Shown piece by piece: positions 1-41,655 of a stretch of DNA of 41,655 nt. The notes beneath the pieces were generated by a model that did not search any database, was not told where the DNA came from, and worked only from the letters and a program-made list of their open reading frames with translations. How positions within the stretch are numbered: the stretch's first letter is position 1; each line of letters begins with the position of its first letter. Both the position numbers and the translations under genes were made by a program. Source of the DNA: a virus; the IMG/VR virus record IMGVR_UViG_3300037041_000927, positions 1 through 41,655 of that record. The stretch is one strand, 5' to 3'.

Positions 1-339
1 CAGCTGAATGTTAGTTTTATGTAGAAATAAAAACTTTTTACGAGGGAGAAAAAAACTTTTATTTTGTTAAGTGCTTGATAATCAGACATAATCATTTAAA
101 CTTTTTATGTTTGAGTGATGATAAAAGAGTGGTAGTGTAGACCTCTATGTGTATAAAGAGCTCTAAAACAATCTGAAAAATACAAAATACAATAATATAT
201 ATAGCATTATAAAGACTTAAATCATTCTTTTGTACTATATGTATATATTCTTTTTATATAGTATATTCTTTCTTTATACTATTAATACTTATGGCTTTTG
301 AATATGGCCAATTATAATAACTGACTAAAACAAAACATT
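1..339. other. Gene-free leader region
   Basis: No open frame with a credible start is present. The stretch is very A/T-rich. A ten-base direct repeat, TATATTCTTT, occurs at 244-253 and 262-271, 18 bases apart, 70-96 bases upstream of the first gene. This is where a promoter for the early gene run would be expected, but I do not see a clear TTTG/TAnnTTTG pair. It may be read from a promoter outside the window or by a phage-specific RNA polymerase. Confidence 0.5.
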
Positions 340-558
340 ATGAAAAGATTATTTCAAAAAACATTCTTAGCTATAATGACAATGCTATGTGTATTCATAT
401 TAGGTATATTACCTGGTACAATAGTATCATTAATTATAGTTATTGCAACAAATGCATCAATGGAGGAATGTGTAGCAACAAGTCCTTTTATAGTATTTAC
501 TATTATAGGTACAATTATATCATGTGTATATATTGCTGAAACAGTATTTAAAGATTAA
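340..558 (+). CDS. Small membrane protein, unknown function
   Basis: 72 residues. A basic N-terminus (MKRLFQK) is followed by two hydrophobic stretches, about residues 8-37 and 49-67, separated by a short acidic/Cys-containing loop (MEECVATS). This predicts a two-span inner-membrane protein with both ends in the cytoplasm. It is the first gene of the run and is followed by the next gene after 17 bases. No family recognised; small membrane proteins in early phage regions often alter host envelope functions, but that is only context. Confidence 0.85.
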   Translation: MKRLFQKTFLAIMTMLCVFILGILPGTIVSLIIVIATNASMEECVATSPFIVFTIIGTIISCVYIAETVFKD

Positions 559-575
559 TAACTAAATAAAATATT

Positions 576-809
576 ATGAAAACTATTAAAGTATTAGTTG
601 AAATTACAGTTGATGAAGATCATATTGAACATTTATATCCTAATTATAGATTTAATTGGGATGATGTTGATGAATTTATAGATAATAGGATAGATGGATT
701 AGAAACTCCTATGGAAGTAAATGGTTTATCAATTGATTATCTAAAAGAATTTGGTTATTCTATTAGAGTATTATCAAGAGATGAATCTAAATTATTAGAC
801 ACTCACTAA
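576..809 (+). CDS. Hypothetical acidic protein
   Basis: 77 residues, strongly acidic in the first half (DEDHIEHLYP and WDDVDEFIDNRIDG). The opening MKTIKVLVEITVDED looks like a beta strand followed by a helix. No membrane segment or signal peptide. The start follows the A-rich leader AAATATTATG. Family not recognised. It lies 17 bases after the membrane protein and 11 bases before the next short gene, so probably shares their transcript. Confidence 0.85.
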   Translation: MKTIKVLVEITVDEDHIEHLYPNYRFNWDDVDEFIDNRIDGLETPMEVNGLSIDYLKEFGYSIRVLSRDESKLLDTH

Positions 810-820
810 ATAACAAAATT

Positions 821-988
821 ATGAAAAGAGTAAAAATTTATAAAATAAATGGTGATGTTGAAGAAATAAATACCTCAATTAAAGGAATTAATACTACGCA
901 AATATTTTTAATAGTATATTTTGAAGATGGTAGTGAAACATATTTTATATTATCAAATATTTTTAAATTTGATTATATTTCAAACTAA
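821..988 (+). CDS. Hypothetical 55-residue protein
   Basis: Open frame starting MKRVKIYKINGDVEEI behind the leader AAAATTATG and ending in TAA. The alternation of charged and hydrophobic residues (QIFLIVYFEDGSETYF) suggests a small beta-rich domain. No recognised family. It fills the space between its neighbours exactly, with the same A-rich start context, which is the main support for it being a gene. Confidence 0.75.
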   Translation: MKRVKIYKINGDVEEINTSIKGINTTQIFLIVYFEDGSETYFILSNIFKFDYISN

Positions 989-997
989 CAATACATT

Positions 998-1034
998 AGT
1001 CAGTCAATTACAGGTAATGCTGGGTTGACTGATT
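998..1034 (+). promoter_or_regulatory. Hairpin upstream of 1053 gene
   Basis: AGTCAGTCAA (998-1007) can pair with TTGACTGATT (1025-1034): ten pairs with one G-U. The 17-base loop is TTACAGGTAATGCTGGG. It occupies most of the 64-base gap between two short genes and ends 18 bases before the next ATG. It is not followed by a T-run, so it is more likely an RNA processing or translation control element than an intrinsic terminator. Function inferred. Confidence 0.45.
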
Positions 1035-1052
1035 ATATAAAATCATATAATT

Positions 1053-1274
1053 ATGGAACAATGGGAAGCACCAATGTGTGGTACATTGAAAATATCTAAT
1101 CCTAATACATTACAAAGATGGGTAGATAATGGTGAGTATAATAAACTTATTAATGAGGGATATATATTCGCTCCTTATTGTGGTAGATTTAAAATTGAAC
1201 CTTGTGAGTGTACTAAATGCAGACATAAAAGACCTAATAGAGATGAATTAATTAAAATCCTTAATAACAAATAA
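1053..1274 (+). CDS. Hypothetical small Cys-rich protein
   Basis: 73 residues. Cysteines occur at residue 9 and in the second half at Y-C-G (about 43) and in CECTKC (about 51-56), followed by a basic HKRPNRDE. This pattern could bind a single zinc ion, but it matches no family I can name. The start sits 19 bases after the hairpin at 998-1034. The following gene begins one base after its stop. Confidence 0.85.
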   Translation: MEQWEAPMCGTLKISNPNTLQRWVDNGEYNKLINEGYIFAPYCGRFKIEPCECTKCRHKRPNRDELIKILNNK

Positions 1275-1275
1275 A

Positions 1276-1446
1276 ATGGAAGATTTAGAAAAACTTAAAA
1301 GTCAATTAAATGCAGTGTTAGAAGCATATAGTATATTAGAAGAATATGTATGTTTATTAGTTGGTAGTGATTGTGAAAACAATGAAACCATTACACATAC
1401 TAATTCAATAGTACAAATAGCAATGAATGAAGATATTATTACTTAA
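1276..1446 (+). CDS. Hypothetical 56-residue protein
   Basis: Starts MEDLEKLKSQLNAVLEAY directly after the upstream stop. The N-terminal 30 residues have the heptad-like spacing of leucines of a short coiled coil or amphipathic helix; the C-terminus is polar and acidic. No family recognised. Both neighbours are close (1 and 15 bases), which supports translation as part of the same message. Confidence 0.75.
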   Translation: MEDLEKLKSQLNAVLEAYSILEEYVCLLVGSDCENNETITHTNSIVQIAMNEDIIT

Positions 1447-1461
1447 TAACAAATAAATATT

Positions 1462-1791
1462 ATGATAAACGCTAAAGAAGAATTCTTAAAACATGTTGGT
1501 TATAGAAAAGTATTATGTGCTACAGTATCTCATAGAGATTTAATAAACACTGATTATAAACTTAATGTTGAACATTCTTATAAAGAATATGATAAGTTTA
1601 TTGAATCATTAGATTTTGAGTATTATCCAGGTTATGGTGCTCAAGAGTTATTTGGTGTTATTTGGTACATAGATGGTACTTGGTCTACAAGAGGAGAATA
1701 TGATGGAAGTGAATGGTGGGAAAATCATTTACGTCCACAAATACCTAAAGATTTAAATCCTGAATGGGTTGAACCAACACATATAAGATAA
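1462..1791 (+). CDS. Conserved-looking hypothetical phage protein
   Basis: 109 residues, soluble, rich in Tyr, Trp and acidic residues. The C-terminal half contains the run GTWSTRGEYDGSEWWENH followed by proline-rich RPQIPKDLNP. Short W/Y/G-rich proteins with this look are common in phage accessory regions but have no assigned function. No membrane segments. The start follows AAATATTATG. Confidence 0.88.
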   Translation: MINAKEEFLKHVGYRKVLCATVSHRDLINTDYKLNVEHSYKEYDKFIESLDFEYYPGYGAQELFGVIWYIDGTWSTRGEYDGSEWWENHLRPQIPKDLNPEWVEPTHIR

Positions 1792-1807
1792 TTAAAAACA
1801 AAAAGCT

Positions 1808-2095
1808 ATGAAAACATACACTGAAGTAACAGTATTAGAAGGAAAACTATCTAAACTATTAAATCTATATATAGAACCATTAAGGATAGGTAGAGGATTT
1901 GAATGTTTTTCTAATGAAGCTATTTTATATGCTCTATTAGAGTATAGTAGATTTAATAGAAATATGACTGATGATGAGAGAATATTATATCTCTGTACAA
2001 AATGTTTAGAATATATGGGATCTATGGAACTTCCTTTAGGTGTAACATATGATGATAATGGAAACTTTAGCATCGAATATGATTTACCTTTTTAA
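1808..2095 (+). CDS. Hypothetical 95-residue protein
   Basis: Starts MKTYTEVTVLEGKLSKLL behind AAAAGCTATG. The body looks alpha-helical, with a central charged segment (NRNMTDDERILYLCTKC) and an acidic C-terminus ending in DLPF. An open frame on the opposite strand over the same bases is judged a shadow. No family recognised. Confidence 0.82.
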   Translation: MKTYTEVTVLEGKLSKLLNLYIEPLRIGRGFECFSNEAILYALLEYSRFNRNMTDDERILYLCTKCLEYMGSMELPLGVTYDDNGNFSIEYDLPF

Positions 2096-2112
2096 TCTTT
2101 AAAAACAATTAT

Positions 2113-2298
2113 ATGGAAGAACTATTAAAACATAGACGTTCAGAGCTAGAAAATATGCTTGAGAGTGTTAATCTATTAGAACCTGCATATTATGTGGGTC
2201 AATTAGATCTTATAGAAGAAATTCTAAATATTCTTGCACATAAAGAAGAAGCATATGATAGTGAAGACTATTATACTTCTGAAGATGATAACAATTAA
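2113..2298 (+). CDS. Hypothetical helical, acidic-tailed protein
   Basis: 61 residues. The first 45 form a probable helix pair (MEELLKHRRSELENMLES then QLDLIEEILNIL). The last 15 are almost entirely acidic and polar (YDSEDYYTSEDDNN), like a nucleic-acid mimic or partner-binding tail. No family recognised. Spacing is 17 bases to the previous gene and 12 to the next. Confidence 0.8.
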   Translation: MEELLKHRRSELENMLESVNLLEPAYYVGQLDLIEEILNILAHKEEAYDSEDYYTSEDDNN

Positions 2299-2310
2299 AA
2301 TCTTTATATT

Positions 2311-2727
2311 ATGGAAAACAATAATAAAATAATACATAAGACATTTGTAACATCAATACCTTATGAAGAAGAATTTGTAATTTCTTGTAGAACAGGATGG
2401 GGATGTGGATATGTTCATATCCATAAAGATCATCCAATAATAGTTAAAGCATTATCAAATGATGGTTATGGAAATTATTTGTCTCCTGAAAATTGTCCAC
2501 AAGAAATTACATTTACAGAGTGGGATAAAGATAAAGAATATCTTGTAATAGGATTTGATACAGCTCATAGATATAATAATTCATCACATGATGAAAAGTA
2601 TGTTATAGAACAAGCTAATGATATTAAAGCTCTTGTTGATGAGTTTAAAGAAGTAGATGCTTGTATATATGCTTTAGAGAAGATTAAAGAAGTAACAGAT
2701 TTGTATTCTAAATATGTAAAACTATGA
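2311..2727 (+). CDS. Hypothetical 138-residue protein
   Basis: Soluble protein with a beta-rich N-terminal half including a glycine/Cys patch (SCRTGWGCGYVHIH, about residues 25-38) and a helical C-terminal third (DIKALVDEFKEVDACIYALEKIK). No motif I can assign. Its stop overlaps the next start by four bases (ATGA), so the two are probably translationally coupled. Confidence 0.87.
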   Translation: MENNNKIIHKTFVTSIPYEEEFVISCRTGWGCGYVHIHKDHPIIVKALSNDGYGNYLSPENCPQEITFTEWDKDKEYLVIGFDTAHRYNNSSHDEKYVIEQANDIKALVDEFKEVDACIYALEKIKEVTDLYSKYVKL

Positions 2728-2996
2728 GATCAATTAAAGAATTGTTAATGGTGATGTTAGATCATCAAGATAAATTTAAATCTGGTTTATGTAATTGGGT
2801 ATTTGAATTAAATAAAGATCACATATTAACTAATCGAGAATCTACTAGATTAGATAACTATATATCATACAATAAGCCAAAATGGTACTCAAGTTATAGT
2901 GCTTTAAAAGCTAAAAATACTGAATGGTATTGGATACGTACTAATAAAGCACCGAGAATACGTTGGATTAAGAAACATATTAAACTAAATCAATAA
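2724..2996 (+). CDS. Hypothetical basic, Trp-rich protein
   Basis: 90 residues. Strongly basic C-terminus with several tryptophans (TEWYWIRTNKAPRIRWIKKHIK), which would suit binding nucleic acid or membrane surfaces. The start overlaps the previous stop in ATGA. No family recognised. Confidence 0.82.
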   Translation: MRSIKELLMVMLDHQDKFKSGLCNWVFELNKDHILTNRESTRLDNYISYNKPKWYSSYSALKAKNTEWYWIRTNKAPRIRWIKKHIKLNQ

Positions 2997-3000
2997 AATT

Positions 3001-3219
3001 ATGAAAAAGCTATTTATTACAGGATTATTAATGCTCTCAATGGGAGCATTTAGTCAAACTTACAATTTGGACAAGAAGAAAGACACAACAGAAGTTCTCA
3101 ATGGAGAAACTGCTTTGTATAATGGTAAAGTATATTTTGTTTACAAATCAAAGAATAACAAATTATACATCAAAGTGACAAGTAAAACTAACAAAATCTA
3201 TAAAAAATACTTAAAATAA
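3001..3219 (+). CDS. Small secreted protein with signal peptide
   Basis: 72 residues. Residues 1-19 form a classical Sec signal peptide: basic MKK, hydrophobic LFITGLLMLSMGAF, then SQ, the cleavage context common in flavobacteria. The mature part is about 53 residues, basic and Lys/Tyr-rich, with no membrane span. It resembles in layout the exported protein at 7943-8305. A perfect 7-bp inverted repeat (3030-3036 with 3044-3050) lies in the signal-peptide codons. A role in the periplasm or cell surface, for example exclusion of other phages, is possible but unproven. Confidence 0.88.
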   Translation: MKKLFITGLLMLSMGAFSQTYNLDKKKDTTEVLNGETALYNGKVYFVYKSKNNKLYIKVTSKTNKIYKKYLK

Positions 3220-3788
3220 TGAATACATTAACCCAATTTCAGTTGAATTCAGTAAATACATTAACTACTGAGTATACAAACAAGTGTTTGGAGAGCAATA
3301 AAGCTCTCCTTTTTGACATTGATGGAGCTAAAGAGAATGCTAATAAGATATTATCAGAATTAGCTGATCTAAAGAGTCATAATGACAAGGTTATTAAAGG
3401 AGTAAAAGAAATGATTACTAAAGATTTTGAGTTTCTTCAAGAATTCTTGGGAGAATATAAAGATTTAGTAGTATTGAAGAGTGATGACTATTCTAAACCT
3501 GATTTTAGTTTTACAATGGTTTTAGGGGAAGGAATTTCTAATGCTATATGGTTTAAATATTCTTATGGAGTAGATCATTTTGTTGATGTAGAGAATTATA
3601 GAAACATTGATGATAACCATCTTCAAGAATATATATTTCATGGTATAGAAATATATACAGATAAAGTAGGTGAGTATGAATGGCATCAAACAATACAACA
3701 AATATTTGAAGACCAAGATTACATTTCTACTAGTAAAGCATTATTAACACAGTTTATAATAAATGAATCATGGGAACAAGAATCGTAA
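3219..3788 (+). CDS. Hypothetical protein, helical N-terminus
   Basis: 189 residues. The N-terminal 70 residues are helical with coiled-coil character (AKENANKILSELADLKSHND). The rest is mixed, with aromatic acidic patches (DHFVDVENYRNIDDN and YEWHQTIQQIFEDQD). It starts in the TAATG overlap with the secreted protein. A terminator-like hairpin sits in codons 24-32. The opposite-strand frame at 3522-3716 is rejected as a shadow. Family unknown. Confidence 0.87.
   Translation: MNTLTQFQLNSVNTLTTEYTNKCLESNKALLFDIDGAKENANKILSELADLKSHNDKVIKGVKEMITKDFEFLQEFLGEYKDLVVLKSDDYSKPDFSFTMVLGEGISNAIWFKYSYGVDHFVDVENYRNIDDNHLQEYIFHGIEIYTDKVGEYEWHQTIQQIFEDQDYISTSKALLTQFIINESWEQES
3290..3314 (+). terminator. 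Intragenic terminator-like hairpin
   Basis: GGAGAGC (3290-3296) pairs perfectly with GCTCTCC (3303-3309) around a six-base AATAAA loop and runs into TTTTT (3310-3314). This is the textbook shape of an intrinsic terminator, yet it lies 71 bases inside a coding sequence. It may act as an attenuator limiting transcription of downstream genes. Function is inference. Confidence 0.5.
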
Positions 3789-3958
3789 AATTAGTTCTTT
3801 GGGGAACATATTTCTTACTTAGTGTAGTTTATTTAGTAGCTATACTACTAATTACTTACTTAATGAAAGAAACTCCTCAATATTGGTCAATTATATTGAT
3901 CACAAGCATACTAAACCTTGCATATATATCCTTTATAGGATTAAAAAAAGAATTTTAA
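3770..3958 (+). CDS. Small membrane protein
   Basis: 62 residues with two hydrophobic segments (about 7-30 and 38-55: VLWGTYFLLSVVYLVAILLI and WSIILITSILNLAYISFIGL) joined by a short charged loop (MKETPQ). It ends LKKEF. It overlaps the end of the previous gene by 19 bases in another frame. Topology predicts both termini inside. Function not recognised. Confidence 0.8.
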   Translation: MGTRIVKLVLWGTYFLLSVVYLVAILLITYLMKETPQYWSIILITSILNLAYISFIGLKKEF

Positions 3959-3980
3959 AAACCCTTTAAATAATAAAGCT

Positions 3981-4184
3981 ATGAAATCAGTTAAAAAAGA
4001 TCAAATTACAGAGTTAAAAGACAAATTGAAACAAATTGAAGAGCAATTAGATGTTATCTATGACCAATTCATTACATCAGACATTAATAAGCATATGTAT
4101 GAAGATGCAGAAGCTGTTTTATTACATGAAAGAAGTCATGTAATTAAAACAATTAGTGAATATGAAGACTTAATTGGGTATTAA
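3981..4184 (+). CDS. Hypothetical coiled-coil protein
   Basis: 67 residues, nearly all helical. The segment ITELKDKLKQIEEQLDVIYD has regular heptads; a second helix runs from the DAEAVLLHERS region to the end. It probably forms a helical hairpin or dimer. The leader is AAAGCTATG. No family recognised. Confidence 0.82.
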   Translation: MKSVKKDQITELKDKLKQIEEQLDVIYDQFITSDINKHMYEDAEAVLLHERSHVIKTISEYEDLIGY

Positions 4185-4215
4185 TCAATTTAATGCTATA
4201 TTAGCACCAAAAATT

Positions 4216-4440
4216 ATGATGAACATAACAAGAACTTCTCCTCTGTCAAAAGAGGAGAATACTTTAAGACTTCCTGTATCACAATTACAGATGGAAAGAT
4301 GGGAAATGGGTGAATTAGCTCAAGATGTATTTCCTCATTTAACTGCTTCTCAAAGAGAGTTTATTATTTCTGGAATAACAGAAGAAGAGTGGGATGAAGC
4401 TTTTTATGAAGAAGAAAACGAAGAAGAATGGGAAAATTAA
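4216..4440 (+). CDS. Hypothetical protein with acidic tail
   Basis: Chosen start ATG 4216 (MMNITRTSPLSKEEN), behind AAAATT; a longer reading from TTG 4174 overlaps the previous gene and lacks a leader. About 74 residues. The central part has VSQLQMERWEMGELAQDVFPHLTASQREFIISGITEEEWDEAF, which looks like a small helical domain. The end is very acidic (YEEENEEEWEN). A strong 9-bp hairpin lies 20 bases after the start. Family not recognised. Confidence 0.8.
   Translation: MMNITRTSPLSKEENTLRLPVSQLQMERWEMGELAQDVFPHLTASQREFIISGITEEEWDEAFYEEENEEEWEN
4236..4259 (+). promoter_or_regulatory. Hairpin at 5' end of coding region
   Basis: TTCTCCTCT (4236-4244) pairs perfectly with AGAGGAGAA (4251-4259) around the six-base loop GTCAAA. 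It starts 20 bases after ATG 4216, within the ribosome footprint, so it could slow or gate translation of that gene. No T-run follows. Confidence 0.45.
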
Positions 4441-4456
4441 TAATTAACAAATTAAA

Positions 4457-4648
4457 ATGGCAATAGGTAAATTTAAAATCAAAGTGAATGGTGTAAAGTT
4501 CTCTGTAGAAGCTTCAATAGTACATTCTAAAGGAAAAACTAATATAGTTATAGAAAGTATATACATTAAAGAATATCTTGTCTTAGATGTAATAAAACAA
4601 GAAGTGTTAGAAGAGATAGTTTATAAGATTCACGCTAAAATAAAATAA
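4457..4648 (+). CDS. Hypothetical small beta-rich protein
   Basis: 63 residues, basic. Alternating hydrophobic and polar residues (GKFKIKVNGVKFSVEASIV, TNIVIESIYIKEYLVL) suggest a small beta-sandwich or OB-like fold, then a C-terminal helix ending HAKIK. No family recognised. It is four bases upstream of the next gene. Confidence 0.82.
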   Translation: MAIGKFKIKVNGVKFSVEASIVHSKGKTNIVIESIYIKEYLVLDVIKQEVLEEIVYKIHAKIK

Positions 4649-4652
4649 AACA

Positions 4653-4811
4653 ATGGAAAGATTTTTAAAAATAATGTATAATACAACATTAATAGCAAGT
4701 GGTGTATTAATTGGAAACTATTTATATGAAGGAAACTATGATAGAGCTATTCTACTTGGATTAGTTGGTAGTCAACTAATATTGTATAAAAGTATTTCAA
4801 ACGATAAATAA
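4653..4811 (+). CDS. Small membrane protein
   Basis: 52 residues starting MERFLKIMYNTT. Two hydrophobic segments (TLIASGVLIGNYLY and AILLGLVGSQLILY) flank an acidic loop (EGNYDRA), predicting two membrane spans. Last gene of the first cluster; the following 290 bases are non-coding. Family unknown. Confidence 0.75.
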   Translation: MERFLKIMYNTTLIASGVLIGNYLYEGNYDRAILLGLVGSQLILYKSISNDK

Positions 4812-5100
4812 AAAACAAACCAACACATAGAAAAGCAGACGAATAGTTAGTGCAATACTTGATCTAATAAAGTCTTGCCCTAGTAGTCATTCTTTAAGGC
4901 AAATAGACGTTAGATTTAAAAAAGAATGTAACTATACACAATCAAGAGGTGTTATGTTTGTTGAGTATGATAAAGTATCCCTATGCACTGATATGTAGGT
5001 GATGGATTGTTGCAAGTTAATTACTTGTGCATGAAAGTACAGTTATCCCAATCTTGATGGATGTGTTAGTTTTTGATAAGTGACCTCACATGAGGTAAAT
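4812..5100 (+). ncRNA. Non-coding, hairpin-rich stretch
   Basis: No open frame with a credible start. Several self-complementary segments occur: TTGCC with GGCAA about 20 bases later around 4875-4902; CATTCTTT near 4889 with AAAGAATG near 4920; GCAAG-TTAATTA-CTTGT near 5011-5027, which has a 7-base loop; and ACCTCA-CA-TGAGGT at about 5083-5096, immediately before the tRNA-like gene. I could not fit any part to a full tRNA. It may be a structured phage RNA or decayed tRNA genes. Confidence 0.4.
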
Positions 5101-5199
5101 GGTGCAGTGGTGGAATGGTAACCCTACTTAGAAACCGAGGCTAAAGTAGAAATGCGAATAACGTCTAAGTATATACAAGTTCAAATCTTGTCTGCACCA
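5101..5199 (+). tRNA. tRNA-like gene with abnormal anticodon arm
   Basis: A perfect 7-bp acceptor stem forms from GGTGCAG (5101-5107) and CTGCACC (5192-5198), with discriminator A 5199 and no encoded CCA. The T arm is canonical: ACAAG-TTCAAAT-CTTGT (5175-5191). A 3-bp D stem (GGT 5109-5111 with ACC 5121-5123) encloses a loop with the usual GG. The middle does not fit: TACTTAG (5125-5131) can pair with CTAAGTA (5165-5171), leaving a 33-base loop and a normal short variable region, or CTACTT can pair with AAGTAG at 5144-5149, leaving a 14-base loop without U33. No anticodon can be assigned. Either an inserted sequence or a tRNA mimic. Confidence 0.5.
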
Positions 5200-5229
5200 C
5201 TAAATATTAATTTAAAACAAATAAAAGTT

Positions 5230-5703
5230 ATGAACGAAGAAATTTTAAAATTAGCAGACTTGTCCAATGTAAAAGTAGGAGATACTATTTGGACTACACT
5301 AGAAGGGAATACAAAAGTTACAGAAGTAGATCCTAACAATAATAGATATCCAATTAGTACTGGAGAAAGATCTTATACTTTAGATGGTAAATATGGTAGA
5401 GGAGATAAATATCCTTCAGCTTTTACTAAAAACCCATTTGAAAAGATAGATTTTCAAGAGAGGTGGATGATGGTTTCTGGAAATGGTGTGCAATGGGAAA
5501 AAAGAAAAGTGTTTATACAAAAAAATGGAAAATACATTGCTTGGAGTTTTGCAGAAGACGAAAAATCTGTATTATTAGCTATAACTACCGCACCTTGGAA
5601 ATACGCTAAGGAAATACCAGATCCTAAAGAACTTGAACTCACACTAGAACAAATAGCAGAGAAGTTTGGAGTTAGTGTTGAATCAATTAAAATTAAGAAA
5701 TAA
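5230..5703 (+). CDS. Hypothetical protein, paralogue of 6463 gene
   Basis: 157 residues from ATG 5230 (MNEEILKLADLSNVKVGD); upstream in-frame codons run into the tRNA-like gene and are excluded. The N-terminal 35 residues look like a small SH3-like barrel (VKVGDTIWTTLEGNTKVTEV). The middle has ERWMMVSGNG and WKYAKEIP, and the end is ELTLEQIAEKFGVSVESI, a helix-turn-helix-like segment. The same three blocks in the same order occur in the gene at 6463-6822. Function unknown; C-terminal DNA binding is possible. Confidence 0.87.
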   Translation: MNEEILKLADLSNVKVGDTIWTTLEGNTKVTEVDPNNNRYPISTGERSYTLDGKYGRGDKYPSAFTKNPFEKIDFQERWMMVSGNGVQWEKRKVFIQKNGKYIAWSFAEDEKSVLLAITTAPWKYAKEIPDPKELELTLEQIAEKFGVSVESIKIKK

Positions 5704-5984
5704 TGGAAAAAGAAACGCTTGAAGAAGCTGCTCAAAAAAGATTTCCTGTAAATTATAATTTATCTATAATTGAAAGAGCAGGATTAAATAGTGCCGCCAA
5801 TATGGGATTTATTGAAGGTGCTAAATATCAACAAGAACAAGACAAGAATAAGTATAGTGAGGAAGATGTTGAAAATATTTTAATAGAATATGTAAAAACA
5901 AATCCAACCAAACCTTACAGAGTTGTTAGTTGGTTTAAACAATTAAAAAGAAATAAGATATGGGTAAGGTATTGGAAGTTATAG
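5703..5984 (+). CDS. Conserved hypothetical phage protein
   Basis: 93 residues. Starts in a TAATG overlap. It contains the segments AAQKRFPVNYNLSIIERAG and FIEGAKYQQEQDKNKYSEED, typical of a family of small proteins common in phages and prophages of Bacteroidota that have no known function. The C-terminus is basic and aromatic (RNKIWVRYWKL). The YSEED block also occurs in the genes at 15884 and 16457. Confidence 0.85.
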   Translation: MEKETLEEAAQKRFPVNYNLSIIERAGLNSAANMGFIEGAKYQQEQDKNKYSEEDVENILIEYVKTNPTKPYRVVSWFKQLKRNKIWVRYWKL

Positions 5985-6085
5985 TTATATTCTTTTTTAT
6001 GATTGGTTTTCTAACAATTATGGGTATAATAATAAATTACTGTGTAAATTTATGTTTTGGACAATTTAAAAGAAAAAAATTATGA
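5960..6085 (+). CDS. Tiny membrane peptide
   Basis: 41 residues from ATG 5960 to TGA 6085, beginning MGKVLEVIVIFFFMIGFL and almost entirely hydrophobic to residue 32, ending in basic QFKRKKL. One long membrane span is likely. It overlaps the previous gene by 25 bases and the next start by four (ATGA). The overlap on both sides fits this compact region, but the short length leaves doubt. Confidence 0.6.
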   Translation: MGKVLEVIVIFFFMIGFLTIMGIIINYCVNLCFGQFKRKKL

Positions 6086-6270
6086 AAAATATATTAAAAA
6101 GAATTTTTGGAGGTTTAATAGGATTTTTATTTATATACCTTTTAACAGCTTTCTATAGTGTATCTTTTGATATATCATTATGGTCAGAAGGTAGTAGAAA
6201 TTTGTGTGCAGTAATTGGAGGATTTACATTTTTTGTAATGGCTATACTTCCTTATAATGAATTTGAATAA
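6082..6270 (+). CDS. Small membrane protein
   Basis: 62 residues. Two hydrophobic spans: about residues 9-28 (LIGFLFIYLLTAFYSVSF region) and 41-57 (LCAVIGGFTFFVMAILPY region), with a polar loop between (DISLWSEGSRN). The basic N-terminus MKNILKRIFGG should stay inside. Unknown function. Confidence 0.83.
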   Translation: MKNILKRIFGGLIGFLFIYLLTAFYSVSFDISLWSEGSRNLCAVIGGFTFFVMAILPYNEFE

Positions 6271-6286
6271 TTAAAAATAAATAAAT

Positions 6287-6463
6287 ATGAAAAGTAAATT
6301 TAAAGTGGGAGATAAAGCACATAAACCTAAAGGATATAAATTCCCTTGTACAATTGTAGGTGTGTTTGAAACAATAAATGGTGAAATAAGAATTGTTGGA
6401 GAAATGGATGATTATGGTTTACTCCATATTTTTAATGAAAATCAATTAGAAAAAACATTATAA
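6287..6463 (+). CDS. Hypothetical 58-residue protein
   Basis: Starts MKSKFKVGDKAHKPKGYK. The KVGDKAHKP opening and beta-strand pattern (CTIVGVFETINGEIRIVGEM) suggest a small SH3-like barrel, a fold repeated in several proteins of this phage whose N-termini read VGDKV or IGDKI. The stop shares bases with the next ATG (TAATG), indicating coupled translation. Confidence 0.75.
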   Translation: MKSKFKVGDKAHKPKGYKFPCTIVGVFETINGEIRIVGEMDDYGLLHIFNENQLEKTL

Positions 6464-6822
6464 TGAAAGTAGGAGATAAAGTTTATATTGAATTAGAAGT
6501 TGAAAGAATAGACGAATCAAATAATAGGTTTGTAGGTGGTGCAAATAGCAGGTCTTATTGGCATAGTAATGAAGTAGTTATTACCCAACTACCAATCCAA
6601 GAGGGAAGATGGATGATGGTTTCTGACGATAAATTACATTGTTATGAAAGAAGATTTGTAATTGGTAAAGCAGATGGTTTATTTATATCTTATAGTTATA
6701 AACACCCTAATTTTTCAAGATGGAAATACGCCAAAGAAATACCAATAAAAAGAAAACTAACAATGCAAGAAATTGCAGAGAAATTTGGGGAAGACGTTGA
6801 CAATATTGAAATAGAAAAATAA
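6463..6822 (+). CDS. Hypothetical protein, paralogue of 5230 gene
   Basis: 119 residues. It opens MKVGDKVYIELEVERID (SH3-like), then GRWMMVSDDK, RWKYAKEIP and a C-terminal LTMQEIAEKFGEDVDNIEI. The last two blocks match the 5230 gene closely, so the two arose by duplication within this phage or were gained separately from one family. The C-terminal segment has helix-turn-helix spacing. Function unknown. Confidence 0.87.
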   Translation: MKVGDKVYIELEVERIDESNNRFVGGANSRSYWHSNEVVITQLPIQEGRWMMVSDDKLHCYERRFVIGKADGLFISYSYKHPNFSRWKYAKEIPIKRKLTMQEIAEKFGEDVDNIEIEK

Positions 6823-6842
6823 TAAAATAATAAATTAAAGCT

Positions 6843-6998
6843 ATGAGAACAAGAATTAAAAAAGGAACATTAGTTGCATCTACAACTAGAATTGAAAGTA
6901 TTAAATGTAAAAGATTAATAATTGAAGTAATATATACATCTTCATTTAAAATCAAATCAAAAAAAGTTAAAGGAATTAGACAATTTATAACTGAATAA
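6843..6998 (+). CDS. Hypothetical very basic peptide
   Basis: 51 residues (MRTRIKKGTLVASTTRIES...), with many Lys/Arg and alternating hydrophobic residues. Could be a small nucleic-acid-binding beta barrel. It has the standard leader AAAGCTATG and sits between two genes of the same style. The opposite-strand frame over this interval is hydrophobic and judged a shadow. Confidence 0.7.
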   Translation: MRTRIKKGTLVASTTRIESIKCKRLIIEVIYTSSFKIKSKKVKGIRQFITE

Positions 6999-7000
6999 TT

Positions 7001-7156
7001 ATGACAACAGTAGAGAAAAAAGCAATTACAGTTGCAGAAGAATTTGATGCTTGGATGTTGAATAGAGTGAAAAGTATTCATTATGCTAATAATGAAAAAA
7101 TGAATAGGGCACAAATAAAAGTGTATAAAAGTAATCTAGAGAAAGCATGTATATAA
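7001..7156 (+). CDS. Hypothetical 51-residue helical protein
   Basis: MTTVEKKAITVAEEFDAWMLNR... followed by a basic helix (NNEKMNRAQIKVYKSNLEKA). Predicted entirely helical. It starts two bases after the previous stop and overlaps the next gene by ten bases. No family recognised. Confidence 0.7.
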   Translation: MTTVEKKAITVAEEFDAWMLNRVKSIHYANNEKMNRAQIKVYKSNLEKACI

Positions 7157-7629
7157 ATGCTGAACTTGTAGTTAAAAGCTACTTACCTCTAAAATTAGAA
7201 GTAGGTATGCTATTTGTAAAAGGACATCATATCAATACAGAGAAAGAATTTATGGAAATATGGGCACTTGAAAGAGTGCCTTTAAATCCTGAAGAATTTA
7301 TGTTAGAAAATGGTGCACCTATAGAACTTTCTATTATAGATGAAGAAGATGTAGTATTAGCTTCTCATGAAGAGATAGCATGGTTGAGTTATCCTTTTGA
7401 TGAAGAAACCTTGTATGATTTTACATTAAAAGATGTTAATATTATTTTTAATGATTTTGGAGGATTCTTAGAACTAGAAATAGAAGAAGATCCAGAAGAT
7501 GAAGAATCATATAATATTGTAGTTTTTGAAGAGAAAGTTATTGTTAGATTCCCTACAGAAGAAGAGGATGAAGATGATAGAGAACTAAGAGAATTAGAAG
7601 AAATAAAAAGAATTGATGAAGATCTTTAA
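7147..7629 (+). CDS. Hypothetical highly acidic protein
   Basis: 160 residues, strongly acidic throughout, ending in EEEDEDDRELRELEEIKRIDEDL. Such charge is typical of DNA-mimic or partner-sequestering phage proteins, but there is no motif to name one. The N-terminal part looks beta-rich (INAELVVKSYLPLKLEVGMLF). A 6-bp hairpin (7263-7268 with 7275-7280) lies about 115 bases into the gene. Confidence 0.85.
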   Translation: MYINAELVVKSYLPLKLEVGMLFVKGHHINTEKEFMEIWALERVPLNPEEFMLENGAPIELSIIDEEDVVLASHEEIAWLSYPFDEETLYDFTLKDVNIIFNDFGGFLELEIEEDPEDEESYNIVVFEEKVIVRFPTEEEDEDDRELRELEEIKRIDEDL

Positions 7630-7641
7630 ATAATTACAATT

Positions 7642-7941
7642 ATGTTTGAAATAAATGAACAAATAGTATGTATTAATGCTTCTATGCAAGCACATACAAT
7701 AGAAGAACTCTCTAAAGATGTACCTAATTGGGTAAAACAAGATGAAAAGTATACTGTAAGAGGTTTTAATGATAATAATGGAATTGTATGTGGTATTCTT
7801 TTAGAAGAGATTGTTAATCCAGTTAAATTCTTTAAACTCATTAATAAATTCCAAGAACCTGCATTTGCAGAATGGAGATTCAGGAAACTTGCTCCTTCAG
7901 AAGTAACACAAAATGTTGAACAATTTGAAACAGTCATATAA
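7642..7941 (+). CDS. Hypothetical 99-residue protein
   Basis: Soluble protein with segments CINASMQAHTIEELSKDVPNW and KYTVRGFNDNNGIVCGILLEEI, a layout of helix then beta strands. The C-terminal part has EWRFRKLAPSEV, resembling small phage proteins with an SH3-like barrel, but no firm family. The opposite-strand frame at 7626-7937 is a shadow. The next gene begins one base after its stop. Confidence 0.85.
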   Translation: MFEINEQIVCINASMQAHTIEELSKDVPNWVKQDEKYTVRGFNDNNGIVCGILLEEIVNPVKFFKLINKFQEPAFAEWRFRKLAPSEVTQNVEQFETVI

Positions 7942-7942
7942 T

Positions 7943-8305
7943 ATGAAAAAACTATTATTAATTAGTGTAATGCTATTATCTTTTAATGCATTTACACAAG
8001 AAGCATTTACCAGAAATTATAAAAAAATCTATGTAAATCAAGAAAATAAAGAAGAACTTAGATATGATGGAAATGTTACAGCTGTATTTGAAAACAATGA
8101 AGTAATTATATACAATAAAGACATTGTAGATCATTATTATCAAGTAAATGATGTTGAAGAAGGCTCAACTACAGGTGGAGATAAATATCAGTTAATCAAA
8201 TGTGTAGTTAAAGAATCAGGTAAAACCATTCATGTACAGCTTTTCACTGAGAATGATTCATTAAGAATTATATATGCAGATGGATATGTAGAATTTTATA
8301 ATTAA
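7943..8305 (+). CDS. Secreted protein with signal peptide
   Basis: Start placed at ATG 7943 because it gives a clean signal peptide (MKKLLLISVMLLSFNAFTQ, cleavage after FTQ); an in-frame start 30 bases upstream would bury it. About 120 residues. The mature domain is polar and beta-rich, without membrane spans or Cys pairs beyond a single CVV. With the protein at 3001 it is one of two exported products. Possible envelope or surface role. Confidence 0.87.
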   Translation: MKKLLLISVMLLSFNAFTQEAFTRNYKKIYVNQENKEELRYDGNVTAVFENNEVIIYNKDIVDHYYQVNDVEEGSTTGGDKYQLIKCVVKESGKTIHVQLFTENDSLRIIYADGYVEFYN

Positions 8306-8333
8306 ATAAATAAACATTAAATAAATAGAAATT

Positions 8334-8948
8334 ATGGAAGTTAAAATTTACAGAGAACCAGAAAATGAATCATTAATTCTTAATGAAGCAGACTTAGCTG
8401 AATACAATGCAATAGCATTAGAGCTTGGATTCACTACACAAGAAAAAGCGGAAGAGAAAAATGTACCAAATGTGTACATTAGTCTTAATACAGCAATGGA
8501 AAAGCAACTTAAAGCTGTTTGTCCAATGAAAGTAGACGCTGATAAGTATATTAAATCTACAATTCCATTAGAAGTTTTAAAAGTATATAAGTTCTGCAAA
8601 GAAAATAATATGTTTGATGGATTTCATATTTGGTATAATGATGTAGATCCAGACCCAATGCTGATTGGATGGAATTGGCAATCTGCACTTGACAAAGAAA
8701 AAGAATATACATGGCGTATAAATAGGTTTTTAATAGCTCGCTGGGGAGATTGTGCATTAGAGTTACCTGAATTACTTGATTTAGGTTTTCAAAAAATGAA
8801 ACAAGAACTTTTAGATAAAGCCCAAAAAGCTATTGATGTATGTAATTCTATTTTAATCAATCCTGACATTCATATTAGAGAAATTTTAAGTGAAAGTACA
8901 GGACCAGACATTTCATTAAATATTACTTCATCAGGAACAATTTATTAA
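8334..8948 (+). CDS. Hypothetical 204-residue protein
   Basis: Soluble and moderately acidic. Notable segments are FHIWYNDVDPDPMLIGW (about residues 98-114) and RINRFLIARWGDCALELPEL, followed by a helical stretch (FQKMKQELLDKAQKAIDVCNS). No catalytic motif recognised. It precedes another unknown gene and the polymerase, so it may belong to the replication transcript. Opposite-strand frames over it are shadows. Confidence 0.87.
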   Translation: MEVKIYREPENESLILNEADLAEYNAIALELGFTTQEKAEEKNVPNVYISLNTAMEKQLKAVCPMKVDADKYIKSTIPLEVLKVYKFCKENNMFDGFHIWYNDVDPDPMLIGWNWQSALDKEKEYTWRINRFLIARWGDCALELPELLDLGFQKMKQELLDKAQKAIDVCNSILINPDIHIREILSESTGPDISLNITSSGTIY

Positions 8949-8957
8949 AAAATAATT

Positions 8958-9713
8958 ATGGAAAAAATAACACTTAATGGTATTAAATATAAATTAGTAC
9001 CTGTTAAAAAGAAAAAGAATATAGAATACAAAATCATGTCTTATAGGCATAATGATAAACCTATAACTTACTATTCTACAGAAATTACAGAAGACTTGTT
9101 AAAAAACTGGAAAATTAGATCTGTAAAAAGACTTAGTGATGGAGTTATCTTTAAAGTAGGGGATTATATTACAGGGTGTACATATGAAGATAAAAGAGCC
9201 ATTACTTCAATTACAATTGAAGAAGATGAATTATTTTTTAAATATGATCATGAAGGTGCTACTTCTTTAGAATATGCTATTCTCCATAAACTACTATTTG
9301 TAACTCATGATGGTGTAAATATATTTGAAGGAGATAGTTATGTAAAAGTTGATACAAATATTAACAACACAATTATATTTGTAATAAATGCTTTAAGTAA
9401 TCAACCTGATTACAAGGGATTGAAATTTTCTACACAAGCTATTGCTAGAGAATATATTGCTAAACAAACAAGAATAGGATATTCTATAGATGGAATAGAA
9501 TTCTTTGTTGGTGATACCATTTATTACATTTTAAAAGGATATAATGTTATTAATACATGTAAAGTAGATAAAGATTTTATAGTATTAGAAAGTTTTAATT
9601 ATTATTTTACATCTAAACAAGCAGCTGAAGATTTTATATTGTTACAAAATACTTTAAGATATATTGAAGCTTTAAATTTAGATAAATTAAATATTACATT
9701 AGATAAAATATGA
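8958..9713 (+). CDS. Hypothetical 251-residue repeat protein
   Basis: The protein seems built from three related units, each starting with a phrase such as SDGVIFKVGDYI (about residue 58), HDGVNIFEGDSYV (about 115) and IDGIEFFVGDTIY (about 177), followed by beta strands and a helix with Lys/Ala. The repeats suggest duplicated SH3-like or similar small barrels. It overlaps the polymerase start by four bases (ATGA), so translation is likely coupled with replication genes. Function unknown. Confidence 0.87.
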   Translation: MEKITLNGIKYKLVPVKKKKNIEYKIMSYRHNDKPITYYSTEITEDLLKNWKIRSVKRLSDGVIFKVGDYITGCTYEDKRAITSITIEEDELFFKYDHEGATSLEYAILHKLLFVTHDGVNIFEGDSYVKVDTNINNTIIFVINALSNQPDYKGLKFSTQAIAREYIAKQTRIGYSIDGIEFFVGDTIYYILKGYNVINTCKVDKDFIVLESFNYYFTSKQAAEDFILLQNTLRYIEALNLDKLNITLDKI

Positions 9714-10930
9714 ATTATATAATTTGTAAAGATAGGAGCCAGTTTGAAAAAATTGGTTCCTATAATTATTGCAATCTTGAAGATATGGTATTGCTTGATG
9801 TTATTGCATTGGACACAGAAACCACTGGTCTTACTCCAAGAAATTGTGATATATTTTGTGTACAGATTGGTACAGGAGAAGATAATTATATAATTGTTAT
9901 GTATAATGATAATTATGAGTTTGCAGATCTTGTTCCTTATATTGATGGTAAGACATTAATAGGTCATAATATTACATTTGATCTTGGGTTTATGTATAAA
10001 TACAATTTCTTTCCTGAAAAAGTATTAGATACTATGATAGCTACAAGAATATTGTATAATGGTGCTGTAGAAGCTCCTTATTTTCTTCCATATAAAGCAG
10101 ATTTTGGTTCTGTTATGAAAAGAGAATTAAATGTAATCTATAATAAACTTGATCAGAAGAATATCAATGTTGTTAAACTTTCTCAAGAAAGTACAATAGA
10201 GTATTCTTTTAATGATGTGGATAGACTTATAGAATTACATGATGCTTTAATGGTGAAGCTTAAAAAAGGAAAGTTCGTAGATACTTATAATTTACATTGT
10301 AGGTATATAAGAGCACTTGCATATATGGAAAGTTGTGGTTTACCTATTAGTTCTGAAGCATGGAAAGCTAAAATGGTACAAGACACACATAATGCTATAA
10401 AATGGAAATCTACAATAGAAGATTACATCTATGATACACTACCTCATTACAGAGATTTACAAATTGACATGTTCAATACTGACAAGAAAATATTAGTTTC
10501 CATTAATTCTCCTCTTCAGATGATTAAAGTTTTTAATGATTTTGGCATTGAAACAAAGGATAAAGATGGAAAAGACACTATTACAGAAAATGTTATTAGT
10601 AAATCAAAGCATGAATTTGTAGAAATGTGGTTAAATTACCAAGAAGCTAATCATAGAGTAACAACATTTGGAGATAAAATCTATCAAAAAATTGAAAATG
10701 AAAGGATTTATACCAATTTCAATCCAATGGTGGATACAGCTAGACTTTCTACTAGAAAAGGAGGAATAAATTTCTTAAACTTCCCTTCAGATAGTGTTAC
10801 TAGAGAATGTTTTAAGGCTAATGAAGGCAATGTAATGGTAGTTTGTGACTATAGTGCACAAGAAGGTGTTCTTCTTGCAGATAAATCTAAAGATAAGGCT
10901 ATGATGGCCTCAGTATTGGAAGGAGCTGAT
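9710..10930 (+). CDS. polA: Family A DNA polymerase, exon 1
   Basis: Encodes residues 1-407 of a 674-residue replicative polymerase. The 3'-5' exonuclease domain has Exo I DTETTGL (Asp35, Glu37), Exo II in GHNITFDLGF and Exo III YSFNDVDRL. The polymerase palm begins late, with motif A as VVCDYSAQEGVLLA (catalytic Asp380). The reading frame then stops because the group I intron interrupts it after codon 407 (GAT). Joined to exon 2 at 12282 the protein continues GAD-LHSLLTKK without a frame change. A 14-bp hairpin lies 22 bases after the start. It has no 5'-3' nuclease domain, usual for phage enzymes. Confidence 0.95.
9732..9763 (+). promoter_or_regulatory. GAAA-capped hairpin at polymerase start
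   Basis: ATAGGAGCCAGTTT (9732-9745) pairs with AAATTGGTTCCTAT (9750-9763): 14 pairs including two G-U, closed by a GAAA tetraloop. It lies 22 bases inside the polymerase coding region, close enough to a start codon to affect initiation or mRNA stability. No T-run follows. Role inferred only from position and stability. Confidence 0.5.
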
Positions 10931-10950
10931 TAAAAAAAGTAAAACATTAA

Positions 10951-10981
10951 ATTGTTTATTTACAAATAAATTATATCTTTG
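10951..10981 (+). promoter_or_regulatory. Host-type promoter for intron nuclease
   Basis: ATTG (10951-10954) and TATCTTTG (10974-10981) are separated by 19 bases, matching the Bacteroidota vegetative promoter (TTTG, 19-21 bases, TAnnTTTG) with one mismatch in the upstream box. The nuclease ATG is 17 bases downstream. This would let the nuclease be made independently of polymerase mRNA. Confidence 0.7.
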
Positions 10982-10997
10982 TAAAAAACAATTTATT

Positions 10998-11969
10998 ATG
11001 ACATTATCAAATGTTTCTATAGAAAAAAGAGAAAAAATAAAAAAAAGTTATTTAGAAGGAGTTTCTTTAAAAGAAATGAGTATTTTATATAATTATTCTG
11101 AAAATTCATTAAGACAAATTCTTTATTTATTAAAAATAAAAAGAGGGGAAAATAAGCCAAAATGGTCAAAAAAACTATCTGAATTAAAATTTCCCTTAAT
11201 TTTAAAGAATGAAAAAGAAATTTTAAGTATGTATAATGATAGTAAAGTTACTATACAACAACTTTCTGTCAAATTTAATATTCCTAGAAGACAATTTAAT
11301 CATTATTTTAATTATCATAATATTCCTATCAGAAAAATGAATAGAACTTATGATTTAAATGAAAATTATTTTAATAAAATAGATAATTTAGAAAAAGCTT
11401 ATTTTTTAGGATTATTATATGCTGATGGTTGGGTAATAGAAAAAACAGGATATATTGGTATTGCTTTAGTAGAAGAAACCCCTAATTTATTGGAAAATCT
11501 TAATAAAAGTATAAAATCTTCTAGACCTATTAAAAAATATAATGGCAAAACCTCTATAGGATATTATTTTAGATTAGACTTAAACTCTTTTGAATTGTTA
11601 AATGATCTTAAAAACCATGGAATTTCTCAAAATAAAACTTTTTCACTAAAATTTCCAGCAACTGTTCCAAAAGAATTACTTCCTCATTTTATTAGGGGGG
11701 TTTATGATGGAGATGGTTCTGGATCTTATAAAGACAAGCCAATTAGAGACTACTTTGGGTTTTTAGGAACTAAAGAATTTTGTATAGGATTACAGTATGT
11801 TTTAAATTCAGAATTAACATTGTCTGAAAAAGTAAATATTAATAAACATAAAAATATTTTTAGTTTAAGATATAGTAACAAAGAAGACATAAAAAAACTA
11901 TATAATTATATTTATAAAGATAAGAACTCTTTTTATTTAAAAAGAAAATTTGATAAGTTTCACTTTTAA
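10998..11969 (+). CDS. LAGLIDADG homing endonuclease (polymerase intron)
   Basis: 323 residues. The N-terminal 110 are basic with helix-turn-helix-like segments (GVSLKEMSILYNYSENSLRQ and KVTIQQLSVKFNIPRR). The nuclease domain carries two LAGLIDADG helices, AYFLGLLYADG (about 133-143) and FIRGVYDGDGSG (about 233-244), each ending in the catalytic acidic residue, so it should act as a monomer. It would cut intron-less polymerase genes and spread the intron. The stop codon overlaps the P10/P1 region of the ribozyme. Confidence 0.93.
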   Translation: MTLSNVSIEKREKIKKSYLEGVSLKEMSILYNYSENSLRQILYLLKIKRGENKPKWSKKLSELKFPLILKNEKEILSMYNDSKVTIQQLSVKFNIPRRQFNHYFNYHNIPIRKMNRTYDLNENYFNKIDNLEKAYFLGLLYADGWVIEKTGYIGIALVEETPNLLENLNKSIKSSRPIKKYNGKTSIGYYFRLDLNSFELLNDLKNHGISQNKTFSLKFPATVPKELLPHFIRGVYDGDGSGSYKDKPIRDYFGFLGTKEFCIGLQYVLNSELTLSEKVNINKHKNIFSLRYSNKEDIKKLYNYIYKDKNSFYLKRKFDKFHF

Positions 11970-12281
11970 GTCTGGCTAACTAGTAATAGTTAGTTATAAC
12001 TACTTTAATTGCTGGAAACCCCTAAAGCTCAATAAACTACAACGTAATTAGAAATGATAAGCGTGAATGTTTGAAAATTATTGAGATGACGAATGGGCAA
12101 TCAGCAGCCAAGGGCCTTTAAAATGGTCAAGGTTCAACGACTAGCTAGGCATAGCGTACACCTAAGTAGGTGGAAACAGGTAGCATCCTTTTAAGGATGA
12201 TGATATAGTCTATTCTATTATGAAAATAGTAGCAGAGTTTAAAGCTCGTGTATAAATTAACGAAGTATACAGAATATTAAG

Positions 12282-13085
12282 TTACACAGTTTGTTGACCA
12301 AAAAAATACACCCTGAATTAGCACATTTATCTGATGAAGACGTAGCTAAGTTGCATAAAGGTAAAAGAACTCAAGCCAAAATTTCGAGGTTTGCCATGAG
12401 TTTTGGTGGGGGTGCATATACTTTACATATAAACCAAAATATACCTATGAAAGATGCTATTAATATTGAGAATGCTTTCAAAGAGTTGCATGAAGGAATG
12501 TATATTTGGGGTGAGGATAACTTTAATAGGGCTGTTAAAACAGGTTATATTGAAAGTGCTGATGGATGGAAATTAGCCTTACCTAGATACGATAAATACA
12601 ATTCTTTACAAGAAATGGTTAAAAGTATTACTAAGGAACAGTGGCAACAATACAAAATAGGTAAATTAGAATCTAAATCTTTACAAGAAGCTACAGAAAA
12701 GAAAGAAACTTATACTATTTTAAATAAAAAAGAGTATGAATTTTATAAAAGTAAGAGATTTGATGTTTCTTCATTTTTTAGGCTACAAGGAGAATATAAG
12801 AGATTGTCATTAAATAACCCTATACAATCTTCTGCTGCGCATATGACAAAATATGCTACTTTGCTGATATTTGACTGGATCATGGGTAATAATTATCAAA
12901 ATATAATTAAAATTGTAAATATTGTACATGATGAGGCCGTTATTGAATGCCCTGAAGAGCTAAAAGACATTGCAGTTAAAGCAGTAGAAACTTGTATGAT
13001 AAAAGCAGGTAATCATTATTTAGAAGATTTGGAAATAAAGGCAGAAGCTCATTATGGTCCTGACTGGTACAGTGCTAAAGGTTAA
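12282..13085 (+). CDS. polA: Family A DNA polymerase, exon 2
   Basis: Encodes residues 408-674. The true exon begins at TTA 12282, giving LHSLLTKKIHPEL. Motif B is RTQAKISRFAMSFGGG, with the conserved Lys; motif C is VNIVHDEAVIE, with the catalytic His-Asp-Glu. The protein ends GPDWYSAKG, a typical C-terminus for phage family A enzymes. The last 19 codons have a second, diverged copy fused to the HNH gene that follows (13832-13888). Some 3' codons are richer in G/C than neighbours. Confidence 0.93.
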   Translation, partial: LHSLLTKKIHPELAHLSDEDVAKLHKGKRTQAKISRFAMSFGGGAYTLHINQNIPMKDAINIENAFKELHEGMYIWGEDNFNRAVKTGYIESADGWKLALPRYDKYNSLQEMVKSITKEQWQQYKIGKLESKSLQEATEKKETYTILNKKEYEFYKSKRFDVSSFFRLQGEYKRLSLNNPIQSSAAHMTKYATLLIFDWIMGNNYQNIIKIVNIVHDEAVIECPEELKDIAVKAVETCMIKAGNHYLEDLEIKAEAHYGPDWYSAKG

Positions 13086-13159
13086 AATTATGACAATTAT
13101 TTTGTTTTATCAGTTCTTATTACTATATTAGTGCACATCAAATAAAAAAATAATTAAAT

Positions 13160-13891
13160 ATGAAAATTTGCAAACATTGTAATATAGAAAAAGAATTAAA
13201 AGATTTTGTAGGCTCAAAACTAACACTAGATGGTACAATAAGTACTTGTAAAACATGTTCAAGTACTATGCGTTCAAAGAAAAGATACAGTGTAACTTTA
13301 ATTGAAAAAACATGTTTTTGTTGTAAACAAACTAAGATTGCCTCGGATTTTTCAAAAAATGCCTCATTAATAGGGGGTTTACATACTTGGTGCAAAGAAT
13401 GTTGTACTAATAAGCACAAAGTGTCTGAATATGCAAAAAAATCAAATATTGTTAGAAAAGAAAAAATTAAATCTGATCCTATTTATAGAGAAAACATAAA
13501 TAACCAAAAAAGAAAGAGTAGAATAAAAAGAATTGCCTCAGTTTTATTACAGGAATGTAAACGCAGGGCTATTAAAAAAAACTTAGAGTTCAATATATCA
13601 ATTGAAGACATTATAATACCAGAAATATGCCCAATATTATTACAACCCATTATACAAGGAACTAAAGATAATTACAAGTTTTCACCTTCTATAGATAGAA
13701 TAGATAATAATAAAGGATATATAAAAGGAAATATTCAAGTAATATCAATGAAAGCTAACACTATTAAAAATTCTGCAACTATTGAGGAATTATTATTATT
13801 TGCTAAATGGGTTAATGATACATTTAAAACTGAATTAAATATTAAAGCAGATGCAGCTACAGGAGAATCTTGGTATAGTGCAAAAGGATAA
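13160..13891 (+). CDS. HNH homing endonuclease fused to polymerase tail
   Basis: 243 residues. Two zinc ribbons open the protein: CKHC...CKTC (about residues 4-33) and CFCC...CKEC (about 52-77). After a basic linker comes the HNH-like core: CPILLQPI, SPSIDRIDNNKGYIKGNIQV and AN-TIKNSATIEEL. The normal nuclease should end near WVNDTFK. Here the frame continues with ELNIKADAATGESWYSAKG, 12 of 19 residues identical to the polymerase C-terminus just upstream. So the gene uses a second copy of the polymerase end, including its stop. It lies 74 bases after the polymerase; no good promoter seen. Confidence 0.9.
   Translation: MKICKHCNIEKELKDFVGSKLTLDGTISTCKTCSSTMRSKKRYSVTLIEKTCFCCKQTKIASDFSKNASLIGGLHTWCKECCTNKHKVSEYAKKSNIVRKEKIKSDPIYRENINNQKRKSRIKRIASVLLQECKRRAIKKNLEFNISIEDIIIPEICPILLQPIIQGTKDNYKFSPSIDRIDNNKGYIKGNIQVISMKANTIKNSATIEELLLFAKWVNDTFKTELNIKADAATGESWYSAKG
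13832..13888 (+). repeat. Second copy of polymerase 3' end
   Basis: These 19 codons correspond to the last 19 codons of the polymerase (13026-13082). Twelve residues are identical and two more are conservative Asp/Glu swaps, including an unbroken WYSAKG. Most matching codons differ at the third base (for example GGT/GGA, TAC/TAT, GCT/GCA), so the copies diverged long ago or came from different phages. Confidence 0.85.
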
Positions 13892-13902
13892 TAAAATAAA
13901 TT

Positions 13903-14199
13903 ATGTCAAATGAAAAAATACAAGTAAGTAAAGTGTTTCCATTAGATGCAGATAAAAGAGGATTATGTGAAATTAGATTTGAATGTATTATAAAAATGCA
14001 TTCAAGTGGATTTCGCTCTACTAATGGAGAAATGTTAGGAGTTTCTAAAAATCTACCTCCGCAATGGTTTAAAATGCTTTCTACTATTCCTTTAGAAGCA
14101 ATAAAGTATGAAGAACCAGTAGTGTTAGGACTTAGATTAAAGCAAATGTTTTCAGATTTAGAGGAGGATATAAGGAATTATGAACAATTTAATATATAA
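13903..14199 (+). CDS. Hypothetical 98-residue protein
   Basis: Starts MSNEKIQVSKVFPLDADKRG behind AAATTATG, 11 bases after the HNH gene. It has a single Cys-Ile-Ile region and a helical C-terminus (LGLRLKQMFSDLEEDIRNYE). No family recognised. Before the HNH insertion it would have directly followed the polymerase, so it may belong to the replication operon. Confidence 0.85.
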   Translation: MSNEKIQVSKVFPLDADKRGLCEIRFECIIKMHSSGFRSTNGEMLGVSKNLPPQWFKMLSTIPLEAIKYEEPVVLGLRLKQMFSDLEEDIRNYEQFNI

Positions 14200-14202
14200 A
14201 TT

Positions 14203-14271
14203 ATGTTAATAGGAATTTTTGATTTAGTATGGGAATTATTTGAACTAATATTTAAACAATTTAATAAATAA
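14203..14271 (+). CDS. Possible 22-residue peptide
   Basis: Short frame MLIGIFDLVWELFELIFKQF-NK with the common leader AAATTATG, filling the gap between two genes (3 and 4 bases). It would be an amphipathic, membrane-seeking helix. The good start context and exact fit support it; the very short length is the reason for doubt. Confidence 0.45.
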   Translation: MLIGIFDLVWELFELIFKQFNK

Positions 14272-14275
14272 AATT

Positions 14276-14767
14276 ATGAAACAAGACACTCCTGAAGAAG
14301 AAGTATTAGGTAAGCTGAAATTTTTAATAGCTGCTGGAAATGATGCTCAAGCAATTAGAATGATTGAAGATTATGGTTTGTGGAAACAATCTTTTATGCA
14401 TGATAAAAAAATTGTTAGAGATTCATATCTTAGTGGACATTCATTATGTAGATGCGTAACTGACAATACTATAGAAGCTAAAGATTTATTTGAAGTGTGG
14501 TATAGCCTTATAAAAGAAGATAATATGGATTATGGTAATTGGAAATTAGCAACACCTCCTCACTATGAATATGATGACGAGGAAAAAGAAGAAGAAGAAA
14601 TAGTATATAAAACCCTTTATGATGCTTGGAATAGCAATGATGTGGAAGCGTTTGATAATATGTATTATGAAATAGCAGAAGAACTTAAAATTGTTCACGA
14701 AGCTTTAAAAGCAACAGATCATGGATTGAGATTTAAAGTTGAACATCTAATGAGGAAAATGAGGTAA
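14276..14767 (+). CDS. Hypothetical acidic protein
   Basis: 163 residues. The N-terminal block LGKLKFLIAAGNDAQAIRMIEDYGL resembles the block QKIKFALFCKNEAIALRLLEQY in the gene at 15884, so the two share a domain. The middle is strongly acidic (YDDEEKEEEEI). The rest is helical. Function unknown. It is two bases upstream of thyA. Confidence 0.85.
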   Translation: MKQDTPEEEVLGKLKFLIAAGNDAQAIRMIEDYGLWKQSFMHDKKIVRDSYLSGHSLCRCVTDNTIEAKDLFEVWYSLIKEDNMDYGNWKLATPPHYEYDDEEKEEEEIVYKTLYDAWNSNDVEAFDNMYYEIAEELKIVHEALKATDHGLRFKVEHLMRKMR

Positions 14768-14769
14768 GT

Positions 14770-15714
14770 ATGATAAAAGCAGATAAATATTTAAAAGAAA
14801 CAATCTCTGAAATACTTGAATTTGGAGCATTAGATGTAGATCCACGTCCTAAGTGGGGTGATGGTACACCAGCTCATACTAAATTTGTAACTCAGAAAGT
14901 TTTCGAGTACGATATTAGCAGAGGAGAATTTCCGATTAATACATTAAGAACTACTGCATTAAAAGGGGCGTTTTACGATATTGAAGCGATCTATATTGAC
15001 CAAACTACAGTTGTTAAAAATATGAATCCCTCAATATGGTCTTGGTGGAAAGATTTTGCAGATAAATCTGGAAATTTGGGCAATACATACGGCCATACTG
15101 TTGATCGCTATGATTTAATGGATAAACTTTTAGACGGTTTAGAGAAAAACCCATTTGGGCGTAGGCATAAAATAAGTCTTTGGCAAGAACAACAAGTAAT
15201 AGATGATCCAAGAGCTCTTGAACCTTGTGCGGGACTTACTATGTGGACTGTTAGAGAGAAGGATTATTCTACTTTTTATAATGTATGTTTAGATAACATA
15301 GAAAAATTAATGCCTCCGTTTGAGACACCTCTAGAAAGAGAGCGAGAAAAGTTTTTTGTAAGGTCTATTGATTTAACCTTAGTACAAAGATCAATGGATT
15401 TAGCAGTAACTAGTTCTATTAATCCTGTACAATATGTTGAATTTGGTATGGCTGTATGCAATCACTTGACTTTTAAGACAGGTATCAAACATGAGATTGG
15501 TAAGTTTTTACACTTGGTTCAAAACTGCCACATCTATGATAGACATCTTGAGGCTGCCAAAGAGCTCCTTAGTAGAGAATCTACTGGAATACAGCCTAAA
15601 ATAGAGCTTGTGTGCGAACCAAAAGACTTTTATAGTCACACAGTAGAGGATTTTAAAATTACTGGCTTAGAGGGCATAAAAGGATTAGATAGTAAATTAG
15701 AAATAGCGGTATAA
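14770..15714 (+). CDS. thyA: Thymidylate synthase (ThyA type)
   Basis: 314 residues. Converts dUMP to dTMP using methylene-tetrahydrofolate, supplying precursor for replication. The N-terminal part has GDGTPAHTKFVTQKVFEYD and INTLRTTALKGAFYDI. The active-site loop reads LEPCAGLTMW, with the catalytic Cys but Ala where most enzymes have His (PPCH). The dUMP-binding part is LTLVQRSMDLAVTSSINPVQY (Asp and Asn retained), and the folate end is LVQNCHIYDRHLEAA. Codons are less A/T-rich than neighbours (GGGGCG, GGGCGTAGG), suggesting separate acquisition. Overlaps the next gene in TAATG. Confidence 0.93.
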   Translation: MIKADKYLKETISEILEFGALDVDPRPKWGDGTPAHTKFVTQKVFEYDISRGEFPINTLRTTALKGAFYDIEAIYIDQTTVVKNMNPSIWSWWKDFADKSGNLGNTYGHTVDRYDLMDKLLDGLEKNPFGRRHKISLWQEQQVIDDPRALEPCAGLTMWTVREKDYSTFYNVCLDNIEKLMPPFETPLEREREKFFVRSIDLTLVQRSMDLAVTSSINPVQYVEFGMAVCNHLTFKTGIKHEIGKFLHLVQNCHIYDRHLEAAKELLSRESTGIQPKIELVCEPKDFYSHTVEDFKITGLEGIKGLDSKLEIAV

Positions 15715-15878
15715 TGAAGCATTTTATAAACATTTTAGTATTATTAATATTGACATTTTTCGCAATAGGTCTTGCATATCTACAAGTGAATTATGGAGAA
15801 AATTGGTATGTGGCTTTTGTTCCTTTGTGTATTTTTATGCTGTTATGGGGAATTAAATTATTTGATGATTACGAGTAA
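15714..15878 (+). CDS. Small two-span membrane protein
   Basis: 54 residues beginning MKHFINILVLLILTFFAIGLA. Two hydrophobic segments are separated by VNYGENWY; it ends acidic (LFDDYE). The start shares bases with the thyA stop. Function unknown. Confidence 0.78.
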   Translation: MKHFINILVLLILTFFAIGLAYLQVNYGENWYVAFVPLCIFMLLWGIKLFDDYE

Positions 15879-15883
15879 ATATT

Positions 15884-16453
15884 ATGGAGAAACTAGTTGA
15901 AAGTTATTGGATAAAGGATATTGGGAATCACCAATACTATTTAGTTGTAAATTTAATGAATAAGTCTACAGAAATACAACATAATCATGGTGGTATGTTT
16001 CAAGTATGGGAAGATAATGTCTCAGAGGATTTTAAACCTGAGGGATTACCAGATATGGACTACTACTCTGTATTTATGAGTAGATGTAAAGATCAAGTTT
16101 ACTTTTTATTACTGCCAACCCACGAAATTGTGAGACCTGGTAAACGGCAAGACAGGATGCAAGAAGAATTTTTTAAACATCTGCTACCAAAAAATATTAA
16201 GGAAGAAGAGGAAAGCTTAGAACAGGGAGTGCTGCAAAAAATAAAATTTGCATTATTTTGTAAAAATGAAGCTATAGCACTTAGATTACTTGAACAATAC
16301 AGATTTGATATAACAGAAGAAATGTATAGTGAGGAAGATATGAAAAAAGCTATTAAATTCGGAGCATTTGGCATGTATGGATATCAAATGGGAGAAGAAG
16401 GAAAAGAAGTTAATCAGATAAAAACATTTTTAGAAACATTTAAAAAGAAATAA
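15884..16453 (+). CDS. Hypothetical protein with YSEED block
   Basis: 189 residues. The first 85 form a compact domain with HNHGGMFQVWED and VRPGKRQDRMQEEF. The second part has QKIKFALFCKNEAIALRLLEQY, shared with the gene at 14276, and MYSEEDMKKAIKFGAFG, shared with the next gene. This mosaic layout is typical of modular phage proteins built from small repeating domains. No enzyme motif. The opposite-strand frame is a shadow. Confidence 0.87.
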   Translation: MEKLVESYWIKDIGNHQYYLVVNLMNKSTEIQHNHGGMFQVWEDNVSEDFKPEGLPDMDYYSVFMSRCKDQVYFLLLPTHEIVRPGKRQDRMQEEFFKHLLPKNIKEEEESLEQGVLQKIKFALFCKNEAIALRLLEQYRFDITEEMYSEEDMKKAIKFGAFGMYGYQMGEEGKEVNQIKTFLETFKKK

Positions 16454-16456
16454 GAT

Positions 16457-16681
16457 ATGTTAAAAGAATCTTTAAACAACTTATCAAAAGATCTGCTAGA
16501 CAGAGGTAAAGAGATAGCGAATCTTCAAAAAAATAAATGTTATAGTGAGGAAGATATGCTAATGGCTTCCAAATATGGTTATAACTACCATAAATCAACA
16601 CAGTTTCCTGAACAAGAATTTGAAGATAGTTGTATTAGAAATACTCAACAATGGTTAATAACATTAAAAAATAAAATATGA
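16457..16681 (+). CDS. Hypothetical protein with YSEED block
   Basis: 74 residues. An N-terminal helix (LKESLNNLSKDLLDRGKEIA) is followed by CYSEEDMLMASKYGYNYH, the same block as in the previous gene and, more distantly, at 5703. It ends QQWLITLKNKI. The block is common in small Bacteroidota phage proteins of unknown role. Overlaps the next start by four bases. Confidence 0.85.
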   Translation: MLKESLNNLSKDLLDRGKEIANLQKNKCYSEEDMLMASKYGYNYHKSTQFPEQEFEDSCIRNTQQWLITLKNKI

Positions 16682-17130
16682 AAATAGGGGATAAAATAGG
16701 AACTAAAATAAAGGCAAATAAACAATGCCTTATGGATGGAATAGGTCCAGCGTGTTTAACTGAAGGTCAATTTTATACTATAACTGGTGAATCTCCTTAT
16801 GAGATAGTGATTATAGATGATGGAGGAGACCCACATACATTTTATAAAGAATCTCTTTCAGATTTTTTTGATATGGAAGTTAAAGAAAGTTTATTACTTC
16901 AAGCAGAGAAAATTGTTAATGGGGATAGAAATGATCAATATGGAGATGCTAAACAAGCATTTAAAGAGTATTCTGATATTCTAAAGACAACATTTAATAT
17001 TGAGTTAACTCCTGAAGAAATCTGTAAAGTAATGATGTCAATTAAACTTGGAAGATTAAAGCATAAGTTTAAAGAAGATTCTTTATTAGATCTTATTGGA
17101 TATTCTGAAATATTGAATAGATTACAATGA
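16678..17130 (+). CDS. DUF6378-type protein with SH3-like N-terminus
   Basis: 150 residues. The N-terminal 60 residues (KIGDKIGTKIKANKQCLMDG and GQFYTITGESPYEIVIIDD) form a small barrel seen in other proteins of this phage. The C-terminal 80 match the DUF6378 pattern: AEKIVNGDRNDQYGDAKQAF, then EEICKVMMSIKLGRLKHKF and a final DSLLDLIGYSEIL. That domain is widespread in phages and has no established activity. Translationally coupled on both sides. Confidence 0.85.
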   Translation: MKIGDKIGTKIKANKQCLMDGIGPACLTEGQFYTITGESPYEIVIIDDGGDPHTFYKESLSDFFDMEVKESLLLQAEKIVNGDRNDQYGDAKQAFKEYSDILKTTFNIELTPEEICKVMMSIKLGRLKHKFKEDSLLDLIGYSEILNRLQ

Positions 17131-17252
17131 AAACAAAGCTGCAACGAATAGAAGTACTACTTAATTATTACCGCCTACGTGGTCATAATTCAGAGAAAGT
17201 AAATGAATTAAAACGTAAATTATTGAAAGATGAATCTAAAGGAAGAATTTAA
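17127..17252 (+). CDS. Hypothetical 41-residue basic peptide
   Basis: MKTKLQRIEVLLNYYRLRG... from ATG 17127, overlapping the previous stop in ATGA and the next gene by 23 bases. Helical and strongly basic. The coupling at the 5' side supports translation; the overlap with the next gene lowers confidence a little. Confidence 0.6.
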   Translation: MKTKLQRIEVLLNYYRLRGHNSEKVNELKRKLLKDESKGRI

Positions 17253-17463
17253 ATTTGCACTATGGGAAGATGCAGAATCAGGAAATGAAATAGAGGATAA
17301 ATGCGAAAAAATAGCGGAAGATTTCGCTATTCAATTTTCTACATGGATTTCTGTGAATTACTACTCTATTGGAGAAGAAAGATGGGTATCATGGAAAAAA
17401 GATATAGATATTTTATCTTCTAAAGAACTATTAAAGATTTATAAAAAAGAAAAAAACCTATGA
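17230..17463 (+). CDS. Hypothetical 77-residue protein
   Basis: MNLKEEFKFALWEDAESGNE... with a conserved-looking centre IAEDFAIQFSTWISVNYYSI and a basic helical end. A 7-bp hairpin (AATAGCG 17310-17316 with CGCTATT 17325-17331) lies in the coding region about 80 bases from the start. Four-base overlap with the next gene. No family recognised. Confidence 0.82.
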   Translation: MNLKEEFKFALWEDAESGNEIEDKCEKIAEDFAIQFSTWISVNYYSIGEERWVSWKKDIDILSSKELLKIYKKEKNL

Positions 17464-17687
17464 ATGCTAAATTAAAAAATCAATTAGAATTACTTGAAAA
17501 TGAGTTATTATCTATTCAAGAGAATATTGAAAGATTAAAAGAGTTTAAACAAGAGAGTCTTAATAGTAAATATACTCAATACCATTCACATGTTGTTGGA
17601 GAGTTTAAACACAGATTGGCAAGTTTTAAACATAGAATAACTCAAATAAATAGATATTTATCAACTAGTAATTTAACAGAAGAATGA
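17460..17687 (+). CDS. Hypothetical coiled-coil protein
   Basis: 75 residues, almost entirely helical: LKNQLELLENELLSIQENIERL has regular heptads, followed by a His-containing linker and RLASFKHRITQINRYL. Probably a dimeric helical hairpin. Four-base overlaps with both neighbours. Confidence 0.83.
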   Translation: MNAKLKNQLELLENELLSIQENIERLKEFKQESLNSKYTQYHSHVVGEFKHRLASFKHRITQINRYLSTSNLTEE

Positions 17688-17836
17688 GTGTAGGTGATAG
17701 AGTGACATTTAGAAATATAAATAGTATTGAAATGGTTGTATCAGAAAATATTGATATTAAACATGTTCAAGTAATGTATTTTGATAGTAATAATATTTTA
17801 AGGAAAGAAATAATTTTAAAAAGTTTATTAAGATGA
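17684..17836 (+). CDS. Hypothetical small SH3-like protein
   Basis: 50 residues starting MSVGDRVTFRNINSIEMVV, the pattern of short barrels that begin VGDxV. It ends in a basic KEIILKSLLR. Four-base overlaps on both sides support expression. Similar openings occur in the genes at 6287, 6463, 16678 and 33115, so this fold is reused in the phage. Confidence 0.75.
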   Translation: MSVGDRVTFRNINSIEMVVSENIDIKHVQVMYFDSNNILRKEIILKSLLR

Positions 17837-17997
17837 ATAATAACACATTAATTATATATTATATATTTGTATTAGCTGTATTAGCACTTACAGGTTATGC
17901 TGTATTTGTTTTAAATGCTTCAGGTTGGTGGTTCTGTTTAGCAAGTATAGTTATGGGTGCAACACCTGAAAGTAATAATGATAAACATGGATTGTGA
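17833..17997 (+). CDS. Small two-span membrane protein
   Basis: 54 residues beginning MNNNTLIIYYIFVLAVLALT. The hydrophobic region covers residues 5-42 with a Gly/Trp break (ASGWWFCLASIV), giving two spans. The polar C-terminus is PESNNDKHGL. Overlaps the next gene by 11 bases. Confidence 0.75.
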   Translation: MNNNTLIIYYIFVLAVLALTGYAVFVLNASGWWFCLASIVMGATPESNNDKHGL

Positions 17998-18175
17998 TTG
18001 GGAATACGAGTTTTTAAAGGATGCTATTTTTCTTGAAGAAAGAAATCAACAAATGATAAATGATTATTATCAATGGGAAGAAGAAAAAGCTATTAAAGAA
18101 ATGAAACCTGCAACAATAGAAGTTGTAATTAAAAAACCAAAATATGAAACTAACAATAACCCCCTTCCATTTTGA
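17987..18175 (+). CDS. Hypothetical 62-residue acidic protein
   Basis: Start placed at ATG 17987 (MDCDWEYEFLKDAIFLEERN); a longer reading from 17957 would overlap the membrane gene much more. Helical, acidic first half and a polar proline-rich end (KKPKYETNNNPLPF). It overlaps the following gene by 32 bases, the longest overlap in this cluster. No family recognised. Confidence 0.75.
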   Translation: MDCDWEYEFLKDAIFLEERNQQMINDYYQWEEEKAIKEMKPATIEVVIKKPKYETNNNPLPF

Positions 18176-18767
18176 AGAATTAATTAAAAAAAGTTATTCT
18201 TTAGATCAAATTTATTTACTAAAATTACTTGAACAAGAGTTTGATGTTATTCCTTTATGTAATTCTAGTGTAAAAATATCTGCTATATACCAATCTTTAA
18301 TTAGAAAAGGGCTTATATCTTCTGAAGATAAGCTAACAACTGAAGGTAAAGAACTTTTATTATTTATTGATAGTAAGGCAACATCTAAATTAATTAGAAG
18401 AAAACCTGCTACAACAGAATTTACTGAATGGTGGTCCAGCTATCCTGGCACTGATATTTTTACACATAGTGGTGTAAAGTTTAGTGGAGGAAGATCTTTA
18501 AGACAAGGAAAGGATGATTGTAGATTAAAATTTGATGCTATTATTAATGAAGGAGAATATACTGCAAAACAGTTAACTGATGCTCTAAAGTTTGAGGTTC
18601 TTCAGAAGAAACAAGAATCTGTAAAACAAAGAACAAACAAATTAACTTATATGCAGAATAGTTTAACTTATTTAAATCAAAAAAGTTTTGAACCCTTTAT
18701 AGATTTAATTGATTCTGGAGAAGAATTAAAAGAAAGCATAAGTGTAACAGGAAGTACAGATATTTAA
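18144..18767 (+). CDS. Putative replication-initiation or helicase-loader protein
   Basis: 207 residues. The N-terminal 80 fit a winged helix (AIYQSLIRKGLISSEDKLTTEGKELL). The C-terminal part has EFTEWWSSYPGTD, SGGRSLRQGKDDCRLKFD and NKLTYMQNSLTYLNQKSFEPF, a pattern I associate with Bacteroidota phage proteins lying next to DnaB helicases. The helicase gene follows 300 bases on, which fits a loader or initiator. No AAA motif, so it would act as an adaptor rather than an ATPase. Function is inference. Confidence 0.7.
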   Translation: MKLTITPFHFEELIKKSYSLDQIYLLKLLEQEFDVIPLCNSSVKISAIYQSLIRKGLISSEDKLTTEGKELLLFIDSKATSKLIRRKPATTEFTEWWSSYPGTDIFTHSGVKFSGGRSLRQGKDDCRLKFDAIINEGEYTAKQLTDALKFEVLQKKQESVKQRTNKLTYMQNSLTYLNQKSFEPFIDLIDSGEELKESISVTGSTDI

Positions 18768-18778
18768 AAACTATAAAA

Positions 18779-18934
18779 ATGATAACAGCAAAAGAAATAG
18801 AAGAAGTTTATAACAAAGAAAGAGAAGAGGATGAACAATATTATACATTTAATATTATTCCAAAAGATGAAGTAAAAAAAATTATTAATCAATTAATCAA
18901 AAGTAAAAATGGAACTGACAAAAAGAGAACATAA
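18779..18934 (+). CDS. Hypothetical 51-residue protein
   Basis: MITAKEIEEVYNKEREEDEQYY... with an acidic helix then a basic end (NQLIKSKNGTDKKRT). Good A-rich leader (CTATAAAA-ATG). It overlaps the next gene by 26 bases. No family recognised. Confidence 0.65.
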   Translation: MITAKEIEEVYNKEREEDEQYYTFNIIPKDEVKKIINQLIKSKNGTDKKRT

Positions 18935-19067
18935 GATTTTAGATTTTTACATATTAGCTGTGATGGCAATAATTTTAGTCATTATTTGTGGTGTATTTGT
19001 ATTAAACAGTACTGAATTAAAAAAAGCTGATAAAGCCAATAAAGAACTAAAACATCAAAACAAATGA
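18909..19067 (+). CDS. Small single-span membrane protein
   Basis: 52 residues. Basic MELTKREHKIL, then a hydrophobic span (LAVMAIILVIICGVFVL), then a Lys-rich helix (ELKKADKANKELKHQNK). Layout resembles spanin- or holin-like small proteins, but its place among replication genes argues against lysis. The stop overlaps the helicase start in ATGA. Confidence 0.7.
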   Translation: MELTKREHKILDFYILAVMAIILVIICGVFVLNSTELKKADKANKELKHQNK

Positions 19068-20128
19068 GTTTTGATGTTTTAAAACAGGAAATAGCAGATG
19101 GCCTTGAAGGAAAAAATAATGGACTTTCAATGGGATTTAATAGGTTAAATAAGTATATAGGTATAAGAAAAAGAATAATGACACTAGTTTTTGGTGCATC
19201 TGGCTCTGGTAAAACAGCTTATGTTCATTCTGCGTATATACTTAATCCTTACGATCATTATATGGAAACAAAAGATAAGTCTGGTATTAAATTTAAGGTT
19301 ATTTTATTTTCTATGGAAAGAAGTAAAGTTTATATTCTTGCTAAATGGTTAAGTAGAAAAATATTTTTAGATACTGGGAATTTAATTCCCATTCAAAAAA
19401 TGTTAGGTTGGTGGGATATAAAACTTACAAAAGAAGAACATAATCTTATACTTGAATTTGAGTGGTATATAAAAGGATTACTGGAAGTAGTAGATATTGT
19501 AGAAGGTGCTCAAAACCCAACAGGAATTTACAAGTATGTAAAAAATTATGCAGAAGAAAATGGAAAATTTGAGCAAAAAGATGAATACACTAAAATTTAT
19601 ATTCCTAACAATCCAAATGAAATTGTTATTGTAATTGAAGATCATCTTGGTTTAACAAAAGTTGAAAAAGGAATGTCTTCTAAAAAAGAAGCAATTGATA
19701 AAGTATCTGAATACAATCAATGGTTTAGAGATGTTTTAGGGTATTCTCCTATACCAGTTAGCCAGCTAACAAGAAACTTAAGCAATCCTGCTTTTCAAAA
19801 AATGGATTCTTTTGAACCTACTATAGATGATATTAAAGAATCTGGAAGACCAGGTGAAGACAGTGATGTTGTTATTTCTATATTTGATCCTTCTAGATTT
19901 AAAACAAATGATGTTAGTTACAATGTTCAAAAATTTATTGATACTTCAAATGGTGCAAATTATTTTAGAAGTATTAAAATTTTGAAAAATACATATGGAG
20001 AAGATTCTATAAGATGTGGTATGGGATTTCAAGGAGCTACAGGAATATTTAAAGAATTACCTAAATCAAAAGAAATGGATACTTTTCAATTTGAATCATT
20101 ATTTAATGGTGCTTATTTTTTAGAATAA
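19064..20128 (+). CDS. dnaB: DnaB-like replicative helicase ATPase domain
   Basis: 354 residues. RecA-fold ATPase: Walker A GASGSGKTA (about 43-51), H1a-like ILFSMER, Walker B VIVIEDHLGL, the H3 sensor PVSQLTRNL, and an arginine-finger-like region IKESGRPGEDSDVVISIFDPSRF. It lacks a separate DnaB N-terminal domain, as in compact phage helicases. It should unwind the template ahead of the polymerase, working with the primase at 28070. A 7-bp hairpin lies at 19375-19391. The HNH gene that follows lies downstream of its stop. Confidence 0.9.
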   Translation: MSFDVLKQEIADGLEGKNNGLSMGFNRLNKYIGIRKRIMTLVFGASGSGKTAYVHSAYILNPYDHYMETKDKSGIKFKVILFSMERSKVYILAKWLSRKIFLDTGNLIPIQKMLGWWDIKLTKEEHNLILEFEWYIKGLLEVVDIVEGAQNPTGIYKYVKNYAEENGKFEQKDEYTKIYIPNNPNEIVIVIEDHLGLTKVEKGMSSKKEAIDKVSEYNQWFRDVLGYSPIPVSQLTRNLSNPAFQKMDSFEPTIDDIKESGRPGEDSDVVISIFDPSRFKTNDVSYNVQKFIDTSNGANYFRSIKILKNTYGEDSIRCGMGFQGATGIFKELPKSKEMDTFQFESLFNGAYFLE

Positions 20129-20130
20129 TA

Positions 20131-20161
20131 TTTGTAAAACCATAAGTTTTTTTTATATTTG
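20131..20161 (+). promoter_or_regulatory. Host-type promoter for HNH gene
   Basis: TTTG (20131-20134) and TATATTTG (20154-20161) with a 19-base spacer: an exact match to the Bacteroidota promoter boxes. It starts three bases after the helicase stop; the HNH ATG is 16 bases downstream of the second box. Confidence 0.75.
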
Positions 20162-20176
20162 TAAAAATTAATTATC

Positions 20177-20875
20177 ATGAAAAAAATAAAAATCGAAGAC
20201 TATGTAGGATTGAAGTATGGTAGATTAACTATTCTTAGAGAAGGTAATTCTATCAAATATTCTAAAACTATAATGAAAAAAGTATTTTGTAAATGTGATT
20301 GTGGGAATGAAAAAGAAATAGATTTAAATTCTATAAAAAGAGGAAAATCTAAATCTTGTGGTTGTTTAAATAAAGAGCTTTCAAAAAAAACTAGTACAAC
20401 ACATGGTCTAGCAATGCTTTCTACAGGAGTGAAACACCTTGATTACTGTATTTGGTTAAAAATGAAATCAAGGTGTTTAAACTCTAATGATAAATCTTAT
20501 AAAAATTATGGTGGTAGAGGCATTAAAGTTTGTGAGGATTGGCAAAAATCTTTTGCCTTATTTATAAATGATTTAGGTTGGAGGCCTAATAATATGTATT
20601 CTTTAGAACGAATAGACTATAATAAAGACTATTGTCCTGAAAATTGTAAATGGATACTTAAATCAGAACAATCTAAGAATTGTAGAAGAGTAAAACTTAT
20701 TACTTACAATGGTAAAGAACAGTGTTTAACTGATTTATGTAAACTTTTAGGTTTAGTATATTCTACTATGAGGCATAGAGTTTATGATTTAGGTATCCCA
20801 TTTGAAGAGGCTATAAAATATCCAAAGCATTACAAATTTAAAAATAAACAAAATAATGACAAAAGAAGTATATAA
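20177..20875 (+). CDS. HNH homing endonuclease (free-standing)
   Basis: 232 residues. An N-terminal zinc region has CDCGNEKEI and SKSCGCLNKE. The HNH-type core follows with HGLAMLSTG, YCIWLKMKSRCLNSNDKSY, NYGGRGIKVCEDW and the signature YSLERIDYNKDYCPENCKWI. A C-terminal DNA-binding extension (TYNGKEQCLTDLCKLLGLVYSTMRHRV) looks like a NUMOD-type helix-turn-helix. It sits between the helicase and the NAD genes, with its own promoter. I found no duplicated gene end here. It overlaps the next gene by 20 bases. Confidence 0.92.
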   Translation: MKKIKIEDYVGLKYGRLTILREGNSIKYSKTIMKKVFCKCDCGNEKEIDLNSIKRGKSKSCGCLNKELSKKTSTTHGLAMLSTGVKHLDYCIWLKMKSRCLNSNDKSYKNYGGRGIKVCEDWQKSFALFINDLGWRPNNMYSLERIDYNKDYCPENCKWILKSEQSKNCRRVKLITYNGKEQCLTDLCKLLGLVYSTMRHRVYDLGIPFEEAIKYPKHYKFKNKQNNDKRSI

Positions 20876-21056
20876 ACAAAATGAAAATAATTTGTCTTTT
20901 TTACTCTATCAATATTATATAGAAAAATTTGATAATGGGAAACATAAGCCTTTATTAAACCAAGAACAATTACTCTCATTTCTTCCTATATGGGGAAGTG
21001 TAGGAGATATAATGAAAATGGTTGTAAATTATTATAAAGAAAAATTTAAAGAATAA
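20856..21056 (+). CDS. Hypothetical 66-residue protein
   Basis: MTKEVYKQNENNLSFLLYQY... ending VGDIMKMVVNYYKEKFKE. Helical, mixed charge. It begins inside the last codons of the HNH gene and ends 21 bases before the NadV-like gene. Family not recognised; a role with the NAD pair is possible only by position. Confidence 0.75.
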   Translation: MTKEVYKQNENNLSFLLYQYYIEKFDNGKHKPLLNQEQLLSFLPIWGSVGDIMKMVVNYYKEKFKE

Positions 21057-21077
21057 ACTGTAAAAACAAAAAAAAAT

Positions 21078-22733
21078 ATGAAAAATATGAATCCTTTATT
21101 ATTAAGTGATGGATACAAAACTGCTCACCATATAATGTATCCTGAAAAAACTACATTAGTTTATTCTAATTTTACACCTAGGAGCAATAAATATGCTCCT
21201 AAAGGTTGTGATAATTTAGTATCATTTGGGCAGCAAATGATGATGATGCAATTGCATGAATTATTTCAAAATAACTTTTTCAAAATGCCTAAAGATGAAG
21301 TTTGTCAAGAAATGAAAAAAGAATTAGAATTATATCTAGGAATGCCTTATGATATTAGTCATTTTGAAGCTCTTCACAATCTGGGGTATTTACCTATTTG
21401 TGTAAAGATAATTGCAGAAGGTACATTAGTTCCAATGAAGGTTCCTGTTCTTACAGTCTACAACACACATCCAGATTTCTATTGGTTAACAAACTATTTA
21501 GAAACAATCATTTCAAATCTATTATGGAAACCAATGACAAGTGCAACTATTGCACATACTTATAAAAAAGTATTGACTAAATGGCAGCTGAAAACTGATG
21601 TTAAAAATGCAGGGTTTATTGACTGGCAAGGCCATGATTTCTCTATGAGAGGTATGGATAGTATCGATGCTGTTATTAGCTCAGGATTAGGTCATCTTAC
21701 ATCTTTTATGGGTACAGATAGTCTTCCAGTTATACATGGTGCACGTAAGTATTATTTTGCAGAAGGGCAAGTGGGTGGTTCTGTACCTGCCACTGAACAT
21801 TCAGTAATGTGTGCAGGAGGTAAAGAAGATGAAACAGAAACATTTAAAAGACTCTTATCTTTATATCCTACAGGTATACTTTCAGTAGTTTCTGATACTT
21901 GGGATTTGTGGAAAGTATGTACAGAACATATTATCACTATCAAAAAAGAAATATTAGCAAGAGATGGTAAATTGGTAATTAGACCTGATTCTGGTGATCC
22001 TATAGATATTATTTGTGGACTAAATATTAAAGAATGCAAATCTTTAGAAGATGCTAAAGACGACTTTGAAGAAGAATTATATACTAATCAAGTTCATGGG
22101 GAAAGTGAATTTACAATTAGTGAAACCAGAACTGTAAAAGTGACCGATAAATATTATGAGTTAACTGCTGATGTTGATTGGAACAGGTATGATAAACAGT
22201 ATTATTTTGTTGAAGAAATTTCTTTTATTATAAAAGAAAAAGAAGTTACCCCTGCAACAAAAGGTGTAATAGAGCTTCTTTGGGATGTATTTGGAGGAAC
22301 TATTAATGAGCAAGGGTATAAAGTTTTAGATCCACATATTGGAGCCATATATGGTGATAGTATTACTATAGAAAGGGCTGATGAGATCTGTAGAAGATTA
22401 GAAGCTAAAGGATTTGCAAGTACAAACATTGTTCTTGGTATTGGTTCTTTTACTTATCAATATAATACTAGAGATACATTTGGGTTTGCTATGAAAGCTA
22501 CTTATGTTGAAGTGGATGGTGTAGGACAAGAAATATTTAAAGACCCTATTACAGATGATGGTGTTAAAAAATCAGCTAAAGGGTTATTAAAAGTAAATGA
22601 AGATCTTACATTATCAGATCAAGTTACTTATGTAGAACAAACAGAAGGTATGTTACAAGTATTATACCTAGATGGTGTATTTGAAAACTTAACAAATTTC
22701 CAAACAATTAAAGAAAAACTAAATGAGCTATGA
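21078..22733 (+). CDS. nadV: NadV-like nicotinamide transferase (candidate Namat)
   Basis: 551 residues. It belongs to the nicotinamide phosphoribosyltransferase family, which joins nicotinamide to a pyrophosphorylated ribose. Family residues are present: HDFSMRGM, GTDSLP (Asp), VPATEHSVM (the catalytic His), LSVVSDTWDLW (Asp) and LVIRPDSGDPIDI. A region of about 100 residues after this (ECKSLEDAKDDFEEEL to EKEVTPATKG) is an insertion typical of the long forms. Next to a Prs-like gene with 11 bases overlap, it may instead use ADP-ribose pyrophosphate and make NAD+ directly (NARP1). A hairpin (21179-21201) lies near the start. Confidence 0.92.
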   Translation: MKNMNPLLLSDGYKTAHHIMYPEKTTLVYSNFTPRSNKYAPKGCDNLVSFGQQMMMMQLHELFQNNFFKMPKDEVCQEMKKELELYLGMPYDISHFEALHNLGYLPICVKIIAEGTLVPMKVPVLTVYNTHPDFYWLTNYLETIISNLLWKPMTSATIAHTYKKVLTKWQLKTDVKNAGFIDWQGHDFSMRGMDSIDAVISSGLGHLTSFMGTDSLPVIHGARKYYFAEGQVGGSVPATEHSVMCAGGKEDETETFKRLLSLYPTGILSVVSDTWDLWKVCTEHIITIKKEILARDGKLVIRPDSGDPIDIICGLNIKECKSLEDAKDDFEEELYTNQVHGESEFTISETRTVKVTDKYYELTADVDWNRYDKQYYFVEEISFIIKEKEVTPATKGVIELLWDVFGGTINEQGYKVLDPHIGAIYGDSITIERADEICRRLEAKGFASTNIVLGIGSFTYQYNTRDTFGFAMKATYVEVDGVGQEIFKDPITDDGVKKSAKGLLKVNEDLTLSDQVTYVEQTEGMLQVLYLDGVFENLTNFQTIKEKLNEL

Positions 22734-23529
22734 AATTAAAATGTATCCTGATGGTACACAATATGTAAAAGTGCATGAATTTTTAGATGAGTTAACTTTT
22801 AATATTAATTCTTATAAAGATCTTTGGACATTGAACCAAATAAAAGATGTATATAATCATAATAATAAAAAAGTTGGTTTGTATATTCCATGTTTGTTAG
22901 ATGCTCAAGCAGATAGACGTTTTAATCCTGGTGAAAATTCAGGATTAAAATTAATATGTGATTTTATAAATTCAATGAATTTTGAGTATGTAAAAGTATT
23001 TCATCCACATAATCCTGAAGTTGTAGAAGCTTTGTTATATAGCGTAGATATTATTGATAATTCTTTATTTATAGGTAAGGTTTTATCTAACATAGATACT
23101 ACAAATACAACATTATTTTCTACAGATGCAGGTGGATTTAAACCTCTTATGAAACTTTGTGATAAAATAAAGTGGGAAGGAGAAGTGTATGGAGCATCTA
23201 AATCTAGAAAATATGAAAATAGTAAGTCTGTACTAGTTCAAAATATAGATAAAAAAGATTTTAATGGTAATGATATTCTTATTATAGATGATATTTGTGT
23301 TTATGGTGGAACATTTATTGGTTTAGCTAAAATGCTAAAAGAACGTAATTGTGGAAAATTATATTTAGCTATAAGTCATTTAACTGTAGAAAGACCAAAA
23401 AAAGAATTGTTTGATTTATTTGATATAGTTTTTACCACATCAAGTAAAAATATAAACTATACAGTTGAATCTACAGGACATGATAAAATATTTGGAATTG
23501 TTCCAACTAACTTAACTATTATCAAATGA
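22723..23529 (+). CDS. prs: Prs-like pyrophosphokinase (candidate Adps)
   Basis: 268 residues, shorter than cellular PRPP synthetases (about 315). Family marks: PCLLDAQADRRF, FHPHNPEVVEAL (in place of the VDLH block), SKSRKYENS and the phosphoribosyl loop DILIIDDICVYGGTF. Such enzymes move pyrophosphate from ATP to a ribose 5-phosphate; in phage NARP1 the homologue acts on ADP-ribose. The overlap with the nadV-like gene suggests the two are made together. A 10-bp hairpin (22921-22930 with 22940-22949) lies inside. Its stop overlaps the start of a broken helicase fragment. Confidence 0.9.
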   Translation: MSYEIKMYPDGTQYVKVHEFLDELTFNINSYKDLWTLNQIKDVYNHNNKKVGLYIPCLLDAQADRRFNPGENSGLKLICDFINSMNFEYVKVFHPHNPEVVEALLYSVDIIDNSLFIGKVLSNIDTTNTTLFSTDAGGFKPLMKLCDKIKWEGEVYGASKSRKYENSKSVLVQNIDKKDFNGNDILIIDDICVYGGTFIGLAKMLKERNCGKLYLAISHLTVERPKKELFDLFDIVFTTSSKNINYTVESTGHDKIFGIVPTNLTIIK

Positions 23530-23624
23530 CAATTAGAGATAAAAGACAATCAGAATTTGCAAAAATTTGGTTATTAAAAGGGAATGTTATATCTTTGTCA
23601 TATGAAAATAGATATAGCCCTTAA
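23526..23624 (+). pseudogene. Abandoned 5' end of SF2 helicase gene
   Basis: A frame opens in the ATGA overlap with the Prs gene and reads TIRDKRQSEFAKIWLL, then drifts and stops at 23622. The intact helicase at 24389 starts with SIRDLRQKEFAEVWLK at the matching place: 10 of 16 residues identical. So this is the original start of the helicase gene, separated from the rest by the GIY-YIG gene. Its codons are A/T-rich like the rest of the phage. Confidence 0.85.
23566..23597 (+). promoter_or_regulatory. Host-type promoter for GIY-YIG gene 1
   Basis: TTTG (23566-23569) and TATCTTTG (23590-23597) with a 20-base spacer, exact Bacteroidota boxes. The upstream TTTG is made from helicase codons (ATT TGG). 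The nuclease ATG is only five bases after the second box, so the transcript should be leaderless or nearly so. Confidence 0.75.
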
Positions 23625-24396
23625 AAAAGTGACTGGTATATACAAAATTACCAACACTATAAACAATAAGTCATATGTAGGAAGTTCTGTTGATGTATAT
23701 CAAAGAGGATGTATGTATAAGCACTTAATTAAAAGAAAAAAATTACATAACAAACACCTACAGTCATCTGTAGAGAAATATGGATATGATAATTTTACAT
23801 TTGAACTTTTAAATAAGTGTAAAGAAAATACATCTGTTTTTGATTTACACCAATTAGAACAATTTTATATAAACAAAATTAATCCTGAGTACAACAAAAG
23901 AACTGTTGTAGACACAAATCATTTACTTTCACATTCTCAAGAAACTAAAGATAAAATATCTAAGAGTTTAAAAGAATCTTTTAAGAATGGTAGCAAAGTT
24001 ATCAATCGTATACAAGAACATAATATAAAAGTTAGTTTATTTGATCTATTTGGAAATCACATTCAAGATTTTCCAGGTTTAGCTCATTGTGCTGAATTTG
24101 TAGGTGTAAAATATACAAGTATAACATATGCTATAAAAAGTAAAAGAAGAAGAGTTAAGAAGTATATAGTTTTACGTACAGAGGAATCTAATTTAGTAAA
24201 AGATTTTCTAAACTTACCTAAAATCAATTATGCTAAAAAGGTTGTAGTTTTAGACATAGTTACAAATAATACACATCAATTTATTAATTGTAAATTATGT
24301 GCAGAATTTTTAGAATGCAAACCAACAACTGTAAAAAAATGCTATGAGAATGGTAAAATTTGGAAAAATAAATACAAAATAATAAATTATGAGTAA
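23602..24396 (+). CDS. GIY-YIG homing endonuclease 1
   Basis: 264 residues from ATG 23602; the in-frame ATG at 23584 lies inside the promoter and is rejected. The N-terminal nuclease domain has GIYKITNTINNKSYVGSS (about 12-29), then RGCMYKHL, and YGYDNFTFELL with the catalytic Glu region (LEQFYINKINPEYN). NUMOD-type DNA-binding segments follow (GLAHCAEFVGVKYTSITYAI and a similar one near the end). It sits at the start of the SF2 helicase gene, and its stop overlaps the new helicase ATG by eight bases. It would cut helicase genes lacking the cassette. Confidence 0.92.
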   Translation: MKIDIALKKVTGIYKITNTINNKSYVGSSVDVYQRGCMYKHLIKRKKLHNKHLQSSVEKYGYDNFTFELLNKCKENTSVFDLHQLEQFYINKINPEYNKRTVVDTNHLLSHSQETKDKISKSLKESFKNGSKVINRIQEHNIKVSLFDLFGNHIQDFPGLAHCAEFVGVKYTSITYAIKSKRRRVKKYIVLRTEESNLVKDFLNLPKINYAKKVVVLDIVTNNTHQFINCKLCAEFLECKPTTVKKCYENGKIWKNKYKIINYE

Positions 24397-25468
24397 AAGT
24401 ATCAGGGATCTTCGTCAAAAAGAGTTTGCGGAAGTCTGGCTTAAAAGTAAACATGGAATACTTATGCTTGCTCCCAGGTTTGGAAAAATCAGAACAAGTA
24501 TAATTATTCTAAAAGAATTAAAACCAAAAAACATTCTTATATGTTATCCAGATAAGAAAATTGAAAAATCTTGGAAAGAAGATTTTGATGAACTTAAATA
24601 CGATGATAGTAATGTTACATATACAACCCATTTATCAGTTAAGAAATATGTAAAGAATTATTATGACATTGTAATTATTGACGAAATTCATCTTCTTTCA
24701 GAAAACCAAATAGAAGCATATAAAGAGTTATTTAAAACTAATGATGTTATATTAGGTTTAACAGGAACATTGTCAGAATGGACAGAAAAAACACTTAGTG
24801 AAGAGTTGTATATGGATGTAGTAGCTACTTACCCAATTGAAAAAGCAATTGAAGAAGGAGTTATTGTAGATTATAAAATAACTGTTGTAACTGTTCCTTT
24901 AGATAATGTAAAACTAAATGATTATAAGGGTAAAAAGAAGACTGAAAAAAAACATTTTGATGGTATATCTTGGGTGATTAATAAACTTCAATATTCTGGT
25001 GGAGATGCAATGTTTATGCGTTTAGCCAGAATGAGAGTTATTCAATCATCTTTAGCTAAAACTAATGCTACTAAGGCATTATTGGCTAAACATAAAAATG
25101 AAAGAGTTTTAGTTTTTTGTGGAACCACTGCTATAGCAGATAATCTTGGAATTCCTTCCTATCATAGTAAAAGTTCTGAAAAAGAATTATTTCAACAATT
25201 TGCAGAAGGAAAAGGAAATCATTTAGCTGTTGTAAAGATTGGTAATTCAGGGATAACATATAAACCTTTAGACAAAATTATAATAAACTACTTTGATAGT
25301 AATGCAGAAAATTTGGCTCAGAAGATAAATCGAGCAATGGCTATGGAATATAACACTCCAGATAAGAAAGCACACATCTATATTGTTAGTTCTAATGAGC
25401 CTATAGAACTTAAATGGCTAAAAAGCGCATTGAGTTTTTTCAACAAAGATAAGGTATCATATATTTGA
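24389..25468 (+). CDS. SF2 helicase with replaced 5' end
   Basis: 359 residues. DEAD-like helicase related to UvsW-type enzymes used in recombination and fork repair. Motif I reads APRFGKIRTS, with Ile where GKT/GKS is usual; motif II is IIDEIHLL; motif III LTGTLSEW; C-terminal domain has VLVFCGTT and LAQKINRAMAM as a weak motif VI. The first 35 or so codons use G/C-rich choices (AGG, CGT, GCG, GTC, CCC) unlike the rest, and duplicate the fragment at 23526. The start was therefore supplied with the GIY-YIG gene. Confidence 0.88.
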   Translation: MSKSIRDLRQKEFAEVWLKSKHGILMLAPRFGKIRTSIIILKELKPKNILICYPDKKIEKSWKEDFDELKYDDSNVTYTTHLSVKKYVKNYYDIVIIDEIHLLSENQIEAYKELFKTNDVILGLTGTLSEWTEKTLSEELYMDVVATYPIEKAIEEGVIVDYKITVVTVPLDNVKLNDYKGKKKTEKKHFDGISWVINKLQYSGGDAMFMRLARMRVIQSSLAKTNATKALLAKHKNERVLVFCGTTAIADNLGIPSYHSKSSEKELFQQFAEGKGNHLAVVKIGNSGITYKPLDKIIINYFDSNAENLAQKINRAMAMEYNTPDKKAHIYIVSSNEPIELKWLKSALSFFNKDKVSYI

Positions 25469-25524
25469 TTATTACCTTAAAATTTCGTAAATTTAAACAA
25501 TAATAATAACTAAATTAATTAAAA

Positions 25525-26196
25525 ATGAGTTCAAAGCTAGTAGGAATCGTAGGACAGACAGGATCTGGAAAATCAACAAGTATTAAACATTTAAATCCAG
25601 AAGAGACTTATGTCATCAATGTAGCCAAAAAAGAGTTACCATTTAAAGGGAGTGAAAAGCTGTATAATACAGAAGCTAAAAATTACAAAGAAGTAGATGA
25701 TGCTAATGAAATTTCAAGATTATTGAAAACTATTTCAGAAAAAGCACCACACATTAAAAACATTATTATAGAAGATTCAAACTATATTATGGGATTTAAT
25801 ATGGTGGCTAAAGCTACAGAAGTTGGGTTTACTAAATTTAGCATTATGGCTAAAGACATGGTAGATTTGTTTAGAACAGCTAGACAATTAAGAGATAATA
25901 TCACTGTATTCTATCTTACACATCCAGAAACTATTGAAGATAGTGGAGAGATTATTGGGTACAAAATTAAAACAGCAGGAAAATTGATTGATAATCAAGT
26001 TTTGTTGGAAGGATTATTAACTGTATGTTTGTACACTCTTGTAGAAGAGAAAAAAGATGGTACAGCTGAATATAGTTTTGTAACAAATCGCTTTAAGAAG
26101 TATCCAGCAAAAAGTCCTGATGGTATGTTTACGGAAATTAAAATTCCTAACAACTTACAAAATGTAGTAGATACAATAACAGAATATTATAAATAA
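25525..26196 (+). CDS. Sak4-like RecA-fold ATPase
   Basis: 223 residues. Walker A is GIVGQTGSGKSTS (about 7-19), Walker B IKNIIIEDSNYIMG, followed by a sensor-like VFYLTHPET. Length and layout match the phage AAA/RecA-like proteins of the Sak4 group that help single-strand annealing together with the phage SSB. The SSB gene is next downstream, as in other phages, which supports the assignment. Single-gene leader of 56 bases, with no promoter I trust. Confidence 0.82.
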   Translation: MSSKLVGIVGQTGSGKSTSIKHLNPEETYVINVAKKELPFKGSEKLYNTEAKNYKEVDDANEISRLLKTISEKAPHIKNIIIEDSNYIMGFNMVAKATEVGFTKFSIMAKDMVDLFRTARQLRDNITVFYLTHPETIEDSGEIIGYKIKTAGKLIDNQVLLEGLLTVCLYTLVEEKKDGTAEYSFVTNRFKKYPAKSPDGMFTEIKIPNNLQNVVDTITEYYK

Positions 26197-26237
26197 TAAA
26201 TAACAAATAAATAAATTAACAATTAAAATTAAAAATT

Positions 26238-26270
26238 ATGAGTGGAATTGGTGGAACTAAAATTTGGTAG
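26238..26270 (+). pseudogene. Abandoned 5' end of SSB gene
   Basis: ATG 26238 opens MSGIGGTKIW then TAG. The SSB gene at 27102 opens MSNSIGGIKREV. The shared MS, IGG and K, the matching A-rich leader and the position immediately before a nuclease gene show this is the old start of the SSB gene. It is short, so alone it would be weak evidence, but it repeats the pattern at the helicase. Confidence 0.7.
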
Positions 26271-26294
26271 TTTAAATTATATTTATTAAATTTG
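26263..26294 (+). promoter_or_regulatory. Host-type promoter for GIY-YIG gene 2
   Basis: TTTG (26263-26266) and TAAATTTG (26287-26294), spacer 20 bases. The TTTG again comes from target-gene codons (ATT TGG). ATG 26298 follows the second box after three bases, predicting a leaderless message. Confidence 0.75.
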
Positions 26295-26297
26295 TAC

Positions 26298-27089
26298 ATG
26301 AAAAAATTAGAAAAAAATTATTACGTGTATATTTATTTAAATTTATTAAATCCTGGTATGTTTAAATATCAGGATTTAGAGTTTGAATATGAACCAATTT
26401 ATATAGGCAAAGGAATTGATAGTAGAAGTCATAATCATTTAACAGCTTGTCTTAATATTAATGATAAAAAGGGCTATAAAAGATTGTTTTATCAAAAACT
26501 TAGAAAAATTATTAAATCAGGATCTACACCTAAAATTATTATATATAAAAATGATCTTTCAGAAAAAGAAGCTTTTGATTTAGAAATAAGTTTAATTTCA
26601 AAAATTAAAAGAAGAATTACAAAAGAAGGACCATTATGTAATAATTCAAAAGGTGGTGAAGGTGCTTCAGGAACTATTTCACCAAGATATTCAATTTGTG
26701 TTTATAATAATGAGGGTAAAATTTTATCTGTCGAAACAAGTGCAAAAAATTGCTCAATAAAATATAAAGTACCTTTAATAGCTATTTATAGGCACGTTAA
26801 TGGTACAAGAAAATTACCTTCAAATAATTGTAGGTTTAGAAAAAAAAGTGATAATATTAAAAAATTATGTAATAATGAGGAAATAGTAATAAATAAAAAA
26901 GGAAAGCACAGCAAAATAAGTACTTTAAGTAAAATAGTTTATCAGTATGATAAAGAAGGAAATTTTATTAAAAGTTATCCTAATTCTAATATAGCTTCAC
27001 TAGAATTAGGTATAAATAGAAGTGCAATACAAAACAATTTAACAAATAGAAGCAAAACATGTAACAATTATATATTTAAAAATAAATAA
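26298..27089 (+). CDS. GIY-YIG homing endonuclease 2
   Basis: 263 residues from ATG 26298. The nuclease domain reads YYVYIYLNLLNPG, YEPIYIGKGIDSRSHNHL, with the catalytic Glu region in EKEAFDLEISLISKI and a GGEGASG turn. Two NUMOD-type helix-turn-helix segments follow (ETSAKNCSIKYKVPLIAIYRHV and YPNSNIASLELGINRSAIQN). It resembles phage SegF-like enzymes in the first block. It occupies the 5' end of the SSB gene and ends 12 bases before the intact SSB start. Confidence 0.92.
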   Translation: MKKLEKNYYVYIYLNLLNPGMFKYQDLEFEYEPIYIGKGIDSRSHNHLTACLNINDKKGYKRLFYQKLRKIIKSGSTPKIIIYKNDLSEKEAFDLEISLISKIKRRITKEGPLCNNSKGGEGASGTISPRYSICVYNNEGKILSVETSAKNCSIKYKVPLIAIYRHVNGTRKLPSNNCRFRKKSDNIKKLCNNEEIVINKKGKHSKISTLSKIVYQYDKEGNFIKSYPNSNIASLELGINRSAIQNNLTNRSKTCNNYIFKNK

Positions 27090-27101
27090 AAAATAAAGAT
27101 T

Positions 27102-27998
27102 ATGAGTAATAGTATTGGTGGAATTAAAAGAGAAGTTAGTAATAATGAAGGATTCTCTAAGCAAGTTGGATTATTTGAGTGTAATGTAGTTGCTATTAAC
27201 CCAACTATTGAAGAATATAAATCTAAATTAGGAATTGAATTAAAAGAAGATTCTAAAGCTGTTGAATATACTGGAAAAAGTAAAGATGATAATAATACAT
27301 TAAGAATTGACTTCTGGTTGAAAGATGTAAAAAATCCTGAATTACAACCATTCAAAGTTACTTTCTTCTTGGAAGATAAAGAAAGAGAAAATTTAGCTAA
27401 AACTAAATATCAGTATATTAATAGTGTAGGTATGTGTTCTTGGGGAGAATCTGAAAATGATCTTGCTCCTTGGTTTAAAGGAGATGCTAACAATCCTCGT
27501 GATGTAAGAGTTGCACATTCTGGAGAAGAAGAATTATATGATGTTCTTCGTACATGGTTAAGTAAATTAGATTATAGACATGCTGACACTACTCTTACAT
27601 TAGATTGGAAGAAACTAATGAAAGGAAATGTTTCTGATCTTAGAAGCCAAATTGATGGAGAATGGTGTGATACATTTGTAGCATTAGCTACAGTTACATC
27701 TAAAGAGCGTGAAGGAGAAGTAAAAGAATATCAAACTGTCTTTAATAAAGGATTTTTACCAACATACACTTTAAAACAATTTAGAGTTGTGGATTATAAT
27801 GATTCTTCTGTAGTTAGAAAACTATCTGAAAAAGCATCTAAAGATCTTAAACCTCATGAAAGATTTGTACTTAAAGTGACTGGAGAATATGGTTGTAAAG
27901 ATTATTATACTCTAAAAGAATTAGAAGAATACAATCCTGGAGAAAATTTAGTATCAACTAATGATGCTAAAATAGATGACGAGGATGGTGATTACTAA
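27102..27998 (+). CDS. Putative phage single-stranded DNA-binding protein
   Basis: 298 residues. The call rests on context and shape: a beta-rich body with aromatics (FKVTFFLEDKE, YQYINSVGMCSWGES, LTLDWKKLMKG), a strongly acidic C-terminal tail (DDEDGDY) like other SSBs that recruit partners, and location between a Sak4-like ATPase and the primase. I see no canonical OB-fold signature, so it could be another DNA-binding replication protein. The first codons duplicate a broken fragment 850 bases upstream. A strong terminator follows. Confidence 0.75.
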   Translation: MSNSIGGIKREVSNNEGFSKQVGLFECNVVAINPTIEEYKSKLGIELKEDSKAVEYTGKSKDDNNTLRIDFWLKDVKNPELQPFKVTFFLEDKERENLAKTKYQYINSVGMCSWGESENDLAPWFKGDANNPRDVRVAHSGEEELYDVLRTWLSKLDYRHADTTLTLDWKKLMKGNVSDLRSQIDGEWCDTFVALATVTSKEREGEVKEYQTVFNKGFLPTYTLKQFRVVDYNDSSVVRKLSEKASKDLKPHERFVLKVTGEYGCKDYYTLKELEEYNPGENLVSTNDAKIDDEDGDY

Positions 27999-28021
27999 TA
28001 ATCAATAAGTTATAATTTAAA

Positions 28022-28053
28022 AATACGATGGGGAAACTCATCGTATTTTTTTT
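28022..28053 (+). terminator. Intrinsic terminator after SSB gene
   Basis: AATACGATG (28022-28030) pairs perfectly with CATCGTATT (28039-28047) around GGGAAACT, and runs into eight T (28046-28053). It ends the SSB transcript and lies just before the primase start at 28070. Confidence 0.88.
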
Positions 28054-28069
28054 ATTTAAAAAAATCAAA

Positions 28070-29074
28070 ATGGCAATAGGCGGACAAAAAAAAGTTATGT
28101 TAACTCCAGAATCTATACTAAGTCTTATAACATCTTATGATATATTTAGATTTTATATGCCTATTAAATCTTGGAGCCTTAATGCTGTAACTTATTCACC
28201 TTTTAGAAATGAAAAAAATCCTTCATTTATTATCAGTAACAGAAACAATGAATTATTTTTTATTGATTTCACTGATACAAGTAAAAAAGGAAATTGTTTT
28301 CATTTTGTAAAAGAATTGTTTCATTTAGCAAACATAGATGAGGTTTTAAAACTAATTGATAAAGATTTTAGTTTAGGTATTTTATCTGGATCTACACCTA
28401 ATTATGAAAGAATAGTAAGTGAATACAAGCAGCCTGAAGAAACTATTAAAAAATACTCTTTAATTCAAGTTAAAACAAGGAAATTTACTCATGAAGAATT
28501 AGCTTATTGGAATGAATATCATCAGGATATATCAGATTTAAAAGATAATAATATTTATTCTGTTGATAAAGTTTATTTGAATAAGCAATTATTCACATTA
28601 AAAGACACAGAACTTAGATTTGGATATTTTTATGATAACCATTGGAAAATCTATAAACCACATGCAGAGAAAAAGTATAAATGGGTCCCTAACAATGTAC
28701 CAATAACAGCAATGGATGGTCTTGAGAATATCAAAGATAGTGAGTTTGCTTTTATTAATAAGAGTAAGAAAGACTATATGGTTATCAAGAAATTATTACC
28801 AAACACTTGCGCTGTACAAAATGAAGGAATGGCATGCTTCTCTGAAGAAAATATAGATTATTTAAAGGCAAATTCTAAAAAACAAATATTAAGTTTTGAT
28901 GCAGATGTTACAGGAGTAAAAAATAGTCAACAAATAACAGAATTATTTGGATTTGATTATTGTAATGTTCCTAAACAATACTTACATCAAGGAGTAAAAG
29001 ATTGGGCAGATCTTGCAAAAGACTTTGGAATGAATACAGTAGAAAATTATTTAAAAAGAAAACAATTAATATAA
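28070..29074 (+). CDS. dnaG: DnaG-like primase
   Basis: Start set at ATG 28070 (MAIGGQKKVMLTPESIL) because the longer reading begins inside the terminator hairpin. About 334 residues. The N-terminal part follows the CHC2 layout without cysteines (YSPFRNEKNPSFII, then IDFTD and GNCFHFVKELF). The TOPRIM-like part has FAFINKSKKDYMVIKKL in place of the usual Glu motif, and ILSFDADVTGVKNSQQI as the metal-binding DxD. It makes RNA primers for the family A polymerase and partners the DnaB-like helicase. Confidence 0.87.
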   Translation: MAIGGQKKVMLTPESILSLITSYDIFRFYMPIKSWSLNAVTYSPFRNEKNPSFIISNRNNELFFIDFTDTSKKGNCFHFVKELFHLANIDEVLKLIDKDFSLGILSGSTPNYERIVSEYKQPEETIKKYSLIQVKTRKFTHEELAYWNEYHQDISDLKDNNIYSVDKVYLNKQLFTLKDTELRFGYFYDNHWKIYKPHAEKKYKWVPNNVPITAMDGLENIKDSEFAFINKSKKDYMVIKKLLPNTCAVQNEGMACFSEENIDYLKANSKKQILSFDADVTGVKNSQQITELFGFDYCNVPKQYLHQGVKDWADLAKDFGMNTVENYLKRKQLI

Positions 29075-29081
29075 AAAAATT

Positions 29082-29462
29082 ATGGAAGAACAATTAGTAA
29101 CATTTGAAACAGCTAGAATAGCTAAAGAAAAAAACTTTAATTGGTATACTGATAAAGCATATATTTTAGACAAAGAAGATGGTGATAAAATTATAGATAA
29201 TGAATGGGAACAAATAATAGAAGATAACCCCAATGTATTTGAGTTTGTAGGGTATGCACCAACTCAATCATTTCTACAAAAATGGTTGAGAGAAGTACAT
29301 GAAATATCTATTAAAGTTGATGACTTTTATACTGAAAGTAAAGTACGATTTGATTATAATATTTGTAAATTAGGTTCTCAAGAAGATAATCCTAAAGGAA
29401 TATTTAAAACTTATGAAGAAGCTTTAGAAGTAGGATTACAAGAAGCATTAAATTTAATATAA
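29082..29462 (+). CDS. Conserved hypothetical phage protein
   Basis: 126 residues. Segments TFETARIAKEKNFNW, YAPTQSFLQKWLREVHEISI and GIFKTYEEALEVGLQEALNLI mark a small family common in phages and prophages of Bacteroidota, without known function. The Lys/Trp-rich middle may contact nucleic acid. It follows the primase by seven bases. Confidence 0.87.
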   Translation: MEEQLVTFETARIAKEKNFNWYTDKAYILDKEDGDKIIDNEWEQIIEDNPNVFEFVGYAPTQSFLQKWLREVHEISIKVDDFYTESKVRFDYNICKLGSQEDNPKGIFKTYEEALEVGLQEALNLI

Positions 29463-29470
29463 AATATATT

Positions 29471-29869
29471 ATGAAAAAATTAACATCAGACGAATTAAGC
29501 GATACAGTAATAGAAAGTCTTTCTCTTGCAGTAGCATTACTAGAAAGATTTGAAACAATGAATAAAAATGGTCTTTTTATTCATAAATCAAAATTAGCAT
29601 TAAAGAATGTAATTCCACATATAGAACAATATGTAGAAAAACTTATTACTCCTAAAGAAGACGATGAAGTTGAGCACATGAAAAAAGGGGCTACAGTGGT
29701 AAATGAATTATGTACAAGAATAGAAAATGCTTTACAAGGAAGAAATGTATTAGATATTTCACAAAGAAAAGACATCTTACAGGAAATTATTAATGATACA
29801 ACATTGACTAAACCAAAGAAAAAAATATTGTACGAAACAATTAGAGACTCAGGAGTTTTAGAATATTAA
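29471..29869 (+). CDS. Hypothetical helical protein
   Basis: 132 residues, predicted mostly helical (LSLAVALLERFETMNKNG, LKNVIPHIEQYVEKLI, NELCTRIENALQGR). No catalytic motif. The opposite-strand frame at 29581-29775 is a shadow. Standard AAATATATTATG-type leader. Confidence 0.85.
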   Translation: MKKLTSDELSDTVIESLSLAVALLERFETMNKNGLFIHKSKLALKNVIPHIEQYVEKLITPKEDDEVEHMKKGATVVNELCTRIENALQGRNVLDISQRKDILQEIINDTTLTKPKKKILYETIRDSGVLEY

Positions 29870-29884
29870 TAAAAAATAAAAATT

Positions 29885-30052
29885 ATGACAATTAAAGAAG
29901 AATTAATAGAGGCTCTTGAAGAAGAAATCAAAGAAAATGTTGAATGGTTAGATACTATAGGTGCAGGTGAAATAGAATGCATATCAATAGAAAACCTTGA
30001 AGGTATATTAACTAGATTTTTTGATAAAAAAGTAACATTAACACAAAAATAA
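29885..30052 (+). CDS. Hypothetical 55-residue acidic protein
   Basis: MTIKEELIEALEEEIKENVEW... with an acidic N-terminal helix and a short strand-helix end (GILTRFFDKKVTLTQK). Good leader AAAAATTATG and correct spacing (15 and 6 bases to neighbours). Family unknown. Confidence 0.75.
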   Translation: MTIKEELIEALEEEIKENVEWLDTIGAGEIECISIENLEGILTRFFDKKVTLTQK

Positions 30053-30058
30053 AAAAAA

Positions 30059-30385
30059 ATGGATTTAAAACATGGAAGTATTATCACATTAGATAATGGT
30101 GATAAAGTAAGAGTAAGTTTGGAAGTTATTAAAGAAAAAGTAAGAAAACTGGTTCCTGGAAGATATTATAAATTAACTCATTCAGGTCAACATTGTCATA
30201 CATATAATCCAAATAAGGGTATGGTAAATATAAATGATTATTCAGATCAAGTTTTTCAATATGTAGGAACAGTAGATTCATTTGCAGGATTAAGATATAT
30301 ATTTTATACTAGCTTACCTGTATCTATATATTCAATGTGGAGCACAGAAAATTTAAACTTTGTAGTAGAAGAAATTAAACAATAA
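30059..30385 (+). CDS. Hypothetical 108-residue beta-rich protein
   Basis: Opens MDLKHGSIITLDNGDKVRVSL, then KLVPGRYYKLTHSGQHCHTYNP, VFQYVGTVDS and a final aromatic block (YIFYTSLPVSIYSMW). Looks like a small barrel of the SH3/KOW kind seen elsewhere in the phage. No known function. Confidence 0.83.
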   Translation: MDLKHGSIITLDNGDKVRVSLEVIKEKVRKLVPGRYYKLTHSGQHCHTYNPNKGMVNINDYSDQVFQYVGTVDSFAGLRYIFYTSLPVSIYSMWSTENLNFVVEEIKQ

Positions 30386-30401
30386 CAATAAAAAATAAAT
30401 C

Positions 30402-31175
30402 ATGGATATTCAAACATATAACACAGCAAAAGAAACATTATTAGCAGCACCAATTCCTGCACAAACTAAATCCTATAAACCAATTTCTCACGAACAATTG
30501 ATGGATTTAACTCTTGAGAGTATTCATCAAGCAGGATTTACATTAGATAAGGAAATATATACTTCTGCGAGAGAAGGTAAAGTTGCTAATGGTAAGTTTA
30601 CTATTAAAAATATTTCTGATCCAGAAATGCAATTGCAGATTGGATGGCAAAACAGTTATGATAAAAGTCTATCATTGAAGTTTGCACTTGGTACTAAAAT
30701 CTTTATCTGTAGCAACGGGTGTGTATCAGGAGATTATGGTGCTTTTAAAAAAAAACATGTTGGAGAAATTCAATCTTTTACACCTCAAGCAATCACTGAA
30801 TACATTAAACATTCTGGAGAAGTGTTTACCAAAATGCAACAAGAGAGAGAATTAATGAAAGAAATTCAAATTAGTAAAAGAACTCAAGCAGAATTAATTG
30901 GTAGAATGATTATTGAGGAAAACTTTATTGAATCTACTCAACTAAATTTAATTAGAAAAGAATTAAGTCACCCTACTTATGACTATAATGCTGAAAATAG
31001 TCTTTGGGAGTTATACCAATTTACAACTTTTTCTATGAAAGAGGTTCACCCTAGTCTTTGGATGAATAACCACATTCAAGCACATAACTTTTTTAATGAA
31101 GCTGCAGGAATTATAACTTCTCAAAAAGAAATAGTATTACCTGTTATTAATCAGTTAGAATTATTTGAAGCATAG
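30402..31175 (+). CDS. DUF932-like phage protein
   Basis: 257 residues. The pattern of a central beta-sheet block (LSLKFALGTKIFICSNGCVSGDY, with the conserved-looking CSNGC and following Lys-rich GAFKKKHVG) and a helical C-terminal half (KMQQERELMKEIQISKRTQAE) matches the DUF932/phage-plasmid-like family. Its role is not established; it often lies near recombination genes. Uses a TAG stop, rare in this window, and the next ATG follows one base later. Confidence 0.75.
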   Translation: MDIQTYNTAKETLLAAPIPAQTKSYKPISHEQLMDLTLESIHQAGFTLDKEIYTSAREGKVANGKFTIKNISDPEMQLQIGWQNSYDKSLSLKFALGTKIFICSNGCVSGDYGAFKKKHVGEIQSFTPQAITEYIKHSGEVFTKMQQERELMKEIQISKRTQAELIGRMIIEENFIESTQLNLIRKELSHPTYDYNAENSLWELYQFTTFSMKEVHPSLWMNNHIQAHNFFNEAAGIITSQKEIVLPVINQLELFEA

Positions 31176-31176
31176 T

Positions 31177-31878
31177 ATGAAATGGGAAACTTTTAAATCA
31201 AAATTTCATCCAAGCTGGCATAAAAAAATACAAGCTTTTATTGAAAGTGAAGAATGTAATAATATTTATAAGTTTTTAAAAGAAGAGAGTGCAAAGGGGA
31301 AAAAACTTTCCCCTTTATCTTCTAATACTTATAGAACATTTACTGAAACTTCTTTAGATGACTTACTTTGTGTCATAATTGGAGATGGTCCATATACTGA
31401 ATATGTAGAAGATTCTCCAATTGCTACAGGAGTGCTATTTGGGGCGCATACACGAACTCAAATAGATTTATTAGAATTCTATGCAGGAATAGAAAAAGAA
31501 CTCTTTAATGGGCTTAATTTGGACTATGTACAAGACTTTGACATGAATTATCTTTCTAGTCAAGGAGTGTTATTATTAAATAGTTCTTTAACTACAGAAA
31601 AAGATGTTCCAAATGCACATGTAGAATTATGGAAACCTTTTATTACTTTTTTATTAAAAGAAATAATTGGACCAACAGGAGTTTCAGTATTGTTTATGGG
31701 AGAAAATGCTCAACAATATAGAGCGTTAGTTGAAAAAACTAATTTCTGCTATTCTTTAGAATTACCAAAGTTTGGTAATACATGGGATACAAAAGGAGTT
31801 TTTAAATATATAGGAGATAATATTTGGGACAGTAATAATGAATCAATAATGTGGTTAAATACTAATTGTCCCTTTTAG
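31177..31878 (+). CDS. UDG-fold protein lacking catalytic residues
   Basis: 233 residues from ATG 31177; a TTG-based longer start overlaps the previous stop. It aligns well in layout with Ung: WETFKSKFHPSWHKKI at the start, the water-activating loop VIIGDGPYTEYVEDSPIATG, QIDLLEFYAGIEKEL, SSQGVLLLNSSLTTE and VSVLFMGENAQQY. In Ung the loop is GQDPYH with catalytic Asp; here it is GDGPYT. The second active-site motif HPSP is absent (LELPKFGNTWD instead). It may bind uracil DNA or a partner without cutting, or act by another mechanism. A 10-bp hairpin lies at 31293-31316. Stop is TAG. Confidence 0.8.
   Translation: MKWETFKSKFHPSWHKKIQAFIESEECNNIYKFLKEESAKGKKLSPLSSNTYRTFTETSLDDLLCVIIGDGPYTEYVEDSPIATGVLFGAHTRTQIDLLEFYAGIEKELFNGLNLDYVQDFDMNYLSSQGVLLLNSSLTTEKDVPNAHVELWKPFITFLLKEIIGPTGVSVLFMGENAQQYRALVEKTNFCYSLELPKFGNTWDTKGVFKYIGDNIWDSNNESIMWLNTNCPF
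31293..31316 (+). promoter_or_regulatory. Hairpin within UDG-like gene
   Basis: AAAGGGGAAA (31293-31302) pairs perfectly with TTTCCCCTTT (31307-31316) around AAAC. Ten pairs in an otherwise A/T-rich gene stand out. Its 3' arm ends in TTT, so weak termination is conceivable. Confidence 0.4.
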
Positions 31879-31935
31879 AATGGTATTTTTAATTATTTTA
31901 TGTACCTTTATATTTATAACTTAAAAATAAACAAT

Positions 31936-32460
31936 ATGAAAACTTGTAAAATTTGTAATACAAATAAACTTTTAAAAGATTTTTACATTCATCCAAAAAC
32001 AGCAGATGGGTATCTACACAAATGTAAAGATTGTTGTAAAATACAAGCAAAAGAAAGATTTATTGAAAAACTTAAAGACCCTGTATGGAAAGAATCTGAA
32101 AGAATTAGAAATCTAGAAAAAAGTAGATTAAAAGAAAGAAAGACTTCTAGAAAAAAAGGAGTTTATAAAGAAAAATATCAAATTTATTTAGATCATAAAG
32201 AAAAGTTTCCTGAAAAATATAAAATAGGTAAAATGTTAAAACATTATCCTAAAAAATCTACACATCATTTACACCACTGGTCTTACAATGAAGAACATTT
32301 TAATGACTGTATTGAATTAACACCTCAAGATCACAAAACTATCCATAAATACATAATTTATGATCAAGAAAGATTTATGTATAGACGTAATGATAATATG
32401 GAACTTTTAGATAATAAAAAAGACCATGAAGAATACATTAAACAAAAATTAAATAAATAA
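31936..32460 (+). CDS. HNH endonuclease (free-standing)
   Basis: 174 residues from ATG 31936 (MKTCKICNTNKLLKDFYIHP); an in-frame ATG 36 bases upstream would add a hydrophobic stretch and is rejected. Zinc ribbon CKIC...CKDC (about 4-36) is followed by a long basic helix. The C-terminal HNH-like core has STHHLHHWSYNEEHFNDCIELTPQDHKTIHKY, with several histidines. Placed between the UDG-like gene and a small unknown gene. A weak promoter-like TACCTTTA lies at 31903-31910. No duplicated gene ends found here. Confidence 0.85.
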   Translation: MKTCKICNTNKLLKDFYIHPKTADGYLHKCKDCCKIQAKERFIEKLKDPVWKESERIRNLEKSRLKERKTSRKKGVYKEKYQIYLDHKEKFPEKYKIGKMLKHYPKKSTHHLHHWSYNEEHFNDCIELTPQDHKTIHKYIIYDQERFMYRRNDNMELLDNKKDHEEYIKQKLNK

Positions 32461-32464
32461 AATT

Positions 32465-32782
32465 ATGGCAGAATCAACAGGACAAATAGACAAATTAATT
32501 GAAAATAAAATAGATGAACAGATTAAAACATTTGTAAATCATATAACAGAGCAAATAACACAATTTCTTAAAGAAAATGGTGATTATGATGGTAGTTATC
32601 TTTACATGGCTAGTGAATGGACTAAAGATTTTTCAGGCCATAGAGTACCTAAAGAATTTTCGCATGAAAGTATGTTAAATGTAAAAAAAGGAATTATTGC
32701 TGCAATATCTAAACAAGTAAAAGATAAAATGATTACCACTGCAACAAAAGAATTATTAGAAAAAGTTAAATTATTAAGTTAA
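32465..32782 (+). CDS. Hypothetical 105-residue protein
   Basis: Helical N-terminus (IDKLIENKIDEQIKTFVNHI) and a central segment YDGSYLYMASEWTKDFSGHRV, then a basic helical end. Starts five bases after the HNH gene, AAAATTATG leader. No family recognised. Confidence 0.85.
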   Translation: MAESTGQIDKLIENKIDEQIKTFVNHITEQITQFLKENGDYDGSYLYMASEWTKDFSGHRVPKEFSHESMLNVKKGIIAAISKQVKDKMITTATKELLEKVKLLS

Positions 32783-32787
32783 AAATT

Positions 32788-33111
32788 ATGGAAAACAGAA
32801 TTATAACAATAGAAGAATTAGAAATAGGAGATGAAATATTAATTAGCTGTCAATCTTACTTTAAGTATTTAAAAGTGCTCATAAAACCAAAACTAAGTAA
32901 AATAAAAAAACATTGGAGTACAAAACAACCTTTATATGCTAATGTTAGATGTTCTACTAGAAAAGAAACAATTTTAAGAACATATAAAAATGGTGTTGGA
33001 GGTACTTATTCTAGGGAAGAACATGTATGGGAAATGGGAGGAGAAAACCATAATACTACAGTGAGTGTTGATTTACAAGATAGACAATTATTTTTAATTA
33101 AAAGAGTATAA
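32788..33111 (+). CDS. Hypothetical 107-residue protein
   Basis: Begins with ITIEELEIGDEILISCQSYF, a small barrel-like start, then a basic region (KPKLSKIKKHWSTKQPLY) and a glycine-rich turn (GVGGTYSREEHVWEMGG). Basic overall. This kind of protein recurs in Bacteroidota phages; function unknown. Confidence 0.84.
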   Translation: MENRIITIEELEIGDEILISCQSYFKYLKVLIKPKLSKIKKHWSTKQPLYANVRCSTRKETILRTYKNGVGGTYSREEHVWEMGGENHNTTVSVDLQDRQLFLIKRV

Positions 33112-33114
33112 AAT

Positions 33115-33483
33115 ATGATAACAGTAAAACATGGTGGAGACCTAAAAGTAGGAGATTTTGTTGCTATAGCAGATGGTTATAGAATAGCTTTAGGTTGGTT
33201 TGTAGGAGAAGGCAGAAATGGTAGTTTACAATATTTTGATTATTTTGATCCTAAAGCTGCTCTAGAGAGATATAATTACACCAAATCAAATCCAATTTAT
33301 CAAAACTATGATAAAGCAAATAAAGAAGATTTTAATATGTCTTGGATACACAAGTGTTATATAACATCTATAGGATTTAGAGTAATAAAAATACAAGATC
33401 CTGAAAGTATAATCACAGACACAGTAGAATTAAATGTATATTTAGAATCAAAGCAAATATTAAAACAAATTAAATTTATATAA
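33115..33483 (+). CDS. Hypothetical 122-residue protein
   Basis: Opens MITVKHGGDLKVGDFVAIAD, again the VGD-type barrel opening, then ALGWFVGEGRNGSLQYFDYF, a linker rich in Asn/Tyr and SWIHKCYITSIGFRVIKI. No catalytic motif. One base separates it from the next gene. Confidence 0.84.
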   Translation: MITVKHGGDLKVGDFVAIADGYRIALGWFVGEGRNGSLQYFDYFDPKAALERYNYTKSNPIYQNYDKANKEDFNMSWIHKCYITSIGFRVIKIQDPESIITDTVELNVYLESKQILKQIKFI

Positions 33484-33484
33484 T

Positions 33485-33727
33485 ATGAAAATAGAGTATT
33501 GGAATTCTGAATACAAAGGAGCAGAATCAAAATTGATTAGAACAGAAGATTGGCCAGATACAGAAGAGTCTTTTGTAAAATTTTATGATCTTAACAATCA
33601 ATTAAAATATTGTAATGGAAGTCATTACATTATTGTAGACAAAAATGTTAGAGAAAAATATTTAAAGGAGTTTTTCCCAAAACACCATACAATATCAAAT
33701 TATTATAAAGGAGGAATAGTAGATTAA
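33485..33727 (+). CDS. Hypothetical 80-residue protein
   Basis: MKIEYWNSEYKGAESKLIRT..., acidic centre (DWPDTEESFVKFYD) and basic end (REKYLKEFFPKHHTISNYYKGG). No family recognised. The NUMOD4-HNH gene follows after 21 bases. Confidence 0.83.
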   Translation: MKIEYWNSEYKGAESKLIRTEDWPDTEESFVKFYDLNNQLKYCNGSHYIIVDKNVREKYLKEFFPKHHTISNYYKGGIVD

Positions 33728-33748
33728 TTAAAAACGTAAAAAAAAATA

Positions 33749-34273
33749 ATGCAAAACTTAGAAGAATGGAAAGATATACTTGATTATGAAGGATTATATC
33801 AAGTATCTAACTTAGGAAGAGTTAAAGGATTAAAAAGAACAATTGTAAGATCCAATGGTATTGTTTATTCTGCAAAAGAAAAAATATTAACCATTTGTAA
33901 ATCTACAAATAACTATTCTATAGTAACACTAAATAAAAATGGAATTTCTAAAACTAGCCAATTACATCAATTAGTAGCTCTTACCTTTTTAAAATACACT
34001 CCTTGTCCAATTAGTGCTGTGGTTAATCACATTGATCATGATAGGACTAATAATCTTTTAAGTAATTTAGAAATTGTTTCACAAAGAGAAAATGCAAATA
34101 AAAAACATTTAAAAAGTAGTAGTAAATATACAGGAGTTTGCTGGGATAAAACTAATAAATACTGGAAGGCAAGTATCCGTATAAATGGAAAAGTAACACA
34201 TTTAGGAACATTTAAAGATGAATTAGCTGCTTCTAATACATATGAAACAGCATTAAAACAAATAAATAAATAA
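33749..34273 (+). CDS. NUMOD4-HNH-AP2 homing endonuclease
   Basis: 174 residues. NUMOD4-like start EEWKDILDYEGLYQVSNLGRVK, then the HNH core QLHQLVALTFLKYTP, VVNHIDHDRTNNLLSNLEIVSQRENA (His-Asp-Asn residues), and a C-terminal AP2-like DNA-binding unit YTGVCWDKTNKYWKASIRINGK. This architecture is standard for free-standing phage HNH homing enzymes. It ends one base before rIIA, but I see neither a promoter of its own nor a duplicated rIIA start. Confidence 0.93.
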   Translation: MQNLEEWKDILDYEGLYQVSNLGRVKGLKRTIVRSNGIVYSAKEKILTICKSTNNYSIVTLNKNGISKTSQLHQLVALTFLKYTPCPISAVVNHIDHDRTNNLLSNLEIVSQRENANKKHLKSSSKYTGVCWDKTNKYWKASIRINGKVTHLGTFKDELAASNTYETALKQINK

Positions 34274-34274
34274 T

Positions 34275-34637
34275 ATGATACTAGAAAAACAAAAAGAAAG
34301 TAAAGTTATAGAAGAAGGTGCTGCTCAAGAGAGTATAGGAATGAGTTTGGATCTAGATTCTGCACAAATTTTAATGCAGATGTTAAGTAAGGGTCTTTAT
34401 TCAGACTCAATAGGTTCAACTATTAGAGAGTGTGCAAGTAACGCTCTTGATAGTCACAGAAGAACTGGAATGGAAAAACCAATTATTGTTTCTTTTGGAA
34501 GAAATTCTGAAGATAACTATGAATTCTCTGTTGAAGATTTTGGTACTGGTTTAGATGCTGATGATGTAAAAAACATTATTAGTAAATATGGTAAGAGTAC
34601 TAAAAGAAATAGTAACACAGAATTAGGTATGATGGGT
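34275..34637 (+). CDS. rIIA: rIIA-like GHKL ATPase, exon 1
   Basis: Codes residues 1-121 of a 746-residue protein. N box: IRECASNALDSHRR (Glu52, Asn56); G1 box: VEDFGTGLD (Asp88); then the start of the ATP lid, NTELGMMG. The frame ends shortly after because the intron follows codon 121. Joining to 35633 restores GMMG-LGFKAPLAY, the expected second glycine box. In T4, rIIA with rIIB affects the membrane and superinfecting phage; the exact action is unsettled. This one is close to the T4 length (725). Confidence 0.9.
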
Positions 34638-34693
34638 CAACAAAACTAGGCCCAGCGTAAAAGTAATTTTACGTTAAAAATATTGGATGAATT

Positions 34694-34724
34694 TTTGGAA
34701 ATCTAAATTAAATTATTATCTTTG
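34694..34724 (+). promoter_or_regulatory. Host-type promoter for rIIA intron nuclease
   Basis: TTTG (34694-34697) and TATCTTTG (34717-34724), spacer 19 bases: exact Bacteroidota boxes inside the intron, 20 bases before the nuclease ATG. Confidence 0.75.
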
Positions 34725-34744
34725 TACCCTAAACATAACACACC

Positions 34745-35524
34745 ATGGGATACAAGTACAAAGTTAATCACAATTATTTCAATTTAATTGACACAGAATA
34801 CAAAGCTTATATTTTAGGTTTTATATATGCTGATGGTTGTATATCACAACCTTCAGGCAATAGAAAGCTTAACTTTAGAATAGGAGTTCAAGAAGAGGAT
34901 GGTTACATCCTTGATGAATTATCTAGAGAAGCTGCAGGAGGACAAAAAAATATTGTCAATACTCCTTCAAGTATTAAAAAAGGTTATAAGCCTCAGCATT
35001 GTGTCAATATAGTATCAAATCAAATAGGCAACAATCTAATTGATTTAGGCTGCAACATCAATAAAAGTAAATTAGGGATGACTTTTCCTAAACTAGAAAA
35101 ACATTTAATACCTCATTTTATTAGAGGATTTTTAGATGGTGATGGAAGTGTAATATTGAAAAAGTTACAATATAAATACATTAGAAAAACTAATTATAAG
35201 TTACCTAATCCGCATAAACAAAGACATAAACTTAAATTAGCTTTTTGCTCAACTGATAAAGAATTTTTATTAGAAGTAGCAAAATGTCTAAATATAAGTA
35301 AACCTTATATAACTGAAAAAGTTAGAACACAGGTTAATTATATTTTGTGGATAGAAAACAAACAAGAAGTTTTAGATAGTGTAAATTATTTGTACAGTGA
35401 TGCTACTTATTTTCTTAAAAGAAAGTATAATAAAGTAGTAGAATTTAACATGACAATCAAAAGCGAAGCTGAAGATACATCTTCAGAACGTTTAGAGACT
35501 ACCTGCGCAGTAAAGTCTGCTTAA
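34745..35524 (+). CDS. LAGLIDADG homing endonuclease (rIIA intron)
   Basis: 259 residues. Two LAGLIDADG helices: AYILGFIYADG (about 18-28) and FIRGFLDGDGSV (about 121-132), so a monomeric enzyme. There is no N-terminal helix-turn-helix extension, unlike the other two intron nucleases. The last 20 or so residues (SEAEDTSSERLETTCAVKSA) are unlike nuclease sequence because their codons double as the ribozyme core. Confidence 0.92.
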   Translation: MGYKYKVNHNYFNLIDTEYKAYILGFIYADGCISQPSGNRKLNFRIGVQEEDGYILDELSREAAGGQKNIVNTPSSIKKGYKPQHCVNIVSNQIGNNLIDLGCNINKSKLGMTFPKLEKHLIPHFIRGFLDGDGSVILKKLQYKYIRKTNYKLPNPHKQRHKLKLAFCSTDKEFLLEVAKCLNISKPYITEKVRTQVNYILWIENKQEVLDSVNYLYSDATYFLKRKYNKVVEFNMTIKSEAEDTSSERLETTCAVKSA

Positions 35525-35632
35525 TAACAGGAAGTAGTATGGGTTAGTAACCATATGAAAAAGCGTCCAACCCCTATTTATAGGGTGATGATATAGTCCG
35601 ACACTCTGGGAAACCAGAGATTAACAGAACCG

Positions 35633-37510
35633 CTAGGTTTCAAGGCCCCATTAGCCTATAGCTCTTCATTTTATTTTACATGTAGAAAAAATGGTGTAGA
35701 ACGTAAGTATATGATGTATGAAGGAGAAGATGCCAATACTATTGATCTTCTCTATGAAACAACTACAACTGAAGATAATGGTGTAAAAGTAATTGTTCCT
35801 GTAAAATTTGAAGATAGATATGATTTTCATAAAAAGATTAAAGAACAATTAGCATATTTTGAAAGTGTTTATTTTGATGTATCAGGAGTTGGTGCAGATA
35901 TTAAAAATGATTTCTTAATCTATAGACATGAACTTTTCCAATTCTCTGAACTATCTACAGATAATTTAATGCACATTTGTTTAGATAATGTATATTATCC
36001 TATAGATTTTCAAAAGTTAGGAATAAGTTCAATATACATTCCTATAGGATTAAGATTTTCTTTAACAGATGGTTTATTCCCTACTCCAAATAGAGAAAGT
36101 CTTAGATATACACCAGAAGCTAAAAAAACTATTATTGATAAGATAACTGAAATATCAAATTACTTTGTAACTAAGTATAATGATAGTATACAAGATACAG
36201 ATGATATTCAGCAAATTTTTAATTATTATAGTACTAAAAAAAGATTTATTGAAATGTCTAGTTCTAACTTTGAAATTGCAGATTTAGAGAAATTTTCTAC
36301 TATTAAATTTAAAACTCCTACGCACAATAAACTTAAACTATTAGATTTAGCACGTTTATATACTGTAAGAGAGTATATTTTAAGTGAATATGAATCTAAG
36401 TTTAGTATTAATAACGCAAGAGTGTCTCAAAGTAAATCTTTTTGGAGTAAAAGACTAACTGCAAGTAAAACTTTTTGTGAAAGTTACTATTTAATGGATA
36501 TTAATGTAGGTTCTAATAAAAAACTTTATTTAAAAAGTATATTAAATCCAAGTAACAATTATCACATAATAAAAAAAGTGAGTAGTATTTCCTTATTTGG
36601 TAATAATAACACATATGATAATTACTTCACTATTTTAGAGTTAAAAAAACATCCAAGAAAAAACTGGAGAGGTATAATTAAAGAGTTTCAATTAATCAGA
36701 GATGAATTTATTAATAATACTATAAATCTTGATGAACTTGAAATTCCTAAAGAATGGCTTGAAAGTAGAAGAAAACAACCATTAAAAATATCTTCTGATG
36801 GTAAACGTGTAATGAAGCTTAAAGGAGAAATTATTGTTAAAGAAGCTACAGCTAGAGATAATTATAGTTATGATAAAAATTGTAAATTTGTATCACAAAC
36901 TTATCAATTAGAAACTTTTCATAAATTAAAATCTTTATTTGTTTACACTTCACACGACAATGCAAGTAAATTAGATCCTTTGTTTGGAATGTTTAACAAA
37001 CAAAAAGTAAGATTCATTACATTATCATCAAGAGAAATGCTTGTAGTAGAAAAAGTTAATATACACAATTTAATACCATTAGAAAAATTTATGGAACAGA
37101 AAGATAAGCCATTTAAAAGAGTAGTAACTGCATATTTAATTAATCAATTAATAGAAAATAAGAAAAATGTATTTGAAAACAGAAGATTTTTAGAAACTAT
37201 ACATACATCTTTATTTGATAAAATTAACACTTTACGTAATTATCATCATACTAATTATGTTTATGCTTCTAAAGAAATATATTCAACTATTGTACCTATA
37301 GCAGAAGAACACAATTTATTTGACATTCCTATGTATCAAGAATATTTAGATGTTAAAAAGACTTTAGATAAATTATATTTTATTAATAATTTATTAGGAG
37401 CTGCAACTTATGGTAGAACATTTGAAAAAGAAATTATAGATCTTATGAAATATCAAAAAGAAAAAGTTAACATTAATCAGTATAATTCACCAGTTCAAGA
37501 AATAGTATAA
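35633..37510 (+). CDS. rIIA: rIIA-like GHKL ATPase, exon 2
   Basis: Codes residues 122-746, beginning LGFKAPLAYSSSFYFTCRKNG; frames opening at later ATGs are internal. Includes the rest of the GHKL fold (IYIPIGLRFSLTDGLFPTPNRESLRYT, the usual switch region with Arg-Glu) and a long C-terminal helical part of unknown role. A symmetric hairpin follows the stop. It is directly upstream of the rIIB homologue, the same order as in T4 and crAss-like phages. Confidence 0.9.
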   Translation, partial: LGFKAPLAYSSSFYFTCRKNGVERKYMMYEGEDANTIDLLYETTTTEDNGVKVIVPVKFEDRYDFHKKIKEQLAYFESVYFDVSGVGADIKNDFLIYRHELFQFSELSTDNLMHICLDNVYYPIDFQKLGISSIYIPIGLRFSLTDGLFPTPNRESLRYTPEAKKTIIDKITEISNYFVTKYNDSIQDTDDIQQIFNYYSTKKRFIEMSSSNFEIADLEKFSTIKFKTPTHNKLKLLDLARLYTVREYILSEYESKFSINNARVSQSKSFWSKRLTASKTFCESYYLMDINVGSNKKLYLKSILNPSNNYHIIKKVSSISLFGNNNTYDNYFTILELKKHPRKNWRGIIKEFQLIRDEFINNTINLDELEIPKEWLESRRKQPLKISSDGKRVMKLKGEIIVKEATARDNYSYDKNCKFVSQTYQLETFHKLKSLFVYTSHDNASKLDPLFGMFNKQKVRFITLSSREMLVVEKVNIHNLIPLEKFMEQKDKPFKRVVTAYLINQLIENKKNVFENRRFLETIHTSLFDKINTLRNYHHTNYVYASKEIYSTIVPIAEEHNLFDIPMYQEYLDVKKTLDKLYFINNLLGAATYGRTFEKEIIDLMKYQKEKVNINQYNSPVQEIV

Positions 37511-37518
37511 ATAAGTAA

Positions 37519-37551
37519 AAATAGCGAGATATTACGATAATCTCGCTATTT
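37519..37551 (+). terminator. Hairpin between rIIA and rIIB
   Basis: AAATAGCGAGAT (37519-37530) pairs perfectly with ATCTCGCTATTT (37540-37551), 12 pairs, loop ATTACGATA. It starts eight bases after the rIIA stop. The 3' side has only TTT then AAATAA, so it could be a terminator, a processing site or an mRNA-end protector. Confidence 0.65.
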
Positions 37552-37591
37552 AAATAATTAAGTAAATAAATAACAATTAAATTAAAACAAA

Positions 37592-38745
37592 ATGAAAAAC
37601 AAATTTTTAAGTTTAGAGTGGTTCAAAAGTACAGCAGAGAGAGCTATTGAGAAAGTTATTGCTAGCAAATTAGAAAATTTAATTGAGCAAGAAGAACAAG
37701 AAGAACAAAATGATGTACCTGAGTGTCTACCAAAAGAAAAGCCTTATTTAGCTATTAAATTAGTTAATGACACATTAACTATTGTATTAAAAGATGGCTC
37801 AATTGTAAGTAAGCCAGGTGCTACAGAAGAAAACTTTTTAAGTGCTAAAAGTGCTGTAACAACAGAAGATTTATTTAATATTATTACAACATCAGAAGTT
37901 CTTAAAGAGAGAAAAGAAGCTGAAGAAGTTGCAAGTAGAATTATTAATATTCAAAATGGTATTAGCACTTTAGCTATTTTACCTGATTTTGTGGTAGAAG
38001 GAAATACAGTTTATTTAAATGGTACTTCAAGAAGCCTTCCACAATTATTAGTAGAAAAGTTTGCTGAAGTTGTTGAAAGAGTTTCTAAAGAACCTTCTAC
38101 AGAAGTGTTTCATGTACAATTAAATAAAGATGAAGAATATTTATCTCTAAAAAGATTCTTTATGTGGTGTTGTTTAAATCCTAGAGCTGAAGTTGCTAAT
38201 GAATTATATAGATTCCTTAGTGAAAATAGCTTTAGAATCACTAAACAAGGATTCTTTGTTGCTCTTAGAAATGTTGTAACTCTTCATGGTTCTCCAGAAT
38301 TAGTACACTTTATAAGTAACTCTTATAACAAAGTAAAAGCTGTTTGGAAAAAGAATCCAAATGATTACACTGTATTTTTAGAAAATGGTGAATACAAACT
38401 TGTTCATGAAGACAAATTAACAAAAATTGAAACACACACTTCTACTACTTGTGTAGCTTGTAATGGTGATGGTGGATTTGAAGATTGTGAAGGTGATTGG
38501 ATAGAATGTGAAGTATGTAATGGTTCTGGAGAAGAAGAAGAATACACTTATGAAGAAGAATGGCCAGTAGATCATGGTGAAAAGATTGGTAAATTAACTG
38601 AACTCTATTTAGATCTTCCTAATAGAGAAGAAAATAGATTTACAGATGATTGGACTAAAACATTTGACATTAGAATTGGTCAAGTAACTAGTATGCCTAC
38701 GGAAGATTGTAATTGGAGTACACAAGATTGTGCTGCAGCAGGGCT
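37592..38745 (+). CDS. rIIB: rIIB-like protein, exon 1
   Basis: Codes residues 1-384 and two bases of codon 385 of a 510-residue protein. Acidic N-terminal stretch (LIEQEEQEEQND), then the rIIB-like body (LKRFFMWCCLNPRAEVANELYRF, ITKQGFFVALRNVVTLHGSP, VHFISNSYNKVKAVWKKNPND). A DnaJ-type zinc motif is inserted: CVACNGDGG (Cys287, Cys290) and CEVCNGSGE (Cys306, Cys309). The end, STQDCAAAGL, is the first half of the conserved GLH motif split by the intron. T4 rIIB is much shorter (312). Confidence 0.88.
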
Positions 38746-38826
38746 AAAATATGTGGCCTCCCTGTAAGTAATTACAAGGTAATAAATTGGGCAAAAACGG
38801 TGAAGGCTAAAATAGTTTAAAATAAA

Positions 38827-38858
38827 TTTGGAAAATTAAAAACTTTGTTATTCCTTTG
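38827..38858 (+). promoter_or_regulatory. Host-type promoter for rIIB intron nuclease
   Basis: TTTG (38827-38830) and TTCCTTTG (38851-38858), spacer 20 bases. The second box has T instead of A at its second position; otherwise it matches the Bacteroidota form. Nuclease ATG 26 bases downstream. Confidence 0.55.
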
Positions 38859-38883
38859 GGTGGAATCCTAAAATAACAAAAAA

Positions 38884-39741
38884 ATGGCTAGAACAACAAA
38901 TATTCCTTATGGGGAAATAATTAAATTAAATCAAGAAAAAGGTATACCTATACCTGAATTAGCTAAATTATATAACATTAAACAATCTTACATCTATGGT
39001 TATTTACATAGAAGAAAAATTTCTTCTAATAAAATGATTCAAGATAGAAGAAAAAATAAACCAATAGATACTTTTTTAGATGTAATTGATACAGAAGAAA
39101 AAGCATATTTTTTAGGTTTAATGATGAGTGATGGTTATATAAATGTTTCTAATACAAGAGGGTATATTTATGAAAAATTTGGTATTTTTATAAAAGATAG
39201 TGATAAAGAAGTAATTGAAAAAATATGTTCAATTATAGGAATAAAAGCATCTTATAGAAAAAGTACAAAAATGGTTGGATTTAATGTTAGTTCTGCTCAA
39301 ATTATATCAAGATTAAATGAATTAGGAATCTCTAAAAATAAAACATACAAAGAATTATCTGTACCAAAAATAGATAAAAATTTAGTAAGGCATTTTATTA
39401 GAGGTTACTTTGATGGAGATGGGAGTATTTCTGTAAGAAGTTGTAGACCAAATCAAGTTCAAGTTTACATTTGTGGAATATGTAAAAGTTTTTTAGAAGA
39501 AGTTTCTAAAATATTAGATGAAGAAAATATTTCTTCTAAACTTTATACAGAAATTAGAAATAAAGAAAACAGAAAAGATATGTTTACTTTAAGAATAACA
39601 ACACACAAAGATAGAATTTTGTTTTTTGATTATCTTTACAAAGATTCAAATATAAAAATTGATAGAAAGTATTCCAAATACAAAAATTATTATGCTAATA
39701 CCGTGCTAAACATAGAAAGTAAAAAATCTATGTCAGTGTAA
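38884..39741 (+). CDS. LAGLIDADG homing endonuclease (rIIB intron)
   Basis: 285 residues. N-terminal helix-turn-helix (IPIPELAKLYNIKQSYIYGYL) then two LAGLIDADG helices: AYFLGLMMSDGYI (about 77-89) and FIRGYFDGDGSIS (about 171-183). Closely similar in design to the polymerase-intron enzyme (FLGL..DG and FIRG..DGDGS), so the introns may share ancestry although the ribozymes look different. Confidence 0.92.
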   Translation: MARTTNIPYGEIIKLNQEKGIPIPELAKLYNIKQSYIYGYLHRRKISSNKMIQDRRKNKPIDTFLDVIDTEEKAYFLGLMMSDGYINVSNTRGYIYEKFGIFIKDSDKEVIEKICSIIGIKASYRKSTKMVGFNVSSAQIISRLNELGISKNKTYKELSVPKIDKNLVRHFIRGYFDGDGSISVRSCRPNQVQVYICGICKSFLEEVSKILDEENISSKLYTEIRNKENRKDMFTLRITTHKDRILFFDYLYKDSNIKIDRKYSKYKNYYANTVLNIESKKSMSV

Positions 39742-39912
39742 CGCATAGTGGGTGAAACTAGAAATAGAATATAAACCACCACGAGTGTCCAACACCCCTA
39801 GTGGGTGAAAATATATGCTGAGCTGTCTGATAATTAAATCAGAATATCCCTGCGAGGGTAAGGAGGAAACTCCCAGAAGTAGAGGATAAAAAGCCTTTAC
39901 GATAACAAAATG

Positions 39913-40291
39913 ACATTTTACAGCAGATCAAATTCACTATGTAGGATGTGGAGATCAATCAGTACTTGTTCTTATCAATCCAATGAAAGTAGTAGGTATT
40001 GGTCAACACAAAGGTAGATGTTATGAATATCTTCCAATTATGACTGTACCAAGAGAAGAAGCTACACAAATTTTACATGATGTTAGTTTCAATACACTTG
40101 CTTTAGATGAAGATTATGCTGTTCGTGAGTTAGAAGGATTAACAGAAAAAGTACAAGCAGGATTTGTTGCTGAAGCTAGTAAACATCAATTCAATCTTCC
40201 TACACTATCTTCTAAAGAGTTAAATTCTATTGTTCTTTCTTTAGATGATATGAAGAAAGAAATCACTAAAAGAGTGACTATAATCAAATAG
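39913..40291 (+). CDS. rIIB: rIIB-like protein, exon 2
   Basis: Codes the last 126 residues: HFTADQIHYVGCGDQSVLVLINPMKVVGIG..., continuing the typical rIIB end (GD..VLV.INP.KVV and RCYEYLPIMTV). The frame must enter at A39913; the ATG at 39983 is internal. A 10-bp hairpin follows. Confidence 0.87.
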
Positions 40292-40298
40292 TTTATTA

Positions 40299-40336
40299 AA
40301 GGGTGTAATATTTTTAATTAAATTTGTTACACCCTT
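40299..40336 (+). terminator. Hairpin after rIIB
   Basis: AAGGGTGTAA (40299-40308) pairs perfectly with TTACACCCTT (40327-40336); the loop is 18 A/T-rich bases. It begins seven bases after the stop. A weak T-run means termination is likely but not certain. Confidence 0.6.
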
Positions 40337-40349
40337 AAATTATAACATT

Positions 40350-40763
40350 ATGGCAAAAAGAATAGTAAGAAGAAAGTCAACAACTGTATGCTCAAGAAAT
40401 GGTGGCACAATGACAGAAAGTCAATATTTTAGTAAAATACGTAGTATGCTAAGAAGTGGCTTTAGATATTGGAAACCAATGCAATTGGCATTAGAAGCTG
40501 CAAGTAGACCTTCTCAGAGTACCAACAAACGTATTAAAAAGGAATATCAATGCGCACATTGTAAAAAGTGGTTCAAAAGAGCTGATGTAGAAATTGATCA
40601 TATTGAAGAAGCAGGAAGTTTAAATAACTATGATGATATTGTCCCTTTTATACAAAGGTTGACAAAGGAAGATATTTCTAGTTATCAAATTCTCTGTAAA
40701 CCAGATCATACAATTAAAACTAATTTATTCAAACAATTTAAAAAGAAGACAAATGGAAAATAA
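40350..40763 (+). CDS. HNH-type zinc nuclease of phage genome (non-homing?)
   Basis: 137 residues. A basic N-terminus (MAKRIVRRKSTT), then YQCAHCKKWFKRADVEIDHIEEAG and later ILCKPDHTIKTNLFK: two Cys pairs around Asp-His give the zinc-finger HNH fold used in phage DNA processing. Unlike the homing genes it has no AP2/NUMOD DNA-binding units, lies in the normal gene chain and overlaps its neighbour by 11 bases, so it is probably a resident gene for replication or packaging. Confidence 0.85.
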   Translation: MAKRIVRRKSTTVCSRNGGTMTESQYFSKIRSMLRSGFRYWKPMQLALEAASRPSQSTNKRIKKEYQCAHCKKWFKRADVEIDHIEEAGSLNNYDDIVPFIQRLTKEDISSYQILCKPDHTIKTNLFKQFKKKTNGK

Positions 40764-41169
40764 ATATTTTACTCCAAATATAGAAGATCTATGTATTGGA
40801 TATGAGTTAGAAATTAGGCAAGCAAATAAATGGTTATCTCATAAAATTCAAAGTAATGATTGTTTTTGTGATTTTATAGATATGGATGGTTATAGAGTTC
40901 CCTATCTTAATAAAGAACAAATAGAAGCTGAAGGATGGACATCATTTATAACTGAGTACGAAAGAGATATTGTTACTGAAAAGATGATTTACACTTTCTT
41001 TAAAGAAGATAGAAATTACATGTTAGGTTGGAACTTTAATACTAATAAAATTACATTAATTATAAAAGATCCTTCATTAGTATTAGACTATTATACTGAA
41101 CCTACATTTAGGGGAGAATGTAAAGACATTAACACATTTAGAAAAATTATTAAGCTATTAAAAATTTAA
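40753..41169 (+). CDS. Hypothetical 138-residue protein
   Basis: MENKYFTPNIEDLCIGYELE... with an aromatic, acidic middle (CFCDFIDMDGYRVPYLN) and a beta-rich second half (YTFFKEDRNYMLGWNFNTNKITLIIKDP). It looks like the small phage proteins with a repeated strand-helix layout. No function known. Confidence 0.85.
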   Translation: MENKYFTPNIEDLCIGYELEIRQANKWLSHKIQSNDCFCDFIDMDGYRVPYLNKEQIEAEGWTSFITEYERDIVTEKMIYTFFKEDRNYMLGWNFNTNKITLIIKDPSLVLDYYTEPTFRGECKDINTFRKIIKLLKI

Positions 41170-41172
41170 TTT

Positions 41173-41415
41173 ATGAAAATTATAGTAAAAAAATTATACA
41201 AAGATTGCGCTGATATACGTAATTATGATGTACAAAATTGTATAAATAAAAATGAAAACATTGAAATTATACATGGTGTAGATATAATGGTTTTAACTCC
41301 TGCAGAATTGAAACATGATGTAGTTAGTGTTTCTAAAATATTTCCAAGTAAAAATGGAGGAAGAGAGTATAGATTAGTTAGTTATATGTGGAACCCAATT
41401 AAATCAGAATTGTAA
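41173..41415 (+). CDS. Hypothetical 80-residue protein
   Basis: MKIIVKKLYKDCADIRNYDV... ending YRLVSYMWNPIKSEL. Beta-rich, basic. It contains EIIHGVDIMVLTPAELKHDVVSVSKIF. Family unknown. The stop overlaps the next ATG in TAATG. Confidence 0.83.
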   Translation: MKIIVKKLYKDCADIRNYDVQNCINKNENIEIIHGVDIMVLTPAELKHDVVSVSKIFPSKNGGREYRLVSYMWNPIKSEL

Positions 41416-41582
41416 TGAAAATAATAATATTAGATTTTTTAACAGGAGAAGTGCATGTTTACCCTTATGATGCAAGTGTATGGGAAGATTGTGAAGATTT
41501 TATAGAATCTGAAGAAGTAGGATTAAACGTTAGTACTTGCCAATGGATAACAGTAGATGAATTAAAAATACAAATACATTAA
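41415..41582 (+). CDS. Hypothetical 55-residue acidic protein
   Basis: MKIIILDFLTGEVHVYPYDAS... with an acidic middle (WEDCEDFIESEEVGL) and end QWITVDELKIQIH. The pattern LTGEVHVYPYD...W...DF is seen in small proteins of many Bacteroidota phages. Function unknown. Confidence 0.78.
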   Translation: MKIIILDFLTGEVHVYPYDASVWEDCEDFIESEEVGLNVSTCQWITVDELKIQIH

Positions 41583-41584
41583 TT

Positions 41585-41655
41585 ATGGATACATGGCATT
41601 GGGAAAATGAAAAGTTATTTACTATATCTAGAGAAATACAAAATATGTTAGATAG
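41585..41655 (+). CDS. Start of a further small gene (cut by window end)
   Basis: ATG 41585 behind AATT opens MDTWHWENEKLFTISREIQN and runs to the end of the window without a stop. Same leader type and spacing as the upstream genes, so probably real. Too little is visible to classify. Confidence 0.6.
   Translation, partial: MDTWHWENEKLFTISREIQNMLD

Follow-up and report, generated by a model that had tools for sequence, protein, structure and literature searches.

To reside in or beside a conserved gene, a homing nuclease usually depends on an intron, an intein or a harmless gap. A spare gene end is another solution open to homing nucleases, known so far, in the literature searched, from a yeast gene and from fungal mitochondria. 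The WHO elements of Torulaspora and Lachancea yeasts replace gene ends, and allele-specific cleavage has been demonstrated for one WHO protein (PMC7282813). WHO proteins are intein/HO-related, carry zinc fingers, belong to yeast nuclei, and are found mainly at the FBA1 3' end, where they build clusters (PMC7282813). Fungal mitochondrial mORFs, described from Allomyces atp6 and Glomus atp6, atp9, cox2 and nad3 (PMC3630166), with further cob and atp6 duplications in Endoconidiophora (PMC6279837), consist of a LAGLIDADG or GIY-YIG ORF that brings a foreign C-terminal end and leaves the native end downstream, where it matches uninvaded relatives; the cases consulted concern only the 3' ends of organellar genes, with no phage and no 5' end among them. 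Within phages, the seg and mob nucleases of T4, of GIY-YIG or HNH type, are encoded next to replication genes and home without introns and with flank co-conversion, although they cut at a distance of hundreds to thousands of bp (PMC2988022). Homing endonuclease genes (HEGs) of several classes also lie next to essential phage genes and mark the boundaries of recombination, and the passages searched in that account deal with free-standing, intron and intein nucleases and describe no end replacement that leaves a native end behind (PMC10448857). Our literature search, thin on subscription journals, found no earlier phage description of end-replacing homing.

We interpret the cassettes in these crAss-like phages as end-replacing homing elements, with a probability of about 0.83. 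Within the window, the whole 41,655-nt stretch of DNA that was analysed, an earlier note had pointed to three diverged, duplicated gene ends next to nucleases, and their coordinates and arrangement were confirmed in the sequence, as were the nuclease classes it had assigned, HNH at 13160 (by PHROGs) and GIY-YIG at 23602 and 26298 (by Pfam). All features described below lie on the + strand. At the helicase, the abandoned native 5' end (23526..23582, MTIRDKRQSEFAKIWLLKG), detected in the pooled-family-end scan and resembling the canonical starts of uninvaded relatives, begins with an ATG that shares ATGA with the stop of the upstream gene. It is followed by a TATCTTTG box (23590..23597) of the Bacteroidota-type -7-like kind (TANNTTTG), directly 5' of the nuclease start and putatively functional, and by a free-standing GIY-YIG homing endonuclease gene (23602..24396; Pfam PF01541 and PF07453, GIY-YIG and NUMOD1; PHROG homing endonuclease). 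The SNF2/ResIII-type helicase gene (24389..25468) reads MSKSIRDLRQKEFAEVWLKSK from its new start at 24389, overlaps the nuclease (23602-24396) by 8 nt, and carries the nuclease-linked replacement 5' end in its first ~100 nt.

At the SSB, the abandoned native 5' end (26238..26261) encodes MSGIGGTK and then IW before a stop, and corresponds to the canonical start among relatives, one of which (L082) begins MSGIGGTKRE. A TAAATTTG box (26287..26294) lies 5' of the nuclease start, and the free-standing GIY-YIG (LEM-3-like) endonuclease gene with NUMOD1 (26298..27089; Pfam) ends at 27089, a 12-nt gap before the new SSB start at 27102. The SSB gene (27102..27998), which carries the nuclease-linked replacement 5' end MSNSIGGIKREV, was recognized from gene order and alignment to a crAss-like gene, a Pfam search of 27102..27998 having returned no match. 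With a catalytic domain and a NUMOD each, the predicted products of 23602-24396 and 26298-27089 both appear to belong to the GIY-YIG homing endonuclease class. At the polymerase, the 3' exon of the family A DNA polymerase gene (12291..13085; Pfam PF00476) closes with the body-joined end EIKAEAHYGPDWYSAKG and a stop (13032-13085, last 54 nt), the putative replacement end, and a second, native-like and abandoned 3' end (NIKADAATGESWYSAKG and a stop, 13838..13891; identified by comparison with relatives) is fused in frame to an HNH/endonuclease VII-like endonuclease gene (13160..13891). Pfam returned no match for this nuclease, which was classified from the PHROGs endonuclease, endonuclease VII and HNH families (best E 1e-30), and a homologous HNH gene lies behind the polymerase of a relative (L115/L141) without the polymerase tail.

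Chance had been argued against from the start, and scans of gene ends agree for two of the three pairs. In an unbiased scan comparing gene ends with their own flanks, the polymerase pair scored 63 and the helicase pair 58, against a reverse-strand null (n = 2608) with a 99.9% quantile of 45 and a maximum of 47; with pooled family ends the scores were 76 and 72, where the null (n = 330) reached at most 42. The 8-residue SSB pair, whose fragment spans 8 codons only, scored 41, within the tail of the pooled-family-end null (maximum 42, n = 330), and is credible mainly because a canonical family start stands at the expected position. Unbiased-scan hits in L146, L148, L153, L155, L158 and L162 were discarded as low-complexity or structural paralogues.

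Close DNA relatives of the window were sought in the phage collection, where only short matches were found; the comparison sample comprised 80 related phage loci (L-numbered), mostly metagenome assemblies. The claim that a nuclease and a diverged gene end form a recurring cassette was upheld and extended to DnaB, primase, Sak4, dUTPase and the helicase of Kehishuvirus. Overall, duplicated ends occurred at the 3' ends of DnaB, primase and PolA and at the 5' ends of helicase, Sak4, SSB and dUTPase, beside GIY-YIG, HNH or LAGLIDADG nucleases, giving seven gene families, ~11 events and three nuclease families. Of 24 gene ends next to a nuclease, 10 had a detected fragment, compared with 0 of 306 other gene ends, after calls in L052 and L064 (contig edges) and L090 (a hit within the helicase) had been removed as detection artefacts. 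The remaining 14 of the 24 had no detected fragment, among them the SSB nucleases of L110 and L104, the helicase HNH of L084 and a 183-residue GIY-YIG before Sak4, indicating either that old fragments vanish or that some nucleases are ordinary neighbours. These fragment-free ends, together with a DnaB replacement end that stands without a nuclease in L095, are what might be expected if ordinary free-standing homing endonucleases lay between genes, as T4 seg and mob do with their distant cut sites (PMC2988022), and the duplicated ends were co-conversion scars without a protecting or enabling role. We consider this unlikely, because fragments are limited to nuclease-bearing ends, the fragment and the replacement end adjoin at nearly the same codon in Kehishuvirus and DnaB, the best-resolved cases, and replacement ends move with their nucleases in two independent sets. 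In addition, no duplicated gene end was found in the 139 kb of T4 scanned, which included most of its free-standing nucleases.

The first of these sets involves the DnaB genes of L053, L061 and L113, whose bodies are ~85% identical, whilst the last ~95 nt of DnaB and the GIY-YIG gene are mostly 98-100% identical; past the nuclease, identity falls again between L053 and L061/L113. A shared block of this kind on diverged bodies indicates that the end and the nuclease travel together. In the second set, L103 and L067 share a LAGLIDADG cassette at the start of the helicase gene with an identity of mostly 90-100%, on helicase bodies that are mostly 72-93% identical. This chimeric history, with the end and the nuclease moving separately from the body, is seen in relatives and not in the window phage itself.

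The Kehishuvirus helicase provides near-isogenic alleles, the site being empty in crAss001 and occupied in PhiCrAssBcn14, with flanks 97-100% identical on both sides. Compared with the crAss001 helicase start, the PhiCrAssBcn14 fragment matches at 65/66 nt and the new start at 43/66; the corresponding values for cr112_1, whose GIY-YIG nuclease is YP_010111448.1, are 63/66 and 35/66. The nuclease copy of PhiCrAssBcn14 is truncated. The empty site holds one helicase end, not two, which bears on whether the nucleases lie within group I introns or inteins, with the apparent second end a downstream exon. The window polymerase does carry a real, separate intron (~10934-12290) whose core sequence is common to other phages, and introns and inteins can be abundant in crAss-like phages (PMC7886860), but the genes at the cassettes are complete and uninterrupted with their joined ends, so the copies are alternatives rather than consecutive exons. 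Rfam returned no group I match at the cassettes, although it also missed the real polymerase intron, Pfam detected no intein domains, and the nucleases occupy separate reading frames with their own starts. Given the uninterrupted genes and the single end at empty sites, we dropped this reading as scarcely credible. A tandem partial duplication in which nucleases settled later would yield a similar map, and assembly artefacts deserve consideration where most relatives are metagenome assemblies; both are very unlikely. The two copies of an end are far too diverged for a recent duplication (56-77% nt identity), one copy fits relatives while its counterpart moves together with the nuclease, and the Kehishuvirus duplication is present in PhiCrAssBcn14 and PhiCrAssBcn18, which are separate records, as well as in cr112_1, with seven gene families affected in all.

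End replacement implies that one copy is native, and the fragment, rather than the joined end, matches uninvaded alleles cleanly for Kehishuvirus and for most of the DnaB, primase and SSB cases. Against the five nearest uninvaded relatives, the DnaB fragments of L061 and L113 match at 75-82 of 87 nt and the joined end at 60-64/87, and the primase fragment of L081 matches its five nearest relatives at 56-60 of 66 nt, compared with 38-43/66. Exceptions were one near relative of DnaB L094 (L084, nearer the joined end by 73 vs 61) and one near relative of primase L097 (L089, also nearer the joined end). For the window itself, the proposal that old 5' ends had been left upstream was supported at both the SSB, where 70 of 74 uninvaded starts were nearer the abandoned fragment and 0/74 nearer the new start, and the helicase, where DNA comparison placed 37 of 45 distinct uninvaded starts nearer the fragment and 6/45 nearer the nuclease-linked start. 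Relatives had been named in the earlier note as the test that could overturn its model; the helicase and SSB outcomes left it standing and the crAss001/PhiCrAssBcn14 pair agrees. The window helicase is 67-70% identical to that of the uninvaded relative L001 in nt 4-104 and 85% in the body. Four relatives without such a nuclease (L088, L089, L060 and L112) nevertheless have helicase ends resembling the nuclease-linked ones, which, like the DnaB end of L095, blurs the distinction between native and replaced.

Majority support suggests the fragment as the native copy at the window helicase, with weaker indications for PolA and Sak4. At Sak4, 52 of 62 relatives were nearer the fragment, although the nearest, L082, was slightly nearer the joined end (32 vs 28 of 39 nt). 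In the L110 Sak4 pair all 13 residues are identical and 9 of 13 codons are synonymously changed, consistent with function being kept while the DNA differs. For the polymerase, a single-protein scan found no relatives, whereupon an alignment that included two relatives recovered 29, only ~44-57% identical to the window's and therefore too distant to place a breakpoint. In the 21 cases compared, the nuclease-fused end was the better match in 15, the body-joined end in 0, with 6 ties. The earlier note had taken the nuclease-fused polymerase end for the new copy, and here the roles are swapped, that end being the native-like one. Its description of the ends as recoded also needs correction: the replacement end has the look of a diverged allele, not of a sequence recoded for the purpose, since the cassette's DnaB end also occurs nuclease-free in L095.

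Sequence comparison has established the anatomy of the cassettes, the identity of the native copy, the joint transfer of nuclease and end, and the recurrence of the cassette. The mobile unit would comprise an endonuclease gene and a complete, sequence-diverged copy of the adjacent short gene end. In a co-infecting phage that still has the intact native gene, the nuclease would cut this gene close to one of its ends, and, judging from the boundaries, break repair from the donor would copy in both the nuclease and the diverged end. The recipient body would then be joined to the donor end with the reading frame kept and no splicing needed, and the recipient's own end, stranded as a fragment beyond the nuclease, could act as a second homology arm before decaying. 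At a 3' target the resulting order would be body and new end, nuclease, old end; at a 5' target, old start, nuclease, new start and body, usually with an overlap between the nuclease stop and the new start. Since nothing interrupts the chimeric gene, it would have to be the altered end sequence that protects it from being cut again.

The earlier note knew of no description of this arrangement, but yeast WHO elements (PMC7282813) and fungal mORFs (PMC3630166) also replace gene ends. Like WHO, the phage elements combine a free-standing nuclease adjoining a full-length, uninterrupted gene (an essential host gene in WHO) with a native-end fragment across the nuclease, a diverged end on the body (which confers resistance in WHO), a chimeric history and no splicing (PMC7282813). 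Unlike WHO, they use GIY-YIG, HNH and LAGLIDADG nucleases at seven target families and at both 3' and 5' ends. Membership of the WHO/HO family by descent was rejected, the window nucleases being GIY-YIG with NUMOD1 or HNH/endonuclease VII-like, of similar working but a different family; membership of the fungal mORFs was likewise rejected, as the 3' arrangement fits PolA, DnaB and primase but occurs in phages and also at 5' ends. The elements also resemble home-and-rescue gene drives, in which an essential gene is targeted and the destroyed part restored with altered sequence (PMC7968924), except that those are engineered CRISPR systems in insects and the phage elements are natural, with an end apparently borrowed from a diverged allele. 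We assume the phage target genes to be essential, from their functions.

The principle is thus already published, and the phage setting, the 5'-end version, the several targets and the three nuclease families appear to be new. It is plausible, on balance, that end-replacing elements constitute a third class of homing element in phages, one that is widespread, has evolved repeatedly and draws on three unrelated nuclease families. This class would include a mirror-image 5' version whose nuclease is coupled in translation to the new gene start, and would drive chimeric replication-gene evolution in crAss-like phages. Such elements strike many replication genes in both orientations and would account for mosaic replication-gene ends and misannotated gene starts in crAss-like phages. 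The existence of near-isogenic empty and occupied phages makes cutting, resistance and biased inheritance directly testable. In several cases (helicase, Sak4), the replaced ends lie at or near the conserved ATP-binding loop.

The 41,655-base window record, which is kin of the crAss-like phages, carries duplicated gene ends at the helicase, SSB and polymerase genes, as the earlier note had placed them. In the helicase, an abandoned start (23526-23582) is followed by a GIY-YIG gene (23602-24396) and a new start at 24389 that overlaps it by 8 nt, whilst SSB comprises an abandoned start (26238-26261), a GIY-YIG gene (26298-27089) and a new start (27102) 12 nt past the nuclease gene. The polymerase body ends at 13085, and the adjacent nuclease gene (13160-13891) carries an alternative copy of this end, in frame, at its own 3' end. 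Pfam and PHROGs backed all three nuclease assignments. The proposal that these duplications exceed chance held for helicase and polymerase, with matches above the reverse-strand null, but not for SSB, whose very short match fell within the tail of that null. Of the five nuclease genes in the window, four (10998, 20177, 23602 and 26298) have a TANNTTTG box, similar to the -7 promoter box of Bacteroidota, 11-24 nt upstream; among the other window genes tested, just two (34745 and 40350) have one in the preceding 60 nt, suggesting that each nuclease may bring its own promoter.

The SSB search matched 195 contigs, from which 80 loci were fetched (larger contigs ~110 kb); in nearly all 80, the genes for DnaB, helicase, Sak4 and SSB are present and SSB is not preceded by a nuclease gene. 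Consistent with the expectation that uninvaded starts should match the abandoned fragments, SSB starts in relatives were of the MSxIGGxKRE type seen in the window fragment, and were nearer to that fragment in 70 of 74 relatives and to the new start in none. For the helicase, whose starts in relatives resemble MTIRDKRQKEFADVWLKHGKFGI, the same expectation was largely borne out in DNA comparisons (37 of 45 distinct starts), but six were nearer to the nuclease-linked start. Replacement-like ends are carried by some relatives without such a nuclease. The closest relative found (L001), which lacks the helicase nuclease, shares 85% identity with the window across the helicase body and 67-70% across the first 100 nt; since the relatives found reach at most 85%, breakpoints in the window itself are approximate. 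Four phages (L088, L091, L092 and L112) encode a 227-residue protein before the helicase, directly so in three, and have helicase starts resembling the nuclease-linked KHGI type. The L112 copy had no Pfam match; this protein might mark a lost nuclease.

Comparison with 29 fetched relatives reversed the earlier reading of the nuclease-fused polymerase end as the newcomer: of 21 distinct ends, 15 matched this copy better and none favoured the body-joined one. The order therefore appears to be body with replacement end, nuclease, native end, the mirror image of the helicase and SSB cases. One relative (L115/L141) has a homologous HNH gene behind the polymerase, with no tail. The family A polymerase (9710-13085) occurred in only 2 of 49 related records, in agreement with published polymerase switching among crAss-like phages (PMC7886860). 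Its gene contains a group I-type intron (10934-12290), missed by Rfam at E 0.1, with a LAGLIDADG ORF (10998-11969). The intron core (about 12003-12143) is widely spread: Flavobacterium phage FPSV-D18 and Yersinia phage phiR1-37 have versions that are 83-89% identical.

Almost isogenic empty and occupied helicase sites were found within Kehishuvirus. PhiCrAssBcn14 encodes, in order, an old start, a decayed GIY-YIG gene, a diverged start and a helicase body like that of crAss001, the empty allele. Its abandoned start matches that of crAss001 in 65 of 66 nt, breaking at LPTS directly before the ATP-binding loop FGKS, compared with 43 of 66 nt for the diverged start, and with the cassette left out the two phages share 97-100% identity across 1.3 kb. 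At this site the nuclease gene is full-length in cr112_1, and 'tikkala' has an HNH gene before the helicase with no duplicated end.

Judged from sequence, the clearest evidence of mobility comes from three loci (L053, L061 and L113) whose DnaB bodies are ~85% identical whilst the last ~95 nt of DnaB and the nuclease are 98-100% identical, identity dropping again past the nuclease between L053 and the other two. In L061 and L113, the native DnaB remnants past the nuclease match the nearest uninvaded ends at 75-82 of 87 nt, against 60-64 for the joined ends. Replacement ends shared 56-77% identity with native fragments over the measured cases, and appear to keep the protein end usable despite differing DNA; the L110 Sak4 end retains all 13 residues, with 9 of 13 codons synonymously changed. 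The recoded end proposed in the earlier note thus does differ in DNA, but need not be purpose-made, because the DnaB version also occurs in L095 (3060-3160) without nuclease or fragment, which could reflect a donor lineage or a scar after nuclease loss. The simplest origin would be joint capture, from another lineage, of a nuclease and the diverged gene end beside it.

The arrangement recurs, spanning targets from seven gene families and nucleases from three; this was confirmed by comparing gene ends with their own flanks in an unbiased scan of 1.8 Mb, and then by scanning 330 distinct ends family by family. Further cases comprised two types of DnaB 3' end (L053, L061 and L113; L092/L094), primase 3' ends with a LAGLIDADG nuclease (L081) or a GIY-YIG-looking NUMOD1 protein (L097), and 5' ends of Sak4 (L110), helicase (LAGLIDADG; L103 and relatives) and dUTPase (Kolpuevirus frurule). 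Native fragments were detected at 10 of 24 distinct nuclease-adjacent gene ends (absent from 14) and, with three artefacts removed, at 0 of 306 ends without a nuclease, a count that is no test on independent events since the phages are related.

Mechanistically, the nuclease likely cleaves the native gene near its end, and donor-templated repair would rely on two homology arms, one in the gene body and one in the native-type fragment, yielding a chimeric gene that likely escapes further cutting. The leftover fragment would then decay, as in L103 and L067, which share one frameshifted remnant. At 5' ends, overlap between the stop codon of the nuclease gene and the new start is the usual arrangement (window helicase, cr112_1, L103, L110 Sak4 and frurule; also L084, which has no fragment), suggesting possible translational coupling.

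End replacement, for which the earlier note gave no known description as a recurring system, has precedents: by published model and assay, yeast WHO elements replace the FBA1 3' end, leaving the old end as a fragment that serves as homology, with allele-specific cutting (PMC7282813), and in fungal mitochondria, mORFs substitute new C-terminal ends in atp6, atp9, cox2 and nad3 (PMC3630166). The phage cases are thus probably WHO-like in working, but fall outside the WHO family by descent, and widen the principle to 5' ends, to targets in seven gene families and to three families of nuclease. No description in phages was found in the literature searched, coverage of which was incomplete. T4 nucleases cut at a distance (PMC2988022), and no duplicated gene ends were detected across 139 kb of T4.

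Related HNH genes lie behind DnaB in the window (20177-20875) and before the helicase in L084 (1660-2334), with no fragment detectable at either site. In L112 (7764-8900), the last ~20 codons of a uracil-DNA glycosylase-like gene recur in diverged form ~370 nt downstream, across a 101-residue ORF that is not nuclease-looking; this is possibly a decayed case. Elsewhere in the window, ORFs 5152-5703 and 6463-6822 are probably paralogues, with a similar 26-residue C-terminal segment (PKELELTLEQIAEKFGVSVESIKIKK and PIKRKLTMQEIAEKFGEDVDNIEIEK), and a tRNA gene lies at 5101-5199 (Rfam, 43.9 bits).
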